The notes beneath the pieces are model-generated. The model searched no databases. It had not been told where the DNA came from and was given only the letters and a program-made list of their open reading frames with translations. Below are positions 1 through 64,000 of a stretch of 64,000 nt of DNA, piece by piece. Both the position numbers and the translations under genes were made by a program. The DNA is from Bryum argenteum (lineage: Eukaryota; Streptophyta; Bryopsida; Bryales; Bryaceae): assembly GCA_037043015.1 (NCBI GenBank), contig CM073330.1, positions 4,179,263 to 4,243,262 on the forward strand, in the 5' to 3' direction. The number at the start of each line of letters is the position of its first letter. Within the stretch, counting starts at the first letter, position 1.

Positions 1-590
1 AACTCCTCTCATGTTTACATCCCTCTCGTAAGTGGCTTGTACTTCAATAGTTGCACTTCATACTAATTTCTTGCATTTTTTATACCACGTGAGTGTTGCT
101 TACATAGAAATACATCTTGTCTCTATAGTTCAAGAGTAGATTTACTTGTGCGGATCACAGTGACATGTTCCTCTCATTAGCACAAAATGATACATCCGGA
201 CAATTTAAGATAATCTAAGTTTGAATCTTTTTGTTGAAATAGGTGCTTCAAGATGCATAGCTTACTTTGTCATGTTCATCTCTACCTAAAATGCCTAAAC
301 TCTTCACTTTTAGGGGAATTGAAATGAAGAGATTTCTTGAAAGTAGAGAAAGACATTTCTTTGCGATACACATAGCTTGTTATTGCCCAAAGCTTGCCAT
401 GATACCTACGGCTTGCCATGATCATGATCTATTGATATCTAGAGAATCGTAGAATATCATATTAGCTTCACAATTTCTTTTTCTTGGGATTGAAAATCTC
501 GTATCTAAGATACTTCAAAGTTTGTATAAGATTTGATGGTCTCTAAATACTATATTAGCTTGATTCTAGTTGATGAGGCTCTCCGCAGAG
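1..590. other. AT-rich flank, no gene recognised
   Basis: This stretch is AT-rich and has only short reading frames with no recognisable protein. It lies outside the likely left end of element C, so it may be the flanking genome or another repeat. Confidence 0.4.
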
Positions 591-603
591 TGGGAGGTGC
601 TAA

Positions 604-840
604 GATGTGAGCCACGAGCAGCGAGCAGCGAGCCACGAGCAGGCTGAGGGAGTTAACTTTGTGGGGAAAAGAAGAAAACAATCTTAGCAAAGAGGTCCTA
701 TGACCGTGGATTTTTGGAAGGTTATTTATTATTAATGGAAGACTCTGGTTATAATTAGGAAGACCAATTCTAGGAATGGAGTGAATTAAAGAGAATAACA
801 CCTATGACCGTAGACAAATGTAAGAATGTAAAATGGGAAA
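604..840 (+). mobile_element. Probable left terminus of giant element C
   Basis: At 604-643 there is a run of 7-bp units (GAGCAGC, GAGCCAC, GAGCAGG) preceded by TGT. It resembles both ends of element B, where GAGCAGT and GAGCGGT units follow GTGT. Further in, the phrase CCTATGACCGTGGA (near 696) and a variant near 801 match CCTATAACCGTGG and CCTAAAACCGTGG just inside B's left end and CCTAAATCCGTGG inside its right end. I infer that this is the end of a B-related element reading inward to the right, containing the ParB-methyltransferase pseudogene and the split transposase gene. The exact boundary and target duplication cannot be set because the other end is not in the window. Confidence 0.55.
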
Positions 841-975
841 AATCTATAGAAACTCCGATTGTTGTTTTTAAAGTTTGTGTACAGGAATGGTAATGCTGAA
901 ATCAAGATTCATACCATGTCAGTGGGCTTGTCTTCATAAAACAATTCTCCAACGTTGAATAAGACCACTCGTAAC

Positions 976-1060
976 CAGGGTTGTCTTATTAGACACAATT
1001 TTGGGAATGTCTGTCTGAATTGTCGTATTGGACATGTCTGTTAGACGTCGAGTCGACGAA
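976..1060 (+). repeat. Left terminal inverted repeat of element A
   Basis: The outer 21 bp match the right end at 19 positions. Inside it both ends contain TGTCTGTCTGA-like and GACATGTC motifs in looser register, so the inverted similarity continues imperfectly for about 80 bp. Confidence 0.85.
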
Positions 1061-1186
1061 AATGTCGACAATACCAAAAATTACATAGTAAAAAACTTGC
1101 TGAGATTTACCTTGAGGTAAAAAGCTATTTTCCTACGTGGCGTAGGGTTGATAATGACGTGGAAAATCAAAAAACACGTCACAGTG

Positions 1187-1527
1187 GGCGACCGGCGGTG
1201 GGCGACCTTGCTAGGCGACTGGCGGTCGCACCGGGGCGATCGTCGTCGGTCGCCCTCTCGCGACCGCCGACGCCGCTCGGCCGCCATGAAAGGCGGCGGC
1301 GGTCCCAAGATGGAGACCGGCGTCGCCCTAGCAATCGCTAGTAGGCGACCGCCGGGTCGATCTTGGCGACCGACGATCGCCCAAGGCGATCGTCGGTCCC
1401 TTATAGCGATCGGCGGTCGCCCTGGCAACCGCTATTAGGCGACCGCCGGTCTAGTACTTAGCGACCGACGACGACGCCCGAGCGATCGTCGGTCGCTTAT
1501 GGCTATCGGCGGTCGCCCTGGGGGTAG
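1187..1527. repeat. Palindrome array A1 (left subterminal)
   Basis: This array holds many copies of a palindrome with consensus GCGAYCGNCGGTCGC. The full form has two 7-bp arms around one central base. It sits about 200 bp inside the left end of element A, with no gene start beside it. Subterminal repeat arrays are where transposases or accessory proteins bind in hAT and CACTA elements, so a role in end recognition is plausible but inferred. Confidence 0.8.
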
Positions 1528-1877
1528 CGCCCATGTGACCAGCACTATGGTTGTATATGAAACAAGAAAAATATATCCATAGTGGTACAAAATGAGCTTC
1601 AAAGCATTTTTATGAATACGTTTTTAATTGGAAACAAGGTCAAGTGGTGCATTTCATAGTACAAATTTGCGCATGTCTATAATCATAGTATTCATATATA
1701 TGATGTAACTATTACATATACCAAACTATATGTATTATACTCCCGAAACATACTAGGATACCAAAGTATTGTAAGCTAATAGTTGCCCTACTTGCAGTAC
1801 ATTGTAGTATTGTACCGAGTACTAACAATGAACTTCGTGCTTCCAATCCAAAATAACAAAATTCTAATAACCCGTCT
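1528..1877. other. AT-rich spacer
   Basis: Nothing is recognised between the subterminal array and the 3' end of the transposase relic. The sequence is AT-rich and would include the 3' untranslated region of the minus-strand gene. Confidence 0.4.
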
Positions 1878-4800
1878 TTAGGTATCCTTCAATGTATACG
1901 TATCGTCGCTTGACACTTCATCTGCGTTTGGATCGGTTTCACCTAGAGAGTCATCGGTGCTTTGGTCGCCATCCTCGTCTTCATCCTCTGTCTCATTGCG
2001 AACTTCACACTCAACCTCACTCGCCAAATTGCGCAATTCCGTGTCCGTGGTTGTTTTCTTGTTCACTGTAACGAGGCGCTTCAAGGGCCGTGAAGCATTA
2101 GTGATCCCGTTTGCGTTCTGTGGTAGATGGCGCATTGTACGTGTATTCGGATTATTGGATGAAGCAATCCCAGCATGGACTTCTTCATGTACACGTGCTC
2201 CTTTCCGACATCGTCGATCGTGTCCCTTCCTCAAACGCTTCTGGCCTCGTGTAATACGATTGCGAGGTTGTGTAGATGGCCCGACGTCTCGTGCCACTGC
2301 CAATGCCCGGTTGCATGTTGGACTTGTTGGTTCTATCTTGACCTCCATCTTCGGCAATACCATACGAGTTGTATGGGCCCCTTTAGGTTGGGTAACCCTT
2401 GGGAACAATTGTTGTAGAGGTACATCGGAGTCATCTCCGTTAAGAGTTGAATTCCTTGATCGAATGGTTGAAACTCTAGGTGACCCCACTTCCATGCAAC
2501 CTGAATTGGATACATCGTTAGGTTCCACTTTAATTTGGTCCATTTGAACTCCTGTCGTGGTAACCGTGCCCTTCACACTCTCAAGTTTATCGTCGTTGTT
2601 AGAGTGTGGGCTGCCTTTAAGTGGACCAATGTTCTCTTCATCCATCCGGTTTACCAAGTCTTGTTTCGCTAGGCAGGTACTCTCTTGGAGTTGTAAATTT
2701 GCCACTCCTTCTCCTTCTGTGTCGCTGGCAAATACCGCAAATCGGGCGAGGCGGTTGTGGAACATCCTGGTCGTCATCGAACTCAAACGGGTCCTTGACA
2801 TGAATAGTCATGTTTCCTTCGTTGTCGTTCCAATTCTCTAGGTCGTCGTGTTCGAAACCGTCGTTGACATAATTGTCGTCATCTGCCTCCGAGTTATCCA
2901 TGAATACACCATCATCCCATTCATTGTCGGGTACATAGTCTTCTTCGTCAGAGTCCTCTTCTTCTAAGTAATTTTCGTACCACGTTCTCGCGATCCGGTA
3001 CGTTTAAAGCGCTCGAGTTTGGCGTTCGCATAGATGTACACAAGGTCCTCTCGCTTTGGAAGTTGACAACCGATTCCTCACTTTGTTGTGCACGAAAGAG
3101 TACATGCTCCAATTCCTCTCACATGATGAAGTCAAACATGTCAATGCCAAAATCCTCTTCGCAATTTTTGGCAAGGCATTCCCCGACTTGATGCCACCAT
3201 TGATGTGGTAACAAGTCACAAATGAGTCGGATCGGGGCCTCTCGAATTGGTGTTAAATGGACCCGTCCTCTCCTCATATTGTATGAGTTCCCGCACCACT
3301 TCCTCATAGACCACTCCCATTGGGGCGCTAAGCTTCCTTATGACCCGGTTTAAAGCTCTTCTTGCTTCTCCATTGTTTTGAATTGCTCCAATATTTGTCA
3401 AATAAGGGTTCAACAAAGTCACGCATAGTGGAGGTCTCGTGAGCATCATCTCCCATCGTTTTTGAAATGCATCCTCGTATTTTGTAGCAATGTCGGGGAT
3501 AGTTCGAATGGAGGTTCACGCAAAGAGAACAAGTGTTCCTTAAGGTCCGACATGATCACATACGCCCTGGGCATGGCTGGTACTTCCCCGTCGAACTCCC
3601 GAAGAGCTAGGAGTACTGGTTCAACTACGTTGACAAACTTCGTACAATTCTCCCAGAACTCATCGCTCCTAATGCTATTCCGCACATTCCTTGCCTTTGT
3701 CTCAGAATCGGTGACTGTTTTTTGCTCGTTGAACAATGTTTGGACAAACGCATGCCACTCCGGATCGATCACCATGTTGTTCAGAGGTTGTTGTAGCTTT
3801 AACAACCGCTCTATCATCAAGTAGTTTGTTGCAAATCGAGTCTGAGGTGGTACCTTGAGCTGCAGCTTCGGCGAGTACTTCCTGAATAGAGCCAGGGGGA
3901 CGTGGGACCCCTTAATAAATGTGCACACTCTCTTGGCTTGCTCCACCAATTGCTTAACCCACGCCTCTTTCCCCCAATCTTCGAGAAGGAGGTCTAGAAT
4001 ATGTGCCGCACAACCTTGTCCATACAAGTGAGGATAGTCTATCTGCAACTTCTTCACAGCACCTAACATGGAGCTTGCATTGTCGGTGCATATCTGCACG
4101 ATGTTTTGTGGTCCAACCTCCTCTATGTACTTCGCCATTTCATTTGCCACATAAGCAATGTCCTTTTTCTTCCCTGTAGTATCCACTGATCCCAAAAACA
4201 CCTCTCCCACTGGGCAAACAAGCATCATGTTAATGAGTGGTCTGCTTGTGACATCGGACCACCCATCTGAGCATATTGTTCCTCCGTACTTCTCGATAGA
4301 AAGTTTTGTTCGATCCTCTACCGACCTTTGCACAGCCGCCTTCTTTGCATCGAGCATCGTAGTCCTAATAGCATGATACGAGGGTGGTTGATATCCACCA
4401 ATACCGGCCTTTGCTGTCTCCTGAACGACACTTATGAATGCTGGATGTCGTACGACATTGAATGCAATGTTTGCCTCATAGAAAAATGAAGCCCACTTTG
4501 CATCCAAATTTTGCCTAATGGCAAGATCAAAACTATCCTCCATACTCCTTTGCCCATGTCGCCGTCCACTAGAGAGCGTAGAGATCCTTTATCCATTGCT
4601 GCCATGACTCCCCTTGTTAGAGGATGGCACCTGATTAGACATTAGGTTAGGGGATGGTACTTGTACAGAGTTGATGTGAGGGGTATCTATGTTCTCCGTA
4701 GTTTCCCTTGCCGCATATGGTATGCCCGCATCCACTCGTGAGTCTGGAACAACATCCGCATAAGGAATGTTGTTCTTTGGAACTATCCCTCCGCAGTCAC

Positions 4801-5092
4801 GGAATAGCTCGAGAACTCCACGGGGCAACCTCGTACACCGGGGTAATGGGGAATTGTGAGGATATCCGAAATGAGCTAATGCTCGTTGCCTTACAAAGAC
4901 TGTGCTTTTCCCACAGAATAAGCACACGCGAGTATTTGGCTTGTCGTTCCGTTCCGTGGATACTCGTAGCCACTCGTCCCATTTGCGAGTGTCTCTTCTA
5001 TTATCTGGTACCCCGTTGGATTGGGAAGAATGCTCCATGTTCTGGAACCGCACCTCCGCCGCTGCAATGAAACCGGTGACGACAACACGCAC
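1878..5092 (-). pseudogene. hAT transposase (BED, DUF659, hAT dimerisation), decayed
   Basis: Read on the minus strand, the N-terminal part (5092-4589) has a BED-like zinc finger with a CLFCGK motif and a following AHF. Next comes a DUF659 domain (4543-3446) with CSDGWSD and CTDNASSM, the acidic positions of the RNase H-like core. Near 3190-3010 is a hAT dimerisation segment (LPKIAKRILAL, CERNWS, RNRL). An acidic Ser/Asp/Glu-rich tail continues to 1878. An in-frame TAA at 4589-4591 separates BED from DUF659, though an unrecognised intron is possible. The frame also shifts near 3480, 3230 and 3185, so this copy looks inactive. It is the likely former mobiliser of element A. A TATA box and palindrome array A2 lie directly upstream. 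Confidence 0.85.
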
Positions 5093-5204
5093 TACAAGGG
5101 CTCAAGTTACTCTTTGCACCTATAGACCGAGCAGGGGGCTTCTCATGGGGAGACCCAAGACAACGGGCCAAGCGCAAAGGAAAGTGACTTCGAGCCCGTG
5201 AACG

Positions 5205-5383
5205 ACTCCTTATATACTCCACAGCCAGATCGGCAGTCGCCACAGCCAGATCGGCGGTCGCCCTAACAACGCTGTCGCGCCATGTGAACCGGCGGTCGCC
5301 CTGGCGTTGACTTCATCCCGCTAGCTGGACCGCCGGTCGCCCTAGCCCTACCCAGTTGGACCGCCGGTCGCCTTAGCGATGAC
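5205..5383 (-). promoter_or_regulatory. TATA box and palindrome array A2 upstream of the hAT transposase
   Basis: On the minus strand a clear TATA box (GTATATAAGG, about 5208-5217) lies roughly 120 bp before the first ATG. Immediately upstream, 5229-5383 holds several GACCGCCGGTC-type palindromes. The order array, TATA box, coding region recurs at other genes of element A. Confidence 0.7.
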
Positions 5384-5923
5384 AGATTGCTCGGACGAAG
5401 AGCACTTTACTCTCCAAGTCAAATTCCATGGTCCACCGTCCACGTAGTATAGCTATTAATAACTAGAATCCCGGAGACCATGTGGCTCAAAAATGTTTGA
5501 TTTGCAATAATGCTTTTTTTTTGAAAAGAAAAAAAATTAATAATAATAAAGGGAACATGCGAAGGCAAGAGAGAGAACAATAAGGACTCATATTAGAAAC
5601 TAGAGTTTTAACTTCTCTTGCTCCAAATCCAAAAAATAAAGGGATGAATATTGCTCAATCCACGTTTCCTAAATAATTAAGAATGATAAAAATTGCCATG
5701 TATCAATGATGGTACCTCGGACATTGAAGGTTTTTCCTTTATGCTTATACCACATGCAATAGTGAGATTGCATTCACCAAGAATATTTAAATTGAAGAAA
5801 ATCAAAAAGTTCATATTCACATTCAACGTTTTTGCATACGAAATGGCAATTGCACTTAGTGTTTGGTATCAAGTACACTACTTTTCTACAATTGCTAAAA
5901 AAACGTGATTAACTAACTACCAG
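5384..5923. other. AT-rich intergenic stretch
   Basis: No gene or structured repeat is recognised. It separates array A2 from the 3' end of WCH gene 1. Confidence 0.4.
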
Positions 5924-6628
5924 TCATTCTTCGCTTGGGCCCCCTTCATTGTAAATTTGGCTTGGCCCCCCTTCTGTACAAATTTGGCTTGGCCCCCCTT
6001 CATCAAAATGTGCCTGACCTTCCTCCATCGTTTGGTTCGGCTCCCCTTCATCCACTTCTCGGCTTTCGGTCCCTTCTTCTTCCGAATCTGACCAAACTAT
6101 GTCCTCATCAGGGATTCCTCCTTTGTAACCCCTAGGTGTTGTAAGCCCTTCTCGTGGGTTGGCCGCTGGGTAAGGAGCTCGCGGAATATGCGGTTCTTGT
6201 GGCTTAATTGTTTGAGGGGATTTTTTAAACGTCCTCCAATCCACGTCCCTCTGCAAAAGTACCTCCGTGTACACCATTTGTGCTATGTTGTACGAAACCT
6301 CGTTGCTCACCACATGCACACCGGCGTAGAGGAACTTCCACACTTCAATGCATCGTTGCACAAATTCATCGTGATGGCAATAGTGCAAATTTGCGCAATT
6401 CAGGCGGCGATGAAACTCGTGACGATAGTGTGGAAACAAATGGCCGATGTGGCACCAAGCAATGTACCACTTGCAAGTCTTGAGGGTCCACGGTTCCTCT
6501 ACTTGCGCCCACCCCGGAAAAGCCTGTAGCGTGGGATCTATGAGAATCTTGTGAAATCCCCTTTGCATCTTTCCTTTCCTCTTGCGGTCCTTGTCTCTCG
6601 CTATCTTCCGCTCCTGGCTAGGCGTCAT
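5924..6628 (-). CDS. WCH-family protein, copy 1 (function unknown)
   Basis: This 234-residue open frame is uninterrupted. The ATG at 6628 gives a basic N-terminus rich in Arg and Lys, as in the sister copies. Residues ~35-150 form the domain shared by all four copies: AFPGW, YIAWCHI, FPHYRHEFHRR, ANLHYCHHDEF, QRCIEVW, NEVSYNIAQMVYTEV and VDW followed by KKSP. Conserved Cys and His (WCH, CHH, RC) could bind metal, but that is a guess. The tail is acidic and ends in short repeats containing EGGPSQI, without the coiled coil seen in copies 2 and 3, so the C-terminus may be truncated. I do not recognise the family. Array A3 and a TATA-like box lie upstream. Confidence 0.7.
   Translation of the reverse strand: MTPSQERKIARDKDRKRKGKMQRGFHKILIDPTLQAFPGWAQVEEPWTLKTCKWYIAWCHIGHLFPHYRHEFHRRLNCANLHYCHHDEFVQRCIEVWKFLYAGVHVVSNEVSYNIAQMVYTEVLLQRDVDWRTFKKSPQTIKPQEPHIPRAPYPAANPREGLTTPRGYKGGIPDEDIVWSDSEEEGTESREVDEGEPNQTMEEGQAHFDEGGPSQICTEGGPSQIYNEGGPSEE
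5935..6005. repeat. 27-bp tandem repeat inside WCH gene 1
   Basis: Three imperfect copies of a ~27-bp unit containing TTGGCTTGGCCCCCCTTC encode the repeated GGPSQI segment at the protein's C-terminus. Confidence 0.7.
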
Positions 6629-6799
6629 GGTCACCAAAATGCTAACGAAGGAAGAAAGTTTTTAAACTATTTCAAAAAAATAGTTATATGTATTCCGTGG
6701 ACTAACACAAAATTTAGAAAACTCGAAAATCGGGCAGCATGTTTGTGTGAAATGCACACGTGTGGCACGTGTGTGCCAATCACCGCACGCTCTAGCGCT

Positions 6800-6904
6800 C
6801 GCACAAGCAGGTGGCAACCCGAGGTCGACACCAGACAATGCGCAAGGCCCGACACGTGGACGCGGTGAGAAATGGCGACTGGCGGTGTCCGCGCGCGTAT
6901 ATGT
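6800..6904 (-). promoter_or_regulatory. Conserved leader and TATA-like box of WCH gene 1
   Basis: The stretch 6810-6880 closely matches 11432-11500 upstream of WCH gene 2: both share a GTCGACACCAGACAATGCGC run and an ACGTGGAC motif with a CACGTG-type core. A TATA-like TATATG lies at 6898-6904, next to array A3. The similarity shows that the promoter and leader were duplicated together with the genes. Confidence 0.6.
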
Positions 6905-6916
6905 AACCCTGGTTCT

Positions 6917-7162
6917 AGGGCGACCGCCGATCCAGCTGAAAGGCGAGCGTCGGTCGCCAGGGCGACCGCCGATCCAGCCGATGGGCGATCGTCGGTCGCC
7001 AGGGCGACCGCCGATCCAGCGGATGGGCGACCGCCGGTCCACCTGGTCCGCGACCACTGGTCAGAGGTCGCGACCTCCAAGTGGGAGGGCGCGACGTATG
7101 CGTGGGGGCGCGACCTCTGGATCGCGCGACCGCCGATCCAGCTGGTGGGCGACCGAGGTCAC
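6917..7162. repeat. Palindrome array A3 upstream of WCH gene 1
   Basis: Alternating GGGCGACCGCCGATCCAGC and GGGCGATCGTCGGTCGCC-type units lie about 290-530 bp upstream of the WCH-1 start, just beyond its TATA-like box. Confidence 0.8.
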
Positions 7163-7199
7163 CGGTCACGAGGTCACCGCGACGATCCACCGTGATTAA

Positions 7200-7325
7200 G
7201 TACTAACCTTCTTCCCAGCGTGTGTGTCAGAATTATCAAAGTAGTAACGAATGTATATAATGACTTTTGGTGGCAAGTATTTGGAACCATCAAAACTAAA
7301 AACAAAAAAAAATTAAAAAAAACAA

Positions 7326-7424
<99 letters not shown>

Positions 7425-8690
7425 GGGCAATAATGTGATTTTAATACTTGGACTTCCTAATAATGACCCTATGAAAATGATATATAAGTAAAAAGGGAGT
7501 AGAAGGGGTGTTGATAACTTTCCTAGGTGATTCATATTGTGTAAAAATATAATATAAATCTTAGGGGCACAAAGAAGAATGAAAGTATTTTTCCCGAATT
7601 TCCAATAATTAAATAGTCATGTGAAAGTAGGCTTTGTGCGCACATGCATACGAAAAACAAAGTGGGGAATGTAATTTGAACATTTGGATTACACTAAATA
7701 GGTACATTAGTGTAAGATTTTTATAAGATTTGAAAATGCTACAAGTTTTTACTTTTGGGATAAAAATTTTACCAAGAGTATCGATTCCAATACTATGTAA
7801 GGATCCCCATCTTCACCTTTGTAGAGGGTACAAATATTGACTAATAGTAAAAACTTATAGCCTATTTATGTATATTAGTGTATCTAACACTAATCTACCT
7901 ATTTAGTGTAGGTAATATGGATCATATAAAAATGATGGAACCATCAAAAATATTATAGGACAACCTGTACTATTTTTCCCAAATTAATATAGAATTTTCC
8001 TTTAAATAAAAGATAAAAAATAGTTAAATGGAGAGAAAAATATTTTAAAAAGAATTGGACTATGTAATAACTACCTTATGAACATGATGGAGCTATGAAA
8101 AAGAATCGTTGGAGTAAAGGATCTATAGGTTGGATTTTGGTTGGAAGCACTTAGAAACACCAAAACTTCAAAAAATAAGAAAAATTAGATAAAGGGGGTA
8201 AGAGGATAATTTAAACCCTTACACTACCTAATGATGACCCTATGGAAATGATGGTGTTATTTAGAAAATCGTGGGGATATGCCACCTATAGGTCATCATT
8301 TGCTTGTAAGTCATTTGAATGAGTAGAATATTGAATGATATACGGAAAATAGATTTGTGGAAAGAGATAACGATTTTAAAACTTGTGTTGACTAAAAAAG
8401 ACCTTATAAAAATTATGAAAGAACAAAATTTCCCGTAAAAGAAACGTATCTACATGTTATGATTTACTTTGACTTTGTAGGATGCTAAGTAATAGAGGAA
8501 GTTATACTAAAGGGGGGAGGAGGTGGTTTTATTATTTTCTCTAACCGTATTAAATATATTAAATCATGAAAGAAGCCACATGGAACTTGGATTTACATGG
8601 AAGGAAATACTTGGTGTTAATTTGATTCAACCTTGGCATGGTGTAGGTCTATAGGATACTTGGTGTTAACTTCATTCAAAACCTCCAAAT
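7200..8690. other. AT-rich intergenic DNA with a long AT dinucleotide tract
   Basis: An uninterrupted (TA)n tract occupies about 7327-7421. The rest is AT-rich with no credible reading frame. The open frame through the TA tract is an artefact of low complexity. Confidence 0.6.
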
Positions 8691-8696
8691 TCCGCG

Positions 8697-9058
8697 CCCG
8701 CCAATACAATGGGATGGCGATCGGATCGGGCGACCGCGTCGGTCGCTAGGCGACCGCCCGATCGTGATGGGGTGCACCAAGGAGAATTGTGTCCGCGAGC
8801 GGCCCCTCCTGATCTCTACGTGATGGGGGTGCACCAAGGAGAATAGTGTCCGCGAGCCTCCGCGCACGCACCCTCCTCCTTGAGGATGCGATCGTCGGTC
8901 GAGCGATCGCTTGGCGTCGTCGACCGTCCAAATAACGATCATGATCGGGCGAAGCGTCGTCGGGTGCACTAAGGAGCGAGCCGCCGATCCAAGCGATCGT
9001 CGGTCGCTAGGCGACCGCGATCCAAATAACGGCGTGGCGGTCTACCGGCGGTCGCGAT
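8697..9058. repeat. Palindrome array A4 (no adjacent gene)
   Basis: GATCG/CGGTC-type palindromes are interspersed with two copies of a ~60-bp unit (8762-8880) containing GGTGCACCAAGGAGAAT. No gene start adjoins it, unlike arrays A2, A3, A5, A6 and A7. It could mark the promoter of a lost cargo gene. Confidence 0.7.
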
Positions 9059-9746
9059 GGGCGCGAATATCTTCCCCCCTTTTGCTACAAATCATTTTCT
9101 GCATATTTGAAATCATGTACGAATCATTGCCTTTCGAGGTTTTGGGGGGTTTGTAAATATATTCATTGACTCTAGATACTTGCAACTAAATCCCACCATA
9201 TATTTATACGTAACTTTTACAACTTAGGTACGATTCCAAATTTTTACAAATTATTTATCATTACTTCATCGTGGATTAATACTAATAAAAGCTTTCCAAA
9301 ATTCAATATCATTATATATACATATGGAATGGTATACACGACATAATTTTCTAAAAGACCACTGTCCAAAGTATCCACCAACCTACCAACATACAAACCT
9401 ACCAACTTAAATAATTACGAACCTACATACCATTCTAAGAACCTTCTTTTAGATATTTCCAAATCATGCATTTCAAATAAAAAATAAACAAATAAAAAGA
9501 ATAAACAAGATGATTAAAATAACACCGTGCGCATATATACAAATAATAAACATAACATCGTTCAACGGGTATCTTACTAGTAAAAACATATCATATAATC
9601 AAAAAGATACATTGTATAACATCCACCTTTAGCACTTATCTCCCAACTTTCAGTTCACAAATAAAATAAAGTAAATGGATATAACCAACACACCAACGTC
9701 TTTCTAAAACTTGATTCCGCTTACTCTAATCTTCTTCCATTGTACT
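9059..9746. other. AT-rich spacer
   Basis: No gene is recognised. This is probably the 3' untranslated and intergenic DNA behind WCH gene 2. Confidence 0.4.
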
Positions 9747-11337
9747 TTAGATTTTTTTTAGATGGTACCAGCTCCGACATTTCTCCTTTGTCTTATTTGC
9801 AATACATAGATCTTCGATCCTTGCATTTAAGAACCTCTCCTCTTCTGCGAGCACAAGTAGCTTTTTGACCAACTCCTCGGTTGTTTCATTGCGCTGTGAA
9901 CTTTGACCCTCTTCTGCAATATCCACGGTTCCATCTATTCCATTGAGGACTAACTTTTCTTTGTCCCCCTTCAATCTTATTGATGCTAGGTTCACCCTTT
10001 CGATCTCAGCTCTCAAGGCATCGCATGCCAAAATGAGTTCCTTTAGCTCCTTCTCAAAATGACCTTGGTCCTTGGCTCCTTCAACCATAAAATCCTTCTC
10101 GCGACCCCAATCATTGACCACAAACCATTCGTCGACGTGCTTGTATCTCTTAAGCACATCCTCGAAATGTTTCGTCTTCTTTATGAGCTCTTCCTCATAA
10201 TCGACTTGATCTGATGCAACCAGAGCTGGGAGAACATTCGTCGCCTCCTCTTGGATCTTCTTTTTTGCATCCTTGATTACCTTTATGTCATGTTGGAGTT
10301 CAAAACACTTTGCCCGTTCGTATGACAAAGCATGAGACAAATATGAATAATTCTCAAAAGCGTTGTTCAACAACTTCATGTACGAATCATCGTTTTCATT
10401 CGGGCGTTTCGCTTTGAAGACTACTTGAACTTCCTTCTCCAGCTCTACTTCTTTATTTCCTTCTCTTTCTGGCTGTTCAATCGTTTCCATTGGATATTCT
10501 ATAGTCCCATCCTCTACGCTAACATTTGTTTGAGGAGAGGCGCTCATAACGGGCCGAACTATAACTTCGGGTGTTCCCAAAGTACAAGCACCAAACATTG
10601 CTTCAACCTCCATGTATTCAATGCCATCCGCTTCTCCTTCTGTTCGTAGGTCCTCGATGTGCTTCACAGGTGCATCAATCACATCCAAATCTTGCACGCT
10701 TGTTTCACCCACATGAAAGTGTTCGACGCCACCAATAGAACCTTCTACAAGAGGAGTATGATGCTCCCTCTCCTTAACCTCTTCTTCATCAGAATTAGGA
10801 TTTACCCAAACATACACATCATCAGCATCTCCATCTTTCCGATACCTTGCAGCCGTAAGTCCTTCTCGTGGGTTTTCTCTCAAAGGGGCTCTTGGAATAT
10901 CTTGCTTGGTTGGAAGGAAGAATTGAGGCGATTTTTTCATTGAGCTCCAATCCACCACTTTCTCCAATATTACCTCTGCATACACCATTTGAGCAATATG
11001 ATACGAAACCTCGTTCTTGGTGACATTCTTGCCTTTATAAAGGAACCTCCACACTTCAATACATCGTTGCACGAATTCGTCATGCTTACAATAGTGCAGA
11101 TTTGCAGCATTTGATTTCAAGTGCGTCTCATGTCGAAAGTGTGGAAACAACTTGCGATGTGGCACCAGCGATGTAATTCTTCATCATTGTCCGACTCCAC
11201 ACACCCTCTTCGGTCTCCCACCCCGGAAAAGCGCGTTGAGTGGCATCTTGGAGAATACGGTGATTCCTCTTCTGTGTTTTCCCTCTCTTCTTGCGTCGCT
11301 CCCCAAGTACTATTTTACGTTCCGCAATTGTAGTCAT
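9747..11337 (-). pseudogene. WCH-family protein, copy 2, full length but frameshifted
   Basis: The ATG at 11337 opens a basic N-terminus, then AFPGW. The frame breaks inside the WCH motif near 11165, where small deletions shift it, and continues open from there to 9747 (about 470 residues). The downstream part has RKLFPHFRHE, ANLHYCKHDEF, QRCIEVW, NEVSYHIAQMVYAEV and VDW as in copy 1. An acidic middle region follows, then a long charged, probably coiled-coil region. This shows the complete layout of the family: basic N-terminus, WCH domain, acidic linker, coiled coil. A sequencing error cannot be excluded. Promoter features match copy 1. Confidence 0.7.
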
Positions 11338-11517
11338 TGTTACCTCCGATCACGGAGATGCCGCTATGATGTGATGTTAGATACAAAACACCAAAAATGG
11401 TGCAGTCCACGTTGGCCTCCAATCGAGCAAGCAAGTGGCAACTTTGAGTCGACACCAGACAATGCGCAATTCCACGGCACGTGGACTGAAAAGTGACGAC
11501 TACGGCCTATTACGATT

Positions 11518-11663
11518 GTATTTAACCTCCTGTGGCAGGGCGACCGGCGGTGTCCCGGCGACATCGTTAGGGCGACCGCCGGTCCAGCTGCAGGGCGACC
11601 GGCGGTGTCCCGGCGACATCGTTAGGGCGACCGCCGGTCCAGCTGCAGGGCGACCGCCGGTGC
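11518..11663. promoter_or_regulatory. TATA-like box and palindrome array A5 upstream of WCH gene 2
   Basis: A TTAAATAC box on the minus strand (about 11518-11524) is followed upstream by two near-identical ~65-bp units (11537-11663) with GGGCGACCGCCGGTCCAGC and GGGCGACCGGCGGTGTCCC. The array lies about 200-330 bp before the WCH-2 start codon. Confidence 0.7.
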
Positions 11664-11729
11664 AGCTTCAAAAGAGTTTCGATACAGCCAGAGCGGAGCG
11701 CTTCGGGGCGACCGGCACTCTGCAGGGGC

Positions 11730-13030
11730 GACTTCGCGAGAGCTCCCGCTCTTCTTCTTGGATCCTCTTTATGCAATATTCAAATTTTGAATTAACGGAT
11801 TCAAGCATCTCCCCCATTCCCCCCTTCAATCCCCCTCATCCCCCCTCATTCCCTCTCATTCCCACTCACTTCTTCCTATATCTCATTCACAATTGAAAAT
11901 GATTCTCATGGTCATGGGCATTTTGCCAAGAGCGGTGACCATGATACATGAAAAATGATTTTATTCTCATTGGATACTCTTGTGGTGTAATATGGATTTA
12001 GATCGATACAAGTTTAATCACAATTTACAAAATTATAATTTTCAACATTCTCAAAATTCTCAACATAAAATACTCATCAAATATTGGTTCCAAAAGTACG
12101 CTCAGTAATGGGTTGATAAGAATGTCCGCAAATCATTAGTCTTCTTCACTTCAAATATTTACCTTCATATAGTGGTCACTCATTTTTTCTCCAAACATAT
12201 AATATGTCATGATATATCACCTTTTAATTTGGTAAGCTACTATTTCTCTCAGTGCTTTCTAGGGTATATGCACTAATCCCATTCACTTAATTGTATTTCG
12301 AGGCCTTATTATTTGACTTGCCAAAATTTTCAAATTCCTCCCCCCACTCAATTTAAAAAATTTCATAATGTTATGAGCCCATAAACTCATTGCAAGGATA
12401 ATCTATCAGTCGGATATTATATACGGAGATCTTATAATATATTAAAGGCTCCACTGATATAAAAAGAAACTAGAAATTGTTATTGAATGTGATGTTAAAA
12501 TAAGAGGTGCAGTTTTTTACAGAAATGGTATCTTATTTAGATGCTACGAATTGACTACCTAGGATTACATGCTCAGATTGTAGGTATTGAATCCTTAGAT
12601 TCATTAAAGTGTTTTCATGCATTGAAGAGGCTGATGCTCTATAAATGATTTCACATTTTATCAATTATTATAACTGATTAGGCACGATATGACTTCTTAA
12701 AATATACACCATACAAAATAATATATACCATTCATGCCTACAAAGAGGACAAAAAACTCTCACCCCATCCTTCCTCCCATACATTATTATCCATTTACAC
12801 ATCTCTTGTCCATTTCTTAGGAATTGAATGATCATAAAATGGGAATTATGGGACCCACGATCCGAAATTCATACCCTATGCATACATTCCTAATTTTTAA
12901 AATTAATACATTATAAACTAAAGCGCTCTTTTATTCCTCCCCCATCCAATATTCATCCTCATCTCATGATTTTCATCCTCGTAGGAGCTGCTATGAAACC
13001 TGATGCCCTCGCATTCAACATAAATAGGTG
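11730..13030. other. AT-rich intergenic DNA
   Basis: No gene or organised repeat is recognised. The region separates the back-to-back promoters of WCH genes 2 (minus) and 3 (plus). Confidence 0.4.
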
Positions 13031-13035
13031 AAATA

Positions 13036-13366
13036 GGGCGACCGCCGATCCAGCTGATGGGCAATCATCGGTCGCTAGGGCGATCGGCGGTCCAGCTTTG
13101 GGCGATCGTCGGTCGCTAGGGCGACCGCCGATCCAGCTGATGGGCGATCGTCGGTCGCTAGGGCGACCGCCGATCCAGCTGATGGGCGATCAACGGTCGC
13201 TAGGGCGACCGCCGGTCCAGCTTTGGGCGAACGTCGGTCGCTAGGGCGACCGCCGGTCCAGTTCATGGGCGATCGTCGGTCGCTGGGGCGATCGGCGGTC
13301 CAGATAGGGCGATAGCCGGACCAGCGGGCGACCGGCGGTGCACATTTCGTAGACCGCCGGTCGCCT
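13036..13366. promoter_or_regulatory. Palindrome array A6 upstream of WCH gene 3
   Basis: This is the most regular array. A ~42-bp unit pairs one GGCGACCGCCGATCCAGC-type site with one GGGCGATCGTCGGTCGCTA-type site and recurs about seven times. It ends about 145 bp before an ATG at 13511. I see no convincing TATA box between the array and the gene. Confidence 0.75.
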
Positions 13367-13560
13367 TAGCACTCTGCTTAAGAACGCGACGGGCAGTCCA
13401 TTTTCACACTTTGCGAGTTCCTCCTTTTCGCGCATTGACTAGTATCGACTTCAGAGTTGCTGCTTGCTTGCTCGTAGAGGGACTTTGCGTTTTTCTACGA
13501 ATTTTTCTTATGGAGGCACTACCCGTTGTAGCGGGCACATCCATGGTGCGCCATGACTGA

Positions 13561-14835
13561 GGTCGGATTGCGAAGAAGCGCAGGGACATCTTGAAGAATC
13601 CAAAGATAGTAGCGTTTAGAGGATGGGAGGAAGAGACGGGGCCGTGGTCTTTTGCCATATGTGAGAAATATGTGGAGTGGTGCCACATCAACAAGCTCTT
13701 TCCTCTACATTGGCACAATATTCATCGGCACAAGAATGAAGCTAACCTCCGAGAGTGCCATCATTATGAATTCAAAGCGAGATGCATCTATGCTTGGCAT
13801 ATGATATACGGTAACAACCATATTTTTCAATATGAGGTTCCCTACTTTTTGGCACAAATGGCATATGCGGAAATGATTCTCGGGAAGGAGGTGCATTGGT
13901 GGACGCATCCACGTTTGCATATACAAGAGAAGACCGAACCAATAGAGGTTGGAGAGACATCAAAGACTATTGAAGGAGATGGAATTGGAACGGTACCTAT
14001 GAGTCCTAAGGCCGACGCGGAATTTTACACAGCAGGGTCTTCTTCTGAATCCTCGGAGGATGAACACACACACGAATACGAGCTCGATGAACCAACTAGT
14101 CCTCCACTGCATTGGATTGAAGCAATATCCTTTGAGGTAAATCCATTCCGAAAAGTGGGTGGAAGATTATCCGAAGCCATGGATACTTTGATCCTTTTGC
14201 ACAATTTAGGTAGAGTCACATGCATCGAATTGGATTTAGTACTGCAGAATAGAAAGGAATTGGAAGCCCTCAAAGAAAGAGCCCTTTCTACACCATACGA
14301 TGTACAAGAAGAATGTCGGGAGGTTTTCGAAAAAGCTCTAGACTGCATAGCTGACATGGAGACCATGCTTATGCTACGAAAAGAGGCTAAGGAGAAGTTT
14401 TTCGAGAAGAAAAATTCAAACAGCCTTTCCATAGAAGACTACGTAGAGTTCTGGACAGCTAAACATAATTACCTGGAAGGGGTCCTAGCTGAGAGGAGGG
14501 ATAAGTTGACGGATATTGAAGAATCTATTGCTCTAGAGGTAGATAAAGAGATGCTACGCATTCGGGATTTGGCATTAGCGGGTAAGTATGGCAAGACTCC
14601 AGAGGAAGTTGACAAATTAAAGAGGCTGGTGAAATGGAGTGAAGACCAGAATGTAAAACTCGCAAAGCAACTACGTGTAGCTGAGGAGAATGCTCGATTT
14701 GAGGACGCATGGGCAGAGTGGGCTCATCGTAAAAGTAACGCAAAAGATGACATCAACATAAACGCAATCGACGTTGATTTGGAACCGCAACAATCACTTT
14801 TTTCAAAGGGCAAGGAAAAAGTTGAAGATTCTTAA
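13561..14835 (+). CDS. WCH-family protein, copy 3
   Basis: The frame is open from 13561 to the stop at 14833-14835, about 424 codons. An in-frame ATG at 13511 would be the natural start, but a TGA at 13558-13560 separates it from the conserved part. Initiation may therefore be elsewhere, the N-terminus may be spliced, or the copy may be newly disabled. The domain has AFRGW, YVEWCHI, ANLRECHHYEF, ARCIYAW, NEV-equivalent YEVPYFLAQMAYAEM, then an acidic Ser-rich linker. The C-terminal ~200 residues are charged and heptad-like, probably a coiled coil. No function is recognised. It is the only family copy on the plus strand. Confidence 0.7.
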   Translation, partial: GRIAKKRRDILKNPKIVAFRGWEEETGPWSFAICEKYVEWCHINKLFPLHWHNIHRHKNEANLRECHHYEFKARCIYAWHMIYGNNHIFQYEVPYFLAQMAYAEMILGKEVHWWTHPRLHIQEKTEPIEVGETSKTIEGDGIGTVPMSPKADAEFYTAGSSSESSEDEHTHEYELDEPTSPPLHWIEAISFEVNPFRKVGGRLSEAMDTLILLHNLGRVTCIELDLVLQNRKELEALKERALSTPYDVQEECREVFEKALDCIADMETMLMLRKEAKEKFFEKKNSNSLSIEDYVEFWTAKHNYLEGVLAERRDKLTDIEESIALEVDKEMLRIRDLALAGKYGKTPEEVDKLKRLVKWSEDQNVKLAKQLRVAEENARFEDAWAEWAHRKSNAKDDININAIDVDLEPQQSLFSKGKEKVEDS

Positions 14836-15590
14836 CGTAGAGGCGATGGACTTACAACCCCAACATTCACCGAATGATATTTGATATACGTTATTTAGGT
14901 GTAGGGAAAGTGTACGTAATTTCTTCTATGTACTTTTTTCGCATACTCTTTATATATGGAAGTTTGTTTTTACCTTTCATCATGCGTAAGTACGTGTTTG
15001 TGCATTGGTACAAGGGGTTGGGCGGGTTATATGGACTATGAAGATGTAAGATACAATAAAAGCTGACAAAGTACAATCGATAGACCACAAGCAAAGGAGC
15101 GAACCAAATACATACCATTGATTTAATCGATGCAGAAAGTAGTACAATAGGAAATGAGATACATTGTTGCGCAAAAAGCTACCACTCGATAATACTATAA
15201 TGGAATATAGTCCTATATAGCTAAAACCATACGCTATGGTGGAGTGTATGGATTCACAATATCGTAATTATCATTCACTAGGCTGAGGGTTGGAGCATTC
15301 TCCAACAAGAAGTTTGCGCTTTGCACGAGTTCGATTGAATGGACCATCTGCATTTAAGATCAGATCTAAGACTCTAGAGTCTTTCAAGTCCCGCAAAGTC
15401 CTTCTTGTGAGGGGACTATGTACATCCAAAGAAATAGTCTAGAGCTTGAGACTGTATCGTGGCCCCCAAGTAGACTCAAAGATATTGACACTCTTCCAAA
15501 TCTTCCATGGAGGCACGACCTTCACCGTCGGTTACTCTCTTCCCATATTGATTCTATCGATGTCCCATTGGATGGGGCCCCCACTTGAAT
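14836..15590. other. Spacer between WCH genes 3 and 4
   Basis: The 3' flank of WCH gene 3 shows no gene of its own. The right part may include the decayed extreme 3' end of the minus-strand WCH-4 relic. Confidence 0.35.
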
Positions 15591-15593
15591 GTA

Positions 15594-17602
15594 TTAGAGC
15601 TCATCATCAAAATAGCCTCCAAGGCATTGGAAGAAGAACATCCGATTACCCTCATGTTGTGGACCGTGTCCGCAAGTATTGGAGCAACTCTTAGAATCTC
15701 GTTTGGGTCGGGTCTCCCAATTCAATTGGGAGCTAGGAGTACTCTTCTCGAGATCATGTTCACCTCTACGCCAACTCCAAATAAGGTCTTTACCCTGAGA
15801 ATCGAACCTCGTCGTAGTCTCGGCATTGTGTTCCCAAGAAGGCGGCATATAAGTTCTTAGATTGAACATCTCGTAGAACCGCTCGTGAAAAGGCGCTTTG
15901 CATATAGCACAACGACTTTGAGTCAAACAATGAACTAAAAGACACTCATGGATGATACATATGGACACAAGAGCCTAAAGCCCATCCACCCTCGGTCCAA
16001 ATGGATTTAGGCATATGGGACACGTAGAGTGATCCAATACAAATCATGGAGGGTTGGGCCACAATAATGTCTTGGATTCTACATTAACATGTGCCGACAT
16101 GTGGTGTTTGAAATTCCACCCGGCCTTGCTCCAATCTACAACCTCTGTAGAAGTGTCATCTTGCATCTTGATGTCCATCATAGGAAGATTATCAAACAAT
16201 GTATCCACACTCGGCCACGAGGTCATACCAAACGTTCGCCGACCAGCTCCACTAGTAAAATTCTTATCGATCTTCTCGAGCTCCGCTGCAACTTGTCTCC
16301 CTCTATCCACCGAAAGTATACATGCCACCTTCCAATGGTAGTAAGTGGCAGACAATTGCTCCAAACGGGCTTGCAGTTGTAGCTTTTCCTTTAATAAGGA
16401 GTTGTATCCATCAGACGGCATGAAAGGGGGATTACGGATAGGGGAACAAATAAAAAGATAAAGAATCTTGAGAATCACATCGTACATCTTCTTCTCGTTC
16501 GAGGCCCGACATATTAACAACACATGGCTGAGCTTTCACAGGACGATGCAATGTAGGGCGTTGCGGGGACATTTCTCCAAATGCCAAGTCTTCTGTAAGG
16601 TTGAAGACAACTCTATCAACATCCGCCATGTCAGATTTCTCTACGTCTCCACGAATGTTACGTGCGTGAGATAGTTCTTGCATCTTCTCGCGCATGCGTG
16701 CATATTCCACGGAAAGTCGCTCCCCTTCTTTCACCTTCTCCTCATACATTGCTCGTGTTTTTTTCGAGATCCGCTTCCAATCTTGCTATGACGTCGTCTT
16801 TACTCTTGAAAGAGCTTTGAGATCGAAGATGAGTCAAGTTCTTCCAATGGTAAGATGCAAGTACCATGGGGCTCTACTACGGGTGGATGATTACTTGCTA
16901 TTGGAGGGCGAGAGCCACCTATTTCAGGAACGCGGCCAGGTAAATTACGACGATGATCCGCATCAATCACAACGCTAGCGGGAGGAAGAGGTTGTCGAAC
17001 TTGACGCACCGCCTTACGAGGCCGCGAACCATCCGAGTCATCGTCCTCTTCCGATGTAGCACTATGATAGGGTCTCTTCCATAGCCTTGCTAATAGACCT
17101 CATCACCGCCATATGCCACCATTAGGAGCGTCGGAAATCTTAGAATGCCTATCGGAATGTCACTCGTTGAAGGTCGTGTTACATGCTTCCCCTCTTTGAT
17201 AGTTGTCCAATCCACTCGTTTACCAAGAGCAACCTCGGCGTATACTCCACGAGCAAGAAACAATGGAACCTCGTTGCGCTCCACACATGGCATGCCATAC
17301 AGGACTTGGTAAACCTCAATGCATCGTTGCTTGAAGTTTGGGCATTCGCAAAACTTAAGATTTGCCTTGTTCGTGCGCCGGTGAAAATAGTGACGAGAGA
17401 GAGGGAATTTCTTGTCAATGTGACACCATTCAATGAACGATTCGCAAGTGGCCATCGTCCACATATCTGGTTCATCTTCCCAACCTCTGAAGGCAAGCTT
17501 ATTTGGATTTAGAAGCACGTGTAATCTTTTCCGTTGTGGAGCGCCCTTCCTCTTCCTCTTCTTGTCGTTCTCTTCCTTCCGAAGTTGGCCGAGAGTAGCC
17601 AT
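15594..17602 (-). pseudogene. WCH-family protein, copy 4, decayed C-terminal half
   Basis: The ATG at 17602 starts a frame of 170 residues (to 17090) with a basic N-terminus, AFRGW, FIEWCHI, YFHRR, ANLKFCECPNF, QRCIEVY, NEVPLFLARGVYAEV and VDW. The frame then stops, and family-like sequence continues in other frames: an acidic Ser/Asp/Pro-rich linker (about 17060-16800), then charged coiled-coil-like segments (about 16790-16430 and 16430-16044). A less certain tail reaches 15594. Several frameshifts separate these parts. The N-terminal domain could still be made alone. The gene faces the kinase gene across array A7. Confidence 0.65.
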
Positions 17603-17730
17603 GGATGAAATAGCCAAAAATGGCAAATAGTTATTACCTACCCCGCACGAGCATGCAGCCAATTCAATGGATGTAAGACAACGCGCTAGGCCAGTAAACC
17701 CAAATAACAAGTTTAGGTACTATGGGGGAA

Positions 17731-18105
17731 TATATACGCGGGGGCGACCAGAAATCCAAGGCGACCGGCGGTCCAGATAGAGGTATCGCGTTGCGTGGCG
17801 ACCGCCGGTCCAGTGAGAGCGCGACCGCCGGTGCAGCTAATCGCGACAGCGGGACGTAGGGCGACCGCCGGTCCAGCTGTTCGCGACAGCGGGACGTAGG
17901 GCGACCGCCCGGTCCAAATTGTTCGCGACAATGATTTGGCGACGGTCCAGGCGATCGATGCGCGGGACGCAGGGCGACCGCCGGTCCAGCTATCGCGACT
18001 GCGGGACGGAGGGCGACCGCCGGTCCAGCTGCCGCGACAGCGGGACCTGGGGCGACCGCCGGTAGGCGACTGTAGGGCGACCGCCGGTCTCCAAGGATAT
18101 ATAAA
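17731..18105. promoter_or_regulatory. Bidirectional promoter: array A7 with a TATA box on each side
   Basis: Palindromes fill 17743-18088. On the left edge a minus-strand TATA box (GTATATATTCC, 17731-17737) faces WCH gene 4. On the right edge a plus-strand TATA box (TATATAAA, 18098-18105) faces the kinase gene. The symmetrical layout is strong evidence that the array is promoter DNA serving both genes. Confidence 0.75.
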
Positions 18106-18283
18106 CCCCAACGCGCGGGTTTGTTGTTACTTTTCCCCAAACCACTACCGAATTCTCTTCCGCCCTGTGTCCTTGCTCGTCTTTATGATGCGCACTGCCG
18201 GGTCGTCTGAGGAGTTTTTGGGGTTTGGTGCACATTGATAGCAGGGGGGAGATTTTTTGCCGGTTTTTTCAAGATTTTCGACG

Positions 18284-19834
18284 ATGACTAGATCCAAAAA
18301 GCACGGGAAGGGACAAAAAGCATGGGATCTGGATGCCCCCGAAACATTTGCACCAGACGTTGGAGGGGAACAACCTAGTGGAAGTGGAGGCCATAAGAGG
18401 AAGAGGAGACACCCGAAAGAAGACAGACCCGGATTCCCAACAACAGATTATACTAAGTTTGCGGAAAAAGCATGCATGGATTGGTATGAGGAAACGGAGG
18501 TTCAATTCCTAGAGCACAACTACCTCAGGAATGTTAGCACGGGCAAAGACAGACTGAAGAAGAAATTGACGGCAGTAATTTTGAAGGCCATGGAGGAAAC
18601 GGAGAAATACCAAGATGTGGATTATCATTCGCAGTACGAGTTGTGGATGGATAATACAGTTGAACAATGCATCTTCAATGTCAAGGAGTTGTGGAAGCAG
18701 CGATTTGGAACGAGGCATCTAACACAAGAAGAGGACCAGTTCAAACGCAAGATGGATTGGTGGATACACACAATCGGAAAGCTTAGCAAGAATAAAACCC
18801 GAGGGAAGTCATGGGAAAAAACCGCTTTGCTCGCCACATTTGAACGAGACACAGGGTCGGGGGTGGTGTGGATTCCTCAAGACGCTACGATAGAAGCTCT
18901 ATCAGGCCGCAATATGGAGGGAGGCCATGGACTAGTGCGGAAGGTGAAGATAGTTGGAGTAGACTACGTTCCAGACCATGTCGAGTTTGCAGCAAAGCTT
19001 TCCAAGAATATGAATCTTCAGAAGAGGAGGATAGAGACTGCTGCAGAAGCTCTTGTATGTCCTTTGAATCATCCAGGAATTATCAAGTTTTGGGCGTTGC
19101 ATACAAGGACATTCGAAGCTTACTCGTATTGGTGGAATGGGGGATCACTACACGAGATGTTGAAGTTGGATGAGAAGGTCGGCGACAAACATCTTCACTG
19201 GTCGAAAGTGAAGGAAGTTCCGAGTCTCACTAAAGAGGAGGCTTTCAGAATTACACTTTTCCGTCAGCACAGGATGAAGTTAGCTTGGGGTTTAGTGTAC
19301 ATCATGAATCTCTTGCATAAGACGGGAGTTCTTCACAACGACCTATCGCCCTCGAACATACTATTGCACTTCCCAAGTATCGGAGGAACCAAGATTTGTA
19401 TTGGAGTGTGTGACTGGGGGATGGCATCTCGTATAGTAGAACAACAGCCTTCACGTTACGGATACCAGAAGACGGAAAAAATGAAAGAAGATATGACACG
19501 TCGATGGTGGGTGGCGCCCGAGTTGTTCTATACTTATGGACCTGAAGGTTCAGATACAAATTTGAACGTCCAGGAACTTCGACATCCAACCACGGTAGCA
19601 TCAGATTCGTATGCGGTTGGCAAGCTCATCCAGCTGATTGGTGTGTATAACGAATTCGACGAAGAATTATTACCGAATTCGACGGTGCGAGATTCATTCC
19701 TAACGAAGGTGTTCTCAATGACCAGACATGAGTTAAATGAGAGAATGACCTGTTCGGAGGTGGTGAACCGCTTGATGGCAAAACCATATCATATGCTTCC
19801 ACCGGAGCTTGTATTTAGAGAGGACAGTTATTAG
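18284..19834 (+). CDS. Divergent protein kinase carried by element A
   Basis: The 516-residue frame starts at the first ATG after the TATA box and has no intron. The first ~190 residues are basic and of no recognised family. The kinase domain follows: a glycine-containing loop near 215-222, the ATP-binding Lys in EFAAKLSK (~238), a conserved Glu in the next helix, the catalytic Asp in HNDLSPSNILL (~353, HND in place of HRD), the metal Asp in DWG (~377, in place of DFG), and APE (~410). All the key residues are present, so activity is plausible. No transmembrane segment is seen. It looks intact although the transposase of the same element is decayed. Substrate unknown. Confidence 0.8.
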   Translation: MTRSKKHGKGQKAWDLDAPETFAPDVGGEQPSGSGGHKRKRRHPKEDRPGFPTTDYTKFAEKACMDWYEETEVQFLEHNYLRNVSTGKDRLKKKLTAVILKAMEETEKYQDVDYHSQYELWMDNTVEQCIFNVKELWKQRFGTRHLTQEEDQFKRKMDWWIHTIGKLSKNKTRGKSWEKTALLATFERDTGSGVVWIPQDATIEALSGRNMEGGHGLVRKVKIVGVDYVPDHVEFAAKLSKNMNLQKRRIETAAEALVCPLNHPGIIKFWALHTRTFEAYSYWWNGGSLHEMLKLDEKVGDKHLHWSKVKEVPSLTKEEAFRITLFRQHRMKLAWGLVYIMNLLHKTGVLHNDLSPSNILLHFPSIGGTKICIGVCDWGMASRIVEQQPSRYGYQKTEKMKEDMTRRWWVAPELFYTYGPEGSDTNLNVQELRHPTTVASDSYAVGKLIQLIGVYNEFDEELLPNSTVRDSFLTKVFSMTRHELNERMTCSEVVNRLMAKPYHMLPPELVFREDSY

Positions 19835-20246
19835 TTTATAATATCAGTATATATTCTTGCAATTCATAGACTCCTTTGGATGACCATCTCACGTCATTGA
19901 GTGCTCATTTAGCCATGTAATTCACATTTCATACTTGCAATATATACAATCTACTTTTTGACATATTGTTCCAATTCTAATAGATTTTTGCAACTCTTAA
20001 AATTATGCTCCCTTTTTACACTAGTCACGTATGTATGTCACCACATTTTGTGTTACATGAGTTTCAAACCTCATGGTAGATGTTAGCCTTTCCTTCAGGG
20101 GTTTGTGGGTTGTTGTAATTTGTTTCATCTTGAATTCTTAATGCTTCATCTACGTTTAAAAACGTGAAAGGAAGAATTTTGGATAATGTGCGATAAAAAA
20201 ATTGACTTATTATACTTGGGGGAAGCCTCCAATGCAAGGCCAGCCT
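19835..20246. other. 3' flank of the kinase gene
   Basis: AT-rich DNA with no recognised feature; it probably contains the kinase 3' untranslated region. Confidence 0.4.
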
Positions 20247-20533
20247 AGGCGACCACCGGTCCAGGGGCCAGAATAGGCGACCGCCGGTCCAGCTAAACCG
20301 CCGGTCCAGCGAGACCGCCGGTCGCCATGGGCGATCATCGGTCGCTCATGGGCGATCGTCGGTCGCTCATGGGCGATCGTCGGTCGACCATGGGCGATCG
20401 TCGGTCGACCATGGGCGATCGTCGGTCGCTAAGGCGACCGCCGGTCCAGCCAAGGCGACCGCCGGTCCAGCCAAGTCGACCGCCGGTCCGGCCAAGGCGA
20501 CCGCCGGTCTAGATGACACGACCGCCGGTCCAG
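20247..20533. repeat. Palindrome array A8 (right subterminal)
   Basis: GGGCGATCGTCGGTCG units repeat five times, then GGCGACCGCCGGTCCAGCC units about five times. The array ends about 200 bp inside the right end of element A, mirroring A1 at the left end. No gene start adjoins it. Confidence 0.8.
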
Positions 20534-20644
20534 TCCTACGTGGCGCGGTCGCGAACCGTATTGCTGAGCTGTACATGCCACGTGGCAGCCACGTAGGATG
20601 CAACGTGGACAGGGTAAATCCAGGGTAAAAAAAAGATTCTGTAG

Positions 20645-20729
20645 ATTCTATTAGACATTCTGAGGCTCAATGTCTGTCTGACATGTCGTGTCTGTCTGAC
20701 GTCCGTCAGTGTCTAGCAAGACAACCCTG
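20645..20729 (-). repeat. Right terminal inverted repeat of element A
   Basis: Inverted match to the left end, 19 of 21 outer bases, followed by TGTCTGTCTGACATGTC-type motifs also seen at the left end. Confidence 0.85.
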
Positions 20730-20737
20730 CTCGTAGC

Positions 20738-21096
20738 TCTATTGTTGCAGAAAGACGTATATAAACCTTATTAACATTCCAACAACTTTTAAGAGCTCAT
20801 AATTAACATTCCAAAACTTAACCTAGTACTTGTTAGCCACTGTTATGAGAGAATAGGCAATTCCTTAGAAGTCATTGCTTGTGAAACGGTTTTACTGGAT
20901 TTGTTGTGGCGAAGAGAGCTTACGTCACGTACACGGGTCGCAGTTGGACTCTAAAGGGCGAATACGAAGCTTATCGATTCAACTTGAATTGTGTGTGTAT
21001 GAAATTTCGAAACAATATGTAATAAAATCCAATCAAGTCCAATCAAATCAAATCAAATAAAATGAAAACAGTAGAAGTCCGAAATGTCGTTCAAAC
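20738..21096. other. Element C DNA beyond the element A insertion
   Basis: AT-rich DNA between the target duplication of A and the 3' end of the methyltransferase gene. No feature is recognised. Confidence 0.4.
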
Positions 21097-24000
21097 TCAA
21101 GATATGCTACCATCGCTACTACCACTATCTAATCTCAAGGACTCAGAATCTCCTTCTACAGCGTCGGTATCCATAAACACAAGGACTCTCGGATCACAAG
21201 TAGTAGCTCGACTAGGATCATATCTAACGGCGCCAGACTGAAACGCTTGTGCTAACTCTTCAGCATACTCTGGAAGAATATATGGCTGAATGGGACTAGA
21301 GTTCATACGCGACAATGGAATGGACACGGGTCTTGGCATAGGTCGCGGTATTGCTGCAACTACTCTGCAATATTAATTGAATGGTTGTTAGAATGAGTAC
21401 GTACAGATGTATTTAGAAGCGAAGGTAAGATAATGAGACTACAAGTATGGAAGTATAAAGTAAGACTTACTTACAATCCCAGCGTTTGCGTTTTTGTTTC
21501 TTGCTACGGGCTTCGCCATCAGGCGAAGGTCTAGGATGTTTAGGTGGGGCCATGAGAGGTTTTGGAGCGGCATATGGAGCTAGAAGGGCGTTGTAGATAG
21601 GTTCGTCATCCTCAAACGCCAGAACGTGGCGACCAATCTCCTGGCAGGCCTTTATGGAAGCCCCTAAAATTTAAAGCATAGAGAAGAAGTGAGACTCAGT
21701 TGAAAAAGTGAGAAAAATGGAAATCTAGAACTATTTAGTGATCGGTTACCTGTTCCTGCCTTCCAATCGAGGACTATGTCGCTTGGCTTGGTTAGCTGCT
21801 CAATGAGGGCCTGCACAAATAAAGGGGCTTTCTCCCTTGGTCCTCTCCATGGTACGTTACCATTCATGAGCTGAGTCTCCGAAGTGGTGAGGTTGAACAA
21901 AGCATCACTCTTGGTTATATTAACGTCTTCATGTATGACCTCAGATTTCTTCGTCTGGAATGAGAAATTTGATGCTACTTCGCCACCTCGAGTGAAGACA
22001 TAAATCCAAAATCGAATAGACTGCAGACAAGTACCAAAACAGGTGAGGAAAAAGGAACTAATGTCATCACTTGAGTGTACAATGTCATCATTGGAATAAG
22101 TAAGGTGGTAATTACCGTGGAGTTGGAATCCTTTGGAGAAGCCAAGCCCATATCATTCATGCCCCACCAATCCTTGTGCAACACAAAGTCGTAGGTGTGA
22201 GCCTGATCAAAAATGTCTGTAATCAGGTTTCGATCATCGCAAAGGAAGTGAAGGAGAGCACCATCATTTTGCAAGAAATAGCTTGCAAACTCGAAGATGG
22301 TCTCGACATATCCGGTGTGTCGAGCGTTCCACGACGGAATGCTTGAAGAAGGATTGGATATTGTTGGTACAGGGAGATTCTCAGGGATGTCGGCAATGAT
22401 CAAGTCGATCCCCGAGTGATTCTCTTCCTTGCATTGTTCCGGAACTTGTGTTTGGCGGCCTTCTCCAACCTTAAAGAAAGTAGTAAGCAAAGTTAGTCTT
22501 TCTTGTACTTAATAGAACTCAATTTATACAAAAGGAGTCCATCTAAAGGATTGTACCTTGCGAATGAAATCTTGAAATTGAATCCATCTTGGATCGCCAC
22601 CGCTAACTTTGTAGGTTTTCGAGTGCGAAGACATTAAGGTCTCCAAAGAATTGTTGGAAACGAAAACTTCGGACGAATGTGGAATTCCACTTGAAGAGCT
22701 GCTAGCGGGGATTTGTTTTGCCTTCCTCTGCTCAATGAGACTTTTTGTGATCTCCAATGCACTCACTGAGGAAGGCATGGTCGAAGGAGCAAGTGAAAGT
22801 TTAGCGACGACTTTAGATTGGGCTTTTAGGAGGGCTCCGGACCCTTGTGCAGATGACTCTGTCTGCCCAAGCTCTGATGCTTGTGATTCCGAACCCAAGG
22901 AGACAATGTCCGTCCCTCGACGCAAACGTCGCCCTCTCTTTGGCTTAGGTGCTCCTGCAAAAGACTGATCCTGGAGCCCTTCGTCATCTTCATGAACTTG
23001 CGTGGTATATTCTTCCACCTCCACTCCGCCATCATGTAAGGTCATCACCTCGGCCTCTGAATCAAAGACAAATCCACGAACGCAGTCGAGATACCAACAT
23101 CCTGCATCCAAGTGTGGTTGTTTGTACCTTTTCAACTGTTGAGCAGAATAGATACATTGGTCTGAACCTTTCTGAATCCATGCAGCAAAGTACTTCGGGA
23201 GCGACTGTACATCGATGGCACCTTTCAGAAGTAGCTCCCTCTTGAAGTACCTAATCAATTAAGAATGCAATTTGTTTTAGTCACTAAGGTATCGTAGAAT
23301 AAAGGACATTAATGATATAGCAAGGGAGGTTGAGTTCGTGTTCATACCGGTACGTAACCCGCTTGACAACCTCTGACGTTCCCGGGAATTTGCTGAAATT
23401 TGACTTCTTATCGAAAACCTTCTCGGCTCGGGGACCTAGAAATGTGGGGAATGCTTTTTCCCACAGTAGAATACGCCAACTGTCTACATAGGCGCCAGGT
23501 CGCATGACATCTGAAGATGCCTTCCAGTTGATGACGAGCTTCTCCGCCTTGCATATGTCCTCGAACTCGTGAATAACGGCTTCCTCCAACTAGAAGAACA
23601 AATGTAATTCATAAGAGACGAGAATGAATTGGGCCGAATGGATAATATTTTAAGCAATTTGGAAGGATTTATGGAAAACTATACCCCCCAAAATGCTGCC
23701 TTGTTCAACCAAGGGTCGAAGTCCGCATCCTTGAATTCGGAGGTAGAAATCTATAAGAATGCCTTGAATTCGGAGAAGAATTCCACCACCTCAACCAACG
23801 AGCTTTGTATTTGGAATCCACAGCGTGGAACTATCTTCTCGTAGCTTTTCCAATGACATCTCTGGTTTAGAGAATTCACTGTAATGTCGATTGATCTGTG
23901 AGAATAATAAGTCAGTATAACATAGATAAATAGAATTATTATGTAATGAGAAAGAAGTATTTGCAGTGAAATAAGATAGACTCTTACTTACTCGCAAGAA

Positions 24001-25504
24001 AATCGTCACCATTTTTGGGATTTGCAATAGCCAAGTACTTGGTGAAGTCTTTCTTTGCAATGGCTTGGACCATATTATCTCGATGCCTTTGTCATTGCAT
24101 CCCAAATTCCCGTGCAGATTTGATCCTCCTTTGGGATTTTCTCCATGTAGACTCTAGCGGCTTCATCGGAAGCCACTGCAATCTCCCGCTGTAGAAAGAT
24201 AACATAAATTATAGAAAGAACTGAACAAACTGCAAAATATTGAGAAAAAAAAGATATTGTAAGGAATTCACACAAATCATTCTTACAATCTTACCCTGTA
24301 TAGAAATGCAATGAACACTTTTGTTGTCATGGCAAACCATCGATCTTTAGTTTGTTTGTTTTTCTTGCACGCATCGTACTCTTCCGAACTCAGGAGATCC
24401 TTGAATTCTTCCAACTTCATCACTCCGAAAGAGCGGATGCGGTAAAGCTTTGCTGGAAGATTACTCTTTACGTAATCATTTTCAGTAGACCTGAACAAAG
24501 AATTAAAAAATTAGAGAATAGTAAAGAACAAGATATTAAGACGATTGAAAAAATATAATTAGCTCTACACTCACCAGTTGATATCGTGCATGGCATTAAG
24601 AAGATTGCCCACTTGGCCGCGTGGGTCTAAAATAATGCAATGCACGGAGATGTGCCAATCGGGATCCTCAGCATGGTGATTGTTAATGTGTCTTAACCAT
24701 GCGGCCAGCCGATTGTTACCTTCCCAGACAAAGAACATCTTGCCAGAGAATTGCTTCAAATCAGGGTCTGCTTGAAGTTCGTCTTCAAAAGCCTGAGTCG
24801 CCCTTTCCCAACATGGGCTCCAATCGGCCTTGACCTCCTCCGTAACATCCGAAGACAACTCTTCGTTGTTGTACATAGAAATGTACATGACTCGATCTCC
24901 ATCTCGATATCCTTTCACAAACTCCCGCTCTAGATGTTGTATCCCCATTTCACCGACTGGTCTCACTTTAGCCATTGAAATCATCCTACACAAGGGAACA
25001 AGTAACCGGGACTTCTTTAGGGGTTGAAATCGAACGCTGTTGATGACGTTGATGGAGTCCACCTTGTGAAGCGTTCGATGTTGCAATTTGCTATCAACAG
25101 CATTAGTCAAATTTGAAGGGCAAGTTGATGTTTGCAACACGTTTTGTGTTTGAATTTCCTGCCATAAGTCGAGCAAATTAACACTTGAATTCAACACTGT
25201 AGAAAGTAAATACAAAAAAATTAAAACGCATATAATACCTCTGTTTCTTCTTGAGTAATGCCAAGATTAGGCATCTCCACGTTTTGATCCGAGGACTCCT
25301 AAATCAAAAGCAAAGATTATAAATCATACATAAGAATACTAACAAGGATAAACAGATCCAAAAAATCATAAATGCAAAAAAACTAATTTAAAAACACTTA
25401 GGATGATACAGGAACACAAGACATTGCAAGGCAAGTATAAAACAATATCTCTTACTAGTCTACACAATCCTACAAGTTCGAGGGGAGGGGGGTCCTTCAA
25501 AATG

Positions 25505-27582
25505 CTTTCGGTGCCGAAAGCACTTTCTCTCCCTCTCTCATTTTTCGTGATCGTTTACCAACTCTTAAATCTTGGAATGGTTCCGGGGGAAGGCTTGGTG
25601 GTTCGCATAGCTTTTGGTGCCGAAAGCTTACATGCCACCTATCCCAATTCTCGGAACTTAATCGGCACACAACTAGACCCTACTACAACAACTTCTAAAT
25701 AAAAAACTCTTCAGCTCTTAGGCCAGCTACATGACTACCAAAGTTCAATCATATGTGCGATGTAAACTTCTCACAAGAAGAGCACCAGAAATCAATCACA
25801 AACTCTCCAATCTCAAAATGGTTCCGGGGAAAGGCTGGGGTAAGCATAGCTTTCAGTGCCGAAAGCTTACCCGACTCCTCGCCAAAATCTCGGAACTCAA
25901 TCGCTAAAGCACGAGACTCTACCACAGTATATTGACTTTGAAATAATAATCACTGCAAGCCGGTTGCATGACCACCAAGATTTTGGGAAAACAAGAATGG
26001 TTCCAAGGGAAGGCTGGGTGCTCAACCTAGCTTTCGGTGACGAAAGCTTACCCGCCTCCTCAATCCTCATGAGCAATTTTTCAAATGTACAAACTTGACA
26101 TTTCACGACTAGACCACCAATGATGATTAAAATTTTGGGAAAACCGGAGTGGATCCAGAGAAAGGGTAGGTGCTCAGCCTCGCTTTCGGTGCCGAAAGGT
26201 TACCCACGTCTTCACCTTCGTCTTGGAACTTAATCGATGCACGAGACCCTACCTCAAATTTAAAAACCTGGAACCTGAGAAACTCGAAAAAACTTACCTT
26301 TGGGCACGGGTGGATCGGCTACGAGTTATTGATTTCTAAAATGATTTATTGATCTCTAAAACTCACGAAGCAAGAGCGAAAGAAATTGCGGAAGGATGAA
26401 AAGAAAAAAGCTGCTGAAGAGAAGAAAGCAGAATTAGAAGCCACAGCCAACGGAGACATCGATCAAAACCAGGTTTGTTGCGCTCAAGACTGAATGAGAT
26501 ATAACGATGTTTTAATTCAAGACTTTTCGGAATCCGGCTCTTTGAATACTCGTTTGCTCATGAACATTGTTTACTTGTTGATTCTCAAACTTTAAAACGG
26601 CGATATGGTTTTATTCGGTGAGGCTTGGAAGATGATTATGAGCGGACTTTGAGCTTTTCTACTTGTCTCATGCGGGGAGAAGTGAGTTACATTTCAATCT
26701 GCGATAGGCGAATGGAGCCGAAAGCGCATATGGCGGCCGGGGGATGGGGCTTCTTTCAAACCCCGAAGCCAACCTCGGATCGTTGAAAGAGCTTCGGGAG
26801 ATGTGTGAAGATCGTGATGATCCCGTTGCTCGATTGGCGCTTCTATCCTCCATGGTTGTTTTCAAAGACATTCTACCTGGTAACTTGATTTTGCCAACAT
26901 TCTTTAAGCCATGGCCTCTTTAGTTCGGTGATCTGATTTTCTTGCATGATACTTCAACAGTATCGTATAAGGTTGCCTACGACTAAGGAGTTAGAGATGG
27001 TTGTGTCTAAAGAAGTCCGTCAACTACGAGACTTTGAGACCGCTCTCCTTAAACATTATCGTATACCAATCCTATGGCTCATATCCTGTTCAAGCAACGC
27101 TTCTCCTTCGCATCCTGTAGTGGCTTGATTACATTGTGTTATCGAGGCTTCAAGCAGTTCTACATCAAGGGGTTGATCGTCAATCTTAAAAATTAGAAGT
27201 TTGCAGCTCGTCTAGAGGGATTCTCATGACTTATATTTCTTGAAAAGTCTAGAGGGATTCTCATGACTTATATTTCTACAAGTAAAAGTGGCATTCCTTT
27301 TTCTCTAGCAAGTTGCTCTCGGTCGAGGTATCTGATTCTACGATGGTTTATAGATTTCTTTGCAATATTAGGCTTAACTTGTTTTGTTCGTTGCAGAAAT
27401 ATGTTCAAACTTTGATTCGAGCAGCAAAGTCGCCAGCAAACGAGTTATTGATTTCTAAAATGGATAGTACTCATGTTGAGCAGCATAGCAAAGCGTAGCG
27501 TCAATAACAATGAGAGAGACAGAAGCTGGTTTAGACAGAAGCGATTGGCGACGACTGTGAGCCTAGCTTTCGGTACCGAAAG
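25505..27582. repeat. Six dispersed copies of a CTTTCGGTGCCGAAAG palindrome
   Basis: Copies are at 25505-25520, 25611-25626, 25850-25865, 26031-26046, 26183-26198 and 27567-27582. The last is a perfect 20-bp palindrome (AGCTTTCGGTACCGAAAGCT). Most lie in a longer repeated phrase with GAATGGTTCC upstream and CTTACCCGCCTCCTCACC downstream. They sit within introns of the minus-strand methyltransferase relic and flank the NOC3 fragment. Confidence 0.85.
26350..27480 (+). pseudogene. Captured fragment of NOC3 (nucleolar complex protein 3)
   Basis: Plus-strand exon-like pieces match the conserved middle of NOC3, a factor in 60S ribosome assembly and replication licensing. The first (~26358-26474) encodes LTKQERKKLRKDEKKKAAEE. 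The second (~26706-26879) encodes LKELREMCEDRDDPVARLAL and FKDILPG. The third (~26958-27060) encodes YRIRLPTTKELEMVVSKEV, the most diagnostic stretch, then LRDFETALL. The last (~27397-27440) encodes KYVQTLIRAA. Splice-like GT and AG signals remain at the edges. Both ends of the protein are missing, so this is a fragment. It lies antisense inside an intron of the element C methyltransferase gene, as expected of gene capture by a MULE-like element. Confidence 0.7.
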
Positions 27583-28029
27583 CTTGCCCGCCTCCTCACC
27601 TTCGCTCGATGCAAGCACAAAGGCCGGCCACTTGAAACCCTAAGATACTCAGAAAAAACTCACCTGATCGTCATCTTCTTCTTTTGATTTGTCTTCATCG
27701 CCGTCGTTGTAATCTTCGTGAGCACTTGCGCCTCCCTTGTCCGCTCCGTCGCCGACATCACCTCCAATGTCGATTCCTGGAACCTCTCCCCCGCTTCCTT
27801 CAAACTCCTCTCGAGCTCCCTCTCCCCCCTCTCCCACATGCTCTTCTTCCTCAGGGCCTTGCCTGGCCAACCTTGCTCCGCCCCTCGCCACCTCGCCTCC
27901 AGCAACATCTCCTGCCTCCTCCATGATGCCGAATCTCGCCCTCCTGGCTAGGCTGCGCATCACCTCCCCCTCTTCTCCCTCGAGACGGAACCCTCCGCCT
28001 TTGGAATTCTGCGACAGCAGTGAAGATAG

Positions 28030-28720
28030 GCAATATTCGTAAGTAATGAAGATAACCCTAGATCTAAGCTAGATTTAGAAAGGAGAAAAAAATTCCAATG
28101 GACTATTCAACCAGTAGAAGGAGGCACTTTGATTGGTGGAAGTGGGTCTGGCCTCATCAGTTGGAGGATTATAAATCATTTCACAAGATATATGAAGAAT
28201 CACTTCACCAAATGCCGATATTTTTATAACTTATTCTCGGAGGGACAAAAACACTGGACTTTCATTGATGTGTTACACATACAAACCACAATGGAAATGT
28301 AGGGAGCGCATTTTATATATACATGTTCATTCTTTACTATTTATATGGCGATATTTATTACATTCAGACAATTTGAATTCTCATATTTAATTTGGAGATA
28401 AAGAAAAACCGTTCAACATGTTCAATATTGAATCTTTTTGATAAGTCTAGGTTTTTACATATCAATATACATGAATACCTTTAATTGTCGCCCAAAAGTT
28501 GCGTTCAAGTTTTATGGTTTCATATAGTTCGAAATTGCAAAATCCACCCCTAAGACCGGATCTATCTTGGTTACACTTGCACCAATCAAAGATTCAATAA
28601 AGAACTCACAGTCTATCAATCCTTAGTACGAGTTAATAGAGTATTTCAGCTACCTGCACCAAGTATTACTAAAAAATACATTAATTTAGAAGACTCATAT
28701 CCATATTCATTACGGATTTT
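28030..28720. other. AT-rich presumed intron
   Basis: Between exon-like segments of the element C methyltransferase relic. Nothing else is recognised. Confidence 0.35.
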
Positions 28721-29921
28721 TATGGTGAAAATAGTGGACTTACTTCTTCCGATTGACATTCGCCACCGGATTGAGAATTTATCTCCACTGAACGAGAATC
28801 CCTTTTACCAAAGGAAGGCTGAGGTGACTCCATTGTTCGATCACACTCCAATACTAAACCTCTCATCATCTCTCCACGTCCTCCCTCACTGCAAACTACC
28901 TCGTGTTGTTGACGCTCGACAACGAGATCCACACTACGCTCTTCTTCCCTCTCAACTCTAGGATCTAGAATGAGTTTACGAATGCTATAGAACTTGGTCG
29001 GAAATGGCAGCCCATCCCCTTGTCTCTTCACGACTGAACGAGACACTCTTCATAAACTTCCTTATCAGCTACTCTCCTATGTCTCGCTCTCTTATTCGTC
29101 CAGTTTGTTGCCCCTGGTTTCCTCCTCCTCTTAGGTGTCACATAAGTAGAGGGCGAAGGCGCTCCACCCTCCTTCATGTGTAGACGATCTCTAAGGACCC
29201 TATCTCACTTAAAAACACGTTGCTTCTCTCTATACCATCTGTACCTCAACATTCCATGCCTCTTTAACCACTTCACATGAACACATAGTGTCGACTATAT
29301 AAAACCTTTCAAAAAAATTAATTAGTTAACCCAACTAATACATATAACTTTATTTTGAATTATATCTTCTCTTTTAGTATGCATATCTTTGATAAACGGC
29401 GGAGTACAATTTTATCATTCTAGATCCAATTGGGCTACTATTATTGAGCACAGAAAGTGACCCTTACCAAATCGCTTTAATAATCTATCAACACTTTATA
29501 CTCTCGACTTATTTTAAGTACACCACTTGGGTTCCCAACGGCTTCTCTATTCTTGCTAAATGAGTTATTTCCATGTGACAATTAATCACTTCACATAAAC
29601 ACATACTGTCGATTACTAAAACCTTTCAAAAAAAATTTTAGTCAACCCAACTAATGTATATAACTTTATTTTGAATTATATCTTCTCTTTTAGTAAGCAA
29701 TTCTTTGATAAACGGCGGAGTACAATTTTATCATTTTAGATGCGATTGCGCTACTATTATCGACCACAGAAAGTGACCCTTACCAAATTGCTTTAATAAG
29801 CTATCAATACTTTATACTCTGGACTTATTTTGAGTACACCACTTGGGTTCTTGGCGGCTTCTCTATTCTTGCTGAATGAGTTATTTCCATGTGACAATTA
29901 ATCACTTCACATGAACACATA

Positions 29922-31519
29922 CAGTGACCTTCAAAACTGTCCCAATGTTTGTACATGTTACATTCAAAAAATAATGTAGGTAAGAGAAACTCATGGAATG
30001 GAATGTAGTAAATTTATTGAAATAGTACATACAATGTACTAATTGATTACAAAAATTCCAACAAAATTGAAGCGCTCAATGAGAAAGGAAAAAAACCTAA
30101 AGCTACTCTGTACATTGGTACACTTTTGAACGTCCAACATGGAAATTCCTCACCACTTTGTCCATTTTCCTCTGGATTTTAATACAGCTGCTATTCGTCT
30201 GGGCATTGATTCTATAAGTCTCTTGCAATCATCAACAGTGATAGAAGGGAAGGTTTCTTCCACACGAGACCATAATTCAAGTATCCCTTTTGGTGGTGTG
30301 TCATATCGATTCAATCTCCTTTTCAAAATTGCCCATAGATTTTCTATAGGATTCAAATCTGGAGACTGAGCAGGCCAAGATAAGACACCAAAAGGTTGCC
30401 TAGAAAACCATTGTTTCATACTATTACTGGTATGTATAGGTGCATTATCCTGTTGAAATATGACTCCCGATGGATCTAAATTATATTTTTGAATTGTACC
30501 ATGGAGATGCTCCTCCAAGATTTTTTGATAACCATGCTGATTCAGGCGACCTTCAATTCTACACATCATGCCAGGTCCATGTATACACATACATCCCCAT
30601 ATCATCACAGAACCACCACCATGCTTAACAGTCGGAATAACGGTCCGCTCTGAAAGTTCCTGTGGATCACCAACCCAACACCAAACTCTCCCATTTGAAG
30701 AAAATCTGTTAATTTTAGTCTCATCTGAGAATATCACGTGACTCCAGTCATCAATAGTATAGTGCTGATACTTTCTGGCAAATTCTAAGCGAGCCCTAAT
30801 ATTACTGCGTGACAAATGTGGTTTCTTTTCTTTCACATGCGATTGCAAACCCGCTCTACAAAGTCCACGGCGTCACGAGAATTTCACCGACTTGTACTCC
30901 AAAAACTTCTTGCACATGTTTAGTAGCTTCTCTTGCAGTAGACACCTTCCCTCTTGTTATACTAGTTACACAAGACCGCTCCATTGCACTTGTCAACTTG
31001 CGTGGTCTACCTCCAACTAAAAGCTTTGCATCTGGAAAATGCTTCTTACGGAGCCTCTGTACACTTGATTTACCAACATGCAAAGAATTTGCTATCTCTC
31101 TCACACTACAACCTTTTTGAAGCAAAGAGAGTATACCTTGTTGCTTCCCACAGGACAATGGTCTCACCATTTTCACTTGTGAAGCTAAACACGAAAGAAA
31201 CAAATATATGACGCAAGAAGAACAAATACACACAACAGAACACAAACCAAGCAATTCACAATGCATGTACACTTCACTTGCTATGCATACAAGATTCACT
31301 CATATGTACTTTCAAAACTGTCCCAATGAAGAGAAAATATCTAGAGCTTCAATTCATGCACATACATGTAGAGACAAGTGGTAAGCCTTGCTCCTTGATT
31401 ACCTTACTAATGATAGTATGTAACTAAATTGATGCCATGTCAGTCTAGCATGCAATCACTATGTGGTGACTCACCAAACTTTCAAATTATAAACATTGGG
31501 ACACTTTTGAAGGTCACTG
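29922..31519 (-). mobile_element. Tc1/mariner element (DD34E type)
   Basis: The ends are inverted repeats beginning CAGTGACCTTCAAAA, 1598 bp apart, flanked by TA on both sides (29920-29921 and 31520-31521). The neighbouring tandem repeat shows the empty site with a single TA, which confirms the insertion. A minus-strand transposase occupies the interior. Confidence 0.95.
30150..31170 (-). pseudogene. Tc1/mariner transposase with one frameshift
   Basis: The upstream part (about 31170-30856) encodes a helix-turn-helix DNA-binding region with a GRPRKLT motif. The downstream part (30848-30150) encodes the catalytic core with FSDETKINRF (first Asp), FQQDNAPIHTS (second Asp) and SPDLNPIENLW (the Glu of DD34E). 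The two are in different frames; an extra base near 30865 would account for the shift. Otherwise the protein looks complete to its C-terminus, so the insertion is fairly recent. Confidence 0.9.
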
Positions 31520-31815
31520 TAGTGTCGACTACTAAAACCTTTCTAAAAAATAATTTAGTTAACCCAACTAATATATAACTTTATTTTGAATTATATCTTC
31601 TATTTTAGTAAGCATATCTTCGATAAACGGCGGAGTACAATTTTATCATTCTAGATGGGATTGCGCTATTAATATTGGGAACAGAAAGTTACCCTTACTA
31701 ATTTGCTTTAATAAGCTATCAATACTTTATACTCCGGACTTATTTTAAGTACACCACTTGGGTTCTTGGCGGCTTCTCTATTCTTGCTGAATGAGTTATT
31801 TCCATGCGACAATTA

Positions 31816-32140
31816 ATTACATACGTTTTAGAAGTACAACTCCGAAAGTATCTTGACGTAATCTATTCCATGTCGCTAGATGGCTGTACATTCCATCCTG
31901 AAATTAGTCGACAACGGATGCCTATTTATCCATACTATAATCAAATCTCTCGACAACCGCAAAACAATGAACTAAAAGATAATTTAATTCTTCATTCTTT
32001 CTGACATTAATCAACCACAATTTCATCTCGTAGTCGCATTGTCATTGTTAAGCTACATAAGGTTAATCGAATAACTGAATGCCTCATTGCAATTAGTGTA
32101 CCTTCTAAGGTAGACATACTGTGCTTGCTCCCCTTCTTTG
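31816..32140. other. Spacer before the transposase pseudogene
   Basis: AT-rich DNA. It is what remains of the promoter side facing the element C transposase gene; no motif is recognised. Confidence 0.4.
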
Positions 32141-32143
32141 ATG

Positions 32144-34361
32144 ATGGCGTCCATACGTGCAAACGGATTTGGTATCCCCTTTACTTTTCCTCTTGGCGAA
32201 GATGGAAAGGTCTTTGTGGACGAATTGATCTTGGAGGCAAAGTTTGGTCTTTAGATGGGTATGATGTATGTTGAACAAGAGCTTACATCTGATGTCGATG
32301 ATGTAGTGGAGACTGTTCTGCAATTGAAGAGTAGGCAAGGTGATTCTGTAGGTTGGATGCTATCAGCAGGGTCTTACAAAGTATTTGGCTACTCGAGCTC
32401 AGCATTGCAAGGATCTACAGTGTGCCTCACTCCAGCTTCTGTCACCTCCACTGTCCTCCTCCTCACCCCACCGCGGGTCTGCGCGAGTGAAGAAGATTGA
32501 GCCGCATACGAGCCAATCACGCTACTTAGTGATTCCGATGATGACATAGTTCCAACAATCGATCTAACGAGCACATGTCCGTTTCCTTTCAAACGAACCC
32601 CGTCGTCAAGTGTTGTGCGTAACAACATCAACTTGCCACTCAAAGGACAACATCAAGTAGTGTAGCTAGGCCCCGTAGTCCCACATTCTCCGTCAAACAC
32701 ATATCCATGTTAGATGCCTTGAAGGCGACTGCTGTTCGCCCCCGTTCCCAATCCGCGCTATCAGACATTAACTTTGACAATATCAGGGTCGAAGAAGTCA
32801 AGTACATCCCCACCACTTACGATGGGGACGTTATTTTCTTGCTTCCGCCTTTACCAAGTGGATTGCCTGCAACATACGGCAAGAGCCTAGACGGGATGGA
32901 CAAGGTTTATGACGGCAAACCGTGGTGCACTACCAAGACCTCTAACATCAGGAACGATTGCTCCCTCATATTCCGACGCTCCGTTTGCGCTGGACATCTA
33001 CAATGTGAAACCGACTCCTGCGAGTATCTTTTCCGAAATGGCGGTGTCCGGAACAATACACAAAGGGACGGTATCACTCATTCTCAATTCCATGTCGGTG
33101 GCCCCCCCTTAAAATCTACCTTCATGTGTAAGGTTTGTCTCACACCACCTTCCTGCTTAGCCCTCTGTAATGCCCAACTGTACCATGTTACTTCTGCCAA
33201 TCCCGAAATGCACCGTGCATTTATTCATCTCGGCCATCACAATCATCCAGTGGCTGAAGGCGTATGCCGGGACTCATTAGATCTCACGTATGAGTTCGTG
33301 GCGTCTGAAGTGTCACGAATTCCAAAGGCGACGAACTCTGCCATTCAAATGGCAGCGAGTAAGAACTTCTTAGCAGATTTTTTGTTCAAAACACCAACTC
33401 CAGGAGAAAAACATCATAGTCTCGAATCAATCATCGATCGCTTTGCCCCACTTGCCTCTCCTAATTGAAGGAACATTGTCTCTGCTTCAAGACGCCTTGT
33501 GAAATCCTCGCGTGCCCCTATGGAGGGGATTATCGACCTCAAGAAGAATCCCCACTTCAAGTTCGTGCATGATAATCGATTCCCAGGACAATGTGACGAC
33601 AAGGTGTTCATTTTCAAGATGTCTGTGGACCTGGAAGGGAGTGGGGTGGACCTCGTGAAGCGTATGCAGGCGGGAGGAAACTTCCAAGATGCATGGATTA
33701 TGTTTGACAACGTCAAACGAGTGAAAGAGTGGACGACGTTGGCATGCCATGTCTACGACACTAATTACTGCAAGGTAATGACAATTGCTTGCTGCGATAT
33801 GCAATCTGAAGATGCGGTTGCTCAGATTCTCTTTTGGGAGAACCTTAACAAGGTTATGGCCGAGAATGGCGTTTTGAATGTCAACTTCAAAGGATTCATG
33901 GCAGATAGTGCCCAAGCGAATTGGATTGCGGTCAGGAAGGTGTATGGATCAGGTAAACCCGATGAGCCTATGGAGGGACGTGAACGTACATGCTTTTATC
34001 ATTGGTCTGCAAACCTTGATAAATATACGACAAAGTACATCAAACCAGAGTTGCAATATCAACACAAGCAACTTTGCCGTGATTATAGAGATGCAAAGAC
34101 CCAAAGGGAGGCTGACGAGAAATACCATGCAATTCGTGCATGGTGGGCTACCTCTGGCGCTGCAATAGAAGAATCTTTGGCATCTTTATCAGAATGGTTG
34201 GGTTTTTGGCACCATCGATATAGGCAATGGGGCGGCCAAATGATATTGGTGAGTTCAATTATCTTTTCTCCATGTTCTTTCTTCCAACAAAAACGACACA
34301 TTGTGACTTGAATAGACACTCACAAATCATTCGGATTTGCAGGATTTGACATTGGAACAAC
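32144..34361 (+). pseudogene. GCM/MULE/SWIM transposase-like gene of element C, 5' part
   Basis: This aligns with the intact gene at 38941-42513. The N-terminal part has in-frame stops at 32252, 32498 and 32663 and a frame change before 32707. From there it is open except for a TGA at 33466-33468. It encodes the zinc-rich domain (CAGHLQCETDSC, CLTPPSC, HLGHHNHPV) and the MULE-like core ([24 protein letters not shown]). An intron (34249-34342) matches the position of the intron in the intact copy. Seven codons into the next exon the gene is cut by element B. Its 3' part resumes at 62022. Confidence 0.9.
34352..34361 (+). repeat. Target-site duplication of element B, left copy
   Basis: TTGGAACAAC here and at 62022-62031 is identical over 10 bp. 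It reads LEQ within the interrupted gene. Confidence 0.95.
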
Positions 34362-34440
34362 CAATGTGATTACGGTGTGAGCAGTGAGCGGTGAGCGGTG
34401 AGCAGTGAGCAGATTTTTACGCTCATTGAGCAGATTTCGA
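34362..34440 (+). repeat. Left terminus of element B
   Basis: It contains GTGTGAGCAGTGAGC (from 34375), five 7-bp GAGC units, then CGCTCATTGAGCAGATTT. The reverse complement of 61945-62021 has the same elements in the same order. Confidence 0.9.
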
Positions 34441-34560
34441 GGGAATATTCTGGTCCAAAAGTGAATATAAAATGATTTTATTCGAACAAAATTTCTATGA
34501 GTGTACCCCTATAACCGTGGGAATGGTGCCGGTACATAGCAATTTAGACCCTAAAACCGT

Positions 34561-35295
34561 GGTGAATTGGAAGTGGAATTTAGACCAATTGTCAAAACGC
34601 CACAGTTTGAACCCCTAAAAATCCAGGAAAACCGATTTGGTTTTTCGAGATTTCGGGCAGCTCATTTTAAGCATTTAAATTGATATTTTTGCCTAAGATT
34701 TTTACTGGACACTCCCCATAGTGTAATGTGTATGTGGTAAAATTTGCAAAGCCAAATTTTAATTTTATAACCTTCATCTAGAAATTTTATGTTTCAAGTC
34801 CAAAACGGGCAGTCTAATTTTTATTCTTTTTTATTTTTTTTAGAAATATGTTCATTACCAAATTACTATTCAAATGCCAAAGTGTCCGAAGTCAAAAAGT
34901 TTACCAATTTGACAAGGACAACCTCCAAAACTTTCAAAAACAATCTTCACAATTTCTAGTAATTTTGAAATTTTTTCTTTCAAAAATTGCCAAAAATCGA
35001 GATTTTCCCAATATTTTTTTTCCGAAATTCACAATATCATAAATGCAGCTTCTCACTCTCGATATTTTTCAGAAAAGAAATATATCATACGTGGTTCTTG
35101 TTTTACTATATGGTTGTTTTTAGACCTTCTTTTATAAAATATTTTACATGAAGGTCAAAAAGTGGAATTGGTCTCTAAAATTGTGCATGAGCATAACCAA
35201 CACGAAGGTGAAAAATGGCGGTTTTTTGGTTTTGGAGGTCGAGAAAGACCCCTGGATTTTTAGGGGTTCAGGTCTAAATTCCAATTCACACCGTG
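34561..35295. repeat. Subterminal inverted repeat pair
   Basis: The arm at about 34561-34650 (GAATTGG, GGAATTTAGACC, AACCCCTAAAAATCCAGG) recurs inverted at about 35221-35295. The ~570 bp between are AT-rich with no gene. It could be a nested miniature element or a hairpin-forming subterminal region. Confidence 0.6.
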
Positions 35296-35636
35296 GCGAA
35301 TGCCTCCATGAATCCGCTGTTTGCCTATCGATCCTTCAGGGCCGAGCCTCATTTTGAGGGCTGAATGACATTGGAAGGCACTGCGTGAATCTTTTACAGT
35401 GTATAGACAAGCTCACACTTCGGCACCCCTACAATGCCGAATTGGAGCTGAAATGAATTTTTTATTTGCCGTGTGGAGGCCGGTCCCAGCATCATCGTTT
35501 GTAAAAAATTAATCACGTTGATCAAACCGGCCGGCCAGTGAACACGTCCCATGTACCGTGACGTCGGTGAAGTAAAGAGCATGGTCTTGGTACAAGATGT
35601 CGGTGCCCATTGTGATGTTGAACTTCATGAGAGGGG

Positions 35637-35990
35637 ATGGGTCATGTGATACATGGGAGTGTCGGAGAGGGGATGGGTCATGTGATACATGCGAGTGTCG
35701 GAGTGTCGGTAAATACGTCCCACCTATGTGCCATGTTGGTGCTCATTGTCATTGCAGGTAGAGATGGAAGGAAAGGCCGACCTCGTGAACATGTAAGAGA
35801 TTGCAGTGTTGCTTTCTCTGAGATTTTATTTTCATTGTCATGCGTAGTCGTGTCGGTGCTGGGAAGTGTCGGTGCTGGGAAGTGTCGGATTCCCATTCGT
35901 TGGAATGACGGTGCCGAAGTGGAATGAGGGTACAGTTCTGCTAAAGCTGCCGGTGCTGCCGGTGCTGCCGGTTCGGTCGGGTTGGTGAGG
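35637..35990 (+). repeat. Short direct repeats upstream of ADD gene 1
   Basis: A ~45-bp unit containing GGATGGGTCATGTGATACATG occurs twice (35634-35700). Then GTCGGTGCTGGGAAGT is doubled (35851-35887) and GCTGCCGGT is tripled (35947-35972). No TATA box is evident. Confidence 0.7.
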
Positions 35991-35994
35991 TTGG

Positions 35995-36546
35995 ATGGGA
36001 CTCCAAAGTGAGATCTCGGTACCTACAAGAATGGAAGAGCAAGTTTGGAAGCATCTCAAAGCAAGCCGTTGGCCATCTCTCACTCGAAAATTCTTGCTCT
36101 TGCACTCTTGTGGATCAAATTCGGCCGGTTTCGATCCCTTGTATCTGTATTCTTGCACTGCGTGTGGGGAGAAAAATATCCGTGCTTGTTTGTTGGAACA
36201 TCCTCGTCTCGGTGTTGGCATTTGCATTTCGTGCAAACTCGTGTTGGATGACGTTGTGTTCACGAAGAACGCCCAGTACGATGATGAGCAATGCAACTGG
36301 TGTGGGGGAATTCAGTTTGTGATCCCGTGTGACTATTGTAACAAGGTGTGGTGTGCAGCGTGTATCGCACGGAACAAGGGAGACGACTACCTGAAGGACA
36401 TGACGGGCAAAAATTGGGGGTGCTTCAGCTGCAACAAGTATGAGATAGTGCCTCTGCAGACGATTTGGGAGGAATTCTTGGAATTCACTTCAGAAGCTGG
36501 TGAAAGCAGCAGCAGTGATTCTGATAGTGATTCCAACTACGAGTAG
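35995..36546 (+). CDS. ADD-type zinc-finger protein 1
   Basis: A 183-residue intronless frame. The ADD layout known from ATRX and DNMT3 is clear: a GATA-like finger (Cys54, Cys57, Cys77, Cys80) after which a DDEQCNWCGG segment opens the PHD-like part (Cys100, 103, 112, 115, 120, 123, 143, 146), ending WGCFSCNK. In animals this fold reads the unmodified histone H3 tail. Here it stands almost alone, with a ~50-residue N-terminal extension and an acidic Glu-rich then Ser/Asp tail. The histone-reading role is inferred from the fold only. It is the first gene inside element B's left end, followed by ADD gene 2. Confidence 0.8.
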   Translation: MGLQSEISVPTRMEEQVWKHLKASRWPSLTRKFLLLHSCGSNSAGFDPLYLYSCTACGEKNIRACLLEHPRLGVGICISCKLVLDDVVFTKNAQYDDEQCNWCGGIQFVIPCDYCNKVWCAACIARNKGDDYLKDMTGKNWGCFSCNKYEIVPLQTIWEEFLEFTSEAGESSSSDSDSDSNYE

Positions 36547-38047
36547 CTGCTTGATAGTTATAGCAGTTGAATTGCCACGACTCACATTTGCAATCAGAGT
36601 TGGCTACGAATGTGTGGAACTTTTTAATACAAACTACAGACTTCCGCATTGCCGAGGATTTTTGCATGACTGCTTTACTCCATGCTTTGAAGTTCAATTG
36701 AACCGCTGGTTTGTGTTTGATATTTATAGTACCTGTATAGCCATTACTCACATTTCGAGTGAGAGATGGTTTTAAATGTTCTGGCATTTTGAACTACTAA
36801 ATTGACTGGATTTTCCTAACATTTAGCGCCGCAATCTCGAGGAGCAAGTAACGCCGATACAGTGCGGCCGTTGATCGGGAGGAGCCAGGACCCCAAGCTG
36901 TTGATCCGGAAGAGCCAGTGCGGCAATTTGTTGATTGGGAGTATTGTAGCATTTGCCGATCAGGAGGAGCTACCGCCATTGCCGGTCGGTAGGAGCCTAT
37001 TTCGACATTGCAGCCATTGTTGATCGGGAGGAGTCACCGCCATTGCTGGTCGGTAGGAGCGAGTATCGACATTGCAACGATTGTTGACCAGGAGGAGCCA
37101 CCACCGCCATTGCAGCTACGGGATCGGCACTGAGGATTCAGCAGTGCGACCGTTCTCGATGGAGAGGAGCCAGTGCCGCGATTGTAGAAATTGTATCGGC
37201 ATTGTAAGGATCTTTGCTGTGCCGCCACTGCTGGCAAACTTTTAGATAACATATTGATCTCATTCTCACTTGGAAATTGGTGTCGGCGAGTGTTTGGACT
37301 ATCTCAATTCAGCAGTGCTCCACTGCAAAATAACCGACATTACAATGATGTGCAATGAATGATGTGGCAACAAAATACTTCGAGTTTCATGTTTTACGAA
37401 TACGGAGAACTGATTTGAAGCCAGAAGAGACTATATTTTCTTTAATTCAAAGTAACACAGAAATGACAGAGTAGTATATAGGATCTCTCCCTGGCACCCA
37501 CAAAGTCCCGGCTGTGGCTTTGAAAGGGGCCGCGACTCCAATGCCGGCCCCACCAAATGTTCCCAAGAACCAGAACCGGCACCCCCGGAAAGTGCATGTG
37601 AGTCAGCTGAGAGTGCGGAGATTACCCAGCTACCCAGCTGGGGCATCCACCGGCGCCGGCTAACCATATGTTACACCGGCGGAACCATAGCCAGCCCCGG
37701 CGAACCCCATGGCGGCTACGGCGAACCCCATGGCGGACACGGCTGGGAGTGATCGAGGCGGCTCACCATCTGTTACACCGGCGCTGTTGGGAGGGTTGGT
37801 TGGGACAGTTGGAGGGGCCGGTTCACAAAGCGATGGACGTAGAGCCGGCCCCACCAAAATATCGGACCTAGCGCACTTAAAAAATTTTGAAAATCTTTTT
37901 GGGAGATCTATCATGATCTTCTGACAAATAATTATTGTCTGACGAAGGAGAAGGAGTGGTTGAGAGATCAAATTACATAAGTAAAGAGTGGCAACGGGTT
38001 GTTCATTTTCGTATCTCCTTGCTGCGAGAACGCTGGGTGTTTTTAGT
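36547..38047. other. Intergenic DNA with GC-rich short repeats
   Basis: At 36820-37110, GATCGGGAGGAGCC and GCCATTGCTGGTCGGTAGG phrases recur several times. At 37680-37740, a GGCGAACCCCATGGCGG phrase is doubled. No convincing gene is seen; the frames on either strand follow the repeats. Confidence 0.5.
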
Positions 38048-38631
38048 ATGGCTTCAGTCACTCTCAGTGGTCCAACCTACGATTGTTCCGCTTGTGGGGA
38101 TACAAGGTTCCAGATTTCCTTTAAGCAGCACCCGCGTCTCGCAGTTGGTCTTTGTTGTCAATGCCGTGCAGATTATGCAAAGAAGAAGTGGACAAAGGTA
38201 GGAATGTTACAAAATAGAATGTCTTGTAGACGTCCTGCTGCTTGATGTTACGGTTTCCGTTCACATCAATGTTCGCTCACCAGTAGTCTAATTCGTGTTC
38301 CACTTGTGTTGGGCAGAATGAGGTCGGGAAGGAAGAGTATTGCAGTTGGTGCTTCGATCATCACTACAATATGATTAGCTGTGGAACGTGCCCAAAGGTG
38401 TGGTGTACTGGTTGTGTATCGAACAACAAAGGTGACGAGTACGTGGTAGAGATCCAACGCTCTGCAGAGACTTGGAAGTGCTTCAGTTGTGACAACAGCA
38501 CGTACACTGAATTGACCAAGACATGGGAAGAGTTCCTTGACACAGCAAAGCACTACGACCCTCCACTATCACCATCCATTTGGGAAGATGTCACAGAGGA
38601 ATGTAGTGAAGATAATAGTATCCGTTGGTGA
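38048..38631 (+). CDS. ADD-type zinc-finger protein 2
   Basis: Two exons, 38048-38197 and 38317-38631, join in frame for 154 residues. The intron has a GTAGGA donor and a GGGCAG acceptor. The first exon holds the GATA-like finger (CSACG, then LCCQC). The second holds the PHD-like part ([24 protein letters not shown]). The linker sequence before exon 2 differs from ADD 1, but spacing is the same, so this is a diverged sister. It ends in an acidic tail. The gene runs toward the transposase gene, tail to tail. Confidence 0.8.
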
Positions 38632-38682
38632 GTACTATTTAAATGTGAATGTGGAGTTGTGAGGTATGTCAGAAGAAATAAA

Positions 38683-38741
38683 ATAGTCCGGCCGTATATA
38701 TAGATATATAGATATATAGATATATAGATATAAAGATATAA

Positions 38742-38818
<77 letters not shown>
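38683..38818. repeat. AT dinucleotide tract
   Basis: GATATATA units grade into an uninterrupted (TA)n run between the converging 3' ends of ADD gene 2 and the transposase gene. Confidence 0.95.
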
Positions 38819-38820
<2 letters not shown>

Positions 38821-38940
38821 CTATAAGCTAGGTCAATATCAAAACAAGCGCAACATTTTACTTTTAACGTGGAATGTTGTTTAAACCACAGTATCAACTT
38901 AAAGCACTCTACGCTGTCGAACTTAATCTCTTGAAGAGCA

Positions 38941-41900
38941 TCAAGTGCGTAGAACACATTGGACAATTCCACCTAGGAGAAGTCGCTTGATCTCGTTGAA
39001 GCTAAGAGTCGGAGCGTGGACAAACCGATCTCTCTCTCGATCAAGGCCACAAACCACACGGTAAATGTAGTACAGGTGCTTGCAATTAGCATAGGATCCA
39101 CGGGACTTGAACTTGACGTACATGCTTGTAAAGCTAGGGCAAGTACACTCCGGAAATGTACCAATGCTGACCTTGTATTTTTGAGCATCTTGTTCAGGAC
39201 CCTTCTTAGAAATGAAATCGATCACGGCCCCGAGTCCCGGGCTTGGCACCAACGTAATCCGTGTTAGCTGGACATCGAGTAGCATTGCCGATTCCCACTT
39301 CTTTAATTGCTCAGTTGCCACCCTCTTTGTAGCGTTGCGACGACAGGGACGAGAGCTACGTATGTTGAGGAACTTATCGGGTTTCTCCGGTGCCGGAATG
39401 CTTGCTGCAATCGCCATGTCATTGCCAAACTGCCTCTCGCTTGGCATAGGTGGTCTCTGTTGCAGCTGGAATCCTGCCTCCTCCAGAGTCAAAATCTCCC
39501 GCGTCGTGAGGTTAGTCCCCTTTAACACCGGCCAGATACGTGGGACCTTGGGCGAATCAGGGAACCACCTCCGCCGCTTCCCCGCTACGCACCCTCCGAC
39601 ATTGTCTGCACAGAAATAGAAGAACTGTGCATAATTCTTGTTCTTGGAGCGGACATGCTTCACGCCGTGGTATGCAGGAGCAGGGTCACCATTTTGAAGC
39701 CCGCGATTACACTTTCGATTGGAATCGGGAATTATGGCGGTACAAATCCGTGAACCCACAGAAGGCAAGCGGCGAATGTGCCACATCTTTGGTGAGCAGT
39801 CCTCTTCCAAAACCTTTGTGACGTGCTCCACTGGTTGTGATGGAACATGTGGTATCTCCTCTACCTCATGGACATCATCGCTGTTGTCCTCGTTATCCTC
39901 GAGCCGAATTGGAGTTGAAGGCGAACATTGCTGCCGGGTCTTCATTGTCTTTGGTTGCGAAAAGTTGACCTTGTCGAACCGGTGAGAGTCGTCGTCGCAG
40001 CCCGGATCGGAATCGAGCCTCCGCTTCGTGGATCCAAAAATCTCTTCTCCTGCAAACGATGCCGCTCCACTGAGGAATTTCTCCGCTCCAGGGATGAGGT
40101 CCATTGCCCGATATACTGACTTCAAATTACCCGTCGTAGTAGCAGTGCGCGTTGCCGCGCGGAACCGCAACTCCTCTTTGGAAGGACCAGTACCCGATCC
40201 TCGACCTTTGTCGTAGGCATTGTACCTAGTGCACTGAACAAAGGCACGGCAATAGTCTTCAATGGTAGCTTCGAAAATGTTATCACAAGCTTTGCCAGAT
40301 TGCTTGCTCCATGAGGCATGCACGGTCTCTGACAAATTGCACATCGGCATCTCCGCTCTTTGTTCCTCCGTAAGGTCCTGCATTATGAAATCGAAGTCGA
40401 TGTGATGATGAATTGACAAAAAAACACGAATTAAATGATGAGACGTGATAGATCGTACCATGTTCATGTATCCGCCCCACTGCCAATATCGAAAGTGCCA
40501 CCAGGCCAACCAATTGTCGAGCGCACGGATGTCAGAGTCACTTGCTGCTCCACTCGTAGACCACCAGGAACGGATCGCCATGCATCGAGATTCCGCTTCA
40601 TCAGCTGTGCGCGCGTCCTTGTACTGGGTGCAGATTCGCTTGTGCTCGTCTCGAAGTTCAGGCTTAATGTAAGAGTTTGTTGCTCTTTGCATACAAGTAG
40701 TCCAATGTAGTAGACATGAACGTTCCTTATTTGGCATTGGAACGGATTTATCACCTGAACCGTAGATCTCTCGGACAACATTCCAGTTAGCTTGCGCACT
40801 GTCAGCCATGAATCCCGCGAAATTAACGTTGTGAACCCCGTGCTCAGCCATGACAGCATTTATCCCTCTCCACAGGTATGATTGAGCATCTTGGGTTTCA
40901 GACATCATATCGCATATTGCAATCGTCATCACCTTCCGATACGCAGAGTCGTAAACGTGGCAGGCAAATGTTGTGTACCGTTTGATGCGCTTGACGTGGT
41001 CGAACATCACCCATGCATGCTCCAGATCCCCTCCAGGTTGCATTCTCTTAACGAGATCAACGCCAGATCCCGGCCCGATCTCCGACATTTTGAAGACGAA
41101 CACCTTGTCGGTCTTACTACCTTGGCCAGGAAATCTGTTCTCCTGCACATAGGGCCACCGAGAGGTGCCTCTCAATTCGCACACTCCATCGATTATGCCC
41201 TTCTTTCCCATCCTTCTGAAGTGGGACACATTGTGTCGAATAGTGGGACTCGTGAAGCTCTCAAACTTGAACATAACATCCTGCATTTCAGATTCCATTA
41301 AGAATGATTGGGACTCGCCATCCTTCTTCAATAGGTAATCTCCAAGGAACTCCGTGCTTGCAGACAATGCAATCGCAGAGGGTGAGGCCTTCGGTGATCT
41401 TTCAAGCGAACCCTTTAACAATTGGTCACGGAGCTCTAAAGACTTCCTACAGGTACCTTGTCCTACCGGGTGAGAGTGGTATCCAACGTGGATACATGCC
41501 CTGGTTGTATTTGTATCACCTGTGACATAATACATGATAGCCGAGCATTGCAGAATACAAGTCGGTGGTGCCTTGCATATAGCGCACATCAATGTTGACT
41601 CAGAGTCCGGGCATTTCCCAAGGAACGGCTTCTTTGCAAAGCCATCCCACAACTTCTCATTAATCTCGTCGGCTCGGCCTGGCCTGTGAAGAAATCCGCA
41701 CTGTGGATTCTCACATCGCAAATGACCAGCACAAGAAGCAGTGCGGAACGTAAGACCATGGTCATTTTGAATGTTACGAGTCTGCAAATGGCACCATGTG
41801 TGACCGTCGAATTGCTTGTCCATCCCTGACAGTTTCTTTGCATAGTTTGTCTTAGCGTCCACAGATGGGGGCGGAAACTCGAAAATTACATTGCCGTCAT

Positions 41901-42513
41901 ACTGGGGCGGCAAGAACTGAACAGATGAGTACTGATACATACCTAGATCTAACCTACTAAGTTCGCTCTTGGCCCCCTTCCTAAACTGCAGATTACGTAT
42001 GCATGTGACAGCACTGACGGATTCCTTGTTTGATGGTGGGCGCGGAGGCTTCTTGCTTAAACTCTCGGACTTAGAAGGAGACTGTGTTACCGACATAGTC
42101 CGATTAGTCTCGAATAGGTGAGAATCTTGGGATGCTAGTGCATCGGTCTCTTTCGGAGACTCAGCATCACTATCATCTAGCTTGATAATAGGAGTCATCG
42201 TTGCACATGACGGGACGACCTCACACTCCGACACGGACGTTGCAACTACCGGTTTAGGTTGGATTAAAACACCATGAACACGATACTGCAAGGATTGTAA
42301 AACCCAGAATATATCTTTCTCGACAAAGGGCTCCATGTGCACAGTATAAGACAAGTGGCCGACATCATCCATGACTTCTTCCTCTAGGAAGATCGTATCT
42401 AATCCCAAATTGAACTTTGCAGACAACATTCTAGCGGTCACGACAATGCGACCATCAGATTGCGGTAGTATTCGTAAAGGGGCTCGCCCAGCATCTACTC
42501 GAATTGTGGCCAT
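38941..42513 (-). CDS. GCM/MULE/SWIM transposase-like protein of element B (intact)
   Basis: The ATG is at 42513. An in-frame 81-bp intron (40458-40378) matches the intron of the element C copy, giving 1163 residues. A basic, Ser-rich region follows the N-terminus. Residues ~265-355 hold a zinc domain ([31 protein letters not shown]) like the WRKY-GCM1 fold. Residues ~470-680 look like a MULE DDE core: [11 protein letters not shown], then [13 protein letters not shown], then a CLLHW equivalent of the usual Cys-x-x-His. A GRF-like Cys cluster is possible near 905-960. At ~1094-1117 is a SWIM finger (CTC, then CKH). It is the best candidate for the element's transposase; a domesticated regulator is the alternative. 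It is divergent from the methyltransferase gene. Confidence 0.82.
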
Positions 42514-43083
42514 TCGTGACAATCAGAAGACGCAAATAAGGCATGCAACAAGCACTACTTAGTCGAGGACGTATTTGATTTGAAACAGGTAAAAGTTTTG
42601 AACAATAGTAGCCGACGGGGATAATAAGTGCTATTAGTGGTAGTACTATGAACCAACGAAGTGGAGGCTCCACTGACATTGATGGACCAGGTAACATACT
42701 GTATGGACGTCACTCTTGTCATCTGACAGATCTTAGAAATCAGCATGGGCCGGCAAAGGTATTAAATGGGCTACGGATGAAATGTGATACAATGGCTGAA
42801 TAAATCAAATCGGCGTATTCATTTATGGCCATGTATGTAAAATATAAAATATTGATGTCATACGGATGAGGACGGCTACTTTGAAGTGTAAATGAGAATT
42901 GTCTAAAAGAGGCGGCGGTTTGATAGAAGGACGCCTCGTTAATAATAAGAAAACAGCGCCCCTTTTTTTCATGGAATTAATGGCTTTAGTTCACGTCGTG
43001 TCAGGAATTCATATTTGGCATCTCTTAGAGTTAAAAATTGGAGCAACTGCCGGTCTTTGCAAATAAGGAGGTATGTCTTAGTG
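42514..43083. promoter_or_regulatory. Shared promoter region between transposase and methyltransferase genes
   Basis: The two largest genes of element B are transcribed away from this 570-bp gap. I see no clear TATA box or repeat array. The same head-to-head order occurs in element C, where the gap has been enlarged by tandem repeats and a Tc1 insertion. Confidence 0.6.
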
Positions 43084-46000
43084 ATGCCGCAAAATACTGC
43101 TGATTATGATCAGAATAACAAGAGTGCTAGAGGTAGGAAGCGGAAAAAGAGAGTACCTGGGGGACGCTTGTATTTCTCTAAAAAGCGATCGAGTGCGAGG
43201 CAGATGAAGAACAAAGACAGTCGGGGCAGCTCAGTCGATCTAGGCGATACAGCGAAAGCTTTACTTCCGATTTTAGACAACTCTGGATCGGATTCACTTA
43301 TGGGGCGAGCTCGAACCACCTACAGCAGGCGCAAGAATCAGGCAAGACCGCTCATATTGTCTTGATGTATGGAATCAATTGTCAGTAAAGATATGCTAAT
43401 TTGAAAATGGTTATGCAGGGTAGTGAGGTAGGCCTTGAAAACAGTCTCATTATGGAGAATCACAAAGATGAAACAAGTAGCAGCGAGGACGATGACGAAG
43501 GTAAGTTGCATTCAAAGCCTTCTCAGTCAGGAGCAAGTCGGCCTTATATAAACTTGTAGATTTGTTGTTAGTTGAGGATGATTGGTTGTAGCAAATTTCA
43601 ATTTCGATATACGTGTTTACCTTTGACAAATTCATCGCTGAGGATGGAGCACTGGAATCTACAACCCATCCGGGAACGGCGGCCCATTCTCTTCGGCATC
43701 GCTGAATCGAACGGCCAGCTCAGTCGCTCTGTTCACCTGCGTCGGCGCACAAGCGAGCGCGATATACTCGCGTCAGCCTCCATTGGTCCTTTGCCGAAGT
43801 GGACCTGCACCTCTTTCACAGCCGACCCCGTCGTTGAATCCCAGCCGACCTCGCATTTTCTTCAGCCGACGTGGTGAATGTGTCGAAGCCGACCCCGCAC
43901 AGCCGACCTCGCACTGAACTCGCACAATCTCGAAGCTGACCTCGCACAGTCTCGAAGCTGACCTCGCACAGTCTCGATGCTGATCTCGCACAGTCTCGAA
44001 GCTGACCTCGCAGTGTCTCCTCTTTCACCTTGTGAATCTGGCAACCGACCTAGTTGATCTCGAAGCCGCAAAAGGCGGCCAAACGTAGCGCAAAAGCGGC
44101 GGCTCAGTCCGAGAGGTGGTTTAACTTCAGACGCCGTCCGTCGTCTTCGCGATTGAACCACGAAGTTGAAGGAGCCGGAGAGAATCAGAGCACCGTCGCC
44201 AGATTCACATCGTCATCGTGTTGCCAGTGATCATCACGTGTCCTTCGAAGCCGAAGACCGTTTCCCGCGGCGCATCAGGAAGCCACCGCAAAATAGAAGG
44301 TCTGAGCGAGGTCGCCGTTCGAGGCAAACCCTAGGTAGAGGACAACATCGCAGAGGTTCTAATGGAGTTCTTGAATGCAGTACGCATATTTATCGAACTT
44401 GAGCTATTGGTTTTAGTCTGATGTGTTTGGTTTTCGTGGCTCTGTAGGTTCTGAGCGAGGATTGACGGTCGGGAATTAGTAGTCGAGTGACGTGGTTACG
44501 TGATTATGGGCGACTTAAAACGAATCGTTGACTTCTATGCAGGTCAGGCAATGACGCAGGGGTCGCCGCTCGATGAAGACCCTGCCACGTCGAAGGATCC
44601 ATCTTTTGAATCCCCTGGATCGGCAGAGGACGGCGGAGCAGGCTTACCTGGAGCGACTACACCTCTCCCACGTGGAGTCGTTTGTATTCACGAAACGCCA
44701 GATAGTACATCTGGTAAGAACTTTGATATCCATTTCGTCTTTTTACTGTTGTTCTTGTAAATTGAGATCGCAGCGTATGTTGTCGCCAATCGTGGCTGCG
44801 AGGGCCAGCAGTTCTCGTCGGGTGGAAGCCCCAGTCCTACCGGACAGTAGGAAGAGTTGGCACTGGATATGTTGGCACTGGATATGTTGGCAAGCCCATT
44901 CATGAAGAATGCAAAGAGAAGCGATACGAAGTAAGAATTGTAGAATTCAGCAAATCATCGAGTGTTTCGAGGCAAGTTGGGCTCACGGTTTTTCCAAGCG
45001 CATCTCCTTTGGAGGGTCACCGCGCCGCCCACCAGAACTCACAATCGCAGAGAATTCAGTGAGAGGCCGTCGCGGCAATTTGAGTTTACCATCCGAATCG
45101 CTTCGAGTGAAGCACGAGGGAGTAGTATGCAATTGGCATACGTGATTCTCGTGTCAAAGTAGCGGACTGCCGCTCATGCTCAGGTACGAGATTTCCTTAT
45201 GAGCAACAGTTTGGACTTTTTAGGAGGATAGTATTTTGACATTAGTGATGAATGTGGTGAATGTGGTGGATCATTGGCAGCGCTCGGTTGGTTGCCGGAT
45301 GTGAATCAGGAATTTGCGTTGCAAAGTAAACTTCGAGGCCCTGCGTGCTCTCAGCTCCCTGTGCTATTTATGTGGATTGGCATCAGATCAGTGAATGTCT
45401 GAGTCCTTTAAGGATGAAAATCGAAAAAGGTGTTCGACTTGGTTTTGTTCAGCAATTGTCCCAAAGACCCGGCGTGCAAGCTGCGTTGCGAGTACGGGCT
45501 TGTTCGCTGCAAGATGACGATAGCACACTGGAGATGACAATAGCAGCAAAGCGAACTCCATGGCCAGAGAAGGTGTCTCCACCACCATCGCCACCGACAC
45601 CGAGCTCAAGAGAACCATAGGCGGACGAAGACGGGGCAAGCGAAAAACAACAACAGACTTTGCTACCATTGTAACCAACAAAGGAATGCCAAAAGTATGA
45701 AAACAAGTGTATAGGCTTCCTTACTCCATCAAGGCGTCCCAACTCCCTCGCTGCGGCGTCCCAACTCACTCGCCGCGGCTGCGAGTCCCGGCCGTCTAGT
45801 GCGCCTTGAGCCGAGCGTGCCCGTAGCGTCGTGTGGCCCGGCGTGCTTGTGCGCGCTGCGCCGTGAGCCCCGGCGAGCCCGATGCGTCGTGAGCCCCGCC
45901 GATCCCGTTGCGCCATGAGCCGCGGCGTGCCCACTGAGCTTCTGCAACTCTTCGAGTCCCGGCGAGCTCGCTGCCACGTGAGCCCCGGCGAGTCTGCGAT

Positions 46001-49000
46001 TCCCGGCATGGTCGTGCACCGTGAGCCCCGGCGTGCCCGCTGAGGGCTTGAGGCCGTGAAGCATCCCAACTCCCTCGCTGCGGCTGCGAGTCTTTGCCGT
46101 CTCGTGCGTGCCCGCCCCATCGTGAGCCTCGGAGAGCCCGTTGCGCCGCGAGCCCCCGCGTGCCCGCTGCGGCGTCCAAGCTTCCCCGCTTTCACTGCGA
46201 GTCTCGGCGTGCTCACGAGCCGTGAGTCTGGCGTGTCCGTAACGACGTGTGCCCCGGCGTGCTTGTTGAGGCGTCCCAGCTCCCTCGATGCGGCTGAGGC
46301 TCACGGCGTGCTCGTGCGCCGTGAGCCTGTCGTGCAATGGCCCGCTGCGCGGTGAGCCCCGGCGAGCCCGATGCACCGTAAGCCCCCGCGATCCCGTTGC
46401 GCCATGATCACCGGCGTGCACACTGAGGTTCTGCGAGTCTGCGGGTCCCGGCGAGCTTGCTGCCATGTGAGACATGGCTGCGCGTGCCAGCTCCTCCGTG
46501 AGCCCCGGCGATCTCGTTGCGCCATGGGCCCCGGGTGCCCGCTGCGGCGTCCCAGCTACCTCGCCTTGGTTGCGAGTCCCGGCGTACTCACGCGCCGTTG
46601 GCGGTGCGTGCCCGCACTTTCGTGAGCCGCGGTGAGCCCGTTGCGCCGTCAGCCCCGGCGTGCCCGCTGTGGCGTCTGAACTCCCTCGCTGCGGCTGCGA
46701 GATCCCGCCGTTTCGTGCTCGCTGCCTCGTATGCCCCGGCGTGAGCCTCGGCGAGCCGTCGCGCCGTGAGCCCTGGCGTGCCTGCTTCAGAGTCCGAGGT
46801 CCCTCGCTGCGGCTCCGAGTCTCGGCCGTCTCGTGCGCGCGAGCAAGGCGTCCTCGCTGCGGCCTCAGAGCTTCCTCGCTTCAGGGCGACCTCGCTGCCA
46901 CGCGAGCCCCGGCGTGCCTGAACCCGTGCCCGTTCCCGCTCCTTCGTGAGCCCCGGTGAGCCCGTAGCGCCATGGGCCTCGGCGTGCCCGCTGCGGCGTC
47001 CAACCTCCCTTGCTCGGTCTGCGAGTCCAGGTGACCTCGCTGCCACGTGAGCCCCGGCGTGTCCGTGCCCGCTCCTTCGTGAGCCCCGGCGATCCCGATG
47101 CGCGATGAGGCCCGGCGTGCTTTCTGCGGCCTCGAGGCTCCCTCGCTTGCCCTGCGAGTCCCGGTGGGCTCTCTGCCACGCGAGCCCCGGCGTGCCCGTG
47201 CCCGCTCCTTCGTGAGTTCCGGTGAGCCCGTTGCGCCATGGGCCCCGGCGTGCTTGCTGCGGCATCCAACCACCCTCGCTCGTCCAACTACCGACGACCT
47301 CGCTGCCTCGTATGCCCCGGCGTGCCCGAGACCGGTCCTCCTTGAGCCTCGGCGAGCCCGTTGCGCCGTGAGCCCCGGAGTGACTGCTTCAGCGTCCGAG
47401 GTCCCTCGCTGCGGCTGCGAGTCCCGGCCGTGTCGTGCGCGTGAGCAAGGCGTCCTCGCTGCTGCGTGAGCCCCGGCGTGCCCGAGCCAGCTCCTCCGTC
47501 AGCCCCGGCAATCCCGTTGCGCGATGAGCCCCGGCGTGCCCTCCGCTTCCTCAGAGCTCCCTCGCAAAGTCTGCGAGTCCATGCGAGCTCGCTGCCATGT
47601 GAGCCCCGGCGTGCCCGTGCCGGCTCCTTCTTGAGCCCTCCTGAGGCCGTTGCGCCGTGAGCCCCGGCGTGCCCGCTGCGGCGTCAATCCTTCCTCGCTA
47701 AGTCTGCGAGTCCTGGCGAGCTCGCAGCCACGTGAGCAAGGCGTCCTCGTTGCGGCCTCAGTGCTCCCTCGCTTCAGGGCGAGCTCGCTGCCAAGTGAGC
47801 CCCGGCGTGCCCGTGCCCGCTCCTTCGTGAGCCCCGGCGATCCCGATGCGCGATGAGGCCCGGCGTGCCCTCTACGGCCTCGAGGCTCCCTCGCTTGCTC
47901 TGCGAGTCCCGGCGAGCTCGCTGCCACGCTAGCACCGGCGTGCCCGTGCCCGCTCCTTCGTGAACTCCGGTGAGCCCGTTGCGCCGTGAGCCCCGGCGTG
48001 CCCGCTGCGGCGTCGAACCTTTCCTCGCTCCCACGTGAGCTCCGGCGTGCCCGTGCCCGTTACTTCGTGTGGCCCGGTGAGCCCGTTGCGCCATGGGCCC
48101 CGGCGTGCCCGCTGCGGCGTCCAAGCACCCTCGCCCGTCCAACCACCGGCGACCTCGCTGCCTCGTATGCCCTGGCGTGCCCGAGCCCGCTCCTCCGTGA
48201 GCCTCGGCGAGCCCGTTGCGCCGTGAGCCCCGGCGTGCCTGCTTCAGCGTCCGAGGTCCCTCGCTGCGGCTGCGAGTCCCGGCGAGCTCGCTGCCACGCG
48301 ACCACCTCGTGCCCGTGCCTGCTCCTTCGTGAGCCTCAATGAGCCCGTTGCGCCCTGAGCCCCGGCGTGCCCACACCGGCGTCCATCCTCCTTCGCTCGT
48401 CCAACCACCGGCGACCTCGATGCCTCGTAGGCCCCGGCGTGCCCGTGCCCGCTCCTCCGTGAGCCTCGGCGAGCCCGTTGCGCCGTGAGCCCCGGCGTGC
48501 CTGCTTCAGCGTCTGAGGGCCCTCGCTGCGGCTGCGGGTCCCGGCCGTCTCGTGCGCGTGAGCAAGGCGACCTCGCTGCTGCGTGAGCCCCGGCGTGCCC
48601 GAGCCAGCTTCTCCGTGAGCCGTGGCGATCCCGTTGCGCGATGAGCCCCGGCGTACCCTCCGCTACCTCAGAGCTCCCTCGCAAAGTCTGCGAGTCCATG
48701 TGAGCTCGCTGCCATGTGAGCCCCGGCGTGCTCGTGCCGGCTCCTTCTTGAGCCCTCCTGAGCCCGTTGCGCCGTGAGCCCCGGCGTGCCCGCGGCGGCG
48801 TCCAACCTTCCCTCGCTGCCACGTGAGCCACCTCGTGCCCGTGCCCGCTCCTTCGTGAGCCTCGGTGAGCCCGTTGCGCCGTGAGCCCCGGCGTGCACGC
48901 TGCGGCGTCAATCCTTCCTCGCTGGGTCTGCTAGTGAGGGCGAGCTCGCTGCCACGTGAGCCCCGGCGTTCCCGAGCCCGCTCCTCGGTGAGCCACGGCG

Positions 49001-52000
49001 AGCCCGAGCCCGCTCCTCCGTGAGCCCCGGAGATCCCGATGCGCGATGAGGCCCGGCGTGCCCTGTGCGGCCTCGAGGCTCCCTCGCTTGCTCTGCGAGT
49101 CCCGGCGAGCTCGCTGCCACGCGACCACCTCGTGCCCGTGCCCGCTCCTTCGTGAGCCTCAATGAGCCCGTTGCGCCCTGAGCCCCGGCGTGCCCACACC
49201 GGCGTCCATCCTCCCTCGCTCGTCCAACCACCGGCGACCTCGATGCCTCGTAGGCCCCGGCGTGCCCGAGCCCGCTCCTCCGTGAGCTTCGGCGAGCCCG
49301 TTGCGCCGTGAGCCCCGGCGTGCCTGCTTCAGCGTCTGAGGTCCCTCGCTGCGGCTGCGAGTCCCGGCCGTCTCGTGCGCGTGAGCAAGGCGTCCTTGCT
49401 GCTGCGTGAGCCCCTGCGTGCCCGAGCTAGCTCCGTGAGCAAGGTGTCCTCGCTGCTGCGTGAGCCCCGGCGTGCCCTCCGCGGCCTTAGAGCTCCCTCG
49501 CAAAGTCTGCGAGTCCATGCGAGCTCGCTGCCACGTGAGCCCCGGCGTGCCCGTGCCGGCTCCTTCTTGAGCCCTCGTGAGCCCGTTGCGCCGTGAGCCC
49601 CGGCGTGCCCGCGGCGGCGTCCAACCTTCCCTCGCTGCCACGTGAGCCACCTCGTGCCCGTGCCCGCTCCTTCGTGAGCCTCGGTGAGCCCGTTGCGCCG
49701 TGAGCCCGGGCGTGCCCACACCGGCGTCCATCCTCCCTCGCTCGTCCAACCACCGGCGACCTCGATGCCTCGTAGGTCCCGGCGTGCCCGAGCCCGCTCC
49801 TCCGTGAGCCTCGGCGAGCCCGTTGCGCCGTGAGCCCCGGCGTGCCTGCGACTGCGTCCGAGGTTCCTCGCTGCGGCTGGGAGTCCCGGCCGTCTCGTGC
49901 GCGTGAGGAAGGCGTCCTCGCTGCTGCGGGAGCCCCGGCGCGCCCGAGCCAGCTCCTCCGTCAGCCTCGGCGATCCCGGTGCGCGATGAGCCCCGGCGTG
50001 CCCTCCGCGGCCTCAGAGCTCATTCGCTAAGTGCGAGTCCCGGCGAGCTCGCTGCCACGTGAGCCGCGGCGTGCCCGTGCCCGCTCCTTCTTGAGCACTC
50101 GTGAGACCGTTGCGCCGTGAGCCCCGGCGTGCCCGCAGCGGCGTCCAACCTTCCCTTACTGCCACGTAAGCCCCGGCTTGCCCGTGCCCGCTCCTTCGTG
50201 AGCACCGGTGTGCCCGTTGCGCCATGGGCCCCGGCGTGCCCGCTGCGGCGTGCCCGAGCCCGCTCCTCCGTGAGCCCCGGCGAGCCCGAGCCCGCTCCTC
50301 TGTGAGCCCCGGCGATTCCGTTGCGCGATGGGCCCCGGCGTGCCCTCTGCGGCCTCGAAGCTCCCTCGCTGGGTCTGCGAGTCCATGCGAGCTCGCTGCC
50401 ATGTGAGCCCCGGCGTGCCCGTGCCCGCTCCTTCTTGAGCCCTCGTAAGCCCGTTGCGCCGTGAGCCCCGGCGTGCCCGCGGCGGCGTCCAACCTTCCCT
50501 CGCTGCCACGTGAGCCTCGGCGAGCCCGAGCCCGCTCCTCCGTGAGCCCCAGCGAGCCTGAGCCCGCTCCTCTGTGAGCCCCGGCGATTCCGTTGCGCGA
50601 TGGGCCCCGGCGTGCCCTCTGCGGCCTCGGAGCTCCCTCACTGGGTCTGCGAGTCCCTGCGAGCTCGCTGCCATGTGAGCCCCGGCGTGCCCGTGCCCGC
50701 TCCCTCTTGAGCCTCGGTGAGCCCGTTGCGCCGTGAGCCCCGGCGTGCCCACACCGGCGTCCATCCCCCCTCGCTGGGGCTGCGACTCCCGGCTTGGTCG
50801 TGGGCCGTGTGTCGCGCACCTCTCCTTGAGGAGTGCCCACAACACCAAGGGCCCAAGGGGGACACCGGAGTGACGCCCGGGCCTTGGGGTGCCAAGGTGA
50901 AGGGAACCTAAGTGGGCCTAGTGTGGGAGAGGACCCCGGGCGTTGGAGACGCCTCTCACCCACGGAGACTAGGAGCCACGAGGGAATGGACATGAGATTA
51001 TGGAAGCTCATGTTGCCACGATTCCGGGATGCTAAGGAGCACCTCATTTGGAGGTGTGAGCTAAAAGTTATGGAAGATTGTGGGACTAAAGGGAGTGCTG
51101 TCCAGGGACAGTGCTGGACTGGGAAGCTGGCCCGGGACTCCCGAATCTTCAGAGGGGCATAACTCCCTCAATACTTGTCGGAATGAGGCAAGTAAGGTGT
51201 CTATCGGCATCTACTTGACGAGTAGATGTCGATAGAGTGGTCGCTCGTCGCGTTTGGATGCGGGACGAGGTAGATACGAGCCCTGGAAGGTTCGGGAAGT
51301 CTCCCGGGGCCTTCCAGCGGCTAAGGCATTGGGAGATTGGGTGGTCTTCCAAACCTTAGAGGTGTGAGGGTCCAGCCCTTCACCTAGGACCAGGGGCTGC
51401 CGAATCCCACAGAGTATACTATGGGGAGGGCTGGTCTCCTCCCCACTCCCATGGTGCCTTGGTGGTGACCAAGGTGGGAGTCCCAGTGGTGTGGCTAGTG
51501 TTGGGGCCTCACCATGGGGACTCCCAAGCCAAGGTGAGTCCCAATGGGTGGAGCTAGTGTTGGGGCTCCACCATGGGGACTCAAAGTGCAAAATGAGGCA
51601 CGGTGGGTGGAGCTAGTGTTGGGGCTTCACCACGGTGGCTCATAAGGACAAGGTGAGTCCCGGTGGGGGAGCTAGTGTTGGGGCTTCACCACGGGGACTC
51701 ATATAGGCAAAATAAGGACCATGAGTGCTACCGATGTGGGGTGGTGTCTCACCGCCGGCGTTGTGATTACTTGGTGGCCTTGGGGTCACCATGGTGGTCA
51801 TGGGCGGTGGTGAGGAGACACCACCAAGTGCGGTTAGGCCGCGTGGTATGGGAGTGCCACCAAGTTGGGCCTTGGACATAAGTGGAAGTCCGCACCTAAC
51901 CATTGGCTACCTACGAAGGGGTTGAGTCCCGGTTGCATGAGTAGGAGGGATTGATAACCAAGCGGTGAGCTTGGTGGTTGGTATGGAGAGCTAACTTTGT

Positions 52001-55000
52001 GCATGTGGGGGATGTGCAGAGTTAGCGCTCGTGACACTTGCTAGAGTTGGGAAAAAGTTGGTGTAAGCCAAGGTGAGCTAGCAAGGGTTGCGACACCGTG
52101 AGCCTGTGTCCAGGCGTGCCCGTGTCCCGGCGTGCCCGTTGCGCCGCGCCCGTTGTTCGCCGAGAGCCCCGGCGTGCCCCCTCCGCCTTGAGTCGCGGCC
52201 CCGGCGTGCTACCTGATTTGTGAGTTCTTGCTTGCCACGTGCAATGCGAGTCCCGGCGTACCAGCTTGGACCAGTACCAGCTACGGCGCGAAGTACCCGC
52301 TGCGTCTTGAGCCGCGACGTACCAGCTTGGACCCGAGTCTCGGCGTGGCCATTTCGACAAGAATGCACGGGTACCCGTAGCGTCCAAAATCCCGGCAGGC
52401 TTGCGTCGTCGAATTACCATCCAGGTCAAAATTTCCATCTTTACTACCATTTCTCCTTTGATGCATGCGTTTAAGGTTGCATATCGTGTGAAAATGCATC
52501 AATACTTTAATTTCCTTACACTTTCGTCAGTTAGAAGTAACGGCGTGGAAGATAAGTACTTTCCGGTTGAATAAATGTGCATAGACAGGTTACATCATGG
52601 GATATCGCAGTTGCTTTTGCGCCTTTTTCGGCACTGTTTATTTTCAAGATTTGAAGAAAACAACATTACAAATCATAAATCCCCGTAGAAATTCTTGCAC
52701 TGATGATTTGTTCGATTGTTGGAGGTTGACATTGCAGGTGCCGGGATTGTGGCCATCGTGATCTCGTGACTGACTAGCAGACTTCGACGCCGGCACTGGC
52801 GGACATAGTCTTTGCGCCGGCGGACCCATCATTGGGCCGGCTTACGTCCATCTGCAGCCGGCATACACCCTCATAGCGCCGGCGGACCACTCCCAGCGCC
52901 GGCACCGGCGGACATAGTCTTTGCGCCGGCGGACCCATCATTGGGCCGGCTTACCTCCATCTGCAGCCGGCATACACCTTCATCGCGCCGGCGGACCACT
53001 CCCAGCGCCGGCACGACAAACCAAGCTGGCTCACGCCGGCAACGGCGGACACTATTTCAGCGCCGGCGGCTCCCTCAAGTGGCCGGCTTACCTCCATCTG
53101 TAACCGGCGTATAACTTCAAGGCGCCGGCGGAGCCCTCCCGGCGTGGGCTCATCTGTCCCAAGACGCGGCGCAGCAAGTCTTGGCGTCCCGGCGAACCAA
53201 GTACCCAATTCCCAAGTCCTTGCGTTTGAACGTGCCAGCGTGTTTGCGTTTCAGCATCCCAAGTCCCGGCGCAGACCATGCGTGGAGAATCTTTTTTTCC
53301 GCGGATCAACCGTCGACACCTTCGCCGAAGTCCCGAGCGGACCCTTACTTTCGTTTGAGGCCGGCGCATATGAAATTTGCACCGGCGGACCGCCCCCTCG
53401 CGGCGGCTCGCCATGCGTTTCATGTCGCGCCGTCACGCAGCGACCAATATCTCGTCGTGCTGGCTTGTCCCCCTCGCGCCGGCTTACACATCAACGCTGG
53501 CACGGGCGGTGTTCGTGTTCGCGCCGGCGGATCCCTCAAAGGGCCGGCTTACCGGCTTGTGCTTCCGGACATTAACCTCTTCGCGCCGGCGGAGCCCTCC
53601 CGGCGTGCCGTCTTGCAAAGCTTTTGCTGCGTTTCGAATTCCGGCGTACTGGCACCGTCTCGCTGCATTTCGAGACATGACGTACTCGGGGCCGCTCCGT
53701 CTCAAGTCCGGACGCACCCGCAGCGAGAAAAGTCCCGGCGGTCCCCGCTGCGTCCTTGCGTTCTGGGCATTCGTGCTGCGTTTTGAGTCATGGCATGCGT
53801 TCGGAAAACGCATTTGACCTCATCGCTTAGTTCGGGCAAATCCTTACATTATCTTATCTGTTTTGCAGATGCAGGTGAAGAAGATGATCAGGGGATGAGG
53901 CGCACGGAGGCAAATGAGGCGATTGCTGCGATCGACGGCGATCCTGCTGACGAGTTCCCGGCTTTAGAAGAAACGGATGAGGGTGCACCTACCGAAGATG
54001 TGCTTACGGAAGCTGATGTCACCAAGGAGGTTAATAGCCTAATCACTTCGGAAGCCGCCGTGAGTGTCTCCAAAATTCAGAAGTTGCGATTCCAACCGGT
54101 TCACAAGTCTCGGATGGCTATCCCGCTTTGTCGAATGGTGGGGCTGCCGGTGGTGAGGCCAGCCATGAAATCCGATATTGCAATGCTCCAAGATCACTTT
54201 CGTGATGTTGGCTACGTTGAAGGGCAAGGCGTGTTTTATGTTTCTCTCGAGAACGATGTAAAAGAGAAAGATAAGCCGAAGACAGTTGACGTGACAGAAG
54301 ATACGATCGCGTCGTGGAGCCCGAATTGGGTTAAGGTGAATGCTGAATTTGAGAAGTTCTTGCTGGTTGACCCAGACCTAGAGAAGTTTTCGAACAAGAT
54401 GTTTCACGTCTGGGACGGAAACCATCGTTTGCAAGCTTGGTACCCATATATTAACGAAGAGAAGTCTCACGATCTCGCCTGGCACTTTAGTGTTGATTGC
54501 ATCGTGCTTGAGTTGAAAGGCGACAACATGGCGGCATTGACCGCACTTCACGAGATCAACTGGTAAGCTTTATTCCTCCTACCTTACAGTGATTTGCACC
54601 TCGACCCGTCCAAATCTAAACCTTGTCGTCTGAATGTTTTCAAAATCTTTCTGAAAGTGTCTTAGTTGGTTTGATAACTAATAGTTTTTTTACACACTTT
54701 TGCAGGCGAAACGAGAACTCTCATGTTCAACTGAACTTGGTACACAAGCTGTATCGGGTTCAGAGGATTGGACGGCAGGATGTCTCGTATTTCAGGGGCA
54801 TAATCACACCAGAAGAAGAAGCTGCTTCGAACCTGAAAAACCTGACAAAGTCCACCTGGTTCAAGCTCACTGTCAACGCCTTATGCAATGTCTTATACCA
54901 GGTATGACTTCCTTCATTGCTTCTGCTAGCTTATTTCTGGGCTTTTTCTTATGTGTGAATGTTTTGCAGACCGAGTTCGCTCAGGCCGCGGCCAAAGCTG

Positions 55001-58000
55001 CTTCAGACTTCAGGCGTGATAGCGTCTTAGGCAAGTTCACCGCAACGACGATCCATGACGCAGTCAACCAAGCAGTGAACGACAAGAAATCCACGACATT
55101 GAGTGAGTTAAGAAAACAGTTACCTATATGTGACCCAAAAAATACTGACCGTTTTTTGGAGCTTGTGAAGGAGCATTACGAGACATTCCGCGAGGTTGAG
55201 ATGTCGCAGGAGAAGCTCTTCTATTTTGCAACTTCAGCCATGGATATAGACACTAAGGTGCTTTGGTTGAATCGGTGGAATCAGTCCACAAAGTTTCGGG
55301 AGAACCAGCGTTTCCCGAAACTCGGTTTCACAGAACAGCAATACCTTCACTTCCTCAACAAAGCCACTTGGTGGTCTCAGGTAAGATTGTTCGATGTCCC
55401 ACTCTTTGATGTTTAATTTTCTAACATTGTAATGTCTTTACGCCCTTGTATATGCTTCTAACTTAATGTTGTGCTTTGAAATTTGTGCAGTTGTCCAATG
55501 CCGTGACGAAGGAGTTTGAAGTGGAGATGAGCATGATGAACCAAGTTGTCAATTATAATCCTCTTGGTGCTCCGGAGCCCATCGACACGGTCACGGAGTA
55601 CGTTGAGAGAATGAGGATAGCGCTGTGGGACACTGCATTCTACCGGGAGTTTGGCATCAAAGACAAGGATCAGAAAGAAGGAGGGAAGGGCGTGCACAAG
55701 AACAACCCCCCGGAGAAGCAGCCATACTTTGAGAAGGCGACGTCTCGAGTGCTTTATCGATACGTAAAGCACGTGCTTCTTCCCGCGAAGGCTATTTCAA
55801 AGACACCTACTAGCTTCGTGAATTACACGAATACGGCGGACGAGAAGTGCATGTTCACCCCTGGTCAGTTGAAAGACTTCGGCAAGCAACATTATGTCGC
55901 ATGTGGTTGGTACATGGACATGCCGAAGGGCCAATGCCCAGAGTTTGAAGAAGAAATTCTATCTAAGATCGAGCCGGAGCTTCTCAAGCTAAAGTCCAAG
56001 ATAGTTCTCGAGGAGACGCAGCCCGATTCCTCCAAGAGTCGAAGGAAGAGGAAGAACCCGCCTGCCGTCTTGACGCCACCCATGGAGGTCCAAATTCCCT
56101 CTCCTGTGTCTCAGGCACTTGTTGGAATTGCAGATCATGCAGGCGAAGAAGTCCTTATCATCGATGACGAGTTTGAGGACACGAATGCATCAAGACGGGG
56201 GCGCTTGGTTAAGAAACCTCGTCGTGATTCTCCGTCACCTTATTATGATAACTCGAAGTCCTGCGATTCTATGCTCCCCTCATCCCTTCGAGGAATGATG
56301 CTGGACATACATCCAGTTCTGGCACCGACCGGCGCTCGGGTAAAGCTCATCAACGACACCCTGGTTCGCTGGTGGGATGTGAAGGCGATGGGTGACCCTT
56401 TTCCAGAGGAGTATGAAGAAACGAAGACATTTCTAACAGAGGTACAACTTTATTTAAATCGGAATTCTTTAACAAGCCTTATGAGTCTTAACATTTGCTC
56501 ACTTTCGATGGCATGGCAGGTATCTGCAGGACGCCGTTTATACTTTGAAGGTGTTCTTCAAGTCGGACGTGCTGGCGTCGATCTGATGCTTGCGGACTAT
56601 CCTGACGCCCTACGCGTTCCGGGAGTATCCGATCCCGAGCACCAAATTCCACGATGGAATTCGAACCAACCGAATTATTTGAAGACTATCGCCGAATTCG
56701 CCTTCAAATATCTGCATGATGACGGGGCTGTAGTCATTTTCTACCCAGATTCATATGCAGTGCGGAAGAAGATTGAGGCATTCACCGTCAACTTCAACCT
56801 CAAGATTGCACTAGAATGGAATGTTCTCAACTCTCTCCCGCTGTGCAGCCCATCGCATCCAGCACGATTGGTAAGATTTTGTATCATTTCCTCGCTCCAC
56901 CATTGCTTTGACAGGGGCTTCTGAGTCGCCGGCGCTTTGAGGGACAGCGGTCGGTGCCGGCGGTCGCCATTTGCCTTCGAGACCAGCAAATTCGGTTGCG
57001 TTAACCCTCGCCGACCATCGTTAACACCCGCGCACAAGTTGTCCGCCGGTGAGCCTTCCTGGCGCCGGCTTAGTCATCTGAGCGAAGGCATCGGCGGATA
57101 CTCCCGGCACCGGCGGATTTTAACTCATCACGATCTGAGCTGCACCCAGCAGCTGAAACGCCGGCGCCGGCGGATGGAGCCTGGCGGCCGGTGAACAGCA
57201 TCAACGCCGGCACCGGCGGGCCCTGGCACGCTGCCGGTGACCCCGGTCTGTCTGCCGGCGGACCCTGCCAGGCACCGGCGTACCCTGCCGCGCACCGGCG
57301 GAGTGCTCACCGGCGCCGGCGGACCCTGCCTGGCACCGGCGGAGTGCTCACCGGCGCCGGCGGAGCCTGCCTGGCACCGGCGGAGTGCTCACCCTTGCCG
57401 GCATGCCCAGCCTGGCTGCCGGCGGTCTCCTCACCGGCGCCGGCTAGGTCTGCCTCGCAGCCGGGAGTCTCCTCTCTTGCGCCGGCGTGCGCTGGCTTCC
57501 TCTCGCCGTGCTTCTCACTGGCGCCGGCTTGCACATCTTCGTTCCAGGATCACTACTTTGAAGTTACGGCTTGCCCTGCGTTGCTGCTTGCGAATTGCTC
57601 CACGGCGCCGGCTGACACCTCAGTGCCGCTGGCTAAACCACCACGGCTCCTCTCTCACATATCCTCGTGCCAGTCACTTCAAAACAACTTCAAGGGCCTC
57701 ATTTGTTGTGGTTGTTGCTGTATTTGAGCATAGGCATGAACTTATATTCTTGTAAAGCTGTTTGCGTTTGTCAGCAAATTAATCATTAAGGCTGACTTTT
57801 TTTGAATTTGATTTGCAGACTTACATCTCCAAGGCCGTTGTTATGGTCAGAGCGCTGCCACCTGGTACCCGACGTCAGCCTATCCGCCTCGATATTAAGC
57901 TCGATCCCCATACACCTGGCGTTGACTTGAATACACAAGACATGTTGTTCAACGCTGTCGACGAGCAGAATCTTCTTCGGAAATTGGATGGAAAACCATG

Positions 58001-58695
58001 GAGAGGTCCGAAGGAGCGCTCGGTGCTCTTTTTCAAGCCACTCATATATGGGATGTGCCCCGAGAGAGGCGTTGTGATGGATTTTGGAGCTGCAACAGGT
58101 AATCGCTTGCATCCACATTCATTTAGGAATTGGAACGTTTATGTGCTTGCGTTCATTTGAATTATTGAGCCGAAATTACTTTCATTGACTCTGTGATGTC
58201 GACTATATCCGCAGGCGCATCTGTTCGGGCTGCGCTCTCCCTAAACCGCAACGTGTTGGCACTCGAGGGAGACCGTGAAATCTTCAACGAAATCCTACTG
58301 CCACTTAGCATTCCAGCGCTCCCGCTTCCAAGCACACCGGACACAATGAACGCAGAGATTGCTGGCGAAGATTCACCAGTCCATGCTGCAAAGCGCGATG
58401 GTTTTTGTAAGTGACTTTGCATTATTTGGATTTGAGTTATGCAATCATATGGTATATTATTCTAATCAATTTGTTTTGTTGCTTGTGCAGTTTAGTGAGT
58501 GTATTTGACGCATTTTCTATGCTGCCAATTAGTCCTCCAGTATCGTTTACGCTTCCTTTATACGCCGAAGGCCTTGCAGACGCCTTTGCTAGTGTTGTAT
58601 CAGACTCCTCTCCGGATATTGTCCCGACACGTCGTCGGTACAATCCAGGAGTGATGCGTTACTTAGACTTAAGTGCCTCAGAATCAGATTCATGA
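43084..58695 (+). CDS. ParB-like domain fused to a beta-class DNA methyltransferase-like domain
   Basis: Ten predicted exons join in one frame of 1204 codons: 43084-43341, 43419-43500, 53869-54562, 54706-54901, 54970-55380, 55491-56441, 56520-56870, 57819-58098, 58215-58406 and 58496-58695. The first intron looks GC-AG; the second is 10.4 kb and full of satellite DNA, and its junction continues an acidic run. The N-terminus is basic. Residues ~195-330 resemble the ParB/sulfiredoxin fold (VRP near 210, DGNHRLQAW near 296). A central ~450 residues are unrecognised. The C-terminal part has LADYPD (~890) where beta-class enzymes have DPPY, then DFGAATG (~1068) and LALEGD (motif I). Order IV then I fits the beta class. 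Motif IV is degenerate, so activity is uncertain. Bacterial and phage ParB-methylase fusions exist. Confidence 0.72.
43870..44020. repeat. 22-bp minisatellite
   Basis: About five copies of a ~22-bp unit containing CTGACCTCGCACAGTCTCGA, with related CCGACCTCGCA units at the edges. Confidence 0.85.
44500..44715 (+). other. Possible exon within the large intron
   Basis: An open stretch begins at an ATG (44506), continues through a potential acceptor (GCAG near 44543) and ends at a good GTAAGA donor near 44714. The product is unremarkable, rich in Pro, Gly and Ser. It may be a cassette exon of the methyltransferase gene or a chance frame. Confidence 0.25.
45730..50800. repeat. 5-kb GC-rich satellite
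   Basis: The core phrase GAGCCCCGGCGTGCCCG recurs throughout, mixed with GCTGCGGCGTCC, GCCCGTTGCGCCGTGAGC and GCGAGCTCGCTGCCACG. Higher-order units of several hundred bp are visible: a phrase containing ACCACCGGCGACCTCG recurs near 48140, 48405, 49230 and 49755. The repeat leaves several frames open on both strands, which yields long spurious reading frames rich in Arg, Gly and Ala. Confidence 0.9.
51460..51890. repeat. ~55-60-bp tandem repeat
   Basis: About five units share GGAGCTAGTGTTGGGGC, followed by TCACCAYGGGGACTC and AAGGTGAGTCCC. Units are degenerate at the right end. Confidence 0.75.
52080..52390. repeat. Outlying block of the GC-rich satellite
   Basis: GGCGTGCCCGTGTCCCGGCG and AGTCCCGGCGTACCAGC phrases resemble the main satellite, separated from it by 1.3 kb. 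Confidence 0.65.
52790..53790. repeat. GCCGGCGGA repeat block at the end of the large intron
   Basis: Two ~107-bp units (about 52807-52913 and 52914-53020) share TTTGCGCCGGCGGACCCATC and CATCTGCAGCCGGCATACAC. More degenerate GCGCCGGCGGA motifs continue almost to the splice acceptor at 53868. Confidence 0.85.
56930..57630. repeat. GCCGGCGGA repeat block in the 948-bp intron
   Basis: The motif of the 52.8-53.8 kb block recurs, with a ~42-bp unit (57265-57400) containing GGCACCGGCGGAGTGCTCAC. It fills the intron 56871-57818, whereas most other introns downstream of 53869 are about 70-150 bp. Confidence 0.85.
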
Positions 58696-60048
58696 GTTTG
58701 CTGTGTTTGTGTTATTCGTCATAAATTGGCCATCTATATACTCATATCTTTTTTGTTATGCACTACATCTTGAATCAGCTCATTTTGGAGTGATTTTAAG
58801 TTCACTTTTTTATGTGACAGCCATCCTCTACCACCGTTGCGAAGAAGTTCAAAATTATCTATTTCAACTACAAAGGCATTGCACAAGCAAGTCGAGTTTC
58901 ACGCCGTAGACGTCATTAATCGAATCATGCTAGCACTAGCGTTAGAAGCAGCATTGGATGTTATTTAGATATCATCCTTGCTCTTAATGCACACTCTTAC
59001 TTTACGTAGGGAATTTGTGATCGTCATAGCAAATTCACTGCTTCATTCACATGATAGTTTTAAATCATGTATCGATTATTTTGAATTGTGCTTGTGTATA
59101 ATTACAATAAAAGTACTGTGATTGCAAATCACGATCTGATTACTGCATTCCGGTCCGCCCGATGCATTTTTGCCCATCAACTCTGGTCTAGGGCCCCGCA
59201 TATATGAACTCATGCATGTGAACATCCAAGAAATGGCGATTCCTTTGAACTGGGGTTGCGAGTCTTTTCGCGCCGTATATTTAGAAGTCTTATGCGCACA
59301 CTGCGCCTTCAACAGCTTACTCTCGCAGGTATATTGCACTTCGCACAATGACATTAAGGGACTCGTGGCGGGACAAACCGAGACGCGCTACTGTTCTCGG
59401 GCTGCCTTGCGCCGCGCGGCTCCTGCTGGAACTCGCGGCGGAACAAACCGGGACGCGCAACGGATCTTGGGCCATCTTGGGTCTAAGCCAACAAAAATAG
59501 GGGTCTACGATTTCGATCCCTACACTCGAAAAGCCCAAATCCACAGGCGTTTCTCCCCCTCTCCAGCGAAACATAATTTCATAACTCGCACCGGGCCACT
59601 CAGGGACTCGTGGCGGGAAATATCGGGATGTGGGACACCGCAAGACTTATGGCGGGGGTAACCAGGACGCGCTACGAGACTCCTACTGGATCGTGCTCAA
59701 GGTCTTCTACAGGAACTCGCACCGTGACTTGAAGCAAAACCCCCAACGGAAGTCCAGTTAAGAACTTCTGTTTGATTTCTCTCAAAATACAACGGAAGTC
59801 TAGTTTAGAGCTTCTGTTTGATTTCTCTCAAGATGCAATTCGATTCCATGCACATTTATACCATGATGAAATAGTTTACAATGGTGATCAACACCCTTGT
59901 TGCAATTACATTGCACCATCTTTTCCAGCCTTAACTCACACAAAAATACATCATGGCTTAACTAAGTATTTCTTGCAACGACACACATTGGTATCACCAT
60001 ATTATAAACATGCGTTCTTGTGTCCAAACTATTCCACCTTTCAAGGCT
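58696..60048. other. Spacer with degenerate repeats
   Basis: The left half is AT-rich 3' flank of the methyltransferase gene. At 59360-59680 a ~95-bp unit with ACTCGYGGCGGRACAAACC and GACGCGC repeats three or four times. No gene is recognised. Confidence 0.5.
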
Positions 60049-60554
60049 TCAAGACGTACTACCATCGATTTCATCGGGCGCAATATATCCCTTCTGAAAT
60101 GCCGCCTCATTTAGCAAACTATGCATATGTTCGGGAAAGCATACAAAACAAGTCCAGCAGATGTCTCCTGCCTCTATCACTTCTTCGATGATGTCGTCAC
60201 CATAATTACGAATGATACAGGTCGCGCACCAACATAGTTCGCAGCAACTGCAAACGATGAGATCGTCTGTCTTTCCACACCAATAGCATGTATCTACATC
60301 CACCGCCTACACATAACCACTTCCAAATCATAAGCACATTACAATTAAACGAACTCGAACCTCACCACCTTTTTACGAGAACAACAAGACGTATTTACAT
60401 GCTTCTGAACGTCGATGCTTCTCTCGATCCGATGCTCCAGAAACGCCACGCATACCACACACATTACAACGTCGAGTTCCGCATGAAAATCCAGGTCGTC
60501 CAAACTTTCTATTTCTTCCCCGCAAGCTGTGCATGTCAGTGTCCTCTCCGCCAT
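60049..60554 (-). CDS. ADD-type zinc-finger protein 3
   Basis: Two minus-strand exons, about 60554-60366 and 60306-60049, join in frame for roughly 148 residues. The first starts at ATG 60554 and holds the GATA-like finger (CTACG, MCVVC) right at the N-terminus. The second holds the PHD-like part (CYWCG, CSCCELCWCATC, CWTCFVC). Intron position agrees with ADD gene 2, between the two zinc-binding parts, which supports common descent. The tail is short and acidic. It converges on the methyltransferase gene and lies about 1.5 kb inside the right end of element B, so ADD genes lie near both ends. Confidence 0.75.
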
Positions 60555-60559
60555 TGTCT

Positions 60560-61944
60560 GAATAAGTACCTGCAAATACAAACTGAGCTTCTAAGTGAGC
60601 CGGACTGCTACAAACACATCGTCAATCAACCATTCAGTATCTCAAGTGCGAGTAATAAGGTTCTACGACCTCTGTCCACAATTCACCATCCACCACAACA
60701 TCCCTACTGCGCTCGCTATAGTTCTAAAAGATTCTATGTCGAGCAGCAACTGCGCTTGCGGCTTCACTCCTCTCCCAAATATCGTGCAACTAAATACACG
60801 AAGAATGAGAAGAAGTCGAGTTCAAATTCAAGCACTAGTAATGCTGGATTACTAACATCAACAACGCGAACCGATGAATCCCCCAAATGAGTCCCCTTAA
60901 CCGCTCCACGGAACTTAACGCTGGCACATGCTATTGACCTGCGTATGGTACGCCATATGTGCGACATTGACATGTCGGAGATGAGCATGGGAGAGGTGAC
61001 TGTCACCTCGATGCATGCTTCGAGGGCGACTGACATCATTGTGGCTGACGGCTTCCTTATCATAGCATTTATTCTTTGATTGTTATAAATAATTTCTTAC
61101 ATCGATCCCTACATCTTTTGCATGTACATCAGATTTCTGCCATTATTTTTTAAATTATTCTCCCCTAAACAATACTCGATCAGATTTCAATTGATTGTGA
61201 GGTGACAATGCATCTTTTCGACATTTGAGCTATTTCTATCTGCCTATGATTGCTTACATGGAACAAGCCGACTTGTTGTAAGCCCTCGACTCGGGCTCCA
61301 TAACTTGCATCCTCTGCAGACTTGTCCACAGGACAAAATTATCAGATAACAAACAACTCCGAACTCAAAATTAACATTCACGAATGAACTAATTATTTGA
61401 CCTACCTTTGTCCAAATCGTCTCATCCTTGAACTCCACATACAATTCACACATTCCCACTCTTACCCTAAAACCTACGCCCTCACTGTTCTTGATCATCG
61501 TTACATATCACCAGATCCAACACTAGATACCAAGTGCTAAACACGGCAAAACAAACACTCGTGATTGTCACTGTGTTGATATTTGAGTCTGAGGTACTCT
61601 TCAAGAAAATAGAAGTAGCACGCAACGTCGGAGATACACCTCCGGCAGCGTGGGCAATACAAGAGAACACGCCTTGCAACCCCTGGACCCTAAACTAAAA
61701 ATCTCGTCTGATTGATGACGTCAGCCCTAATTCGGTCCCTCCATTACAATTTCCAAATGACCTGAACCACTAGCCGGTGCCACGTAGTACTAATGTTCGC
61801 TATGCAACACTCTATTGTCGAGATGATTTTGGCCTCTATTACCACGGATTTAGGACTTCCCACGGAATTGCACACCACTTCTTTATCTCTTTTTCCAAAA
61901 TTTGGATACACTTTCACGACTTCCAAAGGTTAAAATACTCATTA
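60560..61944. other. Right-end region of element B without recognised gene
   Basis: Mostly AT-rich with short frames. A minus-strand frame near 60764-61063 has no recognisable motif. A CCTAAATCCGTGG motif (minus strand, near 61850) matches those inside the left end. Confidence 0.4.
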
Positions 61945-62021
61945 AAAATCTGCTCAATGAGCGGAAAAGTCTGCTCATTGCTCATCGGTTTCTGCTCACT
62001 GCTCACACAGCTGCAATCCTG
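61945..62021 (-). repeat. Right terminus of element B
   Basis: The reverse complement reads 13 variable bases, GTGTGAGCAGTGAGC, further GAGC units, then CGCTCATTGAGCAGATTT, mirroring the left terminus. Confidence 0.9.
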
Positions 62022-63374
62022 TTGGAACAACGTGCAGACATGCCTTCATGTAATCTAGCAGAGTCCATTCATCACAAGTGGTTGATGCAGTCCGGCAATA
62101 CCATGGAATGCATTTATGAAGCAACGATGGACGACATGATTCGAGCGTTTATGCAGATCACCAACTATCGTGAATGGCTCAAAGGTGGACAAGGAGGGAA
62201 GGGCCCTGACAAAGCAGCTTTGATGCTAAGGGCAGCAACAAACAGCGGCGATCCTAAACTCATTGCGGCTGCCATGAAGTCATTCCCCGGGGCTGGGGAT
62301 CTCCCTAATCATCCAATTATTCTTGAAGGGGCTGAGATTTTTGGTTCCACAAAGAGGAAGCTCGATTTACCGGCCGGATCTGAGTTCGATTCACATCGCC
62401 CAGATAAGGTAAACTACTCCATTCCCAAGCCAAACACTAGGTCAACCAAGCAACGAATTGAGGAGTCTCTCAAAAGCCCCCAACACCATATTCCTCACAC
62501 GACAAGGGTGATGGAGTCGAACTGTGATCCCAAGCAATGGCACATTGCTCGACTTCCCAAGTCTTCGGGGAGGCAGTGTCAAGCGCTTCAAGCCATATCA
62601 AGGGAGGCGTGTAGAACGAAGATTTTACAAGGGGCACATGGCACTCCAGCACCAACCTATGCAGGCATGAAGAAAGATGTTAGGAAGGGTCGCAATGTTG
62701 AAGCGGAGTTCTTTTTCTGCCCGGACGACATTCATCGTTGTGTTATGGGTAGCAAAAGACCATTTGTTTTGGATTGGCCCATCGTCCCTCTATCTTGGCC
62801 CGTGAAGTTTGGAACCAATTTGACACGCGAAGAGGTTCTGAAGCTCGAAGATGCCGGGTTCCAGTTACAACAACAAGAAGCATTGTCACCCCGGCAAAAG
62901 TTCCAATCTCAGGTGAATATTCCTATACCACGTTCGCAATTCCATGCTCCCGACCACATGGATGCTCATCCCAGTACCAGGTTTGGAAAGAAGTGTCGTC
63001 GAAGTCCAGATGCCCCTAGCGCCGATCACAAGAATAGATGGATGAGTACGGGCCACATGAACGGATACTACATCACTGGCGTGACTGTGGTTCCGAATCC
63101 GGGGTGTGGTGTGGTCATCACCATCGTCAATGACAAAGACAAGGCATACCTTGTTTCAGTGTGCACTATTCCACAATGTACTTGTGAAGACTTTGTAGGT
63201 ATGAGCTCTAAGGCAGCGAGTAGGAAGTGGGTGCCTTGCAAACACCTTTATTATGTTTTCCGATACTTATGTAAGATGAACTATGAGACAGAGAAGTTCA
63301 TTCACCAGCCTACATATTCCTACAACGAGGTCATGCAAATTCTAGAGCTTGCTGGAATTGTTGAGAAAGAGTGA
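62022..63374 (+). pseudogene. GCM/MULE/SWIM transposase-like gene of element C, 3' part
   Basis: The 10-bp duplication copy begins this part, which is open to a stop at 63372-63374 and aligns with the last ~450 residues of the intact copy. It includes a [13 protein letters not shown] segment, a possible GRF-like Cys cluster (CQAL, EAC, FFFC, HRC) and the SWIM finger (CTIPQCTC, then CKHLYY). The frame is undamaged, unlike the 5' part, but is severed from its promoter by element B. The long frame starting upstream at 61902 is a read-through from the terminus of B. Confidence 0.9.
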
Positions 63375-64000
63375 ATCCTTCAAATTACTGCAAGCCTATT
63401 CTGCAAGTTGATATTCATAGACCTTAAAGTAGCAATATAGTGAGGGCAGCAATTTTGGTTATTATTCAATTCAATTAATGACTGCAGAAATTGGCAAGTA
63501 TTTCATCCTATGTGTGAATATAGTTTTAATATATTTGATGTACTTGAGAACTGCCTCTATGTATGAAATCTTCAATGTATTGTCATTCCCCGAGCTTGTT
63601 ATATATGATATACTATAACCACATTAGTTTCTTGAAGATCCATCCATTCTCTTATGTGTAGCATATTCACCTTTATGCATTTATTTCTTTTAAGGGTATC
63701 TTATTTCATTTTTTCCCCATACTCTATGTGTCCTCCGTTTCTCTATTTGTATTTGCGTAGTTTGGATTTTTTTCATTATTATTCTTTCTGGAAGTCTTCG
63801 TTCATATCTATTTTTTTTAATTTTTTTCGTTTTATTTTTTAATTTTTTTTCCTTCGACTTGCCATTTGCTTTGTTTGATATCCTTTGTTTCTATTTGTTT
63901 ATAATCTTTGGTTCCCAAATTTTTATTCCAAATTTTTCTATCACATATCTTATGTGTGTGTTTCTATTTGTTTTTATTAATATTTTTTCTCTTTGATATT
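63375..64000. other. 3' flank, T-rich
   Basis: AT-rich, becoming strongly T-rich after 63650. It should belong to element C. No ADD gene or terminus is seen before the window ends. Confidence 0.4.

Follow-up and report, generated by a model that had tools for sequence, protein, structure and literature searches.

A giant Mutator-like element with putative ParB-methyltransferase cargo and ADD genes, nested in a second giant element of Bryum argenteum

Introduction

Giant DNA transposons of 15 to 30 kb have been published for algae (PMC12477816, PMC6431247); CACTA elements of a red alga measure 16 to 20 kb, and the Pack-MULEs of one study were at most 7 kb long (PMC6431247). Among described systems, one of the closest to the moss element reported here (element A) is Sola1-1_Ec32, a giant Sola-1 element of 21.5 kb from the brown alga Ectocarpus. 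On the strand opposite the transposase, where A has a putative counterpart, it encodes a ParB-like and N4/N6 DNA-methyltransferase protein (1,104 amino acids), and its host, like that of A, has a haploid phase; unlike A, it has a Sola-1 transposase and an algal host, and no ADD gene is mentioned in the available part of its description (PMC12477816). A also resembles the Mutator elements and their IS256 kin, which share with it 8- to 11-bp target-site duplications and an RNase-H-like DDE domain with a helical insertion and many groups of which have a SWIM finger; as in A, the two ends of ISCth4 differ mainly in their outermost 13 to 14 bp (PMC6446971, PMC7780238). Neither "bryophyte" nor "Marchantia" appears as a word in the main text of PMC6446971. 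Finally, the KDZ giants of algae and fungi have, like A, transposases of more than 1,000 amino acids, accessory genes, and lengths of up to ~30 kb (PMC12477816).

Among open-licence titles and the opening parts of abstracts, we found no report of giant DNA transposons or ParB-methyltransferase cargo in a moss or any other land plant and none of giant DNA transposons with ADD genes. The statement in a first-pass annotation of the locus that a 27.66-kb element is far above the plant-lineage norm has to be qualified by the algal giants of 15 to 30 kb (PMC12477816, PMC6431247).

Results and discussion

Within the window, i.e., the whole stretch of 64,000 nucleotides that was analyzed (C10:4179263-4243262), a transposase gene of a host element, B, breaks off at position 34361 and resumes at 62022. 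The intervening element A (34362-62021, plus strand; 27,660 bp) is flanked by two copies of the 10-mer TTGGAACAAC (34352-34361 and 62022-62031), and an exact-sequence search returned these two copies only in the entire window, against a chance expectation of 0.16 (two copies were reached in 1 of 100 shuffles). On both sides of the insert, the host gene matches the transposase of A itself (residues 135 to 692, 43.9%, and residues 699 to 1188, 37.9%). At 13 bp inward of each duplication copy begins GTGTGAGCAGTGAGC, contained in a 75-nucleotide inverted repeat (34375-34449 and 61934-62008; 83% complementary). The interrupted gene, its match to the paralogue, the 10-bp duplication, and the equidistant matching termini proposed in the first-pass annotation were all recovered in this way. 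Outside the repeat, the outermost 13 bp are unlike between the two ends: the 5' end (34362-34449, plus strand) consists of the tip CAATGTGATTACG followed by GTGAGC repeats and the terminal inverted repeat (TIR), and the 3' end (61934-62021, minus strand) of the tip CAGGATTGCAGCT, read on the other strand, followed by the TIR. The middle of the element (45449-51047) is a G+C-rich tandem-repeat region.

Paired inverted repeats combined with a duplication of fixed length are the hallmark of TIR DNA transposons, and we put the probability at roughly 90% that A is a giant, multicopy member of this class, inserted by a DDE-type transposase via a 10-bp staggered cut. The matched ends, the 10-bp duplications, the repeated copies, the empty site, and the open transposase frame can all be read directly from the assembled DNA. 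Mechanistically, the transposase would bind the GTGAGC-repeat ends and make the staggered cut through which A inserts, in this case in the transposase gene of B, roughly a dozen codons 5' of the putative catalytic glutamate.

The genome comprises 258.8 Mb in 25 contigs. Eleven of these, of 7 to 44 Mb, hold ~258.4 Mb, a pattern shared with 11-chromosome moss assemblies that, together with relatives in Ceratodon, points to a moss. Both termini of A served as queries in a genome search (5', 239 bp; 3', 542 bp). Scoring covered the 40 best places per terminus (of 171 candidates for the 5' end and 94 for the 3' end), so that all counts of copies are minima and an end without a partner may have one among the places not scored. 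At distances of up to 120 kb, the 80 scored ends formed 21 opposite-type pairs; since one pair shares its 5' end with another, these amount to at least 20 elements. There was also one same-type pair, and 37 ends had no partner among the places scored. This excludes the outcome that the first-pass annotation had named as speaking against it, namely, that the two ends would occur in this arrangement only once. The flanks of all 20 elements were inspected, and 18 carried duplications of 10 to 11 bp, close to the 8 to 10 bp anticipated: 10 of 10 bases were identical in fifteen elements and 9 of 10 in two, and one copy (C1b) had an 11-bp duplication, CCCAAGAAAAG, read by eye. No duplication was seen when the flanks of the remaining two pairs, C1d (43.0 kb) and C1g (17.9 kb), were compared. 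In 380 deliberately wrong pairings of A ends, the best flank match was 6 of 10. On contig C1, A ends were overrepresented (22 of 40 and 16 of 40, versus 6.8 expected) and B ends were not (4 of 40 and 5 of 40), these being best-scoring places rather than a random sample.

The transposase gene of A (38941-42522, minus strand) is open over 1,193 codons, including one probable in-frame intron around residues 689 to 715 that was read through for alignment and folding. Candidate catalytic residues are D508, D574, and E732, the last picked by eye as the third DDE residue, accompanied by C603xxH606. The predicted fold is RNase-H-like and includes D508 and D574, with the IS256-family transposase ISCth4 as the best match among solved structures, from which we infer a DDE enzyme with a fold close to those of IS256 and Mutator transposases. 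Sequence profiles gave a different picture. Unlike Mutator-like elements, than which it is also far larger, A belongs to a set of 46 transposase relatives for none of which the Mutator profile PF10551 was reported (52 matches were found elsewhere in the genome and none in the window) and among which PF00872 had a single weak match (E = 0.034). The SWIM profile PF04434 matched 2 of the 46 (best E = 6.8e-5), many of which end before the C-terminal region concerned; in the window transposase, a CxC...CxH pattern was recognized by eye only. Pfam searches with single window proteins produced only chance matches for this transposase, one chance match (E = 0.29) came up when PDB sequences were searched with the transposase profile, and hhalign against a profile of nine local PF10551 proteins, a thin one (effective number, 1.55), did not surpass controls with shuffled or reversed sequences and so gave no link to classic Mutators.

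A KDZ affiliation finds no echo here: the Pfam results of the 46 relatives contained no match to that family at E = 1, and KDZ elements duplicate 8 bp of target, compared with 10 bp for A. A viral origin was also considered and rejected, as no relatives of the transposase or of P0046, a relative of the methyltransferase cargo protein described below, were found in viral contigs (with few peptide patterns used), and P0046 had no relatives in phage records. Since A behaves like a Mutator/IS256 element, its 10- to 11-bp duplications in 18 of 20 copies falling within the 8- to 11-bp Mutator range, but fails the Mutator profiles, we describe it as a giant Mutator-like element with putative ParB-methyltransferase cargo of the algal type and ADD genes.

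As for this cargo, an open reading frame near the 5' end, ADD1 (35995-36546, plus strand), encodes an ATRX-type ADD zinc finger (E = 2e-14 to ATRX ADD structures). By tblastn with ADD1, a second (38078-38541, plus strand) and a third (60139-60300, minus strand) ADD-like region were located, both with an equivalent place in a complete copy of A on contig C5. A genome search with ADD1 yielded 152 matches from 150 scored candidates, some of which correspond to the second region rather than to ADD1; 16 of the 18 duplication-bearing copies have an ADD1 match ~0.9 to 2.6 kb from the 5' end, and the other two, C1e and C1f, have none among the matches listed. The second cargo gene (53790-58406, plus strand) comprises seven exons with GT-AG introns and 1,051 stop-free codons, the last exon being provisional. 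A ParB-like fold was recognized in the predicted structure of its product, and it is the fold alone that reveals ParB: none of 60 ParB-exon sequences matched the ParB sequence profile, and Foldseek with the ParB model returned nothing at E = 0.001 or better (best, 1.0e-2). The methyltransferase profile PF01555 was above the cut-off only in P0046 (the window protein reached E = 0.048), and in PHROGs, P0046 had methyltransferase matches and the two window open reading frames had none.

We tentatively speculate that the putative ParB-methyltransferase recognizes and then marks the DNA of A itself while the ADD proteins act as readers of histone H3 tails, and that marking and reading might jointly counter or steer host silencing. 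An equally serious candidate, if still short of probable, is that the Mutator (MULE) superfamily includes A as an ordinary, deeply branching lineage whose unusually large cargo has no role in transposition. Against inert cargo, however, stand the similar places held by ADD1 and the ParB gene in most copies and the recurrence of a ParB-methyltransferase in B and in published algal elements, which suggest that the cargo is useful to the element. We are more doubtful about a further step, in which A and B would constitute a superfamily of their own, made up of giant DNA transposons of land plants, kin to IS256/Mutator by fold only and equipped with a chromatin kit. This kit would consist of an ATRX-type ADD protein that reads histones and a bacterial-type DNA methyltransferase that, guided by ParB, marks the element and protects it against silencing. 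Should the mobile, cargo-bearing nature of A be borne out, giant DNA transposons with ParB-methyltransferase cargo would extend beyond algae and be numerous in a land plant, a transposon would have acquired an ATRX-type ADD reader, and transposon-borne epigenetic tools would become directly testable in a laboratory moss.

The 18 duplication-bearing copies span 14.2 to 40.2 kb. Among the matches listed, 12 have both transposase and ParB matches, all of them in copies of at least 22.8 kb; two have a ParB match only, and four (14.2 to 22.1 kb), including the smallest copies (14.2 to 14.9 kb), have kept ADD1 with neither of the other two. The complete C5 copy (23,124 bp) has the same gene order as A in the window, with stops in its transposase, and part of its middle (12.9 to 16.4 kb) is common to four other fetched 3'-end regions, in a comparison that excluded 9.2 to 12.9 kb. 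Such a range of sizes, the tandem repeats that make up the middle of A, and the enlargement of B in the window by A and a third element, C, might be taken to indicate that A began as a small transposon and grew through later nested insertions, its giant size not being intrinsic to the mobile unit; in addition, the 35.2-kb copy on contig C2 contains the 3' end of another A, as a duplication (10 of 10) was seen with its outer 3' end but not with the inner one. We nevertheless regard this as improbable, given that it is the copies of 14.2 to 14.9 kb that are without transposase and ParB matches, whereas none of the 12 with both is shorter than 22.8 kb, and given that the 23.1-kb copy shares part of its middle with others. 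On this evidence, the gene-bearing unit itself seems to be large, which would imply a Mutator-like enzyme able to move units of more than 20 kb.

The host element B is itself a giant and a relative of A. It lies on the minus strand from 592 to the end of the window (64000) and on to 64341, with its own TIR, starting at 592 and, 341 bp outside the window, at 64341, and a 10-bp duplication, TCCGCAGAGT, at 582-591 and, outside the window, at 64342-64351. Its length of 63.8 kb shrinks to 36.1 kb when A and the duplication flanking A are subtracted and to 16.3 kb when A and C are. The transposase gene split by A (5' part, 32144-34361; 3' part, 62022-63374; both plus strand) also carries a stop codon of its own (33466-33468), missed by the first-pass annotation, as was the membership of this gene in a giant element with ends at 592 and 64341. 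B furthermore contains a diverged relative of the ParB-methyltransferase gene (21975-25215, minus strand; 30 to 44% identity by tblastn). Its ends are repetitive in the genome: with 40 places scored per end, and thus as a lower bound, at least 35 distinct paired elements were found, the window copy included, and two further pairings reuse an end. Apart from the window copy, sizes are 5.3 to 55.2 kb, with 14 of the 35 at 13.3 to 15.7 kb, which puts the core at about 14 kb. Duplications were checked for 10 of the 34 nonwindow pairs, nine being perfect (9 to 11 bp) and one matching at 8 of 9 bases, whereas 90 wrong pairings scored at most 1, versus 9 to 11 for the perfect ones. The giant A and B elements would agree with the published suggestion that a long haploid phase tolerates giant elements.

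An uninterrupted relative of the host element, C7:4394672-4408750 (14,079 bp), is 97.8% identical to it over 14,450 aligned bases. Its flanks are continuous across the insertion point of A, with TTGGAACAAC present once, so that the empty site sought for A, a further mark of a TIR DNA transposon, exists in a sibling of its host; the stretch corresponding to C (976-20729) is lacking as well. In the simplest reading of the alignment, A would have inserted into B after the window and C7 copies diverged. That unrelated contigs were falsely joined at both borders is extremely improbable, even for an analysis based on a single assembly: the same two ends pair in at least 20 elements, 18 with duplications, the empty site of the sibling agrees at single-base precision, and a false join would need to mimic a duplication of 10 bp as well as two ends paired as is typical of the family. 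With giant sister copies in the genome and chromatin-type genes of its own, A gives the impression of a genuine mobile element, unusual in size and cargo, and not of an assembly artefact.

The third giant, C (976-20729, plus strand; 19,754 bp), is nested in B and has ends beginning with CAGGGTTGTCTT. It is flanked by CTCGTAAC (968-975) and CTCGTAGC (20730-20737), which are alike at 7 of 8 bases, and encodes a DUF659 protein (PF04937, E = 7.1e-41), a domain that we take to be linked to hAT transposases; the 8-bp duplication and this domain together mark C as a hAT-type element. At least 14 pairs of C ends lie within 45 kb of each other, the window pair included, six of them spanning 19.5 to 21.0 kb, and 8-bp duplications were perfect in all 7 pairs checked out of the 13 outside the window. 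One of the checked C copies sits between paired B ends at C8:15152719-15185692.

Termini of the A family, that of the 27,660-bp transposon at 34362 to 62021, were enriched on the largest contig, C1 (44 Mb), which held 22 of the 40 best-scoring places for one end and 16 of 40 for the other, against 6.8 expected. For the ends of the host element B, no enrichment on C1 was seen among the 40 best-scoring places per end. This contig may represent a sex chromosome or be heterochromatic. When the ATRX-type ADD zinc-finger ORF of A (ADD1; 35995 to 36546) was matched to the genome, many hits whose frames span about 153 codons were found away from paired A elements, a large share of them on C1; this suggests that a further family, besides A, carries ADD.

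B itself contains other DNA. A Tc1/mariner-type transposase ORF (30150 to 30848; DDE_3, E value of 1.1e-18) lies in a stretch (29902 to 31520) that is missing from the copy of B on contig C7 and is therefore probably another, small insertion. Also nested within B is the giant hAT-type element C (976 to 20729; 19.8 kb), with a protein-kinase-like ORF (18257 to 19834; PF00069, E value of 3.1e-11) and four ORFs lacking a Pfam match (5924 to 6637, 9747 to 11165, 13591 to 14835, and 17090 to 17710); by eye, these four resemble one another.

A short way in from the 5' end of A (34604 to 34900), a repeat begins that forms a family of its own, with 90 to 93% identity in 38 of the 42 genome matches listed. 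The middle of A is occupied by a G+C-rich (up to 73%) tandem array of 5.6 kb (45449 to 51047), and the adjoining region (50810 to 52095) shares 98.6% identity with part of the copy at 15.2 Mb on C7.
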